Part shown: piece by piece, positions 1 to 64,000 of the stretch
How the letters are laid out: each line of letters starts with the position of its first letter
Position numbering within the stretch: the first letter of the stretch is position 1
Assembly: GCF_964355755.1 (NCBI RefSeq)
Contig: NC_092675.1
Span: 25,646,412-25,710,411, forward strand
DNA length: 64,000 nt
Source of the DNA: Antedon mediterranea
Lineage: Eukaryota > Echinodermata > Crinoidea > Comatulida > Antedonidae
Reading direction: 5' to 3'
Notes under the pieces: generated by a model
The model's database searches: none
Told to the model about the DNA's origin: nothing
Seen by the model: only the letters and a program-made list of their open reading frames with translations
Program-made: the position numbers and the translations under genes

Positions 1-1470
1 TATTGAGTTGACTACATCCATAATCCAATGTTAATATTCTTGTAGGCCAAACATTTTTATTTCTATCTTTATGTATCCACGAAATAAAAGGCTTGCCAAA
101 AGCATTGTTTCTTTTTTGTTGTTGTATTTTTTTAGAATTCATTTAATTTTGTATTATATGCTAGTAATTTAGAGGTAGGCCTACTCCTCTATATTGTGCA
201 GATGATTTAAATACATTTTTCATATCATAAAAGAATAATACAAAATGACTATAGAAAAAAAACAAAGAGAAGTGAAAACGATATATTTATTCCAATTCAA
301 TTCCTTTTTATTGAAAATAGATACTGAATATAAAATGAAAACATTGTTACACATTATTACTGTTTTCTGAAAACGAGATTCTCAATAAACCGTTTCATGT
401 GATCCGATCCGGTCATCAAAGCTATCATCTATCATTGTAATCAAGATTACCACCAACAATACCTCAATGACACATAAAGACAAAACCAAACAATGAAAGA
501 AATTTGGTTTTACAAATTACTTCGATTAAAAAATGAATGGTTTTTTTTTCGTAATCTGTGCATAAAAGTCCCTAGGAAATAAACAAACTTGATAAAATAC
601 ATATTTGTTTGTAAATATTTGTCCATAATATCTGTCTCTGTTGACACTACAATAAACCATGTCGTAAGATAGAAGATAAAATTTCATGAACAAAAAAAAT
701 CACCAACAAAGCCTGTTTTCCTGTGGACGTTATTCGACGCTATCGTCGTTGATCGTTAACAGTTCAACGACGATCGTTTGAAAACGATCAAGTTGAAATG
801 ATACCTTTTCTTGGAAATCATTAAAATTTCAATGTTTACGTAAAAGATTGCCGATTATTGTTAACGATAGCATCGAATAACGTCAACAGGAAAACAGGCT
901 TAAGAAAGTTAATTTATCATGCAGTGGTGGTGGTTGTAAGATTTTAGCAATAACTATGTGCACTTCCTCTTAACGTGTATGACCTCAGAAAAAAGATGCA
1001 GGCCTATATCAATTTCGGATAATATTCTTTGTTATTTTCATAACGAATTTGAAAATATACAATTTTAAAAACGTTACTCTCTCGGGCTCCCTACCTCCAC
1101 CCTATAAGGGCCCTACCAACCAATAAACTCTATACTTTAAAATGTTATGTGAAACAGAGTATGTTTAGTTCTACGAATATCAAGCATTTCAATAAGGCTA
1201 ATAATAATAACCGACCGAAAATGTCCAGGCCAAAACGTCCTTCTAAAACCTTTTTTTAATTTTTTTTATTTATTTCATATTTCATGATACCAAAAACAGG
1301 ACCGACGCAGCGGTAACACACACACAAAATAAATATAAATATCAAATTCTGCAATTAACAAACCTTATGCAGGACATTGTGCGTAATACTGAAGATTCCG
1401 AAAACATTACATCCTTAAATAGGAGAAATAATAAAATCCAAGGAAGGAAGGACACGATTAGTCTAACAAA
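1..1470. other. 5' flank of gene 1, no gene seen
   Basis: AT-rich sequence with no coding signal that I trust. It holds one small inverted-repeat element (710-900) and would contain the promoter of gene 1, but I see no convincing TATA box. Short open frames around 1342-1561 overlap the start of gene 1 on both strands and are chance frames. Confidence 0.6.
710..900. mobile_element. MITE with about 40-bp TIRs
   Basis: The ends AGCCTGTTTTCCTGTGGACG and, reverse-complemented, AGCCTGTTTTCCTGTTGACG match, and the match continues inward past GTTATTCGA for about 40 bp. At 191 bp with no coding capacity this is a non-autonomous DNA element. Flanking triplets are caa and taa, so the target duplication is unclear. 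The outer motif resembles that of the element at 12196-13602 (GGCTGGTTTCCTGTCGACG), so the two may be related. Confidence 0.8.
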
Positions 1471-4400
1471 ATGTTTTCTCCAGTATACATCGTTGTCTGG
1501 TTCTCCATGGTACTTTTGCATATTACGAGATCTCAACAATGTTCAAGCTACGATTCGTTAGAATTAGGTAAGAAAAAAAACTTCGTTTTCAACTTTGTTT
1601 ATTGTTATTAATAGAGGAAAACAATTACATATAATTGACAAAAAAATAATATTAAAAAAATATAACAAAAATAGATATAGAAATGTTTTAAATCCAAAGG
1701 CAAATTACTGAAAAAATGACAATGCTGTGGGTATCAGTGGCTGGATCTCAATGGAGATACAAAAAAAAACCGAAAAGCTAAATCAAAACGATAAAGTAAA
1801 ACAGTCAGAAAAGTTAGTTCGGGCAACACTAGCCCTTCATCAGTGCAAGTGAAGGAAATGTTTTAAATATACATGTTAAATACTTCTACAACACTTTTTT
1901 TTAAATAACACATTTCTAACGGAAGGACTAAGATTAGTTGTACCAACACATGGAAGTATATATACCTGAATTAATACGAGGTATCTTTTAGGATTATGCC
2001 CTAAATTGAATGAGGTGTTCTGTCGCTATTAAGATCAGAAATAAAAAGAAGAACATAATGACTCCAAATGAGATTGTAACACAATTATAAATCTTAACAT
2101 TTTCAAAATTAAATTTTTATTTTGATAAGTGTCCGAGTTCAAAGAGGCAAGACAAAGTTCATTGTACCACGAGAATACCGTTGCAGGAACTGCTGTTGAC
2201 GGCTCAACTATTCGTCCATGTACTCACACTAGTAAGTAATTCTAAAACAATAACTAGTACAGTAGTATTGAAATTAATATGATAAAACATCAGTAATTGA
2301 ACATTTTATCTTTGTTAAGACGGTATATTTTTTGTTTATTCTAGTTTGTTTTATTGTAACTAATGTATCATTTCAAATAGAAAACGAACAGACGCCATGG
2401 TGGTACCTGGATCTCGGAACAGAAATAGTCATATCAAAGATTGTATTATTTAACAGAGTAGTTTGTTGTGGTAAGACGATCTAATAACAATTATTTTGAT
2501 TAAGATTTGACTTACAGCCAGCTAAAATACGGTTAGCCTATTAAGACAATGCGTTTTATTCAGAATGTTTTAACCACATTCATCAGACACATAATGCCAT
2601 AATGCTTTCGAAGTTAGATATCTCGTTTAAGATCGTTGGGGGTTTAGTTAATGTGACTGATTATCCAAAAACATTCCTAATTATCATAGTGGACAGGATT
2701 GTACTCCTTCCTACTGGTAAGCAATCCACCAACGTATACCAAGACAAAGCTGCGTAGAGGAATCATTACGATGACAATGTAATTTGCCCATATATGAATA
2801 TGATGATGCCATATCGCTACCATATTTGGGCATATCACTATCATTTTGTGCACATCACACTTTTTTGTCAAACTAGTTTGATATTGTAGACAGAGCTTTA
2901 ATGACAATGTTGTTCTTATTAGCGATTAGGTTACAAGGAGCAGATGTTCGTGTTGGAAACAGTAAGGATTTGCCATTTACAGAGAATACAAGATGTGGAA
3001 CAGTAGTTACACAAAATGAAGCAGAGAATATAAACCCGATACAACGTTACTGTAACCCACCTACTGGCATTGCCGGACGGTATGTCAGCATAACTAAACC
3101 TAGAGTTGTTGGAATTCTTTCCTTATGTGAAGTAAAGGTTTACAAAGGTACGTAAACGTTAATCATTTTTAACATCTTTTCAATTAATTAAATATGTTTT
3201 AAAATGAAAGCAATTTTAAATTATATTTTTTTATGACCAATATTATCAACATTCATAAAAGTTTTTTTTTTATTATGGCTCTACACCAACTGCAAACTAC
3301 TGTATCTAGCATTGTTTTTATGTTTCTAATGACGTTTAATAAACTGTGTCAATGAATGAGGATTATTAATAGTCTCAAACAGCTATTATGTCAACAGTCT
3401 AATTAAATAATTATGTCTATAGATAGTGGAAAACCTGTAGTTCTGTGTCCAGATGATATAGAAGTAAATGTTGAAAATAATCAAACTTTACATCCGGTTA
3501 CTTGGAATCTTCCTGAAGTTTATGATAATTTGCAAACAGACCTAATGGTGACCTGCTCTCCGTCATCAGGCTTCTTATTTCACATTGGATTCACCAAAGT
3601 TACTTGTTCAGCAACTGACGCAACTGGAAACGAAGGAAACTGTTCGTTTGTTGTAAATATTGCAGGTAAAAACAAGATAACAGTATGTTTTGACTATCAA
3701 TAGTACAACAACAATTAGCATTACTGTTCTTTTTTATCCTAATAATATCAAAAATAAAGTAAATTGCATACCACAAATAACGATTAATACATGACAAATA
3801 ATGTCCTTCTTATTTGCGTCCCATATTTTGAGTGTTTAAAAACTTTATTAGGATAGAACATGTTTAAACAACCTTTTTTCAAACATCCTGAATAAATGTT
3901 ACTACTGACAGTATTTTACTATAGCATTATTCATTCAATGTATTTTACATTTATAATAATGAAAGTGGATTTTATTTGTTTATTAGATAACAAGAAACCA
4001 GACCTCGTTTGCCCTACGCATATCACAGTAAAAAGCAACATTGACCAGTACGAAAATCCAGTTACCTGGAGTGACCCAACAGTGACGGACAATTTACATA
4101 AAGGTATATCAGCAACTTGTACACCTGCATCCGGATCCATCTTTGACGTTGGTTCAACTATTGTCACGTGTTCTGCAACAGATGGTACTGGAAATGTTGG
4201 AAGCTGTTCATTTGTTGTCCATGTCATAGGTCAGACGTTTAATAGTAAGGAGTACTTTTTATTTCATGTAGAGCTATATAATTATTTGTAAGCTTACAGG
4301 ATCGAAATAGTACCTTAAACACATTCTAAAATAATGTAGGAATATTAATATCAACACAATAAAGAAAATGTATACTCTGGCGTTTCGAAGTAGGCCTACA

Positions 4401-7400
4401 TAAGGTAGTTACCTATTTCAATAATAATTAACAATTATAGGCCTATTTGAGGGAAATTGTGAACTGCGATTACGTACTAAAATACTCTAAAAAAGGAGAA
4501 TTTTTCAATTATTTGTGTATGTTTCATTTTTTATTCAACATTTATTTAGTCATCAATTACAGTACATCATAATTACAGTACAACTGAAAACAGGGATCCT
4601 GCATAAAAAACTGTAGCTTCGTTTTTTTGTAGGACCCTTTTACATAAGAACAAGTATATAGAACTTAAATAAACAAAGGTGTTGTTAATCAGCATATAGT
4701 GATAAAAAGTATTTTTTGACCTGTTTTTTTATACATTTATTTTGTTTCTTTAAGATAACCGGTTTATTACCACCATTACAAGTGAATTCTTTCCACAATT
4801 TTGGTCCATATATGGGTATAAACTGTTGACTGCAAGTTAGTCTTGTGAAGGGAATTTCGAATTCAGTTTCTGTTCTGAGGTTATGAGTAGGCCTAATACT
4901 GTCACAGTAATTAAAAATATTTAAAATGTGATAATGTGGTAATTCATTGAATTTTACGTTTGCCATAAATCCTATGACGTTTACTTTGTAAATATCATAA
5001 ACGTTTAATATTTTTAGTTTCTTAAACAGTGGCTCTGAGGCTTGTCTGGATTTAGAGAAGGTAATGCATTTTACAGCTCTCTTTTGGAGTTTTAGTATTA
5101 CTTCTAACGTGCTCTTGTATGTATTTCCCCATATTAAGTTACCATACTGAAGATGAGGTAATACTAAGGTGTTATAAAGACTAATACGGACTTTATGAGG
5201 AAAGAATTCTCTTACTTTTAAAAGTATACCAATTGCCCTAGACATTTTTTTTCTAATAAGCTGTATGTGATGTTTCCAGTTAAGATTTTCGTTTAAAATT
5301 ACACCTAGAAATGTCACATTTTCTTTTCTATGTAATAACACATTATTCATTTTTATTTTAAACTGGTTTTTGTCAAAGTTCTTTTGGTTAGTTTTAAAAA
5401 CAACGTAATTAGTTTTGCTGACATTCAGTAACAGCTTATTTGCTTTAAGCCATACGTTTATTTTTTCTAGTTCAATATTCATAGTATGGTTTAACATTGT
5501 AGGATCTCCCCTTGTTATACAAGTTGTGTCGTCAGCAAAACTAATTATATCTATTTTACTACTTGCTCGACTTATATCATTGATGTAAATTAAAAACAAA
5601 AGTGGTCCTAAAACAGAACCCTGTGGCACCCCTATATTGGTGTCTTTTAAACATGATGATCTACCGTTGGCATAAACATATTGTTTGCGGCCACTTAAAT
5701 AGTTTCTAAACCACATTAAAACGATGCCTCTTATACCATAATGCGCCAATTTGCTCAACAGAATACTGTGATCGATAATGTCAAACGCTTTTGACATATC
5801 TATAAAGGTAGTAAGTGCATATTCCTTTTTTTCAAATGCATTTAATATTCTATGGACCAAGTCGATCATAGCATGAGAAGTTGAGTGTTTGTTTCTAAAT
5901 CCATATTGATTGTTGCTTAACACTTTACATTTTGTAAGATAATTGTATAATTGATTATGGATAATCTTTTCAAAAACTTTCGAAAAAATGGGCAACAGCG
6001 ATATGTGGTACAGTTAAGAAAATAAATATATAAACCAAATATCGTCATCTTAAACGCTGATCGTCATTAGACATTGCGCGTCTCACTTGTGTTCGCCACT
6101 CAGTACGTTTTTGAGCAAGCATGTGTATAGGTCTGCATGTGAAAAGTTCTCCTTTTTTATGTTTACCATCCATGTTGTTTTTGGTCTTCCTTTTGGTCTT
6201 TCTCTGAGCCTGAGATTAACAAAATAATAAACTGCAAAAAAAAAAAATCGTGAAAACAATACAGTACAAAGATTAGATTTGCAACGCCTCTCACAAAAGT
6301 AAAATTTAAACTGAACATTTGGGGCATTGTTTTTACCTATATCAGAGCTAGTTAGTGTACCGTAGTGGGTCATACGTATATAGTAAGTGTGGTATACGTT
6401 TTATAATATCTAACATCTTAATTTAAATTGTGTTTGAAATTATAAATACGCCAGAAATGATTAGCTTTACAACATACACATTCAGAACATTTTGTGTATA
6501 AAGGGAAACTAGCGCCCCCATATGGTTATTAAGATTCTATACCAAATACAAATTTAGGCGCCCGATCGCCATTTCCCTCTATTAAAACGTTTCAGTTGCG
6601 CTCTGTTGACTCTATATGAACATTACGTTATAGTTTATATATAAAGACAAATAAACGTAATGCTTTCAAGATTTTTTAATATCTAAAAAAATATTAATTA
6701 GGCGTACAGTATCATAAATCTAATAATATGTTTAGCTAAAGTTAGAATAATAATAATATAACATTATACATACTGATTCTGTTTGTTTTTTCTAGTTAAA
6801 AACAATTTTGTTGATAACAAATCTGTGTTTATTTGTCCTGAAAACGTTACTGTGAACAGCAATATTGACCAATCAAGGGCTTCAGTGATGTGGACTGGAA
6901 CAATGACCCCTAACAATGGGAATACAATAACGTGCATACCAGCATCGGGATCGGTCTTTGAAGTTGGTTCAACTATTGTCACTTGTTCTACTAGACATAA
7001 TGATGACGTAACAAGATGTCAGTTTGTTGTTCACGTGGAAAAATTTATTTCAGGTAAGAATACAATCTTCTAATTCATGTAGTGGCTTTTCTTTGTTAGG
7101 CCTGATTACAATTAGTATTTATTTTATAATGTGTACTTTTGACATTTTACATTATAAAGTTATTATTTCTTTTTTATATTCGTGGGCTTAGATTTATTCA
7201 AACTATAAAGAACTGTAGGATGTATTAATAATTATACTTCCAGCAATTGCCTACTTTCTTAATAAATACGCTTGTTCTCTGGTTCAACCAACGATCTAGT
7301 CTAGATAAGTAGCATGACATCCCAAACATTATATATTTATTTCGGTATACATAAACATACAAACAGCAGTAGCCTGGAAACGTTTATTAACAAATATATA

Positions 7401-8944
7401 AAAGATAAAGTATCAGTGGTTTCAATATAGAATTGTCAATAGAATTTTAACAACAAAAACCTTTCTAAAAAAAATTAAGATAAAGAATTGTGATCTTTGT
7501 ACTTTTTGTAAAATTAACACTGAAACAATTCAGCATATTTTTTTATGGTTGTATCCATGCAAATACTTTTTGGGTTTTTGTTTTTTCAACAAATTAAAAG
7601 CAAATGAATAGTTGGAATTATAATTTAAAGAAAACCCTTACCAGAGAATGCATTTTATTTGGTAATGCTTACAATGCTGTAAATAATCTTGTCATTTAGG
7701 TAAAATATTTTATTTACATATCTAGATGTTCTGATATTAAACCACCAAATTTAGGACTGGTTAATTTTTTAAGTCGAATTTTAAAAATAGAAGAGTACTT
7801 ACATTCGATAAACGACAAAATAGAGTTATTTAATGAGGACTGGAACGTTAAACTTTTGATTTTATAAGTAAATAAATAGGATATACCTTTTACATATTTT
7901 GTTTGCATTTTTGCTTTGGCCTTTTAATTATTTTAATTTAATTAAATTTCTGTTTTTAAGATTTGTTCTGCCTCATGTGTCACCGCTGTGTCGGTTTTTT
8001 TTTGCATATTTATTTTTCTCTTTTGTTGGGGCAACCCACTTTTATTGCAATGATAAACAATATGGTGAAGGTTACAGTATAATATATGTCTATCTATCTA
8101 TTTATCAATGAATATTTAAGTGATATTACACAGACAGAGGTTAAAAGATTATATAAAATATTTTGATATTGTGTTGAAATCTAGATAAAACAAACATGTA
8201 TACAGAGAAAATTTATATTACAGAGCTAAAACGATATAAAGATTGATATTCAGTATTAAAAAGAGATTCGATATAATATAAATATATATATGATAAAATG
8301 GTATATTGCATTATAAGATTATGTTTTGTTTGAATACTTTTATAAAATTGTATAGTTTTACATTTTGAACATAATATTTCTTTTATTATTTATATTATAA
8401 AATAACAAACTAATAAATATTGCAAAGCTAAACCCAAACCGAAGTATGGGGATACGCCCTCGTCGCTAGCCAGGTTTATTTTAATAGTTCTAGTTTAAAT
8501 CCTGGCTAGCACGTCTCCGTCATCCCGAATAAAAAAAAAAAAAAAAAAAAATAACATGTGGGTATTTCCAAATTTTTAGAAAATTCATATAGTGGACATG
8601 TATCTACCAGCGCAAGTGTTTATAAAGCAGTAATCGCAATGTTCTGTGTAATGGTTGTTATTATGGCATCTGCGTTATTTCTGGTTGTCAGGTACAGTAA
8701 CATGTCATTTATTCCATTACGATTTAAAATAAACCTAAATATATTTGAGGTAAATATAAGGTACTATTTAAAGAAACTTATTCTACATAATTATATCTTT
8801 AAAATATTAATAGGCATGAGCTTTGTGTTTATATTTTTATTTTCATTCGTGTTTTTTAGATACTATAAATCGAAGTTAAATCATCACACAATTGGAGTCA
8901 CCAAGTTAGAAGGTGATGCGATGAGCTGGAAGATTCTGGAATAA
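1471..8944 (+). CDS. Gene 1: F-type lectin / 3xHYR membrane receptor-like protein
   Basis: Nine exons, joined by GT-AG sites: 1471-1567, 2130-2231, 2381-2470, 2923-3147, 3423-3665, 3987-4244, 6796-7053, 8580-8691, 8860-8944. They give one frame of 489 aa. Residues 1-22 are a signal peptide (ATG 1471 has an in-frame stop just upstream). Residues about 24-171 are an F-type lectin domain (AVDG, CTHT, PWWYLDLG, LCEVKVY). Three HYR domains follow (172-252, 253-338, 339-424), then a membrane segment at about 441-461 and a 28-residue basic tail ending SWKILE. The fucose motif is damaged: RVVCCAIR replaces R-x-D-CCAxR, so the Asp is missing. Intron 6 carries a LINE on the opposite strand. Likely a surface recognition protein; ligand and signalling are inferred. 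Exon borders are mine, unsupported by transcripts. Confidence 0.85.
1690..1860 (-). other. Retroelement 3'-end relic with hammerhead-like core
   Basis: In intron 1 of gene 1, the minus strand reads CTGATGA, one A, GGGC, loop, GCCC, GAA. That is the order of the hammerhead core boxes around stem II, and it matches the layout of the core at 31573-31617. The base after GAA is C instead of A, and I find no convincing stem III, so it is probably decayed. No coding part remains. Confidence 0.35.
4525..6012 (-). mobile_element. 5'-truncated non-LTR retrotransposon (LINE) in gene 1 intron 6
   Basis: A single minus-strand frame (4685-5995, open to about 6010) encodes the second part of a LINE ORF2. 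It holds a reverse transcriptase with PISLLPIFSKVFEK-type start, FIDMSKAFD, GVPQGSVLGPLLFLIYIND and the catalytic FADD motif, then the LGV(I/L)LxxxLxWxxH thumb region and a C-terminal tail of the Jockey/CR1 type. The 3' side ends in an AATAAA-rich stretch near 4525. There is no endonuclease or ORF1, so it is 5'-truncated and not autonomous. The frame is unbroken, suggesting a fairly young insertion. Confidence 0.9.
6063..6240 (-). mobile_element. LINE ORF2 C-terminal fragment
   Basis: Minus-strand translation gives RPKGRPKTTWMVNIKK and, after a frameshift, AQKRTEWRTQVRRAMS. This matches the usual end of a LINE ORF2 (GRPxxxW..IKxDL ... DRxxWRxxV), as also seen in the LINE at 23317-24423. It is a separate short relic next to the LINE at 4525-6012. 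Confidence 0.75.
7330..7870 (+). mobile_element. Degenerate LINE C-terminal relic in gene 1 intron 7
   Basis: Broken plus-strand translation gives KWFQYRIVNRILTTKTFLKK, then CDLCTFCKINTETIQHIFLW and later ILFGNAYNAVNN. This is the zinc-knuckle-like end typical of L1/Tx1-type LINE ORF2 (RIL.TN.FL....C.FC....E...HLF). Stops and missing bases show decay. Relics of the same kind, inverted, occur at 51541-51960 and 63835-64000. Confidence 0.7.
8463..8552. repeat. Hairpin plus poly(A) tract before membrane exon of gene 1
   Basis: GCTAGCCAGG and CCTGGCTAGC form a 10-bp inverted repeat separated by about 30 bases, followed within 20 bp by about 20 A residues. It ends some 30 bp before the acceptor of the membrane exon. 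It could be a small retroposed sequence; gene 4 has no such sequence at the matching place. Confidence 0.5.
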
Positions 8945-10886
8945 TAATACGACGTACTTGTTGTCTAAGAATCATACTCTAATGCACTGTTAACAATATT
9001 AAAATAAAGACATTTAAACTATATAATGGATTGAAACAACATCTTAACATGAAAGCATGACGTCCATTTATATTTTCTTAGCTCTCTTATTAATCCTATT
9101 GAATAACTGAAACTATTGTTTTGAAGTTACAGCTTAGATTCAATTAATTGAAAGAAGAATATAGCTTCAACTTCGTTGAAGTTAGGTCGATAGTTATAGA
9201 TCTAAAGTTGCACTCCTAGTCAAATTATCATTCCATACAGGAGTTCTAGTAGCACCAATGGGCAAACGCTATAGAAAAAACCTCTGAAAAAAGTATTTGT
9301 AGGCCTTACTTAGGCATAACTGTTACTATCAAAATACGATGTATGTAAACGTCCTATTAAAATCGTTTTACAGGAAATTCTGAACAAAATGGGCCTAGAA
9401 GTGGTTCCTGGTGATAAAATCTAAAACCATAAAAGCTTGGCAATAAAGGGAATGAAACGGATGGTATAGAATGATAACAAGTTATTAAAGACTGAAAAGG
9501 AAATTTAAAAAAAATTACCACCTGAAAAATGTTTTTTTTTCTATAACTATAGCATAAACCGTAGTAGCATTGATAATGATATATAATAATTAATATTATT
9601 ATTTTAAGCATGATAACGTTTACATAACATATTGCCTAATTTTGAGTTTTTTATGTAACTCCATGTTTTATAGAAACATGTTTAGGCTATAAGAATGTAT
9701 CTTCCAAGAAACATAAGAAATATATTAGATAAGAACAATCTTTATTTTGATGACCACAAGGCGAATTTGTTTTCCTTGAAGCTTAATTACACACACTATA
9801 GACCTACAGTAATTAAAATTAATACAATATAATAATAAAGATTAAAATTAGAAAAAAAACATGATGGATAAAAAAACATTGAGTTGTTTTGAGTTGAGGA
9901 CAAATGAATTCCTACATCGAGTGCTTGCTATTAAGATTGTGTCAACCACATCCCGGTGAACAATCTATTTACCCGAGGAATCAAGAGATCACCAACAATC
10001 CCAATAAGTATTCTTAGAAAACAGATTTGCAGATGATTCGTTTTATTAATATGATATCTTTTACACATTGTGTAGAATGATATCATTGTTTTGGTAATAC
10101 ACTTTCTGTACCCACAGAAAAAAATTACACATATTGTAGTAATGAAAACGTAATCTGTATATAGGCTAGGCTACAAATTCCCATACTGTAGTTTTTCTAA
10201 ATGGTACTATAATTTGAAAACATTTCGGTAATTTTGTCATAAATACATTCATATCATTTCCGTCATAGAGATGATTGATTATGATAAAGATGGGAGGTAG
10301 CAGGGGCAGAAAAAATTGGGAATTATGGGCGGCAATAGTGGGTTCTACATTTTTGATACCACAAGTCTAGATACTAGTTTATTTTAATAATATATAACAT
10401 ATCGGACCGAACGTTAAATCAACAAAAATACAGTCGCGATATGAACGGAACGAAGTACAGGTATAGGCTACTAGAATTATACGCATGCGCAGATTAATAT
10501 TTTGTATAAATTACCGTTCCTTTACGTCTACCTTCCCCTTTCGTCTACTAACTATTGACTTTGACCAGCACGGTAACCACTGAGAATGCAGATGTGTACA
10601 ACGACGCGGCAAGAAGCTTGCAAAGGAAGACACCGATTTCAGTTTCTTTAAAATAATGATAGCATTATTTCTATTGAGATGAATTCGATGATCATAATGC
10701 AGCATGGGAATCTTGATAAATGTTTGGAATATAAATAACACTCAAATACTATACTATTTTTACAAAAATTATATTTACTGAATGTGTAACAAAATTGATC
10801 GTATTTGATACAACATTTCTTTAGAATTCCTTCTAATTTTCCATTTATAGATTGTTCCTAAATTTTACAATTCACCATTTCCTTAA
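8945..10886. repeat. Gene 1-2 spacer, copied after gene 4
   Basis: Spacer of about 1.9 kb with no gene. It is nearly identical to 52638-54584, the spacer after gene 4, with small indels (about 30 bp lost near 54279; an extra 20 bp near 53775). It includes a hairpin CTTCAACTT/AAGTTGAAG at about 9167-9185 and a block at about 9952-10025 that also recurs after gene 5. The upstream signals of genes 2 and 5 should be in this spacer or just after it. Confidence 0.85.
9003..9008 (+). terminator. Poly(A) signal AATAAA of gene 1
   Basis: A perfect AATAAA lies 58 bases after the stop codon of gene 1. The duplicated copy after gene 4 reads AATAGA (52696-52701). Confidence 0.65.
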
Positions 10887-13868
10887 AGGGGGTTTCCGGG
10901 TTTAAAATGAATAGTAAAAAATGTAAAATATATTTGTTTGTCTCTTGAACGGTAAAAGTTTCAATTTATATAAGCGCCCAGTGAAGCAGAACGAAGGCTG
11001 TGAAATCAGGCCAGATTACAAGTGCAGCTACGGCAAAATCACACTGTGGTTACAAAATAGGAAATTCGTGAAATGGTCCATCTTCCGACGACTCGTTATC
11101 AAAAACCATATCAATTACTTTTGTAAAATTATACTTATCTGATGTAATTTTAGTCGGTCTTCCCATTTATAAAGTCAATTTTTTATGAAAATTCATCAAA
11201 ACAGTGAAAAATTAGATATGTTTGCACTTTACGTTTGCCGATTTTCGCACCGACTTAGGGAAAAATCAAAATCAATGAAGCGTAACGTATACTGTACATT
11301 CCTGCTGAGGATCGAGCGAGACGAAAATACACGTGCTCTCTCTGCTGCCCATGCCTGGCATCGTCACGTGATAAGCAGATACAACAATACCAAACTGGTC
11401 GGGTCGAGTATACCCCGTCTATAATCACAACATGAACGATGTACAGTATTTGATTGAAGGTCGACTTGACCTACCGGATTGGTATAGATAATATAGCTCG
11501 AATGAGAGAGTTGGAATATTTGTGTAGTGCAGCCTATAGTAAAAGGCCTGGTAGTATCAATTCGCATAGGGTCTACTACACTAGCTAGCTCAATTTTTAA
11601 CTGGGCCGGATCGGCTAGGTCTCCTTCCTACTACCTGGTCTACTTGCTTGATGCATGAGTATCCGCTTTTTTGGAGAGTAAACTAAGCCTATTTTATTTT
11701 AGGCCTACTTAGACGATCGGGACACCATACGTGTGGACGGCGATCGGACCTTGTTTTGCTTCAATATTTACAGCCGATTTTGTAGAACGTTTTAGGTTTA
11801 GATTGTTTAGGAGTTTGGTTGATAGGATGGGTTTTGTTATTTATGGGCCAATCGTCTAGTAGTAGGCTAGCTAGGCCCATGGGCCCCATTGTTTTAACGT
11901 AGCCATCGTGGCATGGAATCCCTAGTCAGAATGGCTCTCGCCCATATTATTATTAGGCTAGGCCTAGAGTAGTATTGTACGTGAAGCCGATAATACGATC
12001 TGTACTATAGAGTATAAAAATAGTATAATTTATGACTCCGTATCTGTACTAAATTTTGTATTTCATTAAATGTCAAATAAATATATGCTACTACTGTTAT
12101 TATTACACTTTAGGCCTAGCTTAGAAAATCTACAAAAAATGTATTTCACAATGATCGGGTGGTCGTCGTTTGACAGGGGAGAGAGATGTAAATTAAGGCT
12201 GGTTTCCTGTCGACGTAAGAACATCACTTTTGTTGCGACTACGTCGATTGAAATGCGGATTTTACAGGAAACCGATTACGATCGAAAATTTATAAAATCG
12301 ACGTAACGTAAGAAAAATGGTAACGACAAACGATTTTACAGGAAACCGATGACCTAACAATTGTTGCGTTACGACGTTTTCTTCCGATTTTACAGGAAAC
12401 CGGGATTTTTTATCTTACGCTTGAATGAACGCCCTTGCGTCACGTTTCTTACGTCTCTTACGAAAGTTGACTTGAAGTCAACTTTCGCAAGAGACGTAAG
12501 CGCAATCGTAACAAGCAACCAATGAGCGACAAGAGTTATGACGTAATTTGTATGACCTTACAGTGAAATATAGCCGGACAATAACATTTGTATGTATTTA
12601 CCGTACTACTACAATTTTAGCCCACTTTACGATGTTGTACAATGTACATACTTTACAAATGCACAGTAGTTTCAATATAATATTGTTCTAATCAGGGAGT
12701 TTACAACTCACATCAAAATATAATACTCTTATTTATGGACGTGCAATAAACAATCCGCATTGAAACATTCGACATTTTTCTGTTCTATTTGTCGGTAGAA
12801 ACGTCGCGAAAATGAACATTTGCAACAAGATAAGATATAGAAAGCCCTTGTAAGCAATATAATATTATTATGTAACTTAAAAAAAAAATGTTTGCTTGAT
12901 TTTGTATAATTTATATTGTTTTGTCAATATAAATTATATTTTGGTATGCCTGGGCCCATAGGTAGGTCTAATAATAATAGGAATCCCGAAATGATTTGCC
13001 GTTTTTTAATTTTGAAAACTATTTAAGGCTAGGCCTACTAAGGCCAGAATAATTAATTCATATTTTGGTTCATACAATAGTGCATAGGCCTAGCCTATTA
13101 GCCTGGCTCCTAGGCTAGTTTGATTATATTTTGGTCAAATCCATTCCTATTAGTACAGTATTAATTAAGTATTATCACTAATACTAGGGCCTAGCATATC
13201 TACTAAAAATAATATGTTGGTGTGCTGCACTGACACTGAGTAGCTACAGGTACAATAACAACATTCAACATTTCGCGCGAAAAATGATAAAACCCGCTCT
13301 AAAAAGAAACACCAATCATAGATGTTGTTTCAAATACGTCATAAATCCGACCGACGTAAGAAAAAAATTTCAACTTTCGTAACAACACTAAAATCGACGT
13401 AAGCATACGACGTGTGTTTCACAGCCAAAATTTCAACTTTCGGGAGCAGCATAACTACAGATGTTTCTCTGTGGCCCGACACGATCTTGACTAACGTCAA
13501 CGACGTCAATTTTTTCTCAACTTTCGTAAGAGACGTAAGAAACGTATGAAACGCAAGAATCGTTGCAAAATTCAACTTCTTACGTCGATAGGAAACCAGC
13601 CTTTAGTTGACAAACACAACGTACATGACGTCGCGAGTTTGGAATCCACTGGTGACGTGATCTTGTGAATATCTCATGAATATTAATGAGCTTCCCTAAG
13701 CTGCTGAAAAACAGACTTTCCATGAATTTACCCTAAAATGTATATGAAATTTAATTTTTTTAATTTCTCGTTAATACTTCTTCATTCTGACATGTCTATA
13801 TTGTTATAATATTTTTTATTTAATAAATAAACGATATTTAAAACCAATTTTAAACCCAGAATCCCCCT
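10887..13868. mobile_element. 3.0 kb TTAA-flanked DNA transposon (Kolobok- or piggyBac-like)
   Basis: The ends AGGGGGTTTCCGGGTTTAAA and, reverse-complemented, AGGGGGATTCTGGGTTTAAA are inverted repeats. TTAA lies on both sides (10883-10886 and 13869-13872). The empty site survives in the duplicated spacer before gene 5 as a single TTAA near 54582, so this is a real insertion made after the block duplicated. No transposase is seen; the AGGG terminus fits Kolobok better than piggyBac (CCY). A second element (12196-13602) is nested inside. Confidence 0.88.
12196..13602. mobile_element. 1.4 kb element with 27-bp TIRs, TTA target duplication
   Basis: Ends AGGCTGGTTTCCTGTCGACG and, reverse-complemented, AGGCTGGTTTCCTATCGACG match on through TAAGAA. 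TTA flanks both ends (12193-12195, 13603-13605), as for PIF/Harbinger elements. Inside are several copies of TTTTACAGGAAACCGAT and runs of ACGTAAGA in both orientations. No transposase is recognised. It sits inside the TTAA element, so it is the younger of the two. Confidence 0.82.
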
Positions 13869-15179
13869 TTAAATATTTTAACAAATGCTAAAAAAGTATA
13901 AAGAATGGTAGAGTGTTGTGATTGTGTGTAGTAGTAATACTGGGATACAGAAGATTTTGAACCAATAATAGGTAAGTCTTTTGGTTGCTTTGAATACGCG
14001 TTTCCTGGTGAACCTTATACACATTTCACATATTAAATAAATGATGTCACATCTGATGGCCCATTATTACACAATGTTTCCGTCAGTGTACAGCTTCGTC
14101 TGTTTTATGGCTTTTCTGCATATATCGACATCAAAAATCATTCAGTCATGCTACAATACGTTCGAATTAGGTAAGTCAAGTTTATTTTCATACATCTTTA
14201 AAATCTAATATATAGGCTACTAAGTAGGCCTATAAACAATTTAGTAAAATACTGAAATTGGAATTTTGAGAAAAACCGTAAGCTTTTTTTAAACGTATTG
14301 TATTTTATTTTATTGTAAGACTAGATGATTTATCAATTTACGATCATGGGAAAATGTAGAGATACCAAAGAGAAATGCACGGTTGTACATTACAATTCTC
14401 ATTTAGAAAAGGTATGACTTTCTAGTCAAAACAATATAATAATAATACGATTTACCTCTGCAGCAGACATTCCAATTTTTAGTATACATCCGAATAGGTC
14501 GACTACACCAAAAACTATAACTGTAATCTTAATCAAGACTAAAACAAATAAGGAATTTGGGCTAAAATTATGAACCGAATTCACTACACACCCAGCGTTG
14601 TTTCTAAATTTGATTGTAGTTATCTGCCAATTGAAATGACAGCATGTCTTTATAAGTATGACATTGTACTGTTGAAGAATAATTATAGCTTTTAAAATGT
14701 TTGTCAAAAATTGTCTAGTGTCAGAGTTCAAAACAACTAGACAAAGTACAACACATGGAAATGGTCCTGCTTCGTATGCTGTTGACGGTGGAATAAATGG
14801 ACAGTACAGCAAACGTACATGTACGCACACTAGTAAGTGATAATGCGTTTTAATTAATTATCTATTTCTAGGATTGATGCATATTCTATAACAATACTTG
14901 TTAACGTAGTTTTACTAGCATCAAAAACATAAAACATTTCCAAATAGTTTTCTTATTCAAACGTTAAATAATTTAGTAGTTGTATTTGTTTTATAATGTA
15001 AACCTTGGCTAAATACTGTAAACATGACTGACATCCTATATATCCTATTCCGCCTGCATTATTGTTTTCCAATCCTTCTTAAGCAGAGATTATTTATGGT
15101 ATACAGTTGGAAATTATAGGGGCGATATATAAGCATGAACTTCGATCAAATATTCCATAATAAATCTCATGAATTACTT

Positions 15180-15215
15180 ATGTTTCTGCCTTAACCTGAT
15201 AGGAGAAAAACATGA
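15180..15215. mobile_element. Single TIR end relic (family of 28895-29712)
   Basis: TTCTGCCTTAACCTGATAGG matches the right end of the elements at 28895-29712 and 44325-45143 (TTCTGCCTTAACCTAATAGG). No left end was found nearby, so only one terminus remains. The same relic is present in the copied intron of gene 5 near 55893-55920. Confidence 0.55.
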
Positions 15216-15364
15216 CACTAACGGCCTCACCTGCAATAACATGTATTCAATGGGTTTAGCGTATGTTACAAACGATGAATTGGGTTTCCTATCCGAAACA
15301 TAGTTCAATCGAACGTTTAATGATCAATGAAAAATGATAACCGAAAGTGAAACATTAAGAACAA

Positions 15365-16024
15365 ATAATAAATGATAATAAATGAAAACTTATATAGCGC
15401 CGGTATCCTCCACCCATGTGGCGCTCATGGCGCTTTGTGCATTAACAACGTGCGAGAACATCAGCGAATAGCGACGTCTTTAGGTTGGTCTTGAAACTGT
15501 TTAGACTAGTTGAGCATTTAACTGTTGCTGGTAAGCTGTTCCATACACTTGCGGCCGCAACGTAAAAAGATCTCTGACCCCACTGATTTTTCGCTCTACG
15601 ATCTTGAAGAAGGTTTTGTGACAATGATCGTAGGCCTCTGCGGGATGATTCGTAACGATCCACAAGGTCAGATAAATAAGCAGCGGAGCACTGTCATTTA
15701 GGATCTTGAATACAAACAACGCAAGTTTGTACTTAATACGTTGTTGAACAGGCAACCAATGCAAATCCATCAGGACAGGAGTTATGTGAGCGTTTGATTT
15801 TGTATAAGTTACAATTCTAGCTGCCATATTTTGCAAGCGCTGCAAACGTTGTATTTGAGATTTTGGTATGCCAAACAACAAGGCATTACCAATGTCAATT
15901 TTAGAAGTGACAAATGAGTGTACAATCAATTCAGCTGTTTTCTTGTTAAGATTACCGCGAATACGACCAAGGTTCCTAATCGATATGCATGCTGCTTTGG
16001 ATACAGTTGTTATTTGTGCTTCCA
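15365..16024 (-). mobile_element. CR1-like LINE 3' end in gene 2 intron 2
   Basis: Minus-strand frames 15501-16025 and 15442-15663 overlap through a frameshift and together give the end of a LINE ORF2: HITPVLMDLHWLPVQQRIKY, then RSFYVAAASVWNSLPATVK and LNSFKTNLKTSLF. The 3' UTR ends in GGCGCTATATAAGTTTTCAT and a TTTATTATCA tail. The matching intron of gene 5 (near 56073) lacks it, so insertion followed duplication. Confidence 0.88.
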
Positions 16025-17131
16025 ATATTGAACAATATTGAACAATACTTCATGTTATCATTCTATGGCAAGGTGAACGTTTCTGTATATTTTTTGTTAT
16101 GAATAGACAATTGATAGATTCTTAAACAGTATTTTTATTTTTTTTCCAATTGAAAGCCTTCATGAATAATCCATGGTGGTATGTTGATCTCGGAACGGAA
16201 AAAGTAATTTCAAAGATTGTTATATTTAACAGAGAAGATTGTTGTGGTAAGTAATAACAATATATTAAACTCAGTATCTATTTGCATGTACATTTAATTC
16301 TAGTCGTGACCGCGGTCGAAGGTGTTAAAGAGTCGCTATTTATCTCCATAGACTTACCATTAAAGTACAGTAGTCTAATTTAGGATGTATATTAAGCAGA
16401 ATACGACATTAAGTCTCCTTTTAATGTATATGAATTGTTAAACCATAGTCTAATCAACCTATATTATCGATGGGCAGTTAGTTATTATACTTTTAAACTA
16501 TTTTCGACTATGCTGACTCAGCCTGATTTTTTGGTATAAGTTCATTTCTCCAAAAATAAACTCCAGGTAACCTAAAATAAAAGTGTACGGTTTATTCTCG
16601 ACATCGCCTCGATAGAAACAATTAAACGCAGTTGGTTATCTGAACATAAGTTAACTTTTTCAAGCCTATATTATTATACCTTAATGTTTTTAACATTTTA
16701 TTTATGAATAATCTTCCATCAGATATTAAATAAGCATAAACGTGCTAATAAAGATTCATCTTGGTAATGTAAAAAAAAAAGAAAAAGAAGACACACTAAA
16801 AGAAAAGATAGCTGAAATTGAAAAATTCAAAGATGACTCAACAAGAATGTACCAAGCAGTAAAAAACCTAAAACTTAACGAAAATAAAAGACTTGTAGTA
16901 GAAACAGAGTTCGGTATAACAACAAACGAAGAAGAGCAGGTAGAAATAATTAGCAATTTCTTTGAAAACGTCTATCACAAATCACAAGAAAAACCTATAA
17001 ACGAAAACATTAAACCTATTGAAATGAAGTCTCCCTTTACAGGTGATGAAGTTGCCAAAGCAGCGAAATGCTTAAAAAATAATAAAAGCCCAGGAAGTGA
17101 CCAAGTATACTCTGAAATGGTAAAATATGCA

Positions 17132-20130
17132 ATAGGGTTGGTGAAATCTGTCCATAATAGGTTACTTTTCTGTCCATAATAGGGGACTTTCTGTCCATAA
17201 TAGGGACTAGAGGGCGCTGTTGTTTGTCCATAATAGGTAACTTTCATAATTGGCTGTCCAAAATAGGCGACTTTTTGTCCACAATAGGCGAGTTTATTGG
17301 AGTAGTGCGCCATTCATTGTGTTGTCCATAATAGGTGATTTTGTTGGCGTACTCGATCGTACGTACGTAGTTTATTTCGCGAGTAGAAGTAGTATTATTA
17401 GTTAATACTAATTTGCTTTCTCTTCAAACTTCGAGGCTACCTACTGTAGGCCTAGCTAGTAGGAGGCCTAATTAGTATAATTATTTAAGTCTCTCTAGCC
17501 GCTAGGGCCTAGGCTAGTCCTGTTTTAGAGTTAGGCTACCTCAGGCATAGATAGTACTACTACTAGCTTATAGGCCTAGCTGGAGTCCATTTGTTATTGT
17601 CCACTATTACTAATGAAATGTGAGCTTTTTTTTTCTAGGCCTACCTTACAGCAGGGGGTACCTCCCTGCTACAGTAGGAATAAAAATGACATGGGCTCAT
17701 ATTAGGTAGATAGGTTTCCTACTACAAACAACTAGGCCTATCCTCATTATCTGTTTTTTTATTATTTTAATATGAATATTTTACAGACTCATCTCGTAAC
17801 TATACTGCCTAACTGCAGGTCAGGTCTGGCGGACTAGTCACTATACAGTCTTTTACTAATACCACTGCCACCACCGCCCACTACTATACTTTAAAGACTG
17901 AAATCAGCTACTACTAGCCTAGTCTACTAGACCTATTGGTAGTTTGTCTTCAAATCACAGACATCTAGATTGCTAGATTGACCTTTTTGTTTTTTTAAAT
18001 TATTTTTTGAATGAATGAGTCTTATCCAGACAGTTCGGACAGTTAGTAGGTTGGCAGTATAGTAGAGCCAGAGCTATTGTTACTGTATGTTATTAATTAT
18101 GTCATCTATTTAAATCTCAATTTTTCCCATATTTTTTGCATGTATCAAAGATTGTGTACAGTGTATCTTCTGATCAATGTTATAGTACAGTAGCATGGAC
18201 ATTTCTATTAACTAGGGTAAGTAACAGATAGGCCCAACCTACAATTGAAGAAAAATACTTTACATACAACCCACTAGGCCTACATCTTTTAGGACATTTT
18301 TCAATATGACCAAGATACTGTAAAATCCCAAGAAGAAGCCTATTTAGAAAAAGTATTTGTTTGCAAAAGTAATCTTCGGAAAAGAAGGATACAATTTAGT
18401 CAAACATTTTCAGAGAGACAAACTGAATTTTATCAGTACCGTAGTAGAAAAACTGACAATACATGAAAATTAATTTTTAACATTCTGATTTGAAATATTC
18501 TATTCATTTGAATTGCTAAGAAATTAAAAGTAGATATTTTTTTTTTATTTCCATTCATTATAAACATTACAATCACAGTACAAAGAATAGATAAATCCAC
18601 TAACAAATTCATGCAGACAATATTTCAAAATTTAATTGAATGTTATATTATTAAAGCATTCATTCAATAAAGCATTTGTCTTTAAAACATTTAATATCAG
18701 TTTTCATATAGTGAGTATGGTAATAATTGACTCTAACAACTGGTATAAACTTAAATTTAGTAAAACAATCCTACATATCTTTTTTTTAAATGCAATAAAA
18801 TATTTAAACATAACTGTTTCCCACCATACAACATGAAAATTTGTCTCAGCATTACTAAGATTGAAGTTTCTTGCATTATACAATACCTTTTTTTTATTAT
18901 AGGCATACAGATGTTTGATATTCTGCTCATATACAGTATGCTGCTGAAATGAAAAAGTACATCACTTCAACATATTATTTTTGATCATAATCATCGATCA
19001 ATAATTATAGTAATAAACATAATCATTATGGTGCATTTTATTTATCCTTGCTATTTTTTAAATTGTAGTTTAACCATGTTTTTACACTTTTAAAAATAAT
19101 ATAATTCAGTATTTTTTAAATGTGATTTAGATTTTGAATAAACTGTTCTGAATACAGAACAAAGGTGTTGATTGTACACAGCGTGTATGTAAACTTGATT
19201 TGTCGTATTTCTTATTAGTATTAAACATTAAAATTGATTCATTTAATTAAACAATATAATAAATGGATGAGATGTGCTGCTGTTGATCCACTTTAGACTG
19301 GGATGGTTTGTCATTGAGCTATGTGGATCCAGAATTTTGAAATAGGGGAGGACCTAAAATGACGAAATGAAGTGCTGAACTGTGATGTCTTTTTCAATAT
19401 TAAATTGATTTTTATTATTACTGTTAACAAAACAAAATAAGTCCAAAGAAACAATACATTGAAACACCAATGCATTTATAAAAATAACAGTTTACATTTC
19501 ATTATCTTAAAAAAATAAAACTTTATCAATATTATTATTAATATTAGAGTATTATGGGGTATTTTTTATTTTTGTAAAAGAACGTGTGGGTTCGTTTGGT
19601 GATTTATTTAAACTTGCAATAGTATGGTAAGTTGCGTAATGTCTGTCCATACTATCAAACCTAAAATGAAGTTCAAATTAAATTATTTGTTGCTGAATAA
19701 ATTTCACATTTCATTATTATTAGTGGACAATAACAAATGGACTAGGCCTAGGCTAGTAGGCCTATATAGAGGTAGCCTAACTAACAGGACTAGCCTAGGC
19801 TAGAAAGACTTAAATATTTATACTAATTAGGCCTAGGTAGCCTCGAAGTCTGAACAGAAAGCAAATTAGTATTACTTCTACTCGCGAAATAAACTACGTA
19901 CGTACGAGTACGCCAAAAAAATCACCTATTATGGACAACACAATGGATGGCGCACTACTCCAATAAACTCGCCTATTGTGGACAAAAAGTCACCTATTTT
20001 GGACAGCCAATTATGAAAGTCACCTATTATGGACAAACAACAGCGCCCTCTAGTCCCTATTATGGACAGAAAGTAACCTATTATGGACAGAAAAGTAACC
20101 TATTATGGACAGATTTCACCAACCCCGCTC
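17132..20130. mobile_element. 3.0 kb foldback element with very long TIRs
   Basis: Inverted repeats of roughly 400-500 bp: 17132 to about 17620 pairs with about 19710 to 20130. The outer 200 bp of each arm carries seven copies of the 12-mer GTCCATAATAGG or close variants. The target duplication AAAATATGCA is perfect (17122-17131 and 20131-20140). The roughly 2 kb centre has no transposase. Two overlapping small frames on each arm (for example 16975-17313 minus and 19947-20147 plus) are just translations of the repeat (YYGQKVTYYGQK). Confidence 0.92.
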
Positions 20131-20167
20131 AAAATATGCACCTATAGAAGTTTTTAACCACATAGCA

Positions 20168-22206
20168 CAGGCCCGTATGCAGCATTTATAATGAGGGGGT
20201 GCGAGCGAAGCGAGCAACAATGGCTGGGGGCCAGGGGGCCGCCAAGGGCCCCCGGTCAGGGTCCAGGGGCCGAAGGCCCTGGAAAAATTTGCGTTATTTG
20301 ACGTTCTAAAGACTGATGTAAGACTGTCTGTTGTGGCTTGGGCTAGTTGAACGATGGACACCAGAACTTAACGCTTTCATGATGAGGCCAACTCAGCAGG
20401 GGTGGCGCCAGGATCTTCCCGACGCGGGGGCTACATTCCCCGATGAGGGGGCTATGCGAGCGAAGCGAGCATCACTAGGCTGAGGGCCAGGGGCGCCAAG
20501 AGCCCCCGGTGGGGTCCAGGGGGGCAAAGCCCCCGGAAGCAACGCGTTCTAGCGTCATTTGAGGTCTTTTTAATCAGATTTAGGGTAGCCATTTTTTCCA
20601 TTTTTTATAATGCATAAATAAAATACTGCGTGCAAAAAAACGATGCGCGATGACTGTTTCAATCCATATTTTTCAATTTAAAAAATAAAAGTTCAAAGAA
20701 AATTTAGAAAAATAGAGTTGGAGGTCCCGGAAATTGGACTTATTATACTTCAAAACATGAAAAAAAATATATAAGTCCCTATCATGGGTTGTGACTGAGC
20801 TAAGAAATGTTTGAAAAATAGAGATGCTAGGTCTCGGAAAATGTACTTCTTGTTCTTCGAAATATGACCAGCTTTATTGTTGGGGCTGAGCTAAGAAAAT
20901 GTTTAAAACTAGAGCTGCAGGTCTTCAAAAAATTGCATTTTATACTTTGGTGGAAACATCAGGCCTAGAGGCTTAAAAAACGCAAGCGTAGACCTTTTTC
21001 AGTCGGGGAAAAAAGTTTATTCCTCCCAGGTGTATGCATGCGTACCATCTGGACTTCCGAGTGGTGAGAAATTCATGACATACAGGATATTGAAAATGTA
21101 ATAACTATAGCTATAATGTTGGCTAAGCGAAAATGGCATGTTTTTTTGTTTAGTAATAGATGAAAAATTTATTTTAGGTGCCCCACGGTACAGAAGGTTA
21201 CTTGTAAATTAAAAAATTGGTGAACAAACGAACAATTAACATAATTCGTTTTTGCTGTAGTGTAGCGTACGTCGACGCAGTACACGACGTAACCGTCGGT
21301 AAACTTCGCCTGGAAAATAACACATTACACATTTTGGTCCCTGGATGAAACTTGATATCACGCGTCTCGACCCAACGTTGAACGATTCGTACAAAGGGAT
21401 ACCGCCAGACAAGTGCGTACCTAGCTATTGTTTAGTAGTAAGTTAGATCGCTGGCAATAATGAATGCATATAAAGTGCATATTATCACTCTGACGTACTC
21501 TCACGGTCAATGAAACGTCGCGGTTTTCTAGGCGCTGAAGCTAGCTACGAAGTGAACGCGAACGCTTTTTACTGTATATTATATTCCCCGACAAAAAGTA
21601 CACGTGTTCCCTTCGGTAACCGTCGGTAAACTTCGCCTGGAAAATAACTACATTACACATTTTGGTCCCTGGATGAAACTTGATATCACGCGTCTCGACC
21701 CAACGTTGAACGATTCGTACAAAAGGATACCGCCAGACAAGTGCGTACCTAGCTAATGTTTATTAGTAAGTTAGATCGCTGGCAATAATGAATGCATAAA
21801 AGTGCATATTAGCCCTCTGACATACTCTCACGGTCAATGGAACATCGTGGTTTTCTAGGCGCTGAAGCTATATGAAGTGAACGCGAACGTTTTTACTGTA
21901 TATTATACCGCGTACCGCGTACATGAAGCGCTAAGCTATTGCTTGTCGTCACATGATCGACTGCGCATGTTTTACATCGAGTTTGTAGTCAGTTCAGATT
22001 CCGTAATTTAATTACCGGTATTTTTTCATTTTATATTAGCATATTTTTGTTTGTATACCATTGATAATGTAAATTTTGTATATATATAATGATATTGTCT
22101 TTAGTTAAACAAGACAAGAAAAAATACCAACCGAGGAAATAGTGGACCTTTTGGGACTTGGGGGGGTGCGTCTGCACCCAACGCACCCCCCCTGGATACG
22201 GGCCTG
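20168..22206. mobile_element. 2.0 kb hAT-like non-autonomous element
   Basis: TIR CAGGCCCGTATGC at the left and GGATACGGGCCTG at the right share 11 bp. TAGCA flanks both ends (20163-20167, 22207-22211); hAT elements usually show 8 bp, so the class is likely but not certain. The left end has a GC-rich stretch with GCGAGCGAAGCGAGC, present twice (about 20199 and 20456). It contains a 327-bp tandem duplication (21291-21617 and 21618-21907). No transposase frame. Confidence 0.85.
21291..21907. repeat. Two tandem copies of a 327-bp unit
   Basis: AACCGTCGGTAAACTTCGCC begins at 21291 and again at 21618. The copies stay alignable to about 21590 and 21907, with scattered substitutions and small indels. 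The repeat lies wholly inside the hAT-like element, so it is part of that element's structure. Confidence 0.85.
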
Positions 22207-22356
22207 TAGCAAAAATATATACCAAACAGCTAAAACAGGAAACATACCTAAAGAAATCAACGAAGGCATATTGCATCCAATACCGAAACCAGGCAAGATA
22301 AAAGGTCCACCAAAAAACATCCGACCCATCATCCTACTGTCGGTTCTTAGGAAAAT

Positions 22357-22764
22357 CAAAGAACTTATAACACAAGAATCTCCTGTTCGTCCGAAGCGCG
22401 TAACAATTTCGAAAGGCATTGTGGGATAGAATAGAGCTATGGGTGGCGCCATTATGAGCCATGGAGTAGGGCGCCCGCATCAAATTAGAAAGTCAAAATC
22501 ATAGAGGGGTTCTGCTAATGCTCTAGGGGGTATAGAGTAATTGACTGAGGAGTAGGGCGCCCGCATCAAATTAGAAAGTCAAAATCATAGAGAGGATCTG
22601 CTAATACTCTAGGGGGTAGAGTAATTGACTTCCTAGTTTGGAGGGGGCGCTGCTCCATGCTGTGAAATGGCGTCGCCCAGTTTGACCTTTTAACCATTTA
22701 CTTCCGATACTGTGTTTTGAATGCAAATTGAAGAACAGGAGATTCTTGTGTTATAAGTTCTTTG
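22357..22764. mobile_element. 408-bp TIR element inside the LINE
   Basis: Ends CAAAGAACTTATAACACAAG are perfect inverted repeats of 32 bp. GGAAAAT duplicates the LINE target (22350-22356, 22765-22771). Inside is an 86-bp tandem repeat (AGTAGGGCGCCCGCATCAAA at 22465 and at 22551). Removing it rejoins LINE codons for LRKMLA. Confidence 0.9.
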
Positions 22765-22860
22765 GGAAAATGCTAGCAATATGCTTACTAAATAGGATAA
22801 ACGACAGATTAGATGAACATGTCCCTGTAACACAGGCCGCGTATCGCAGAGGACAATGCA

Positions 22861-23316
22861 CCAAAGATTATATAGCGCCGCTACGCGGCGCAAGATAGGT
22901 AACTGTTGCCAAGCTCCTATCTTATAACACTACGCGCCCAGTAAATCCATGGACGCCATTCGGGCGGACAGGTTATTATTGTGATTTAAATGTAAATGGT
23001 TTAAATTTTGCGGTCCGCCTCGAAGTATCTGTTGTTAACCATCCTTATGATTGATTCATGGAAAAGGGAAGAAATTATGTAAACAAAGTAAAATAAAAGT
23101 TTCTTTGGGATCTGGACACTTTCCGATTAATTCTGTGTGTTTACATTTATATGTTTGGTTAGACAACTTCATTCTTTAACCGAAACATTGTGGATATTGC
23201 CTTGACGACGACTTTATTCCGGTTCAAACTTGTCCGCCGGAATGGCGTCCATGGATTACAAAGGTCTCACCCAGTTACCTATCTTGCGCCGCGTAGCGGC
23301 GCTATACAATCTTTGG
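22861..23316. mobile_element. 456-bp foldback/TIR element inside the LINE
   Basis: Ends CCAAAGATTATATAGCGCCG and, reverse-complemented, CCAAAGATTGTATAGCGCCG match, and the match runs on through CTACGCGGCGCAAGATAGG to about 45 bp. A second inner inverted pair (ATCCATGGACGCCATTC) lies near 22945 and 23253. The GCGCCGC/GCGGCGC part of each TIR is itself a hairpin. Removing the element joins LINE residues YRRG to STTEHVHT, but the target duplication is not clean. Confidence 0.88.
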
Positions 23317-23347
23317 AAGCACTACCGAACATGTACATACATGCAAA

Positions 23348-24424
23348 ATGTTAGCAGAAAAGGCAATTGCGTCATCTAACTACGAAATAATATTACTACT
23401 ACTTGACATGACCAGTGCATTTGACACGGTGCGGAGGAATACTCTATTCGACATACTGACACATATATTACAAGATGATGAACTACACATGTTGAAAGTT
23501 TTGATAAACAATGTAAAATTAAGCGTTCGAATTGGAAAACAGACAGGAAAATTGTTTACTACTACACTAGGAGTACCACAAGGTGACTGTATGTCTCCGA
23601 TACTGTTCACACTATACCTAGCAAAGGCACTCGAATCAGCAAACACAACACCACTACCCCTACAACAGCTTAATATCCAGATGCAGTATGCAGATGACAT
23701 TTCATTTATTAGCGACTCAAAAGAACACATAACTAAAATAAAGAAAAATGTAACAGAGAAATTAGCAGAATTCAATCTAAAGATAAACGAAAGTAAAACA
23801 GAAGAATACCTAATAGGAAGAAACACCGATAGTAAATGGGAAGAATGCAAATACCTCGGTAGTAACTTGGACACAGAAAAAGACATTAAAAGAAGAAAAT
23901 CACTAGCAGCTATGGCATATAACAAGCTGAAGTCGTCGCTAGAACACAAAACGATGTCTATAGACGTGAAATCCCGTTTGTTTGACGCATACATAGCAAG
24001 TATTTTCTTATATAACAGTGAACTCTGGGTACTAAACCAAAAATTACAAGAGAGTATAGATATATATCACAGGAAAATGTTGCGAAAGATGATAGATATT
24101 AAAGTAACAGATAGAGTGTGTAACACGAAAATATACGAGATAACAAAACAAGAAGAATGGAGTAAAAGAATTAAACGAAGGAGACTAAAATGGTATGGAC
24201 AAATAATTAGATTACCGGATGATACCCCAATCAAACAAACAATGAAGGAAACTAACAGGAAAGTAAAACGACCCGTAGGAAGACCAAGAAATAACTGGAT
24301 GAATCAAATAAAGAAAGACTTACAAGGACTAGTAGACACTAACACAATAACAAACCATCCTGCCATAAACAGAAAAAAATGGAAACAAATTGTGGAAAGC
24401 TGTGAATTGTTAATGTTATTGTAA
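23348..24424 (+). pseudogene. LINE reverse transcriptase, longest intact piece (358 codons)
   Basis: Longest open piece of the split LINE ORF2. RT motifs in order: LDMTSAFDTV (about residue 19-28), GVPQGDCMSPILFTLYL (about 77-93), the catalytic YADD (about 113-116), and LGSNLD. The C-terminus has a Trp-rich KWYGQIIRLP stretch and GRPRNNWMNQIKKDL. It lacks the endonuclease and the first RT blocks, and its reading frame upstream is cut by four insertions, so it is not expected to be active. Confidence 0.85.
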
Positions 24425-25887
24425 CTGTTAATTGTTAGTACAAACACCATTGGAAATAAGCTGTGTCAGCTTTACGGATGTTGTTTCGAGTACCGAAACA
24501 AACAAACTGAGTATATCATGTATTTGCATTTTGTGTTTTTTTTTGCGCCTAACGCATGTTAATGTTAATTACTGGTTATTAACAGTGAGTTGTTTGTTTT
24601 AAGCTGAGAGGTTAGCAGGAGCAGAGGTTTGTGTTGGAAATAACAAGGCTCCACCGTTTTCGGGTAATGCACAATGTGCATTGACTATATCACGAATGGA
24701 TGCAATCGCAATAAACCCTATAGAGATGTCATGCAACCCACCTATTTCTGGGCGGTATGTTACTGCATATAAACAGCTTCGAGGATATCTTACATTTATG
24801 TGAAGTAAAGGTTTACACAGGTGAGTACATATTAAACTTAGTAATAAATCCTTTACAGTTATTGCTCACCATCTATGGAATTTCTAAAAAATCATTAAAA
24901 ACAATTGTAGACCTATGCGTACAAAACACACCTTTAGGGCCATTTGTGGAGGAAAAAAACTAAAATTAATACCTATTTATAGTATAGTATTTATCAATAC
25001 TTTAAAGAGCTTAATTTTAAATTAATACTGTTATATCTCTTTTCGCTATTCATCGTGTCCGATAACGGGCTTAGGATCAAAATACGTATTATATGTGTAT
25101 TTGTATGTTCTTCAGATAATAAGGAACCAGATCTAGTGTGTCCTGAACCTATCATAGTTAACAACAGCACCGACCAGTACGAATATCCAGTCACCTGGAA
25201 GAACCCCATAGTAACAGACAATTTGCTTAACGATATATCAGCAACTTGCACACCTGCATCGGGATCCATCTTTGACGTTGGTTCAACAATTGTCACCTGT
25301 TCTGCGACAGATGGTACTGGAAATGTAGGAAGTTGTTCATTCGTTGTCCATGTCATGGATCAGACATATCTTTCTTGTAAGCACTGACTGGCATAACTTT
25401 TAACAGTACGTTAAACACTTATGTTGATGACTGATATTAATTGTAAGCAATAGCAAGAGAAAAGTAGACATTCATAACAATTCAATTCTACTGATTACTA
25501 GGCCTATCATCATTTTTATTGCATCATGGTTTTCCTTATTATTGGCATTATGAAATACATTTAGTTAGATAAACCTTTTTTAAAATTAAATTAAATTCAC
25601 ATATACAAATTATTATATCCAACCCTTAATACTCAATATTTAAATTTATTTTAAAACGTAGGTTTTTCTGATGAGGGCCATAAATTTATTAGCGCTAGTG
25701 GTCAAGTAGCAATTCTCGTAGTCCTATGTATATTCGTTGCTAATTTGGTATTAGCTTTAATTGTGGTTGTCAGGTACAGTAATATTCTGTTATTTTCATT
25801 ATTTTCAATTTTGATTAAAGCTTTTGAATTGGCGAAAGTTCAGAGAGGATGTATCTGGTGGGTAAAAATCTATGATAATATCATAAT

Positions 25888-25951
25888 GGCTCTGTAGTCT
25901 AGTGGTATGATACTCGCCATGTAAGCGAGAGGTTCGAATCCCGCCAGAGAC
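25888..25951 (+). pseudogene. Decayed tRNA-like copy in gene 2 tail intron
   Basis: Copy of the tRNA-like gene at 37187-37257. It keeps the 5' half and the CTCGC/GCGAG anticodon stem, but it has lost 7 bases from the variable region and T stem, and base 33 is A. It cannot fold a normal T arm. A run of T follows, as in the intact copy. Confidence 0.75.
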
Positions 25952-26605
25952 ATTTTTTCATACAACTAAAAAATAAAGAACTTTCGCCAATGCTCGACAA
26001 GATTATGAGATCATGTTCCGAATTATGAGCACTGTTTCTATAATTTACAGTATGATTTTTATATAATTTTCACAGTGATACGCAACACATTGATTTATAT
26101 ATATATTTGTAAATATACCGTATGTATGTATGTTTTATAATAATACAAAAAGGCGGATCATTTGGCTGCCCTATTCTCTTTATTTTTTAAGGTTTAAAAA
26201 GGCGTCTAAGAATCATTTGTAAAAAGTAAAAAAAAAAATCCTATACTCTCTCTCCCTTTCAGAACAATGGAATATTAAACAATGTTATTAGATTGCATGC
26301 TATTATTCCTAAAACAATATAATTACTATTATTAATTACTTACAGCAAGTATAATTCCATAAGTTGTTATTTTTCTTTTCATATGACTGTTACTAATTGG
26401 ATGATTTTGAACAAATTATGCTAGTTTATTGAAATTTGTTTTGTTCTTTTTATGTGGGTTTATGCAAATTCTCCAATATTTAACATTGTATAAATGTAAC
26501 AAATAAATAAGAATTAAGCAACAATTTGTTAGCTCAACTTTTTAATACAAATTTATAACTGATGTGTTATTTAGGTACTATAAATGGAAATGGAAATATA
26601 AGTAG

Positions 26606-27840
26606 GACACATTTACAGTCAGCAAGAAGAAAGAAGATGATGCAATATACTGTTCTGTATTGCAACCATAACCTACTCATTTACTAAGAAAAAAAAAACC
26701 CCATGAGATGGTTGGAAATTACTGTTCACATTTAATTGCTGTGTTTTGATTCTTTTTAAATTTAAACCTAATTCACTAACTGAAAATTTATAATAAGTAT
26801 TGAGTGGCATATTTAGCAATTTTCATTAAAATTTCAGAATTAAAGTTTTTCCTAATTAATATAATTATCCGGTAACATTATAACGGTTGAATTAGTGAAT
26901 CTATGTATTATTTGCTATTGTCTTGCTATGCCATTATTATTGCATTATTTCAAAATCAAACAACTGATAAATCTGGAATGGCACATGCCATACATCTTTA
27001 TTTATATAAAAGTTAGGCATAATTAGTAAAATGTCATTACCAACATAATGTTATTAACCCAAAGAATCTAGAATCATTGTACAGTGTTACTGTGCTTGTG
27101 TTGATATTGTATCTAATACTCCCAACAACAACAACAAATGTTTTTTACGCGTTTCAAGTGAGTATATAGTCAACTTAACATGTAAATACTGCTAAACTAA
27201 TAAATAGTGTAATTTATTATACTGTTAAATACATTGTGAATACACAAACATAATCAAAGAATGGATGTCAACGACTTCCGATGATGATTCTATTTAACAT
27301 CAAAGTTGGAAAAAACTAATATTAACAACCACTTCCTGTAAATCCGAAGACGGATTTGCAGCAAATTATTGTTATTATATTAATATCTTTCAGATACATT
27401 GTGTAGTTTATATTCAAATAGCAGAAGCAAGATAGAAATAAAGTGTTTATAAGCAACTTAGACCTCTGTTCTGTACTCTTACTTGTGGTACCTGTATTCT
27501 TAATAAGCTCTCCGTCCTGGTTAGGCCCTATATATGTATTTGGTAATAAGATTCAAGAAGATTCAAGATTTAAGAAATTGTATTGCTCCGTTTAAAATGG
27601 AAATTCATTTTGCTTGGGTGGCATAATTAAGAAAATAATAGACAATAAAAATACAAGAAAAATACATCAAATTGCATAAACACTTAGGCCAATGTTAACA
27701 TACTATTAGAACTATTAAAAATCATTAAATTTTAAAATAAATCTTACAGTATAAAGTTATCGTCGAACACATATGAATGCTATTTACAACAAATGAATTC
27801 CTAGTTCTATTTAGATTGGCTGTTGGTGGTCGTAGTCTAA
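26606..27840 (+). other. 3' region of gene 2, AATAAA at 27437
   Basis: After the premature stop the old tail frame would run to TAA at 26669-26671. The rest is AT-rich, non-coding and copied after gene 3 (37976-39170). The best poly(A) signal is AATAAA at 27437-27442, followed by a GT-rich stretch. I see no other gene here. Confidence 0.6.
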
Positions 27841-27844
27841 TCTA

Positions 27845-28221
27845 TTAAACTTGTAACAGTTGGATGGGGTCTTTCTTAAGATACACTTCTCGTAAATTAG
27901 TGATTAGATTAGTTAGATCTGCTTTAATGATACGTTGCGCAATTTTACGTGGTCTCTCTATATTTTTCTTATCTTTTTCATTATAATATGATATACCTCC
28001 ATGAGGACGTACTGCCAACAGAGATGCGGAGGTATCAAGAGACGATGTGGCATAACAGTAAAAATAATTATGCAACGTTTTCAGAAAGTTAAGCTCATCA
28101 TTAAATAGCCATGTTTCTTGCAAACAAATAGCATCAAGTCAAGAATCTCCTTCTGTCTAGACTTTAAGTTCTTACAGTTATACGAAACTACTCGGGCATC
28201 ACAAGTTTGGTGTACAGCCAT
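27845..28221 (-). mobile_element. LINE endonuclease relic
   Basis: The minus strand starts MAVHQTCDARVVSYNCKNLK at 28221, then after a frameshift reads AICLQETWLFNDELNFLKTL and RPHGGISYYN. This is the N-terminal AP-type endonuclease of a LINE ORF2 (SYNCRNLKSR ... LQETWL ... GRP.GG). It is broken and lacks RT. An almost identical copy lies at 43252-43620. Confidence 0.8.
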
Positions 28222-28796
28222 GACTAGTCAGTATAGTTAAATCAGGAGTATATTGCTTATCTTTCAAACCTATTCTAGGCTCATAATATTTACGAATGAT
28301 GGCATTAGCATGCTAGATCGACGGATCAAGTATATTATCTCTCTATATTTAGCATCGCAGCTCACAATGAAAGAAACATATTCGACACTTTAACAGCCAA
28401 AGCACTCACTTGCAGTGACTGCTCAACGGACCTATTTCCAAGGTATAGACAAAAAGGACCTGTTTTATTAGTTCCACGTTGCGACATTCTGCGGTTGTAG
28501 CGTGGTATAATTATAATGTCCAAACAACTAGATAAAAGGCATCCTTATCGTCGTTTCTTTCAACATAAAATCCATTGAATACGCAATGTCATTAATAAAA
28601 AACTTTTGCAAGGCCTAATGTTTATGTGTGCTAAGACTTTCAGGAACGGAAATAATATAAAGAACAAATAGTCTTTAAAAAGAAACTATTTCTTGATACA
28701 CATTTTTATTAAATATCGGACAACTTTCTTCTGAACAATCTTCAGACATTTAACGCCTATTAAAATAACCACTTAGCCAAAATTAAGCATTTAGTA

Positions 28797-29841
28797 AAAA
28801 ACAGCATTGACCAGTACGAAGTTCCAATAACCTGTAGTGACTCCACAGTACACCTGCACCGGGATGCATTGCCACTGGGATGCATTCTTTTTTCCCTATT
28901 AGGTTAAGGCAGAAACTATAGAGGGTGTGAATCAACACATAAATATTCATGATGTGACGGCAAACCCTGGAAATAGTTTTCAAACGGTAACCGAAAATGA
29001 TCTCTCGTCGCGTTGCTAGGAAAGCTGCTGCAAAAACATTCACCAACCGTGTAGCCGCACCTACGTACGTATAGTATTAAACATTGTAATGTAGTGCAAA
29101 TGAATTTGATTAAGAACTAATTGGCACTAAAATAACTGATAAAATACTTTTATTGCAACTTTAGGGTTGAATTATACAAAATGACATACATGTTTAATAT
29201 TAGTCTGAACGTTGTACTTTCAGACATAATGAATTATTCCCTATAATATACATGGGAATATCTTTGGCACTGCTAATGCAAAAACAAAATAATTAAGAAT
29301 AAAAACATTATAATAATAATATATGTTGCTTATGTTTATGAAATATTTATTTTTTTGACATCCAACAATGTACATTATTAAATGAATTAATTAAAACTCA
29401 CACATAATCTTAGAATCAATTGTGATTATACAGGTTTAATTATATCATAGCTAGGCCTACATATTAACGGATTCTGCCAAAAAAAAGGAAAGACAATTAA
29501 TTCATCAACGCGACAACATCATACCTCCATGTTCAGGCTATTTAGGCCTAATAGCTAGCGTACGATGTTCGTACGCTACGGCTCTTTACCAGCTATGTAG
29601 CAGGTCTAGTGTCTTTAACAACAACATTGTATGACGTCATGAGCTCAGGCATGCATCATGAATATTGATGATATACGTACGCCCTCTATAGCTTCTGCCT
29701 TAACCTAATAGGAAAACAATAATGCCACCTGGATCAATCTTTGATGTTGGTTCAACTATTGTCACGTGTTCTGCAACCGCTAGAAATGTAGGAAGTTGTT
29801 CGTTTGTTGTCCATGTCATAGGTCAGAGAATTGATTCAGGA
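28797..29841 (+). pseudogene. Ghost HYR exon before gene 3, split by a MITE
   Basis: 28797-28870 reads like the first half of an HYR-B exon (KNSIDQYEVPIT with stops around it). 29722-29841 is the second half (PPGSIFDVGSTIVTCSA, then GSCSFVVHVIGQ). Between them lies the TIR element 28895-29712. The sequence just upstream (about 28540-28790) matches the HYR-A/HYR-B intron of gene 3 (about 35270-35550). This is the remnant of another receptor gene whose other parts are gone. Confidence 0.8.
28895..29712. mobile_element. 0.8 kb TIR element inside the ghost HYR exon
   Basis: The ends CCTATTAGGTTAAGGCAGAA and, reverse-complemented, the same 20 bases match, then CTATAGAGGG follows on both sides. 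The match may extend outward to about 28882 and 29724. No transposase; the minus frame 28783-29046 has no recognisable domain. Copy at 44325-45143; single-end relics at 15180 and 55893. Confidence 0.85.
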
Positions 29842-29978
29842 AGATTTTGTTAACAGATGTAAACGTTGTGTTATGTATAAACACGAGTTTACTGAATAAT
29901 CATATTCATACCTATACATACTTCGTAGGGCCTACATTAAATGAAAGTCACACTTTTCCTGTTGAACATTCTTACAAA

Positions 29979-32900
29979 ATGTTTTCGTCAGTATATACCA
30001 TTGTCTGTTTTATGACTTTTCTGCATATGTCGCAATCCAGAATCATTTCATCATGCTATGATACGTTCGAATTAGGTAAGTTATCCTATATCTATTTTCT
30101 CAATCATCTAATTTTATGTACAAATTTAAATAAACAATCGGGAATCAAAATCCAAATTGCGTAACCAATTAACACAGTTTAGTAATAATACTTATATTGG
30201 ACGGTTAAGTTAGGTAACGTTATCCTTAAATGTATTGTATTAGGCTGCTAAATTCATTTATTTCCATCATCATCTAAAGTAAAACAAAAACAAAACCCAA
30301 AACAAAGGAGAAATGAAGTGTTGTAATAAGTATCAACTAATGGTTTAGAATGAATGGTTTAGTGACTTATAGGCCGACACATTGTATTACACGATTTTAG
30401 TCTCCTGTAAAGTATATACATTCTTCTTAAATATTAACAGCGCGATACATAATTTCCAAACTATAACTTTATTGTTCCGAAATTTAACAACGTAAATAGG
30501 TAATTTGGAATGGAAAGAGTGGCAGAATTTCAAAACTTGGATGACAAATGGATTGTCTGTCGTTGGGACGACAGTTAAAATACGCTGCATTTTCAAAATG
30601 TTTACCTTTTAACACAATGCTCATTATGAAAATGTACCATTGATGAATATATAATAACTTTTAAAACGTTGATCAAAATTGTTTAGTGTCAGAGTTCAAA
30701 GAAGCAAGACAAATTTCAAGATATAATGTAGATGCTTTTTCTTCACACGCGGCTGACGGTGGAATAGATGGAACGTACAAGAAACGTTCATGCACGCACA
30801 CACGTAAGTGATAAATTGCAAAATGTTTTAACGAATTATCTATTTTGTAGGATTTTATACATATTCATATAACATAACAATACGTGTAGTAACGTATTTT
30901 TAAGAGCATCGACGGCATGTAAACCATTTCAAAATAAATAGTTTCTAATTCAAACTTTCTTTTCGATCGATCGCAAAGACTTCAGCGCAACGCAGAATAT
31001 AGGAATTGACCAATGACATTCGACTGCTCGAATAATCCGTCAAATCCGTGATGGTATTTTTGTCGTATTTTATGTAATGTAGGCCTAATTGATATTTCTT
31101 TCATTAAAGTTTTAGAGGATAGTACGTGGTGGTATGTTGATCTCGGAACAGAAACAGTAATTTCAAAAATTGTTATATTTAACAGAGACGATTGTTGTGG
31201 TAAGAAGATTAAATATCATATTTGAGTGATTTTTTACTCGGTATTATTCTGAATTCTATTATATTACGTATACTCTAATTTCTATTGCATGCGTGTAAGG
31301 TACACTTTCGTTGAAGAGTTTGTATCTATCCAATTGGACTTCTTGTACCAGTGGTCTAATGGTGGATTCCGAGTTCAAATTTCTTCTCACTCTCTCTCTC
31401 TCCCTCTCTTTCCCCCATATTTCCTCACTTTAGCGTTTAAATTATAAAAACTTTAGTTTATTTATAGGCTTATAATATATATATATATATTATATATAAA
31501 TCAAAGAGCTGCATAGGCAGGATATAGAAAAAAATCAAGATCAAATAAGTTAAAACTGCCTCAATATAGATTTATTTTAACGACATGTTTCGGGCATAGC
31601 CCATCATCAGGTGAAAAGAATTGTAACAAAGGATAACATATATAAGTCACAAAATTACATAATAAAACAAATCAGCCAATCAAAGATGTTAACAAACAAA
31701 AGGCATAGTTATAAAGGCACACCTCCAAAAGCTATGGTGTACGAAGCAGGAATGGTTGCTTATAAAGCAGGAAATTTAAAACAAAGACAAAAGCTTCAAG
31801 TGTAAATAATTGTTAATATGTGAATGTCTCTGGCAAAATTAATGTTTAAAGGATCTAAATTGTACATTTATGCCGGTAGGGGCAAGAGTGCCAAGCTTTA
31901 CAATTATTCTTTCTTCTATAATTCTATGAGATGTCTCAGAACCATTACATACTTTAACACCAGAAATTGTAATATCCGAAAGGGAATGCTCATTATTACA
32001 AAAATGGGTGGCTACAGGTAATCCGGGAGTCTTTAGTTTAATAGACCTTAAATGTTCTACAAACCTATCACCTAACCTGCGTTTAGTTTCACCAATATAA
32101 AGCATATTACATTTAGTACACGAAATACAATAAACTAGATTTCTAGTGGTGCACGTAATACGATCTGTGATAACATAATTACCAGAAGGTCCTACTATTT
32201 GGTTTGAACATGAAACGTAATTACATGTCGAACATCTATTTCTATTACATTTGAATATTCCAGTTGATTCATTACCTTTGTTTTGTAATTTAGATTTAAC
32301 TAAAGTGTCTTTAATGCTTTGATCACGTCTGTAAGCTATCATGGGTGGTTCTTGAAAAATATCTTTTGTAGCGGATTTATCTTCAGTCAAAATTGAAAAG
32401 TTATCGCGGACAATGTTAATAACCTTCTTATTCATAGGATGATACGTGAGGACTAGAGGTATGCGGTCACAAGCATTTGTATTACGTGTAGGTTGCAATG
32501 TGTCCTCGTGCGTTAACTGGCAAACTTTTCTTAGAGATTTCACAGTAATGTCAGATGGATATTCGCGTGCATTGAAAAAATCGATCATCTCAGATGCTTT
32601 GATGTTAAAGTCATCATCATCGCTACATAAACGTCGAAGTTGCGAATACGGTATAGCATTCTTACAAGCTGGAGGATGCGAAGAGTTGTAATTTAGATAA
32701 GTGTGCGCGTCAGTATCTTTGTAGTGGACGGATGTAGAAAGACCAGGTTTATCAATAGATAAACTAATATCAAGGAAAGGCACACACTTGTCAGAAATTT
32801 CATGAGTAAACTTTATAGCAGGATGAAAATTGTTCACGAAGTTAATGAACTCATTAAGTTCATCTAAAGTTCCCGACATAACACCAACACAATCATCAAT

Positions 32901-33037
32901 ATACCGTTTGAATAAATCTGGTTTCTTTCCCTTAAAATCTCGTAACACATTCTGCTCAAAATACCCCATAAAGAGGCAAGCAAAGTTAGGTCCCATTTTT
33001 GTACCCATGCTTATCCCAGAAACTTGCCGAAAAAACT

Positions 33038-33074
<37 letters not shown>

Positions 33075-36000
33075 ATCATTAAATAAGATAATTTATTTCA
33101 GTTTTGTACTTTTTGCATATTTTCAAATGTATATCACTTGCTCGTTGTATTAACCTGTAGTTCTTTCTTTATTTAAGCGGATAGATTATCAGGAGTAGAG
33201 GTTCGTGTTGGCAATAGTCAAGTTTCGCCCTTTTTTAGTAATGCACAATGTAGATCGACTATTTCACGAATGAATGCACTTTTGCATTTTGTGTTTTTTT
33301 TTGCCTAACGCATGGTAATGTTACTGGTTATTAACAGTGAGTTGTTTGTTTTAAGCTGAGAGGTTAGCAGGAACAGAGGTTCGTGTTGGAAATAACAAGG
33401 CTCCACCGTTTTCGGGTAATGCACAATGTGCATTGACTATATCACGAATGGATGCAATCGCAAGAAACCCTATAGAGATGTCATGCAACCCACCTATTTC
33501 TGGGCGGTATGTCACTGTATATAAACAGATTAGAGGATATCTTACCTTATGTGAAGTAAAGGTTTACAAAGGTGTGTACATGGTAATAAAGCTTTCGCTA
33601 TTGTTGCTAAACATCATGTGTACACTTAGACAAATCACATGTTTTTCCACCAAGGTTTACAGAAATCTACGCTGATTCTAATTTCAAAATCACAATTTTT
33701 ACTGCGCATTTCCTAAATATGACCATATCAAAAAACGAAATTATCAAAATACTGTGTACATCAACAATAAATTAATCCTAAATCATTTTTTTTTAATAAA
33801 AGGGCTTTACTTCATTTTTTTTTCAAATCGAGATTGTTTGAGTATTTGATTTGACTAGTATAATTTATGGTATGACCAATATATAATGAATCAGCTTTAT
33901 ATTAGCGGGTACGATTCTCAGATGAAAAGTTTCTTTGATTAAATTTGTGTTTTTGCAAATATAAAACATGTGAAACTACGTGGAATATTTTATATTGATA
34001 TACTCCTAAAAACCAGAATACTACCTGTACATTGAAAAACAAAAACGCGTTTTGGTCAAAAGCGACATTTTGTAGATAAGCTCCTTTTCAACATCGGTCA
34101 GCATAGTTGGGCCTATTTTTATTTTCATTTATTATATTTCTTGTTATTGATCTTCATACAATAAAACCAATAGGTTCAAAAGAAGGAATGTAAACCTCTG
34201 TCATTATCTTTATAGACATTGGAAAACCTAAAGTTATGTGTCCAGATGATATAGTGGTAAATGTTGATAATAATCAGACTTTACATCAAGTTAATTGGAA
34301 TCCTCCTGACGTTTCTGATAATTTCCATACGGATCTTTCGGCAATCTGTTCACCGTCATCAGGTTCTTTATTTCCAGTCGGATTCACCAAAGTTACTTGT
34401 TTAGCTTCTGACGCAACTGGAAACCAAGGAAACTGTTCATTTGTTGTAAATATTGCAGGTCAGGTCAACTATTTATTATTTATAATAATGTATTGTCAAT
34501 ATAATCTGTATGTATTGGTATTTGTTTAACATATATATTTTTCTATATTTGCGATATTTTATATCGTATACATGTCAATTTAATCTATAGGTATGTGTAT
34601 TTGTTCAATATATATACTTCTATATATTTTTATATATTTGCAATATGTTATACCGTAAATACAAATTGTAAGTAGTAGTTGTACTAAGATGACATCGGGT
34701 ATGAAGCGTCTCACATACACACAGAGCCAACATTGCATCTTGGACTTGCACAGTGTATGGACTCTAACCTTACGGTTTCCATTAAATATACCATTTCATG
34801 CTATCATTCTAAATAACTAACTGTACTTTCAACCTATTGCATTCATCTTTTTTTCATTCCATCCATCTTATCTTGGTGAAAAGGGAGGATACTACATTTT
34901 CCTCCCCTGAGTTTATAGCCTCTCTACTCGAACACAAATAAGAACACAAATAAGATAGTTTAACAAGAAAATTTTAATCATGTATTTTACCGCCATTTTT
35001 CATTTCTACATTTAAATTAACATCGTATCTAAAATTTTAAATGAGAAAATGTATTGTTAATACTGAATTCTGGCATCTTATTATGTAAATATACCGGTAT
35101 TTTAACTACTCTAAACACTTACTTTTAATTGTCACAAATGTACTTATATGTATATAATATATTCATCAATGAGAATTTAAATAAACGTGAGAAGAACTCA
35201 CACAAGACAAAAAAAAAATAATGTATTGCGGAATTACAGAGGCCAACTAGCTAGGCATCCATATATGACGTTCGTTCTTATCGTGGTTTCTTTCAACATT
35301 TTCAATTCATTGAATACGCAATGTCATAAATCAAAACTAATTGATAGGCCTAATTTTTATGTGTGCTAAGACTTTCAGGAATGGAAATAAGAACAGATAG
35401 TCTTTAAACAGAAACTATTACATTTTAAATAGACACTATCCAGAAATTAAAAAAATATCGGACAACTTCCTTCTGAACAATATCCAGACACCTAACGCCT
35501 ATTAAAATAACCACCTAGCCTAAATTAAGCATTGAGCCAAGCTGTTTTTGTGGTAAGAGCAGCTAAGTTACTCAGTACGCCGGGGATCAATTTATTAATT
35601 ATAAGTCTTATTTGCACATCGTAATAATATATTATTATTGTATATTAGATAATAAACAACCAGACTTAATCTGTTCCAAACATAATAGTAAAAAAAAACA
35701 CATTGAAGAATAATAATGAAGAAAGAACTATGATCCAAACTGTAGTTGGGCATAAAGGTACAAGTTGTTTGTTTTTTCAGATGATAGAGAACCTGACCTC
35801 ATTTGTCCTGAGCATATCACGGTGGGCAACAATACTGACCAGTACGAAGATCCAGTAACCTGGAGTGACCCGACAGTGACTGACAATTTGCATAAAGACA
35901 TATCAGCAACATGTACACCTGAATTGGGATCAATCTTTGACGTTGGGTCAACTATTGTCACGTGTTCTGCAACGGATGATATTGGAAATGTTGGAAGTTG

Positions 36001-37975
36001 TTCATTCGTTGTCCATGTCATAGGTCAAACATTTATTTCTTGTAAGCATAATATTTATCAATACTTTAAAGAGCTTAATTTTTTAAATTAATACTGTTAT
36101 ATCTCTTTTCGCTATTCACCGTGTCCGATAACGGGCTTAGGATCAAAATACGTATTATATGTGTATTTGTATGTTCTTCAGATAATAAGGAACCAGATCT
36201 AGTGTGTCCTGAACCTATCATAGTTAACAACAGCACCGACCAGTACGAATATCCAGTCACCTGGAAGAACCCCATAGTAACAGACAATTTGCTTAACGAT
36301 ATATCAGCAACTTGCACACCTGCATCGGGATCCATCTTTGACGTTGGTTCAACTATTGTCACGTGTTCTGCGACAGATGGTACTGGAAATGTAGGAAGTT
36401 GTTCATTCGTTGTCCATGTCATGGATCAGACATATCTTTCTGGTAAGCACTGACTGGCATAACTTTTAACAGTACGTTAAACACTTATGTTGATGACTGA
36501 TATTAATTGTAAGCAATAGCAAGAGAAAAGTAGACATTCATAACAATTCAATTCTACTGATTACTAGGCCTATCATCATTTTTATTGCATCATGGTTTTC
36601 CTTATTATTGGCATTATGAAATACATTTAGTTAGATAAACCTTTTTTAAAATTAAATTAAATTCACATATACAAATTATTATATCCAACCCTTAATACTC
36701 AATATTTAAGTTGATTTTAAAACGTAGGTTACTTAATCAAACTGTGCAGAATATTTTAATGACTTAAAAGATTGAATATTCTTTTAAAAGCTGCGTGGCA
36801 GGGCAGTTGATTTATCATCAGCCTACCTGTACATGCGCAATATTCTCAACATGAAATGGAAGGAGATTATGCACAGCACAAACATACGAAATTAACAAAT
36901 CAATGGAAGGGTACTACACTTATTGAACAGTATATGACATATTTTAAAATGTTGTTATAGGTTATTCTGATGAGGGCCATGAATTTATTAGCGCTAGTGG
37001 TCAAGTAGCAATTCTCGTAGTCCTATGTATACTCGTTGCTAATTTGGTATTAGCTTTAATTGTGGTTGTCAGGTACAGTACTATTCTGTTATTTTCATTA
37101 TTTTCAATTTTGATTAAAGCTTTTGAATTGTTGAAAGTTCAGAGAGGATGTATCTGGTGGGTGAAAATCTATGATAATATCATAATGGCTCTGTAGTCTA
37201 GTGGTATGATACTCGCCCTGTAAGCGAGAGGTTGCAGGTTCGAATCCCGCCAGAGACATTTTTTCATACAACTAAAAAATAAAGAACTTTCGCCAATGCT
37301 CGACAAGATTATGAGATCATGTTCCGAATAATGAGCACTGTTTCTATAATTTACAGTATGATTTTTATATAACTTTCACAGTGATACGCAACACATTGAT
37401 TTATATATATATTTGTAAATATACCGTATGTATGTATGTTTATAATAATACAAAAAGGCGGATCATTTGGCTGATCTATTCTCTTTATTTTTTAAGGTTT
37501 AAAAAGGCGTCTACGAATCATTTGTAAAAAGTATAAAATGAAAAATCCTATACTCTCTCTCCCTTTCAGAACAATGGAATATTGAACAATGTTATTAGAT
37601 TGCATGCTATTATTCCTAAAACAATATAATTGCTATTAATAATTACTTACAGCAAGTATAATTCAATAAATTGTTATTTATTTTCATATGACTGTTTTAA
37701 CTAACTAATTAAATGATTTTAAACAAATTAGGCTAGTTTATTGAAATTTGTTTTGTTCGTTTTATGTGGGTTTTTATGCAAATTCTTCAATATTTAACAT
37801 TGTATAAATCTAACAAATAAATAAGAATTAAACAACAATTTGTTTTTAATACACATTTAAAACTGATGTGTTATTTAGGTACTATAAATGGAAATGGAAA
37901 TATAAGCAGGACACATTTACAGTCAGGAAGAAGAAAGAAGATGATGCAATATACTGTTCTGTATTGCAACCATAA
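29979..37975 (+). CDS. Gene 3: F-type lectin / 3xHYR receptor with tyrosine tail
   Basis: Exons: 29979-30075, 30687-30803, 31110-31199, 33356-33571, 34216-34458, 35781-36041, 36182-36442, 36961-37072, 37879-37975; 497 aa. Signal peptide 1-22. The F-type lectin (to about 173) has the full fucose motif: His of CTHT, 26 residues, then RDDCCAER. HYR-A 174-254, HYR-B 255-341, HYR-C 342-428. Membrane segment about 442-464 (VAILVVLCILVANLVLALIV). The tail is basic (RYYKWKWKYK), then RKKKEDDAIYCSVLQP; Tyr491 with Val at +3 resembles an ITIM, but Ala at -2 is not canonical. Exon 3 may instead start at 31116 (tandem acceptors 6 nt apart). The HYR-A donor is GTCAGG. Intron 3 holds a Penelope-like element and a truncated exon 4 copy. 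A membrane lectin receptor able to bind an SH2 protein is inferred. Confidence 0.87.
31475..31499. repeat. TA microsatellite at left side of Penelope-like element
   Basis: (TA)n tract. A second tract lies at 33043-33070, beyond the 5' end of the element. Gene 4 has a (TA)n tract at the matching place without the insertion, so the element landed in it. Confidence 0.8.
31502..33042 (-). mobile_element. Penelope-like retroelement in gene 3 intron 3
   Basis: A minus-strand frame (33008-31839, 389 aa) joins the end of a reverse transcriptase to a GIY-YIG endonuclease. The RT part has GTKMGPNFACLFMGYFE and the catalytic RYIDD. The endonuclease part has CTKCNMLYIGETKRRLGDRF followed by EHL, preceded by a CNRNRCSTCNYV Cys cluster. 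RT plus GIY-YIG in this order is diagnostic of Penelope-like elements. The 5' end is cut at the TA repeat, losing the first RT blocks. Gene 4 lacks it. The frame is intact, suggesting recent arrival. Confidence 0.93.
31573..31617 (-). ncRNA. Hammerhead ribozyme-like motif of the Penelope-like element
   Basis: The minus strand reads TTTTCAC, CTGATGA, T, GGGC-TAT-GCCC, GAAA, CATGTC, GTTAAAA. This gives stem I TTTTCAC/GTTAAAA (one mismatch), core CUGAUGA, stem II GGGC/GCCC, GAA, and a two-base-pair stem III (AC/GU) before the expected cleavage after C. Minimal hammerheads with very short stem III are known in Penelope-like elements. One extra U sits between the core and stem II. Activity is not shown. 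Confidence 0.7.
33178..33280 (+). pseudogene. Truncated lectin exon 4A in gene 3
   Basis: A proper acceptor followed by about 100 bases of lectin exon 4 (ADRLSGVEVRVGNSQVSPFF), then an abrupt change at about 33277 to the intron sequence that precedes exon 4 in genes 2 and 5. There is no donor and the frame meets a stop, so it should be skipped in favour of the full exon at 33356. The first half of exon 4 of gene 4 matches this piece. Confidence 0.85.
35648..35705 (+). pseudogene. HYR exon 5' relic in gene 3 intron 5
   Basis: An acceptor-like TATATTAG is followed by DNKQPDLICSKH, the start of an HYR-B exon, then sequence lost in A-rich runs. It shows that a further HYR exon once stood between HYR-A and HYR-B. 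Copied in gene 4 at 49359-49415. Confidence 0.7.
37187..37257 (+). tRNA. tRNA-like gene, anticodon TGT (Thr), in gene 3 tail intron
   Basis: 71-nt cloverleaf: acceptor GGCTCTG/CAGAGAC (one mismatch), D arm GTC/GAT with A-box TCTAGTGGTATG, anticodon stem CTCGC/GCGAG, loop CCTGTAA, T arm GCAGG-TTCGAAT-CCCGC (one mismatch), then a TTTTTT terminator. The anticodon would be TGT, but base 33 is C instead of T. The A and B boxes look usable for RNA polymerase III. Because of three deviations it may be a pseudogene or tRNA-derived repeat. Confidence 0.6.
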
Positions 37976-39172
37976 CCTACTCATTTACTAAGAAAAAAAA
38001 CCCCCATGAGATGGTTAGAAATTACTGTTCACATTTAATTGCTGGGTTTTGATTCTTTTTAAATTTAAACCTAATTCACTAACTGAAAATTTATAATAAG
38101 TATTATAGTTTCAGATTGGCATATTTAGCAATTTTCATTAAAATTGATTTCAGAATTAAAGTTTTTCCTAATTAATATAATTATCCGGTAACATTATAAC
38201 GGTTGAATTAGTGAATCTATGTATTATTTGCTATTGTCTTGCTATGCTATTATTATTGCTTTATTTTAAAATCAAACAACTGATAAATCTGGAATGGCAC
38301 ATGCCATACATCTTTATTTATATAACAATTAGGTCTAATTTGTAAAATGTCATTACCAACATAATGTTATTAACTAAATGAATCTAGAATCATTGGACAA
38401 TGTTACTGTGCTTGTGTTGATATTGTATCTAATACTCCCAACAACAACAACACATGTTTTTTTATGCGTTTCCAGTGAGTATATAGTCAACTTAACATGT
38501 AAATACTGCTAAACTAATAAATAGTGTAATTTATTATACTGTTAAATACATTGTGAATACACAAACATAATCAAAGAATGGATGTCAACGACTTCCGATG
38601 ATGATTCTATTTAACATCAAAGTTGGAAAAATACTAATATTAAAAACCACTTCCTGTAAATCCGAAGACGGATTTGCAGCAAATTATTGTTATTATATTA
38701 ATATCTTTCAGATACATTGTGTAGTTTATATTCAAATAGCAGAAGCAAGATAGAAATAAAGTGTTTATAAGCAACTTAGACCTCTGTTCTGTACTCTTAC
38801 TTGTGGTACCTGTATTCTTAATAAGCTATCCGTCCTGGTTAGGCCCTATATATGTATTTGGTAATAAGATTCAAGAAGATTCAAGATTTAAGGAATTGTA
38901 TTGCTCCGTTTAAAATGGAAATTCATTTTGCTTGGGTGGCATAATTAAGAAAATAATAGACAATCAAACTACAAGAAAAATACATCAAATTGCATAAACA
39001 CTTAGGCCAATGTTAACATACTATTAAAACTATTAAAAATCATTAAATTTTAATATAAATCTTACAGTATAAAGTTATCGTCGAACACATATGAATGCTA
39101 TTTACAACAAATGACTTCCTAGTTCTATTTAGATTAGCTGTTGGTGGTCGTAGTCTAATCTATTAAACTTGT
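37976..39172 (+). other. 3' region of gene 3, AATAAA at 38755
   Basis: Non-coding copy of the region after gene 2. The likely poly(A) signal is AATAAA at 38755-38760, about 780 bases past the stop, in the same context as 27437. An earlier AATAAA is near 38516. No gene seen. Confidence 0.6.
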
Positions 39173-39742
39173 CATTAGGAAAACGAGCCCTATTTAACGT
39201 GAGCTTTTAGTACCCCGGCTAACCCGGGGTACTATAATTGCCTGTAATTGTTTTGACCCTGATCAGTCTTGTTGATGGGTAATTAACAGAACAGTGGCCA
39301 TCAATCATGCAGGAAAGTATCTGGGTACTAAAAGAAGCCAAGCCCACTTTGTTTGCCAACAGCCAATCACCGACAGCATCAGGTTTCAGTTACAGCATGT
39401 TTTTTAATGATTAGGTAATAGTTTGATTTCATGAAATAAATGAATATTTATAAAATAGCCTTTTCACGCCTTATAATTATTTAAGTAAGCCTTTATTTCC
39501 ATGTTTCCTTTTCGATTTTGTACATTTTAACAACATTGTATGGGGAGCTACAAAGTTCAACCTTAGATTGAGTAGTCAAGCGATCAACCAATTACAATTA
39601 AATAATTTTAATTTTATTAATTTACCAATGAAATACATAGCCTACTACAAATGGATTCTGAAATAAACTGGGATGGTGCGATGGGATTTGGTAGGGATGT
39701 CAAGAGGTACACCATCACATCAGACTCGGGCTGAGGTATAGG

Positions 39743-39772
39743 CAGGGAGTTGTTATTAATAACAACTCCCTG
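39743..39772. repeat. Perfect 30-bp palindrome
   Basis: CAGGGAGTTGTTATT is followed at once by its reverse complement. It would form a hairpin without a loop. It lies inside the 4.1 kb TIR element. Confidence 0.9.
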
Positions 39773-40544
39773 GTATAGGTAGGCCTACAATTTTTGAGAA
39801 TATGAGCGGGAAATTCAAATAAAATAATGTAGCCGTAGGGGGTGGTACCCATACGCTTCCCAAAAAGTGTTTGCGCTATATTAGTATATAGGACCAGATA
39901 TATGAATTAATTAATAATACTAAAAAATCTAAAAAATAAATCTTTTTATTTAAAAAAATGTAATTGAATGAATGTTAATAAACATAAACGAAACCTATAT
40001 AAATAACAATCTTTTTTATTGTGTAACAAGTTGATGTTATACGATATTATAATAGAGGGATTATGCCTCATTTTAGTTGTTTATGTTATTCTAAGAAAAC
40101 TGCACATAGGCCTACATACATTATGTTCACTTTAGCACTCTAGTATTTTAAAACATTGATGACTAGCAATTATACACGCCCGGGCGGGTTTCCTATGTAG
40201 TTTTAAAACTTCACAGTACATTCCCGATCATTTGATAACTCATTATGCAGATGCCCTAAAATGCACCCACCTCCCCAACACACACCCGCACTCGGGGATT
40301 TTTTAACTTATAATGTTAAACTTCCTGGTACAAATTCTATTGCAAACCCCGGCTCTATGACGGTTTTCAAATGCAGTTAAAACATACCCCAGTTCACATT
40401 ACTCATGTGGTCATTGATACTAACCCCAGCAAATCACTAAGCCTCCAACCCCTCTAACCTCTGCACACTGTGATTTTTTTAAATATAGTTTAAAACCTTC
40501 CCAGTACAATTGTGGTCATACAATCACGAAATATTGTGCTACCT

Positions 40545-41285
40545 ACATTTGAGAAAGTGTGCAATCCATTAAAAAATTGTGCTCCTCTTTGAGAAATTGT
40601 GCTACCTTTTTGAGAAATAATTGTGCTAACCATTCGGGAAATTGTGCTACCTCTTTGAGAAATTGTTCTACCCATTCGGGAAATTGTGCTACCTCTTTGA
40701 GAAATTGTGCTAACCATTCGTGAAATTGTGCTACCTCTTTGAGAAATTGTGCTAACCATTCGAGAAATTGTGCTACCTCTTTGAGAAATTGTGCTAACCA
40801 TTCCGGAAATTGTGCTACCTCTTTGAGAAATTATGCAATCCATTCGGGAGATTTTGTGCTACCTCTTTGAGAAATTGTGCTAACCATTCGGGAAATTGTG
40901 CTACCTCTTTGAGAAATTGTGCTAACCATTGGGAAATTGTGCTACCTCTTTGAGAAATTGTGCTAACCATTCGGGAAATTGTGCTACCTCTTTGAGAAAT
41001 TGTGCTAACCATTCGGGAAATTGTGCTACCTCTTTGAGAAATTGTGCTAACCATTTGGGAAATTGTGCTACCTCTTTGAGACATTGTGCTAACCATTCGG
41101 GAAATTGTGCTACCTCTTTGAGAAATTGTGCTAACCATTTGGGAAATTGTGCTCCCTCTTTGAGAAATTGTGCTAACCATTCGGGAAATTGTGCTACCTC
41201 TTTGAGAAATTGTGCAATCCATTCCGAAAGTTGTGCTACTTCTTTGAGAAATTGTACGTACGGTATACCTATTTGAGAAATTGTG
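40545..41285. repeat. 42-bp minisatellite (two 21-bp half-units)
   Basis: About 17 copies of a 42-bp unit built of GAAATTGTGCTAACCATTCG and GAAATTGTGCTACCTCTTTG half-units, each 21 bp. Since 42 is a multiple of three, several frames on both strands stay open for over 100 codons (for example translations repeating STISRMV, FLKEVAQFPEW or NCATSLRNCANHSG). These are repeat translations, not genes. Copies at the edges are diverged. Confidence 0.92.
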
Positions 41286-41446
41286 CTATCTTTTTCACGT
41301 TTTTTCATCCCCTTCATAATCCATATTCCTATATCTTACCATGCACCAACTCATTCCAAATGTTAAAGGATACAAGATAATACTGTGACGGGATTTAATA
41401 TTATGTGCCAACAATACTTTATCGCATTATGCAGGTTCACATTTTT

Positions 41447-42156
41447 AGTCGCGTGGACGCGACTCTATAGTTCACTATGTCGGTCGGTCGGTCTGTCTGT
41501 CTGTCGGTCCGGTATCACTATGCATGTTATCGCTTTCTGACCTTATCTTGATATCAGTTTAATCTAGCTAAGTCAATTTTTCACAGTATATTCCTTATGG
41601 CCAGGAATCGATGTGGTTATGTTTTCACGGTGCGCAATAAAAAATTACGCGGTCTACGCACGATTTAACGAAATCACGTTTGTAATCATATCTTCACAAC
41701 CATGAATCACAATTAAATAAAATTTGGTACTCATAAATTTCAGGGCATAAATCATTATATGGCAATACAATTACGTGCGTAGCGCATGTAACGCATGCGT
41801 ACGCGCGCTTAAAATTTTCAAAATTTATTTTCGATGAAATAAGAGTACGTTTCAGGCAATTTTAAGGGTTTACAAAATTGCCATGAGTGCGCAGATTTTT
41901 GCGCGCGCACTGTGCATTAAATGTTATTGCGCACTCTTTTTGGCCGATTTCTGTTTTCTTGACTTACTTTTCAACTAGAAATTACGTTATATGAGCACGT
42001 CAAAAGTGACAGGCTACGCACGTGTAAATTAAAAAAATATAAATGTTTTTAAACATTTCAACATTTTTACACATGTTCAGTAGTTCACTATGTCGGTCGG
42101 TCTGTCGGTCTGTCTGTCGGTCGGTCCGGTATCACTATGCATTGTAGCACGCGACT
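41447..42156. mobile_element. 0.7 kb element with GTCGGTCGGTC ends
   Basis: TTAGTCGCGTG at the left and, reverse-complemented, TTAAGTCGCGTG at the right form short TIRs. Just inside both ends lies the direct repeat CACTATGTCGGTCGGTC ... GGTCCGGTATCACTATGCA (about 41472-41525 and 42088-42140). No transposase. It is nested in the 4.1 kb TIR element. Confidence 0.65.
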
Positions 42157-42725
42157 TAATGGCTGTTGGCCTTGTTTTTTAACGGACAGGAATTTTTTAA
42201 GAATATATACTCTATAAAATTTAATTCAAATTAGGCCCATAATATATGTTTACATGGCAATTGTTAATTTTCAAATTTCAAACATGCACATACAGATTTT
42301 ATTCAGTGTATTAATTACAGTATCTGATTTTTTAGTTAATCGTTAAAATAATGATATCCTGGCCTATAACAAAAATGTTCCATCTGTAACATTAACAACC
42401 ATTTTTTAATATTTACTTAGACCTAATCTATTGATTACAATTCAGGAGTTACAAATTAAGAGTTAACATTTTTGGTATCATTACTTCACACAACTTAGAC
42501 AAACAAATGTCACATTAATGTGAAAAAAAAACTGAACTATTATGTATTGAGAAAAACATAAATATATATTTCCTCCATAAATGTGCATACAATTGGGGTA
42601 TACTCAAGAAAAGGGGTTTATAATTGAGACATAAAGTAACTATTATATAAAATATGATTATAAAATACAGTATTTAATTGTTTGCTTATAATTTGAAATA
42701 GTATTACTGTACTATTTATTATACT

Positions 42726-42782
42726 CCCTCTAATGTTAAATATATAGGCCTATTATAGGCCTATATATTTAACATTAGAGGG
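42726..42782. repeat. 57-bp perfect palindrome
   Basis: Two 28-bp arms around a single T: CCCTCTAATGTTAAATATAT then AGGCCTAT, with the exact reverse complement after it. It would extrude as a cruciform or fold as a hairpin. It lies inside the 4.1 kb TIR element. Confidence 0.9.
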
Positions 42783-43251
42783 GTGGCAAATCCATAGAGA
42801 TCATTTTGAGATCTCAGCTGAAGAACATGAAATAGTTTATAAATATAGTTTTAATTTCAAAACAAAAGTTTTTGCTTTTCCAGCGATTTTAGTCTGGGTG
42901 CACAAAACACAAATTTTTAATTTAAACTCATCTCTACAGTTCATTCTTGGCTCCCTGCTGTTAGATTAGAACTGACCTTGCTAACCACAAGGCCACTTGC
43001 ATTCTTTAATTTTGTGTGCAAAAAATTTACCCATGGTATAATGGTGGTTTCTAAATACAATGAGTGACCAATTCCAAAATAGGCTGTGCATTGCAGCCAA
43101 TCAGAAGCAAGGAAGGCTGAGCCTGGAAGATGAACAAGGTGTTACGTGATTTATTAATTGCCTAAGACATTAATGACTGGCTTTAGGCAAAAATAAACAA
43201 GTAAGATGCCAGAGGCAAAAGCTCACGCTAAATAGGGCTCGTTCTCCTAAT

Positions 43252-43620
43252 GTAACAGTTGGATGGGGTCTTTCTTAAGATACACTTCTCGTAAATTAGT
43301 GATTATATTAGTTAGATCTGCTTTAATGATACGTTGCGCAATTTTACGTGGTCTCTCTATATTTTTCTTATCTTTTTCATTATAATATGATACACCTCCA
43401 CGAGGACGTACTGCCAACAGAGATGCGGAGGTATCAATAGACGATGTGGCATAACAGTAAAAATAATTATGCAACGTTTTCAGGAAGTTAAGCTCATCAT
43501 TAAAAAGCCATGTTTCTTGCAAACAAATAGCATCAAGTCAAGAATCTCCTTCTGTCTAGACTTTAAGTTCTTACAGTTATACGAAACTACTCGGGCATCA
43601 CAAGTTTGGTGTACAGCCAT
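43252..43620 (-). mobile_element. LINE endonuclease relic, second copy
   Basis: Copy of 27845-28221 with a few substitutions, carried along by the block duplication. It has the same frameshift, so the damage is older than the duplication. Confidence 0.8.
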
Positions 43621-44215
43621 GACTAGTCAGTATAGTTAAATCAGGAGTATATTTATTATCTTTCAAACCTATTCTAGGCTCATAATATTTACGAATGATG
43701 GCATTAGCATGCTAGATCGACGAATCAAGTATATTATCTCTCTATATTTAGCATCGCAGCTCAAAATGAAAGAAACATATTCGACACTTTAACAGCCAAA
43801 GCACTCACTTGCAGTGACTGCTCAACGGACCTATTTCCAAGGTATAAACAGAAAGGACCTGTTTTATTAGTTCCACGTTGCGACATTCTGCGGTTGTAGC
43901 GTGGTATAATTATAATGTCCAAACAACAGAGTCCAACTAGATAAAAGGCATCCATATTATATGTGACGTTCGTTCTTATCGTCGTTTCTTTCAACATAAA
44001 ATCCATTGAATACGCAATGTCATTAATAAAAAACTTTTGCAAGGCCTAATGTTTATGTGTGCTAAGATTTTCAGGAACGGAAATGATATAAAGAACAAAT
44101 AGTCTTTAAAAAGAAACTATTTCTTGATACACATTTTTATTAAATATCGGACAACTTTCTTCTGAACAATCTTCAGACATTTAACGCCTATTAAAATAAC
44201 CACCTAGCCAAAATT

Positions 44216-45283
44216 AAGCATTTAGTAAAAAACAGCATTGACCAGTACGAAGTTCCAGTAACCTGTAGTGACTCCACAGTACACCTGCACCGGGATGCAT
44301 TGCCACTGGGATGCATTCTTTTTTCCATATTAGGTTAAGGCAGAAACTATAGAGGGTGTGAATCAACACATAAATATTCATGATGTGACGGCAAACCCTG
44401 GAAATAGTTTTCAAACGGTAACCGAAAATGATCTCTCGTCGCGTTGCTAGGAAAGCTGCTGCAAAAACATTCACCAACCGTGTAGCCGCACCTACGTACG
44501 TATAGTATTAAACATTGTAATGTAGTGTAAATGAATTTGATTAAGAACTAATTGGCACTAAAATAACTGATAAAATACTTTTATTGCAACTTTTGGGTTG
44601 AATTATACAAAATGACATACATGTTTAATATTAGTCTGAACGTTGTACTTTCAGACATAATGAATTATTCCCTATAATATACATGGGAATATCTTTGGCA
44701 CTGCTAATGCAAAAACAAAATAATTAAAAATAAAAACATTATAATAATAATATATGTTGCTTATGTTTCTGAAATATTTATTTTTTTGACATCCAACAAT
44801 GTACATTATTATTATTAAATGAATTAATTAAAACTCACACATAATCTTAGAATCAATTGTGATTATACAGGTTTAATTATATCATAGCTAGGCCTACATA
44901 TTAACGGATTCTGCCAAAAAAAAGGAAAGACAATTAATTCATCAACGCGACAACATCATACCTCCATGTTCAGGCTATTTAGGCCTAATAGCTAGCGCAC
45001 GATGTTCGTACGCTACGGCTCTTTACCAGCTATATAGCAGGTCTTGTGTCAACAACATTGTATGACGTCATGAGCTCAGGCATGCATCATGAATATTGAT
45101 GATATACGTACGCCCTCTATAGCTTCTGCCTTAACCTAATAGGAAAACAATAATGCCACCGGGATACATCTTTGATGTTGGTTCAACTATTGTCACGTGT
45201 TCTGCAACCGCTGGAAATGTAGGAAGTTGTTCGTTTGTTGTCCATGTCATAGGTCAGAGAATTGATCCAGGAAGATTTTGTTA
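44216..45283 (+). pseudogene. Ghost HYR exon before gene 4, split by a MITE
   Basis: Duplicate of 28797-29841. Halves lie at about 44235-44290 (NSIDQYEVPVT) and 45155-45280 (PPGYIFDVGSTIVTCSATAG), with the TIR element 44325-45143 between. The paired copies show that the break came before the block duplication. Confidence 0.8.
44325..45143. mobile_element. 0.8 kb TIR element, second copy
   Basis: Copy of 28895-29712 with the same TIRs (TATTAGGTTAAGGCAGAA); the left outermost bases read CCATATTAGG instead of CCCTATTAGG. Confidence 0.85.
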
Positions 45284-45409
45284 ACAGATGTAAACGTTGT
45301 GTTATGTATAAACACGAGTTTACTGAATAATCCTATACATACCTGTACATACTTCGTAGGGCCAACATTAAATGAAAGTCACACTTTTCCAGTCGAACAT
45401 TCTTACAAA

Positions 45410-48400
45410 ATGTTTTCGTCAGTATATACCATTGTCTGTTTTATGACTTTTCTGCATATGTCGCAATCCAGAATCATTTCATCATGCTATGATACGTTCG
45501 AATTAGGTAAGTTATCCTATATCTATTTTCTCAATCATCTAATTTTATGTGCAAATTTAAATAAACAATCGGGAATCAAAATCCAAATTGCGTAACCAAT
45601 TAACACAGTTTAGTAATAATACTGATATTGGACGGTTAAGTTAGGTAACGTTATCCTTAAATGTATTGTATTAGGCTGCTAAATTCATTTATTTCCATAA
45701 TCATCTAAAGTAAACTAAAAACAAAACCCAAAACAAAGGAGAAATGGAGTGTTGTAATAAGTATCAACTAATGGTTTAGAATGAATGATTTAGTGACTTA
45801 TAGGCCGACACATTGTATTACACGATTTTAGTCTCCTGTAAAGTATATACATTCTTCTTAAATATTAACACCGCGATACTTGTCATAATTTCCAAACTAT
45901 AACTTTATTGTTCCGAAATTTAACAACGTAAATAGGTAATTTGGAATGGAAAGAGTGGCAGAATTTCAAAACTTGGATGACAAATGGATTGTCTGTCGTT
46001 GGGACGACAGTTAAAATACGCTGCTTTTTCAAAATGTTTACCTTTTAACACAATGCTCATTATGAAAATGTACCATTGATGAATATATAATAACTTTTAA
46101 AACGTTGATCAAAATTGTTTAGTGTCAGAGTTCAAAGAAGCAAGACAAATTTCAAGATATAATGTAGATGCTTTTTCTTCACACGCGGTTGACGGTGGAA
46201 TAGATGGAACGTACAAGAAACGTTCATGCACGCACACACGTAAGTGATAAATTGCAAAATGTTTTAACGAATTATCTATTTTGTAGGATTTTATACATAT
46301 TCATATAACATAACAATACGTGTAGTAACGTATTTTTAAGAGCATCGACGGCATGTAAACCATTTCAAAATAAATAGTTTCTAATTCAAACTTTCTTTTC
46401 GATCGATCGCAAAGACTTCAGCGCAACGCAGAATATAGGAATTGACCAATGACATTCGACTGCTCGAATAATCCGTCAAATCCGTGATGGTATTTTTGTC
46501 GTATTTTATGTAATGTAGGCCTAATTGATATTTCTTTCATTAAAGTTTTAGAGGATAGTCCGTGGTGGTATGTTGATCTCGGAACAGAAACAGTAATTTC
46601 AAAAATTGTTATATTTAACAGAGACGATTGTTGTGGTAAGAAGATTAAATATCATATTTGAGTGATTTTTCACTCGGTATTATTCTGAATTCTATTATAT
46701 TACGTATACTCTAATTTCTATTGCATGCGTGTAAGGTACACTTTCGTTGAAGAGTTTGTATCTATCCAATTGGACTTCTTGTACCAGTGGTCTAATGGTG
46801 GATTCCGAGTTCAAATTTCTTCTCACTCTCTCTCTCTCCCTCTCTTTCCCCCATATTTCCTCACTTTAGCGTTTAAATTATAAAAACTTCAGTTTATTTA
46901 TAGGCTTATAATATATATATATATTATATATAAACAAATCAGTGCAAAGAACATATATATATATAAAATATCATTAAATAAGATAATTTATTTCAGTTTT
47001 GTACTTTTTGCATATTTTCAAATGTATATCGCTTGCTCGTTGTATTAACCTGTAGTTCTTTCTTTATTTAAGCGGATAGATTATCAGGAGTAGAGGTTCG
47101 TGTTGGCAATAGTCAAGTTTCGCCCTTTTTTAGTAATGCACAATGTGCATTGACTATATCACGAATGGATGCAATCGCAAGAAACCCTATAGAGATGTCA
47201 TGCAACCCACCTATTTCTGGGCGGTATGTCACTGTATATAAACAGATTAGAGGATATCTTACCTTATGTGAAGTAAAGGTTTACAAAGGTGTGTACATGG
47301 TAATAAAGCTTTCGCTATTGTTGCTAAACATCATGTGTACACTTAGACAAATCACATGTTTTTCCACCAAGGTTTACAGAAATCTACGCTGATTCTAATT
47401 TCAAAATCACATTTTTTACTGCGCATTTCCTAAATATGACCATATCAATTGTAAAAAACGAAATTATCAAAATACTGTGTACATCAACAATAAATTAATC
47501 CTAAATCATTTTTTGATAAAAGGGCTTTACTTCATTTTTTTTTCAAATTGAGATTGTTTGAGTATTTGATTTGACTAGTATAATTTACGGTATGACCAAT
47601 ATATAATGAATCAGCTTTATATTAGCGGGTACGATTCTCAGATGAAAAGTTTCTTTGATTAAATTTGTGTTTTTGCAAATATAAAACGTGAAAATGTGAA
47701 ACTACGTGGAATATTCTATATTGATATACTCCTAAAAACCAGAATACTACCTGTACATTGAAAAACAAAAACGCGTTTTGGTCAAAAGCGACATTTTGTA
47801 GATAAGCTCCTTTTCAACATCGGTCAGCATAGTTGGGCCTATTTTTATTTTCATTTATTATATTTCTTGTTATTGATCTTCATACAATAAAACCAATAGG
47901 TTCAAAAGAAGGAATGCAAACCTCTGTCATTATCTTTATAGACATTGGAAAACCTAAAGTTATGTGTCCAGATGATATAGTGGTAAATGTTGATAATAAT
48001 CAGACTTTACATCAAGTTAATTGGAATCCTCCTGACGTTTCTGATAATTTCCATACGGATCTTTCGGCAATCTGTTCACCGTCATCAGGTTCTTCATTTC
48101 CAGTCGGATTCACCAAAGTTACTTGTTCAGCTTCTGACGCAACTGGAAACCAAGGAAACTGTTCATTTGTTGTAAATATTGCAGGTCAGGTCAACTATTT
48201 ATTATTTATAATAATGTATTGTCAATATAATCTGTATGTATTGGTATTTGTTTAACATATATATTTTTCTATATTTGCAATATTTTATATCGTATACATG
48301 TCAATTTAATCTATAGGTATGTGTATTTGTTCAATATATATACTTCTATATATTTTTATATATTTGCAATATGTTATACCGTAAATACAAATTGTAAGTA

Positions 48401-51400
48401 GTAGTTGTACTAAGATGACATCCGGTATGAAGCGTCTCACATACACACAGAGCCAAAATTGCATCTTGGACTTGCACAGTGTATGGACTCTCCCCTTACG
48501 GTTTCCATTAAATATACCATTTCATGCTATCATTCTAAATAACTAACTTTCAACCTATTGCATTCATCTTTTTTTCATTCCATCCATCTTATCTTGGTGA
48601 AAAGGAAGGATACTACATTTTCCTCCCCTGAGTTTATAGCCTCTCTACTCGAACACAAATAAGAACACAAATAAGATAGTTTAACAAGAAAATTTTAATC
48701 ATGTATTTTACCGCAATTTTCATTTCTACATTTTAATTAACATCGTATCTAAAATTTTAAATGAGAAAATGTATTGTTAATACAGAATTCTGGCATCTTA
48801 TTATGTAAATATACCGGTATTTTAACTACTCTAAACACTTACTTTTAATTGTCACAAATGTACTTATATGTATATAATATATTCATCAATGAGAATTTAA
48901 ATAAACGTGAGAAGAACTCACACAAGACAAAAAAAAAATTATGTATTGCGGAATTACAGAGGCCAACTAGCTAGGCATCCATATGACGTTCGTTCTTATC
49001 GTGGTTTCTTTCAACATTTTCAATTCATTGAATACGCAATGTCATAAATCAAAACTAATTGATAGGCCTAATTTTTATGTGTGCTAAGACTTTCAGGAAT
49101 AAGAACAGATAGTCTTTAAACAGAAACTATTACATTTTAAATAGACACTATCCAGAAATTAAAAAAATATCGGACAACTTCCTTCTGAACAATATCCAGA
49201 CACCTAACGCCTATTAAAATAACCACCTAGCCTAAATTAAGCATTGAGCCAAGCTGTTTTTGTGGAAAGAGCAGCTAAGTTACTCAGTACGCCGGGGATC
49301 AATTTATTAATTATAAGTCTTATTTGCACATCGTAATAATATATTATTATTGTATATTAGATAATAAACAACCAGACTTAATCTGTTCCAAAAATAATAG
49401 TAAAAAAACTCATTGAAGAATAATAATGAAGAAAGAACTATGATCCAAACTGTAGTTGGGCATAAAGGTACAAGTTGTTTGTTTTTTCAGATGATAGAGA
49501 ACCTGACCTCGTTTGTCCTGAGCATATCACGGTGGGCAACAATACTGACCAGTACGAAGATCCAGTAACCTGGAGTGACCCGACAGTGACTGACAATTTG
49601 CATAAAGACATATCAGCAACTTGTACACCTGAATTGGGATCAATCTTTGACGTTGGGTCAACTATTGTCACGTGTTCTGCAACAGATGATACTGGAAATG
49701 TTGGAAGTTGTTCATTCGTTGTCCATGTCATAGGTCAAACATTTATTTCTTGTAAGCATAATATTTATCAATACTTTAAAGAGCTTAATTTTTAAAATTA
49801 ATACTGTTATATCTCTTTTCGCTATTCACCGTGTCCGATAACGGGCTTAGGATCAAAATACGTATTATATGTGTATTTGTATGTTCTTCAGATAATAAGG
49901 AACCAGATCTAGTGTGTCCTGAACCTATCATAGTTAACAACAGCACCGACCAGTACGAAGATCCAGTCACCTGGAAGAACCCCATAGTAACAGACAATTT
50001 GCTTAACGATATATCAGCAACTTGCACACCTGCATCGGGATCCATCTTTGACGTTGGTTCAACTATTGTCACGTGTTCGGCAACCGATTATATTGGAAAT
50101 CTAGGAAGTTGTTCGTTTGTTGTCCATGTCATAGGTCAGACCTTCAATGGTAAGGAGTACTTTTATTTATATAGAGCTATGATATTATTTACAAACTTAC
50201 AGAATTGACCAGTATGACAAACAATATTTTAAATTTTTTTTAATCTACTACAATATTTTAATAAATTAAGCAGCCGAGGCTACCTGGGGTTAAGGAGTAA
50301 ATAATAATTATACAATTAGTATAAAAGTAAAGTAGTAAAAAAACTAAGGAAAATGGTGAATGAAAATTGAATAAATGAAAAAAAGAATCGCCATTTTGCT
50401 TTTCGTTATATCAAAATAGTTTACTAAAATCGTCTATATGAACATTTACTTTCAAGTAGGACTAGTTAGGCCAACAAAAATAAAATACGTAGTATTATAA
50501 TGCTTTAATTATTTTATCTGGATATTTAATAATTGAGATATAGTTATTGTCCAAAAAAGACGAACAATGCCACAAATAGCCAGAAGGCTGAAACTGTGAC
50601 ATTTTACAATACAAAAGTTAAAATCCGTTTAAATATTGTAATTATTATACTTTTATTATCATTTTTTTCTTTTTTTTATAGTTAAAAACAATGTACTTGA
50701 TAAACAGCCCGTGCTTATTTGTCCTGAAAACATTATTGTTAACAACAGTGGCATTGATTTAATGAGGACACCAGTAACTTGGACTAACCCGACAATGAGC
50801 TCTGATAATATTTTACCAACAATCTGTGCTCCGGCATCGGGATCGGGGTTTGACGTTGGTTTCACTACTGTTACATGCTCTGCTGTTACTGATGACGTAA
50901 TACGATGTCAGTTTGTTGTTTACGTTGAACAATATATTTCAGGTAAGACAATACATGTTCGACGTTCTGTTTTTTTTAACATGATGTACACTATAAGTGT
51001 ACACAGTCAAGCGGATCAGAAGGGTAATATATCCCGTATTACCTGTTTGATGTTTCTACGCGCGCGTTGTTTATGTAGTGCATTGTATTTTTATCGTTGA
51101 GCGCATGCGTAGTTGTAATTTCAAACCCGTATTCGACGGTTAAAAAAGCTAATCGTAATCGTCGAAAGCTCCCTATTGTTGTTGTGATAGCTAGAGCTCA
51201 AAATGGATGAAAATAAAGGTCGTCGATTTCAATGTGTACACTAAGAGATAAAATCGTTGCACCCTGCTTGTTCTTACAAAATACGGGAAATATCTAGCCT
51301 ACGTTCTGGTTCCATGGAATTTTCTTATATTTTGTTATACACTTGACAGGATCATCATTATCATCTATCTCGTTTTAAAATAGTTCACACACTTTCATTT

Positions 51401-52637
51401 GTTTGTTTTCATTTTACAACCCGGATTATACAATATATTTATATACATGATAAAAAAATAAAAAAAACAATAATAGCTCAGTACCACCAGTAACCCGTAT
51501 CACTGTAATTCCTTTTCGGTTAATCGTATCAAATTAGAATTTATATTATCATAATCTTATTTCTTAAAGCTACCCATTTTTCTATACTTGTTTCTTTATT
51601 GTTATATGTTTCACATTCAATGTTATATAACATATTGCTTTTAAATGAATTCCATAAAGATTTACCCACTGGCTTATTTAGTGCAGATAACATTTTTATT
51701 CTATAAATAGTAAATGCTGCAAAAGTGTAAATATAATCTATTAGCTTATCTCCCGTTCCTAGTATTAATTGTTTAAATGATATATTATTGTGATTTAAAC
51801 TTACAAAGATACTAAGCATTTTCCTCCAATATTTCTGAATAAATCTACAACTAAAAAACAAATGATTTTCATTTTCAATTTCCGTAATATCTGAAGATCT
51901 GAAGTGATAGTTTAAATTTGGCGCCAAGAATGTACAGAAAGTAATTTGTGGGTACTTTAAAATTATAGTTATTATTATTAGGTTATTCGTATGATGAACA
52001 TGTCTATACGACAAGTTTGAACAAAGCAGTGATCGTAACACTTTGTGTAATGGTTGTTATTATGGCATCTGCGTTGTTTTTGGTTGTAAGGTACTGTACC
52101 ATGTCATTTTTGGAAATTCCGATTTTCAATAAACCAGTAAATATAAGGTGTCTTATTTAAATTAACTTCAACATACATACTACCGCTTACCACTATTTAT
52201 GAACCACCGTGATTCTAAACCTATTTAATTTAACTTTCGCCGATGAGCTATGCTCGACGCGATTATGGGATCATGTTCCAAATATGAGCACTGTTTCAAT
52301 AACTTGACAGTATGATTTATATATAATTTACTCAGTGCTACGCAACACAATCCAAATATATACAAGTTTGTATTGGGATTGTTTTTTGTTACGGGTAACT
52401 CACTATGTAATGAAATTAGCGGACATACGGAAACCCTAATATAAAATTGATGAAAAGAAACAGGTGGTTCGAAAATGAGGTTGCAAATTAATATAATGTA
52501 CAGCAATAGAACGCTTTGTGTTTATATTTTTATTTTCATTTGTGCTTTTTAGATACTATAAATCGAAGTTGAATCATCACACAATTGGAGTCACCAAGTT
52601 AGAAGGTGATGCGATGAGCTGGAAGATTCTGGAATAA
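45410..52637 (+). CDS. Gene 4: F-type lectin / 4xHYR receptor, chimera of gene 3 head and gene 1 tail
   Basis: Exons: 45410-45506, 46123-46239, 46546-46635, 47073-47288, 47942-48184, 49491-49751, 49892-50149, 50682-50942, 51982-52090, 52553-52637; 578 aa. Signal peptide 1-22; F-type lectin to 173 with a complete HX26-RDDCCADR motif; HYR domains at 174-254, 255-341, 342-427 and 428-514; membrane segment about 530-550; tail 551-578 identical in type to gene 1 (ends SWKILE). Everything up to the middle of the third HYR exon matches gene 3; from about 50075 on it matches gene 1, including intron sequence. Exon 4 is itself a join of 4A-type and 4B-type halves. No lesions seen. Expected to be a membrane lectin receptor. 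Confidence 0.87.
49359..49415 (+). pseudogene. HYR exon 5' relic in gene 4 intron 5
   Basis: Copy of the relic at 35648-35705 (DNKQPDLICSK then A-rich sequence). Confidence 0.65.
51541..51960 (-). mobile_element. LINE ORF2 C-terminus in gene 4 intron 8
   Basis: The minus-strand frame gives ENENHLFFSCRFIQKYWRKM, LILGTGDKLIDYIYTFAAFT and LNKPVGKSLWNSFKSNML. This is the end of an L1/Tx1-type LINE ORF2 (E..HLFF.C......W ... ILG). Open for about 130 codons, with the stop at 51541. The formal frame runs to 52041 and overlaps the membrane exon of gene 4 by chance. A close relative sits at 63835-64000. Confidence 0.8.
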
Positions 52638-54783
52638 TAATACGACGTACTTGTTGTCTAAAAATCATACTTTAATGCACTGTTAACAATATTAAAATAG
52701 AGACATTTAAACTATATAATGGATTGAAACAACATCTTAACATGAAAGCATGAAGCCCATTTATATTTCCTTAGCTCTCTTATTAACCTATTGAATAACT
52801 GAAACTATTGTATTGAAGTTACAGCTTAGATTCAATTAATTGAAAGAAGAATATAGCTTCAACTTCGTTGAAGTTAGCTCGATAGTTATAGATCTAAAGA
52901 TGCACTCCTAGTCAAATTACCATTCCATACAGGAGTTCTAGTAGCACCAATGGGCAAACGCTATAGAAAGAACCTCTGAAAAAAAGTATTTGTAGGCCTT
53001 ACTTAGGCATAACTGTTACTATCAAAATACGATGTATGTAAACGTCCTAATAAAATCGTTTTACAGGAAATTCTGAACAAAATGGGCCTAGAAGTGGTTC
53101 CTGGTGATAAAATCTAAAACCATAAAAGCTTGGCAATAAAGGGAATGAAACGGATGGTATAGAATGATAACAAGTTATTAAAGACTGAAAAGGAAATTTA
53201 AAAAAAATTACCACCTGAAAAATGTTTTTTTTCTATAACTATAGCATAAACCGTAGTAGCATTGATAATGATATATAATAATTAATATTATTATTTTAAG
53301 CATGATAACGTTTACATAACATATTGCCTAATTTTGAGTTTTTTATGTAACTCCATGTTTTATAGAAACATGTTTAGGCTATAAGAATGTATCTTTCGAG
53401 AAACATAAGAAATATATTAGATAAGAACAATCTTTATTTTGATGACCACAAGGCGAATTTGTTTTCCTTGAAGCTTAATTACACACACTATAGACCTACA
53501 GTAATTAAAATTAATACAATATAATAATAAAGATTAAAATTAGAAAAAAAAACATGATGGAAAAAAAAACATTGAGTTGTATTGAGTTGAGGACAAATGA
53601 ATTCCTACATCGAGTGCTTGCTATTAAGATTGTGTCAACCACATCCCGGTGAACAATCTATTTACCCGAAGAATCAAGAGATCACCAACAATCCCAATAA
53701 GTATTCTTAGAAAACAGATTTGCAGATGATTCGTTTTATTAATATGATATCTTTTACACATTGTGTAGAATGATACATATACTGTTTAACCTCGTTATCA
53801 TTGTTTTGGTAATACACTTTCTGTACCCACAGAAAAAAATTACACATATTGTAGTAATGAAAACGTAATCTGTATATAGGCTAGGGTACAAATTCCCATA
53901 CTGTAGTTTTTCTAAATGGTACTATAATTTGAAAACATTTCGGTAATTTTGTCATAAATACATTCATATCATTTCCGTCATAGAGATGATTGATTATGAT
54001 AAAGATGGGAGGTAGCAGGGGCAGAAAAAATTGGGAATTATGGGCGGCAATAGTGGGTTCTACATTTTTGATACCACAAGTCTAGATACTAGTTTATTTT
54101 AATAATATATAACATATCGGACCGAACGTTAAATCAACAAAAATACAGTCGCGATATGAACGGAACGAAGTACAGGTATAGGCTACTAGAATTATACGCA
54201 TGCGCAGATTAATATTTTGTATAAATTACCGTTTCCTCGTTTCCTTTACGTCTACCTTCCCCTTTCGTCTACTAACTGAGAATGCAGATGTGTACAACGA
54301 CGCGGCAAGAAGCTTGCAAAGGAAGACACCGATTTCAGTTTCTTTAAAATAATGATAGTATTATTTCTATTGAGATGAATTCGATGATCATAATGCAGCA
54401 TGGGAATTTTGATAAATGTTTGGAATATAAATAACACTTAAATACTATACTATTTTTACAAAAATTATATTTACTGAATGTGTAACAAAATTGATCGTAT
54501 TTGATACAACATTTCTTTAGAATTCCTTCTAATTTTCCATTTATAGATTGTTCCTAAATTTTACAATTCTCCATTTCCTTAAATATTTTAACAAATGCAA
54601 AAAAAGTATAAAGAATGGTAGAGTGTTGTGATTGTGTGTAGTAGTAATACTGGGATACAGAAGATTTTGAACCAATTATAGGTAAGTCTTTTGGTTGCTT
54701 TGAATACGCGTTTCCTGGTGAACCTTATACACATTTCACATATTAAATAAATGATGTCACATCTGATGGCCCATTATTACACA
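52638..54783. repeat. Gene 4-5 spacer, copy of gene 1-2 spacer
   Basis: Matches 8945-10886 plus 13873-14073, without the 3 kb TTAA insertion. The poly(A) signal of gene 1 is changed here to AATAGA (52696-52701); AATAAA occurs next near 53048. No gene seen. Confidence 0.85.
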
Positions 54784-57700
54784 ATGTTTCCGTCAGTGTA
54801 CAGCTTCGTCTGTTTTATGGCTTTTCTGCATATATCGACATCAAAAATCATTCAGTCATGCTACAATACGTTCGAATTAGGTAAGTCAAGTTTATTTTCA
54901 TACATCTTTAAAATCTAATATATAGGCTACTAAGTAGGCCTATAAACAATTTAGTAAAATACTGAAATTGGAATTTTGAGAAAAACCGTAAGTTTTTTTT
55001 AAACTGTATTGTATTTTATTTTATTGTAAGACTAGATGATTTATCAATTTACGATCATGGGAAAATGTAGAGATACCAAAGAGAAATGCATGGTTGTACA
55101 TTACAATTCTCATTTAGAAAAGGTATGACTTTCTAGTCAAAACAATATAATAATAATAATACGATTTACCTCTGCAGCAGACATTCCAATTTTTAGTATA
55201 CATCCGAATAGGTCGACTACCCCAAAAACTATAACTGTAATCTTAATCAAGACTAAAACAAATAAGGAATTTGGGCTAAAATTATGAACCGAATTCACTA
55301 CACACCCAGCGTTGTTTCTAAATTTGATTGTAGTTATCTGCCAATTGAAATGACAGCATGTCTTTATAAGTATGACATTGTACTGTTGAAGAATAATTAT
55401 AGCTTTTAAAATGTTTGTCAAAATTGTCTAGTGTCAGAGTTCAAAACAACTAGACAAAGTACAACACATGGAAATGCTCCTGCTTCGTATGCTGTTGACG
55501 GTGGAATAAATGGACAGTACAGCAAACGTACATGTACGCACACTAGTAAGTGATAATGCGTTTTAATTAATTATCTATTTCTAGGATTGTATGCATATTC
55601 TATAACAATACTTGTTAACGTAGTTTTACTAGCATCAAAAACATAAAACATTTCCAAATAGTTTTCTTATTCAAACGTTAAATAATTTAGTAGTTGTATT
55701 TGTTTTATAATGTAAACCTTGGCTAAATACTATAAACATGACTGACATCCTATATATCCTATTCCGCCTGCATTATTGTTTTCCAATCCTTCTTAAGCAG
55801 AGATTATTTATGGTATACAGTTGGAAATTATAGGGGCGATATATAAGCATGAACTTCGATCAAATATTCCATAATCAATCTCATGAATTACTTATGTTTC
55901 TGCCTTAACCTGATAGGAGAAAAACATGACACTAACGGCCTCACCTGCAATAACATGTATTCAATGGGCTTAGCGTATGTTACAAACGATGAATTGGGTT
56001 TCCTATCCGAAACATAGTTCAATCGAATGATCAATGAAAAATGATAACCGAAAGTGAAACATTAAGAACAAGCAAGGGTTACAATATTTTCCAATATTGA
56101 ACAATACTTCATGTTATCATTCTATGGCAAGGTGAACGTTTCTGTATATTTTTTGTTATGAATAGACAATTGATAGATTCTTAAACAGTATTTTTATTTT
56201 TTTTCTAATTGAAAGCTCTCATGAATAATCCATGGTGGTATGTTGATCTCGGAACGGAAAAAGTAATTTCAAAGATTGTTATATTTAACAGAGAAGATTG
56301 TTGTGGTAAGTAAGAACAATATATTAAACTCATTATCTATTTGCATGTACATTTAATTCTAGTCGTGACCGCGGTCGAAGGTGTTAAAGAGTCGCTATTT
56401 ATCTCCATAGACTTACCATTAAAGTACAGTAGTCTAATTTAGGATGTATATTAAGCAGAATACGACATTAAGTCTCCTTTTAATGTATATGAATTGTTTA
56501 ACCATAGTCTAATCAACCTATATTATCGATGGGCAGTTAGTTATTATACTTTTAAACTATTTTCGACTATGCTGACTCAGCCTGGTATTTTGGTATAAGT
56601 TCATTTCTCAAAAAATAAACTCCAGGTAACCTAAAATAAAAGTGTACGGTTTATTCTCGACATCGCCTCGATAGAAACAATTAAACGCGCGCAGTTGGTT
56701 ATCTGAACATAAGTTAACTTGTTCAAGCCTTAAATTATACCTTAATGTTGATACCTCTCTAGCAAATAATTTTACAAAGATTTTCAAAGGAAATCAAACG
56801 AACATTTTGTAATTCCTAATATCAAAGGGATAGCTTCGAAAACATTTTATTTATGAATAATCTTCCTTCAGATATTAAATAAGCATAAACGTGCTAATAA
56901 AGATTCATCTTGGTAATGTTCATGACTACACTGAAAGTAATGAAAACTGTTAAATAATGCTGTAAATTGTTAATGTTATTGTAACTGTTAATTGTTAGTA
57001 CAAACACCATTGGAAATAAGCTGTGTCAGCTTTATGGATGTTGTTTAGAGTACCGAAACAAACAAACTGAGTATATCATGTATTTGCATTTTGTGTTTTT
57101 TTTTGCCTAACGCATGTTAATGTTACTGGTTATTAACCGTGTGTTGTTTGTTTTAAGCTGAGAGGTTAGCAGGAACAGAGGTTCGTGTTGGAAATAACAA
57201 GGCTCCACCGTTTTCGGATAATGCACAATGTGCATTGACTATATCACGAATGGATGCAATCGCAATAAACCCTATAGAGATGTCATGCAACCCACCTATT
57301 TCTGGGCGGTATGTCACTGTATATAAACAGATTAGAGGATATCTTACCTTATGTGAAGTAAAGGTTTACACAGGTGAGTACATATTAAATTTGGTAATAA
57401 AGCCTTTACAGTTATTGTTCACCATCTATGGAATTTCGACATTGAATTCGTCTAAAAAATCATTAAAAACACATCTTTGTGCCAATTGTAGACCTATGCG
57501 TACAAAACACACCTTTAGAGCCATATGTGGAGGAAAAAAACTAAAATAATACCTACAATTAATTATCTATAGGCCTAATGTATGCTATTTTATTACATTT
57601 TATTACAAAAAAACAACCCGAAAATGTTGGAAAGAAGGAATCCTGCCATCAAACAGCTTTATTTACTAACTGTTAATAATATAACAAACTATAAGAACTA

Positions 57701-60700
57701 ACATTGGTTTTGTAGATATTGAAAAACCTGAAGTTGTGTGTCCAGATGATATAGAATTACATGTTGGGAATAATCATCGTTTACATCAAGTTGATTGGAA
57801 TCCTCCTGCAGTTTCTGATAATTTTCATACGGATCTTTCGGCAACCTGTTCTCCATCATCAGATTCTTTATTTCCAGTTGAATTCACCAAAGTTACTTGC
57901 TCAGCAACTGATGCAACTGGAAACAAAGGAAACTGTTCGTTTGTTGTAAATATTGCAGGTCAGGAAACTATTGCTAAAGCTTGGTTCCCACTAGGACGCA
58001 ACACAAGAACGCTTGTGATTGGTCAATTTGCTTACGTTGCGGTAATTACGTCATTGCGTTGCGTCCTAATGGGAACCAAGCTTAATAATGAAGAAAGAAC
58101 TATGATCGAATCTGTAGTTGGGCATAAAGGTACATCTATACAAGTTGTTTGTTTTTTCAGATGATAGGAAACCTGACCTCGTTTGTCCTGAGCATATCAC
58201 GGTGGGAAACAATACTGACCAGTACGAAGATCCAGTAACCTGGAGTGACCCAGCAGTGACCGACAATTTGCATACAAATATATCAGCAACGTGTACACAT
58301 GCATCGGGATCAATATTTGATGTTGGTTCAACTATTGTCACGTGTTCGGCAACAGACGGTACTGGAAATGTGGGAAGTTGTTCATTTGTTGTCCATGTCA
58401 TAGGTCAAACATTTATTTCTAGTAAGCAATACTTGAAACAACTTAACAGTCCTAACTTAGACAATTTCGTATTTATATGTAATGGTAGAAATATAATATT
58501 TAGGCCTATTGAAATACGCAATAGTTGCCACTGTAGACATAAAGTATTACATTATAAAGTTATTTTGTAATTAAATAGTTCGACACATCCCATAACTACG
58601 TCTTACTAAAAGCCAAATTATTACAAATGAAATGTTGACGGCGCAATTTTTGTAACGGTTCCAATCCATCCATGTCGTAACACTTTATATAACGGATCGA
58701 ACGTGATATCAGTCAACAACAGCCAAGCTTCTCAAGTGTCGCGCGCGTGGTTGCTAATACTGCTAAAAAGAACATCAACGTACAAAACTTTGGCATTATA
58801 ATGACATCGCACTCTCAATGGCGTAATAAGAGTGCACTAGAACATTGATTTAATATCATGTGACACACAACCTTTCATTAAAATGACAAAAATATAGGCG
58901 TTGTATAATATTGTTGAACTATATTAATTATATAATTAATTATTATAATGGACATTTGGTTGAATGTCATCATGTTTTATTATGTTGTGTTTAATTATGC
59001 TGTAGGCCTATGTATTGAATGGTAAATGGTCTGTTTGATATTAATATACAAATGAAAATATTTTAGATGATGTACGGCCTGTTCTCACTTGTCCTGGGCA
59101 CATTACCGTTAATGGTGATCAATCCAGGGATCCAATAACTTGGAGTAACCCCACATTGACATATAAAGGTACATTGTCAACGTGTACACCACCATCGGGA
59201 TATGTATTTGACGAGGGGTCAACCATTGTCACGTGCTCGGCTAGAGACAGCAATGGTGAAGTAATAAGATGTTCATTTGTAGTCCATGTTGAAGAGAGAA
59301 TTAATTCAGGTAAGTTATATTATTAATATCACATGACAACATAAATTATAAAAAATGTATTAAATTAAGGACATTCAAATTAAAAAGGTCTTAATAAAAC
59401 ACACATACCAATCACTACATTAGTGAAATATCTTTTTAAAATTTCAATTTTTCTACTTAGGCTTACGTTTAAAGTATAAACACATTTCATAATATTCCAT
59501 TTTAAAAATTAAAAACAAGTTTAAAAATTGGATTTATGTTTACGTTTAAGTTGTTTTTAATTTACAAAAAAAAAAAACGTTTTATTATTGGTAGATCTTG
59601 CTATCGGTATTGTGTGTCCAAGTGACATTACGTTTAATACGGATCAGCCTGTAGTTGTATGGAATGATCCCGAGTTGACAGACAACGTTGGTGGTACTGA
59701 CGTACAGCCAACTTGTAATCCACCATCTGGCGCTACGTTTGAAGTTGGATCAACCAGGGTTACTTGTTTCGCATTTTATCCTATTGTTAACATCAGCTGT
59801 TGGTTTAATGTTGGGAGTACAGAACGTTCTACGCCATTTGCAAGTTAGTAACAGTTAATTACAATTGATGCTTACTGCTAACTCAATTTTCATTAACATA
59901 AATATATCGGTGAGACGTGTCAAAATTTAAATAAAAATGTCAAGTTATCTGGGTCTTCAATAACCTAAATAGATACGATGATAATTATTGTTTGAATTAC
60001 TATTCTTAAAGATCATGCGCAAAGTGCCAGAGGATCAATGGATACCCATTCTCTGTTGTTAGCAGGACTCACGGTCATTATAACGCTTGGTCTTATCGCA
60101 TCACTTATAGGCCTAATAGTCAGGTAATACTATTTGTTATATTTATTGATAAATGTTGTTTATTTTGAAGACCAAATGCAAATTCTTTGGCATCAAAACC
60201 CCATCTTGGATACGTAGCCAATTCTTCTAACTATGGTTAGCAAGTAACAAATTAAGTATAAACGTTAAAAAGACTGATTTTAGGAACACATCAAAAATTA
60301 AATAAATTGATTAACATGGATATTAATATTAATATAGACGGTACAAAACTTGAAAAAGTAAATAACTGTAAACATTTAGGTGTCTTTATCGATGAAAATT
60401 AAAAATGCATAAACAAATAGATCAAGTGAAAAATAAAGTACTATCAGGTCTGTACTATCCAAAAAAATGCAGCAATATTTTCCCTCAAAATATTCAATCA
60501 TTAATGTACAAATCTATTATAGCCCACCATTTTGACTACTGCAATGTAGTATGGGGTCGTTGTAACCAAACCCTCAAATATAAACTCCAAGTAATCCAAA
60601 ATAGAGCGCCTAAAATAATTACACATAGCCTAAATCTAGGTATCACAGGCGCTCAAAGATTTAAATTGGCCTAATTTAGAAGAAAACCAATATTACAACG

Positions 60701-61158
60701 AAGCAGTCGCAATGTATAAAATAATGAATAACTTGACACGATCCTACTTAAGAAACAGGTTCTATGAACGCAAACAAACATATACTACTAGATCAAAAGA
60801 TATTCTAAGTTTACATAAGGCAAACACTGAGTATAAAAAGAAAAGTTTCTCGTATTCTGTGCAAAGCTATGGAATAGTTTAAATGCTATAAACTCAAATG
60901 CAATTACAGCTCCAAATATATATATAATATATTAAAAAAATTATAAATGACCAAAGATAAAATATACTTGAAACTCTATGTTTTTCATGAAATCATTTTT
61001 TTTTTCATAATGTACTGTAAATGATAACTTGTGTAATAGTATAAATAGTTTTGTAGTAAGTAAAGGCCTTGTGAAAAACACCAATATGGTGATTCAAGTG
61101 TCGCATCCGTTTTTAAATAAAGTTCTTCTTCTTCTTCTTATTATTATTATTATTGTTA

Positions 61159-61228
<70 letters not shown>

Positions 61229-61386
61229 GTTAGTATTAGTATTATTATTATTATTATTATAATCTATTTAATGTTAATGACTGATGACTGTTTTATTGTT
61301 TCAGATATCGTAAAAAAAAGAAGAATAAATTTGGAATTAATATGAAAGCAGATGAAGGAACAGTGACATGGGAGCTAATGGAATAA
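54784..61386 (+). CDS. Gene 5: F-type lectin / 4xHYR membrane receptor-like protein
   Basis: Exons: 54784-54880, 55432-55545, 56216-56305, 57158-57373, 57716-57958, 58161-58421, 59067-59309, 59595-59843, 60012-60123, 61305-61386; 568 aa. Signal peptide 1-22 (in-frame ATGs also at 54751, 54754 and 54766). F-type lectin to 172 with intact HX26-REDCCAER. HYR domains at 173-253, 254-340, 341-421 and 422-504; the last two have no close copy in this window, and the fourth is the most diverged. Membrane segment about 519-541 (LLLAGLTVIITLGLIASLIG). The tail is very basic (RYRKKKKNK), then ends DEGTVTWELME, alignable to the gene 1/4 tail. The last intron holds a decayed LINE. The HYR-A/HYR-B intron is only 202 bp and half of it is a MITE. 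Confidence 0.87.
56965..57068 (+). mobile_element. LINE 3'-end remnant in gene 5 intron 3
   Basis: AATTGTTAATGTTATTGTAA and the following 80 bases match the end of the LINE in gene 2 (24398-24505). The rest of that LINE is absent. Either gene 5 lost the bulk by deletion, or this stretch is old host sequence next to which the LINE fused. Confidence 0.5.
57977..58083. mobile_element. 107-bp MITE in HYR-A/HYR-B intron of gene 5
   Basis: AAGCTTGGTTCCCACTAGGA and, reverse-complemented, AAGCTTGGTTCCCATTAGGA match, and the match continues to CGCAAC. The element starts 18 bases after the HYR-A donor. The same intron in genes 3 and 4 is over 1.3 kb and lacks it. Confidence 0.88.
60255..61130 (+). mobile_element. 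Decayed LINE ORF2 end in gene 5 last intron
   Basis: Plus-strand reading gives INIDGTKLEKVNNCKHLGVF, a stop, then QNIQSLMYKSIIAHHFDYCN and LKYKLQVIQNRAPKIIT. This is the LINE thumb region (LGV.ID....W..H ... HFDYCN.VWG ... LQ.LQNRA.R.I). It is followed by a TTCTTC to TTATTA tail (61120-61262). Broken by stops. Confidence 0.85.
61135..61262. repeat. (TTA)n microsatellite
   Basis: Over 30 near-perfect TTA units, the 3' tail of the preceding LINE. It ends 42 bases before the acceptor of the tail exon of gene 5. The poly-Leu open frame over it is not a gene. Confidence 0.92.
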
Positions 61387-61434
61387 TGTTTAATTCAATT
61401 TAAAAAAAATGTTTTTCTAATAGTCTTTTATTAT

Positions 61435-62251
61435 AATTGAATACGTATAATATTAATCATACAGCTGACAGTAATGATTTAAATATACAAATTGGAACCA
61501 GTAAATTAGAACAAGTTGATAGTATAAGGTATCTGGGAGTCGTAATCGATGAAATGTTAACTTGGAAACAAAATACTCAATGTATTAGTAAAAATATTGG
61601 ATATAAAATAACAATGCTAGGTAAAATGGCTAGTAGTTTAAGTAAACCGTTACTAGAAACTCTATATATAAGTACAATTCAGCCTTGTAGTGATTATGCT
61701 ATAACAGTCTGGGGAAATACGACAGAGTTAAACAAAAATATTTTAAAGCGACATCAAAAAAGAGCTGCTCGAATTGTAACTAACAACTTCGATTATATTA
61801 ATGTAAGGGGTGACAACATCATCCAGAACTTATCGTGGCAAACTCTTGAAGAGAAACGAGATTTCTCCCTAGCATGTCTAATGTATAAATGTGTTTACGG
61901 CCTTGCACCAATTAGATTAGTAAATGAAATTGAATTGATTCGCGATATTCACACCCACTTAACACGTGGAGTAGAACATTTGAATGTAACAATACCTAAA
62001 TACACCCTTAGTAAAATGAATTCGTCCTTTAAAGTTGCAGGCGTAAAAATATGGAACAATTTACCAATTAATATTAAATCGGCACCAACAATTACGTCCT
62101 TTAAGGCTAGATACAAATCTCATTTCTTTTCATAAAAAACTGACATGTATTATATTTAATTAAGTTTCTCTTTTGTATATTTTGATTAAGACAGGACCAC
62201 AATGTAAAACAGATACACTGTTATCTGATTGTTTTATCCTGTATAAATATA

Positions 62252-62283
<32 letters not shown>

Positions 62284-62285
62284 AA
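61435..62285 (+). mobile_element. LINE ORF2 3' part after gene 5
   Basis: A 232-codon frame (61437-62135) encodes the LINE thumb and C-terminus: SIRYLGVVIDEMLTWKQN, CSDYAITVWGNTTELNK, RHQKRAARIVT, and the end TSFKARYKSHFFS. Unbroken but 5'-truncated. A second (TTA)n tail at 62250-62285 closes it. It starts about 50 bases after the stop of gene 5, so it lies in the 3' UTR region. Confidence 0.9.
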
Positions 62286-62705
62286 TATTGTAAAACCAAG
62301 GAGATAATAACATTTGATGTACTAGTTTAATTTGCTTACACCAACATTTGAAAAGTAACATTATTGATGCAGATTGTAAAAATAGTTCTGACCAAAGCAG
62401 AAGCAGACAATAAATGATATGTAAATATATATTTGCAATATAATTTGTTGGTTTGGAATATAGATATTTAATTTAATCATCATTGTTCTGTCTTTTTTTG
62501 CTGCTTTGGTCAGAAATATTTGACAATTTTATATTAATTTTAAGTACTCGCATCGATACGCTATTTACATAAATAATAAGTGTTACTTATTATTTATAAT
62601 TTGAGAATATTTCAATGTGAAGAATCTCTCGACTGTTATTTCCATTAATTTACATTTTCATCAGGCGAAACCAATATAATATGATATAATAATATTAAGA
62701 GACGA

Positions 62706-62824
62706 GTTGAACCAAGGCAATCTAACAACCGGACACTGAGCTCGCCTTGTCAAGATCGCAGCCACAGATAAACCATTTGATATCAGGAGCGCAGCATACT
62801 GTTGTTAGATTTCCTTGGTTGAAC
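62706..62824. mobile_element. 119-bp MITE
   Basis: GTTGAACCAAGGCAATCTAA and, reverse-complemented, GTTCAACCAAGGAAATCTAA, followed by CAAC in both, form TIRs. No coding capacity. TSD not resolved. Confidence 0.8.
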
Positions 62825-63834
62825 AAATAGGCCTACGTTATATTATTTAAGTGAATCTCAGTTGTTGAAACATGCAGCTCTAAATATGCATTCCTATTAT
62901 AATTATCATTTCACACATGTTTTTTATTACAACTTTATTTAGCAGTTATAACACGAGTGGAAATACTTTAAAACCACTATTTCGCATAACCTTTGTTTAA
63001 AGTATGCTGTAGGACTAACTAATGTACTTGCATACTATGCATGCATAATTCAACAGCCTATGACAATAATTTTTACAGGCAAAGTTGATGGATTAATGTT
63101 TTCGATTAATTTTTGGTATTATGTGACATTAAACATATTCAACCAAATTATTGTAAACAAATATTTTGTATATAGGCCTATCTTTAACAGAAAAACTCAA
63201 ATGATGTTATAAACATGTCGAATATAGAAGATTGGGTCAACCACTTCCCGTTGTACAATCATTAACCGAAGAGTAAAGAGATCAACACTCTCAATAATAG
63301 TAGACCTATTCTTAGAAAACAGATTAACACACGTTCTCACATTCCATCCAATCCTGCATAGTATGTCAATGAAAACGTACGTAAGGACAAATTTCGCGCC
63401 TAATTTGAGATATTTTACTCAACGATAGAAAGTTAAATACATACTTTCTGTACTAATTTTTAACACTTTTTTTTTTCTCTTTTGTGGCGTGAACCACCAC
63501 CTTTATTCTTTCATATCATAATTAAATACATTACAAATAAATCAGTAATATCTGTCTTCATATGTTCTTTCTTTAATTATATTGTTTTCCGTTAATATTC
63601 TACATTTTTCTTTATCTTTTTCTGCTCAAAAAAAAAATATCAGTAATTTTTGTAAATTTTAGTTTTTCACATATTGTTTCCAATATTATCCTCCTGCTTT
63701 CATGGTTTGTTATTATTCACATTGTACACAGACAATATACATACCATTTATATACATCTTATAGACATTATATACAAAGATATAAAACAACGTTTAATAA
63801 ATTTATTAGGTACCGGTAACTCTTTTAACATTAT
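62825..63834. other. Spacer after gene 5 with a conserved block
   Basis: AT-rich, no gene. 63235-63330 (TCAACCACTTCCCG ... AAGAGATCAACA ... TATTCTTAGAAAACAGATTA) aligns, more loosely, with 9952-10025 and 53635-53720 in the other spacers. Confidence 0.6.
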
Positions 63835-64000
63835 ATGAGCGTTAGTTTGTTCAGATCTTTAACAATAGACTTAAATACAATCCAAGAGTTTTTACACACT
63901 GGTTTGTTTAATTCAGTTAAAATCTTAATGTTATATATTGAGAAGACAGCAATTGAATATAAGTCATTTTTGTATTCACAATCAGACCCTAAAAGAAGTT
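63835..64000 (-). mobile_element. LINE ORF2 C-terminus, cut by window edge
   Basis: The minus strand from the window end reads LLLGSDCEYKNDLYSIAVFS, then ILTELNKPVCKNSWIVFKSI. It aligns with the LINE at 51541-51960 (LILG ... LNKPVGKSLWNSFKSN). The element continues past the window. Confidence 0.75.

Follow-up and report, generated by a model that had tools for sequence, protein, structure and literature searches.

A tandem cluster of predicted membrane F-type lectins with HYR stalks in the crinoid Antedon mediterranea

Genes of the cluster

The window analyzed here is a stretch of 64,000 nucleotides from Antedon mediterranea (NC_092675.1, positions 25,646,412 to 25,710,411, forward strand), and all gene and exon positions below are counted from its first letter. 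A diagnostic neuropeptide encoded in the genome marks it as that of a crinoid, which confirms and narrows the echinoderm origin guessed in the first reading. Five genes, A to E, lie on the plus strand from 1471, the start of the gene A ATG, to 61386, the last base of the gene E stop codon; a first-pass annotation had placed both limits exactly. It described five genes sharing a signal peptide, an F-type lectin domain, two to four HYR domains, one membrane pass and a short tail. This architecture holds for A, C, D and E, which are intact, but not for B, which has a cut third lectin exon, a single HYR and a stop in the tail. The HYR number does vary, although the range is three or four in the intact genes of the window.

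The count of five genes proved too low. The cluster extends 40 kb beyond the window, to approximately window position 104.8 kb, and contains 11 tandem genes, eight open and three broken (B, I and J). Two further genes were found on the same chromosome about 19.7 Mb away (C6:5.89-5.91 Mb), with matches to lectin, HYR, membrane and tail exons; one of them can be read from lectin exon 3 through the tail. The broken members proposed earlier are present, and a change in copy number is supported. Matches below 24 bits and overlapping matches were dropped in the exon-match search used for gene B, the gene C relic and the cluster extent. We rejected the idea that the membrane-tail module is widespread in the genome, as all matches of E < 0.001 to three membrane-tail queries (D-, K- and F-type) fall at the two C6 sites. 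Five of eight matches to the D-type query reached E <= 3e-5, all at these sites; the other three (E 1.2-5.1) are the gene C membrane exon and places on C5 and at C6:22.6 Mb. All seven matches to the K-type query (E <= 3.6e-7) lie at the two sites. The F-type query returned gene F itself (two of five matches, E <= 6e-12), the G tail (E 0.009), the E tail (0.95) and a place on C10 (2.7). A tail-exon scan was mildly specific, with 15 forward matches (8 true tails, 7 false) and 8 on the reverse strand.

Gene A (1471..8944), assigned by spliced model, Pfam and fucose motif, has three HYR exons and is open over 484 aa. Its signal peptide exon (1471..1567) and three lectin exons (2130..2231, 2381..2470 and 2923..3147) follow the spliced model. 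HYR exons 1 to 3 lie at 3423..3665, 3987..4229 and 6796..7053, the second with a possible alternative donor after 4244. The membrane exon (8580..8691) is supported by hydropathy, and the tail exon is at 8860..8944.

Gene B (14074..26671), delimited by exon matches, is a broken hybrid: its exons 1-4 are E-like (94-100%) and its last three exons C-like (93-99%). The intragenic fusion that the first-pass annotation had suspected is therefore found in this gene, with its E-like 5' and C-like 3' parts. The third lectin exon is cut, with a stop at its end (24604..24803), the sole HYR exon is at 25116..25376, and the tail exon (26575..26671) has an internal stop. Retrotransposon-like open frames were also noticed by eye inside an intron of gene B.

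Gene C (29979..37975; spliced model, Pfam) has three HYR exons and is open over 491 aa. The spliced model places its signal peptide exon at 29979..30075 and its first two lectin exons at 30687..30803 and 31110..31199. A truncated D-like copy of the third lectin exon, in which a phase-1 donor is missing, remains as a relic at 33178..33305, next to the E-like lectin exon 3 at 33356..33571, which is 98% identical to that of E including its flanks (dS 0.00). Read from these two exons, gene C is a lectin-exon swap, an E-like exon 3 adjoining a truncated D-like relic. HYR exons 1, 2 and 2b follow at 34216..34458, 35781..36023 and 36182..36442, then the membrane exon (36961..37072, supported by hydropathy) and a divergent tail exon ending AIYCSVLQP (37879..37975). 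When best matches are taken exon by exon, B and C both appear as mosaics.

Gene D (45410..52637; spliced model, Pfam) has four HYR exons and is open over 567 aa. The spliced model gives the signal peptide exon (45410..45506) and the lectin exons (46123..46239, 46546..46635 and 47073..47288). HYR exons 1, 2, 2b and 3 are located at 47942..48184, 49491..49733, 49892..50134 and 50682..50942, the membrane exon at 51982..52090 (hydropathy) and the tail exon at 52553..52637. Gene E (54784..61386; spliced model, Pfam) likewise has four HYR exons and is open over 562 aa. Its spliced model covers the signal peptide exon (54784..54880), the lectin exons (55432..55545, 56216..56305 and 57158..57373) and HYR exons 1, 2, 4 and 5 (57716..57958, 58161..58403, 59067..59309 and 59595..59843). 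The membrane and tail exons of E are at 60012..60123 and 61305..61386.

Predicted protein architecture

Genes A, C, D and E are predicted to splice in frame into a signal peptide, an F-type lectin domain encoded by three exons, three or four HYR domains, a membrane helix and a tail of 27-32 residues (25-32 across all models). The models of these four are open from ATG to stop, and eight genes in all are open over 8 to 10 exons with matching phases, if one interrupted HYR exon of H is omitted. In the nine models the membrane exon has phase 1-2, and every exon between it and the signal exon has phase 1-1. AG/GT sites were picked by phase, so that canonical sites are partly a product of construction; they fall at homologous positions across the copies.

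Both domain types expected from the first reading were identified by Pfam in all four proteins scanned (A, C, D and E): HYR (PF02494) with E values of 1.5e-32 to 9.3e-44, and F5_F8_type_C_2 (PF22633) with 6.2e-16 to 4.3e-18. Among PDB sequences, the D lectin matched striped bass FBP32 (3cqo, E 6.2e-41) and eel fucolectin (1k12, E 3.6e-22), six distinct sequences in all. By sequence, the PDB and Pfam matches identify an F-type lectin domain of about 140 residues. Four cysteines are invariant in all 15 HYR exons of the window. A PDB profile search with four HYR domains gave no match; a profile of 15 HYR domains matched a G-protein beta chain (E 0.005) and an antibody chain (0.03), weak matches which we attribute to chance. 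HYR exons are very abundant in this genome, with at least 150 matches out of 1413 candidates, suggesting that HYR is a general extracellular building block.

In each of the nine models a single strong hydrophobic segment lies at the C-terminal end (best 19-residue mean 2.6-3.4, against 1.83 for the next best anywhere). Signal peptides were judged by eye, and their 19-residue hydropathy exceeds 1.6 only in A and F, with five of the seven models that include a signal peptide below this cut-off. Hydropathy and inspection thus predict type I membrane receptors, with a signal peptide, one helix and a cytoplasmic tail. Taken together, the predictions support a family of membrane F-type lectins with HYR stalks.

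The predicted fucose site and its rim

All residues of the fucose motif H-x(24-26)-R-x-D-x4-R/K are present in C, D, E, G, H, I and K, seven of the nine modelled genes. A regular expression matched five of the nine, I and K being added after an exon-boundary shift, and 15 of 1800 shuffled proteins. When aligned to the eel lectin, Arg79 and the adjacent pair Cys82-Cys83 at the sugar site are kept in all nine models, and His52, Asp81 and Arg86 in eight each. Gene A has lost the motif Asp (to Val) and gene F both His52 (to Gln) and Arg86 (to Ser). Thus, not every member is expected to bind fucose.

Residues differ more often in rim columns (CDR1 and CDR2) than elsewhere in the lectin domain (0.62 vs 0.40); 66 of 5000 random block pairs were as high in a comparison that ignores kinship among the paralogs. 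These columns were set around residues named in passages of PMC5712786 after the paralog alignment had been viewed. The rim loops have a pN/pS of 0.90 against 0.53 for the rest of the lectin (eight genes, I omitted). Pooled pN/pS stays under 1 for each of the ten exon classes compared (0.29-0.87; no significance test), lectin exon 1 of I entering as a fragment. Constraint is strongest in HYR 2, at 0.29, and weak in the tail and membrane exons (0.67 and 0.84). Since no class exceeds 1, we rejected strict positive selection, and the rapid evolution suggested at first does not hold in the strict sense.

Cytoplasmic tails

The tails had been described as differing. That of C is divergent, but the tails align as relatives and the tail proteins of A and D are identical, and we therefore rejected the possibility that tails were independent inventions. 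Eight of the 11 tails retain the tail Trp, and seven have an aromatic-x-x-hydrophobic ([LIVM]) motif, which the other four lack. Speculatively, this motif could serve in sorting or LC3-type binding. Inspection of the tails by eye showed neither an ITAM nor a general ITIM; AIYCSV in the C tail lacks the usual residue at position -2.

Comparison with known systems

In searches of open-licence literature, we found no description of an F-type lectin combined with HYR domains and a membrane tail. Bishnoi et al. 2015 is said to be a domain survey of F-type lectins. In passages of open-licence papers, "HYR" beside F-type lectin turned out to be Hyriopsis. Within that literature, the supposed novelty stands for the combination only, as membrane F-type lectins (furrowed, CG9095) and a transmembrane HYR protein are already on record in passages of PMC5712786 and PMC5521101.

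Eel fucolectin AAA (1k12) and bass FBP32 (3cqo) share the lectin domain, the adjacent cysteines and the fucose motif with most members of the crinoid family. According to passages of PMC5712786, isoforms of the eel and bass lectins also vary in loops around the site, as in the crinoid family, but they have one or two lectin domains, and HYR, a membrane helix or a tail are unmentioned in those passages. Drosophila furrowed and CG9095 combine an F-type lectin with a predicted membrane segment, as do the crinoid genes, but additionally carry a C-type lectin domain and complement control modules (passages of PMC5712786). Neither was identified by Pfam in A, C, D or E, where only HYR and F5/8 families were found. 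Sea urchin SpCRL, also described in PMC5712786, is another echinoderm protein of mosaic build that includes an F-type lectin domain.

Proposed function and alternatives

With middling confidence, we propose that these genes encode crinoid type I membrane lectin receptors that bind fucose at the cell surface and act in immunity. The signal peptide would direct the protein to the surface, where the N-terminal lectin domain may bind microbial glycans, or those of other cells, through their terminal fucose, with three or four HYR domains as a stalk and one helix as an anchor. The short tail, with its basic stretch and related C-terminal motif, probably links binding to uptake or sorting. Tandem multiplication of the genes would be accompanied by exon exchange through unequal recombination, which would leave the frame intact, since the exons are symmetric (phase 1-1). 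The result would be receptors with a common sugar core and different rims, stalk lengths and tails. We infer expression, fucose binding, uptake or signalling through the tail, and the immune role. F-type lectins of other animals are involved in innate immunity and fertilization, according to passages of PMC5712786. Immune recognition is our best guess, and gamete recognition its main rival.

In the latter case, egg or sperm lectins would bind the fucosylated coat of the partner, and duplication and exon swapping would reflect sexual conflict, which we regard as possible, if rather unlikely. Sea urchin EBR1_5, an egg-receptor candidate with a proposed gamete role, is likewise an echinoderm membrane protein with an HYR array, and three of its seven HYR domains are under positive selection (passages of PMC5521101). 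It differs in having a SEA domain, the word "lectin" does not occur in the text of that paper, and HYR 2 is here the most conserved class instead of the most variable. In oyster sperm bindin, F-type lectin units have diversified through selection, recombination and alternative splicing, and the mosaic pattern of the crinoid family is similar; however, bindin is an acrosomal protein whose one gene yields one to five lectin domains, and HYR or a membrane tail are not described for it in the available passages (PMC5712786). The crinoid genes are not of the bindin type, each having one lectin domain and a membrane exon.

Another possibility, in our judgment a distinctly unlikely one, is a role in cell adhesion or self/non-self recognition, with fucosylated glycans of the animal itself as ligands, for example in tissue contact or regeneration. 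A membrane anchor and stalks of unequal length fit cell contact, and the abundance of HYR exons in the genome also favours this reading. Against it, a housekeeping adhesion family would not usually show turnover of copies, broken members and, as in A and F, a lost sugar motif.

It is very unlikely that the copy number is partly an assembly artefact, with near-identical blocks representing two haplotypes placed in tandem and a smaller true cluster. The seven longest gene blocks (blocks below 400 bits dropped) are 94.9-98.5% identical, with C and D at 97% and the 5' parts of B and E at 97-98.5%. Alleles of a marine animal with high heterozygosity would be expected to fall in this range. Yet the blocks of identity interlock in more than one order, A3'-B5' resembling D3'-E5' and B3'-C5' resembling C3'-D5', the tails of C and D differ, the exons of F, G, H, I and K reach 72-94% identity with their closest counterparts, and the second site is far away on the chromosome. 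That lectin and HYR-membrane exons form separate genes, or that the genes are mostly dead as B, I and J are, is extremely improbable given eight genes open with matching phases and pooled pN/pS values below 1.

A bolder reading, which we consider improbable, is a set of lectin receptors recombining in the germline, with a constant fucose core, rims swapped by lectin exons, variable stalks and exchangeable tails, most ending in aromatic-x-x-hydrophobic, usually after acidic residues, as a possible sorting or LC3-type motif. Such a set would vary from one individual to the next and would allow discrimination of self from non-self or of microbes. Crinoids are the sister group of all other living echinoderms (passages of PMC11336682). 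Hybrid gene B and the swapped lectin exon of C offer concrete, testable cases of germline growth of recognition repertoires. If the proposal is true, a lectin best known as soluble would become a set of cell-surface receptors.

Cluster extent and gene structure

We examined the window (contig C6, 25,646,412-25,710,411) together with flanks of 40 kb on its upstream side and 120 kb on its downstream side, searching the whole stretch with exon peptides and then reading splice sites and phases. The exon-peptide search located eleven successive copies of the lectin-HYR gene from 1,471 to about 104,830 (window coordinates, as are those that follow), and all cluster genes reported lie on the plus strand. 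Copies A, B, C, D and E fall within the window, while F, G, H, I, J and K lie past its end. Gene F is placed at 66,533, G at 74,457 and H at 82,572; I and K have candidate signal exons at 89,349 and 98,820, and J occupies about 96.2-98.4 kb. Part of this copy number could represent haplotype duplication. The genome assembly comprises 354 Mb in 18 contigs, and since contig C11 measures 22.3 Mb and C12 to C18 each at most 0.57 Mb, we infer a chromosome number of eleven.

Predicted splicing gave open proteins of 484 (A), 491 (C), 567 (D), 562 (E), 582 (F), 574 (G) and 479 (H) residues; K, its signal exon not counted, is open over the 453 residues from the lectin through the tail. All open models share one exon order: signal, three lectin, three or four HYR, membrane and tail. 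One interrupted HYR exon was omitted from the model of H, which keeps its frame without it. In gene B the third lectin exon is cut, only one HYR exon is present and the tail contains a stop; the frame of I is broken in lectin exon 1; J has stops and missing exons. Internal exons are of phase 1-1, so that gain, loss or skipping of an HYR exon preserves the frame. Splice dinucleotides were canonical in 150 of 150 cases, partly by construction, AG/GT sites of the right phase having been chosen. In several exons of the HYR 2 class, either of two donors separated by a few codons could be used, making the exact linkers uncertain. A clear membrane segment is present in all nine models. Signal peptides are short and were assigned by inspection, because only those of A and F exceed 1.6 on a 19-residue hydropathy measure.

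Other features were also noted in this region. A tRNA-Thr gene (anticodon TGT; 37186-37259, plus strand), the sole tRNA found in the window, lies in the intron that separates the membrane and tail exons of gene C. Between C and D there is a 42-base minisatellite of about 16 copies (40533-41255) with open frames on both strands. Open frames resembling reverse transcriptases, judged by eye, occur in introns and intergenic stretches.

Lectin domain and cytoplasmic tails

Pfam matches to HYR and to the F5/8-type C_2 family were obtained for A, C, D and E, the four proteins scanned. The D lectin region matched bass FBP32 (E 6.2e-41) and eel fucolectin (E 3.6e-22). The fucose site of the eel lectin is described as His52, Arg79 and Arg86 with Asp81 and a Cys82-Cys83 pair (PMC5712786). 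On alignment to this lectin, C, D, E, G, H, I and K retain every one of these residues; in A, Asp81 is replaced by Val, and in F, His52 by Gln and Arg86 by Ser. The two rim loops around the sugar site (CDR1 and CDR2 columns) differ more among paralogs than the rest of the lectin (0.62 versus 0.40; 66 of 5000 random block pairs were as high), and their pN/pS is 0.90 versus 0.53 for the remainder. This pattern fits a lectin whose sugar core is fixed and whose rim varies, while falling short of proving positive selection.

Eleven tails were read (A, C to I, K and two from a second site on C6). They have 25-32 residues and all start with R-Y. A Trp near the end is found in eight (A, D, E, F, H, I and both second-site tails), a W-x-[ILV]-[LMI] ending in six (A, D, E, H, I and one at the second site), and an aromatic-x-x-hydrophobic motif in seven of the 11, including C (YCSV). 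An acidic stretch precedes the tail-end motif in most. The tails of A and D are identical, and that of C, ending AIYCSVLQP, is the most divergent. Since tail and membrane exons are weakly constrained (pooled pN/pS 0.67 and 0.84), any function for the tail-end motif is a guess. The only other exon class as high is HYR 5 (0.87), which shows little divergence.

Mosaic history of the copies

The seven longest gene blocks linking copies are 94.9-98.5% identical, and exon-by-exon best matches reveal hybrid genes. The first four exons of B are E-like (94-100%) and its last three C-like (93-99%). In C, five of nine exons are D-like at 98-99% (signal, lectin 1 and 2, HYR 1 and 2), and the final three are closest to B. 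The third lectin exon of C resembles that of E (98%, dS 0.00 to E) and is immediately preceded by a truncated D-like one, so that C has had one of its lectin exons replaced. Between A and D, the tail exons and their flanks match at 97%. The copies show a predicted lectin-HYR-membrane-tail architecture and a history of exon exchange.

Relatives elsewhere in the genome

A lectin query of the genome gave at least 142 exon matches at E <=0.01 among the best 150 of 170 candidates, in several clusters. Among the lectin matches listed, those that lie outside the cluster but are closely related to it belong to two genes on the C6 minus strand, at 5.89-5.91 Mb and about 19.7 Mb away. Both have nearby HYR exons as well as membrane and tail exons, and for one of them the sequence was followed directly from lectin exon 3 through to the tail. 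Between them, within C6:5898381-5899380 and about 1.8 kb beyond another copy's tail exon, lies a lone A/D-type tail exon (RYFKSMLNQSTIGITKIKRDGMNWSILE), which may be a relic or else serve as an alternative last exon. With D-, K- and F-type membrane-tail queries, every match below E 0.001 fell at one of the two C6 sites.

F-type lectin exons occur in other settings as well. At C7:11760001-11768000, a tandem cluster of different make-up combines a kringle domain and F-type lectin exons with a 186-residue region that had no Pfam match. Among the matches listed, F-type lectin and HYR exons are no more than about 12-62 kb apart at C11:0.68-0.74 Mb and C3:29.09-29.10 Mb, where there may be further lectin-HYR genes. 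GT29 sialyltransferases are greatly expanded, with at least 150 exon matches, many in arrays (e.g. on C7, C9, C1 and C5). A predicted L-type SALMFamide ending GLRFHKGAPF-NH2 is reported from all three crinoid species examined in PMC9793003; the degenerate pattern FHKGAPFG had one match in the present genome (context GLRFHKGAPFGKR), and its reversed control had none. We regard the animal as a crinoid.

Novelty and possible function

Membrane-bound F-type lectins are already known: Drosophila furrowed and CG9095 also carry C-type lectin and complement control modules, and SpCRL, from a sea urchin, is a mosaic F-type lectin (PMC5712786). The lectin-HYR-membrane-tail order was not found in the literature searched (open-licence papers, judged mostly from listings), and we classify it as a new architecture among F-type lectins.

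The ligand, cell type and function of these lectins we infer. The proteins would be surface receptors with an N-terminal fucose lectin held on an HYR stalk, and the short tail may link them to uptake or sorting. The family would grow as its genes duplicate in tandem and exchange exons. The chief alternative to an immune role is gamete recognition, because an egg-receptor candidate of a sea urchin has both HYR repeats and a membrane segment (PMC5521101), and recombination is described as having diversified oyster sperm bindin, also an F-type lectin (PMC5712786). An immune role is our first choice for this crinoid receptor family, at roughly even chances.
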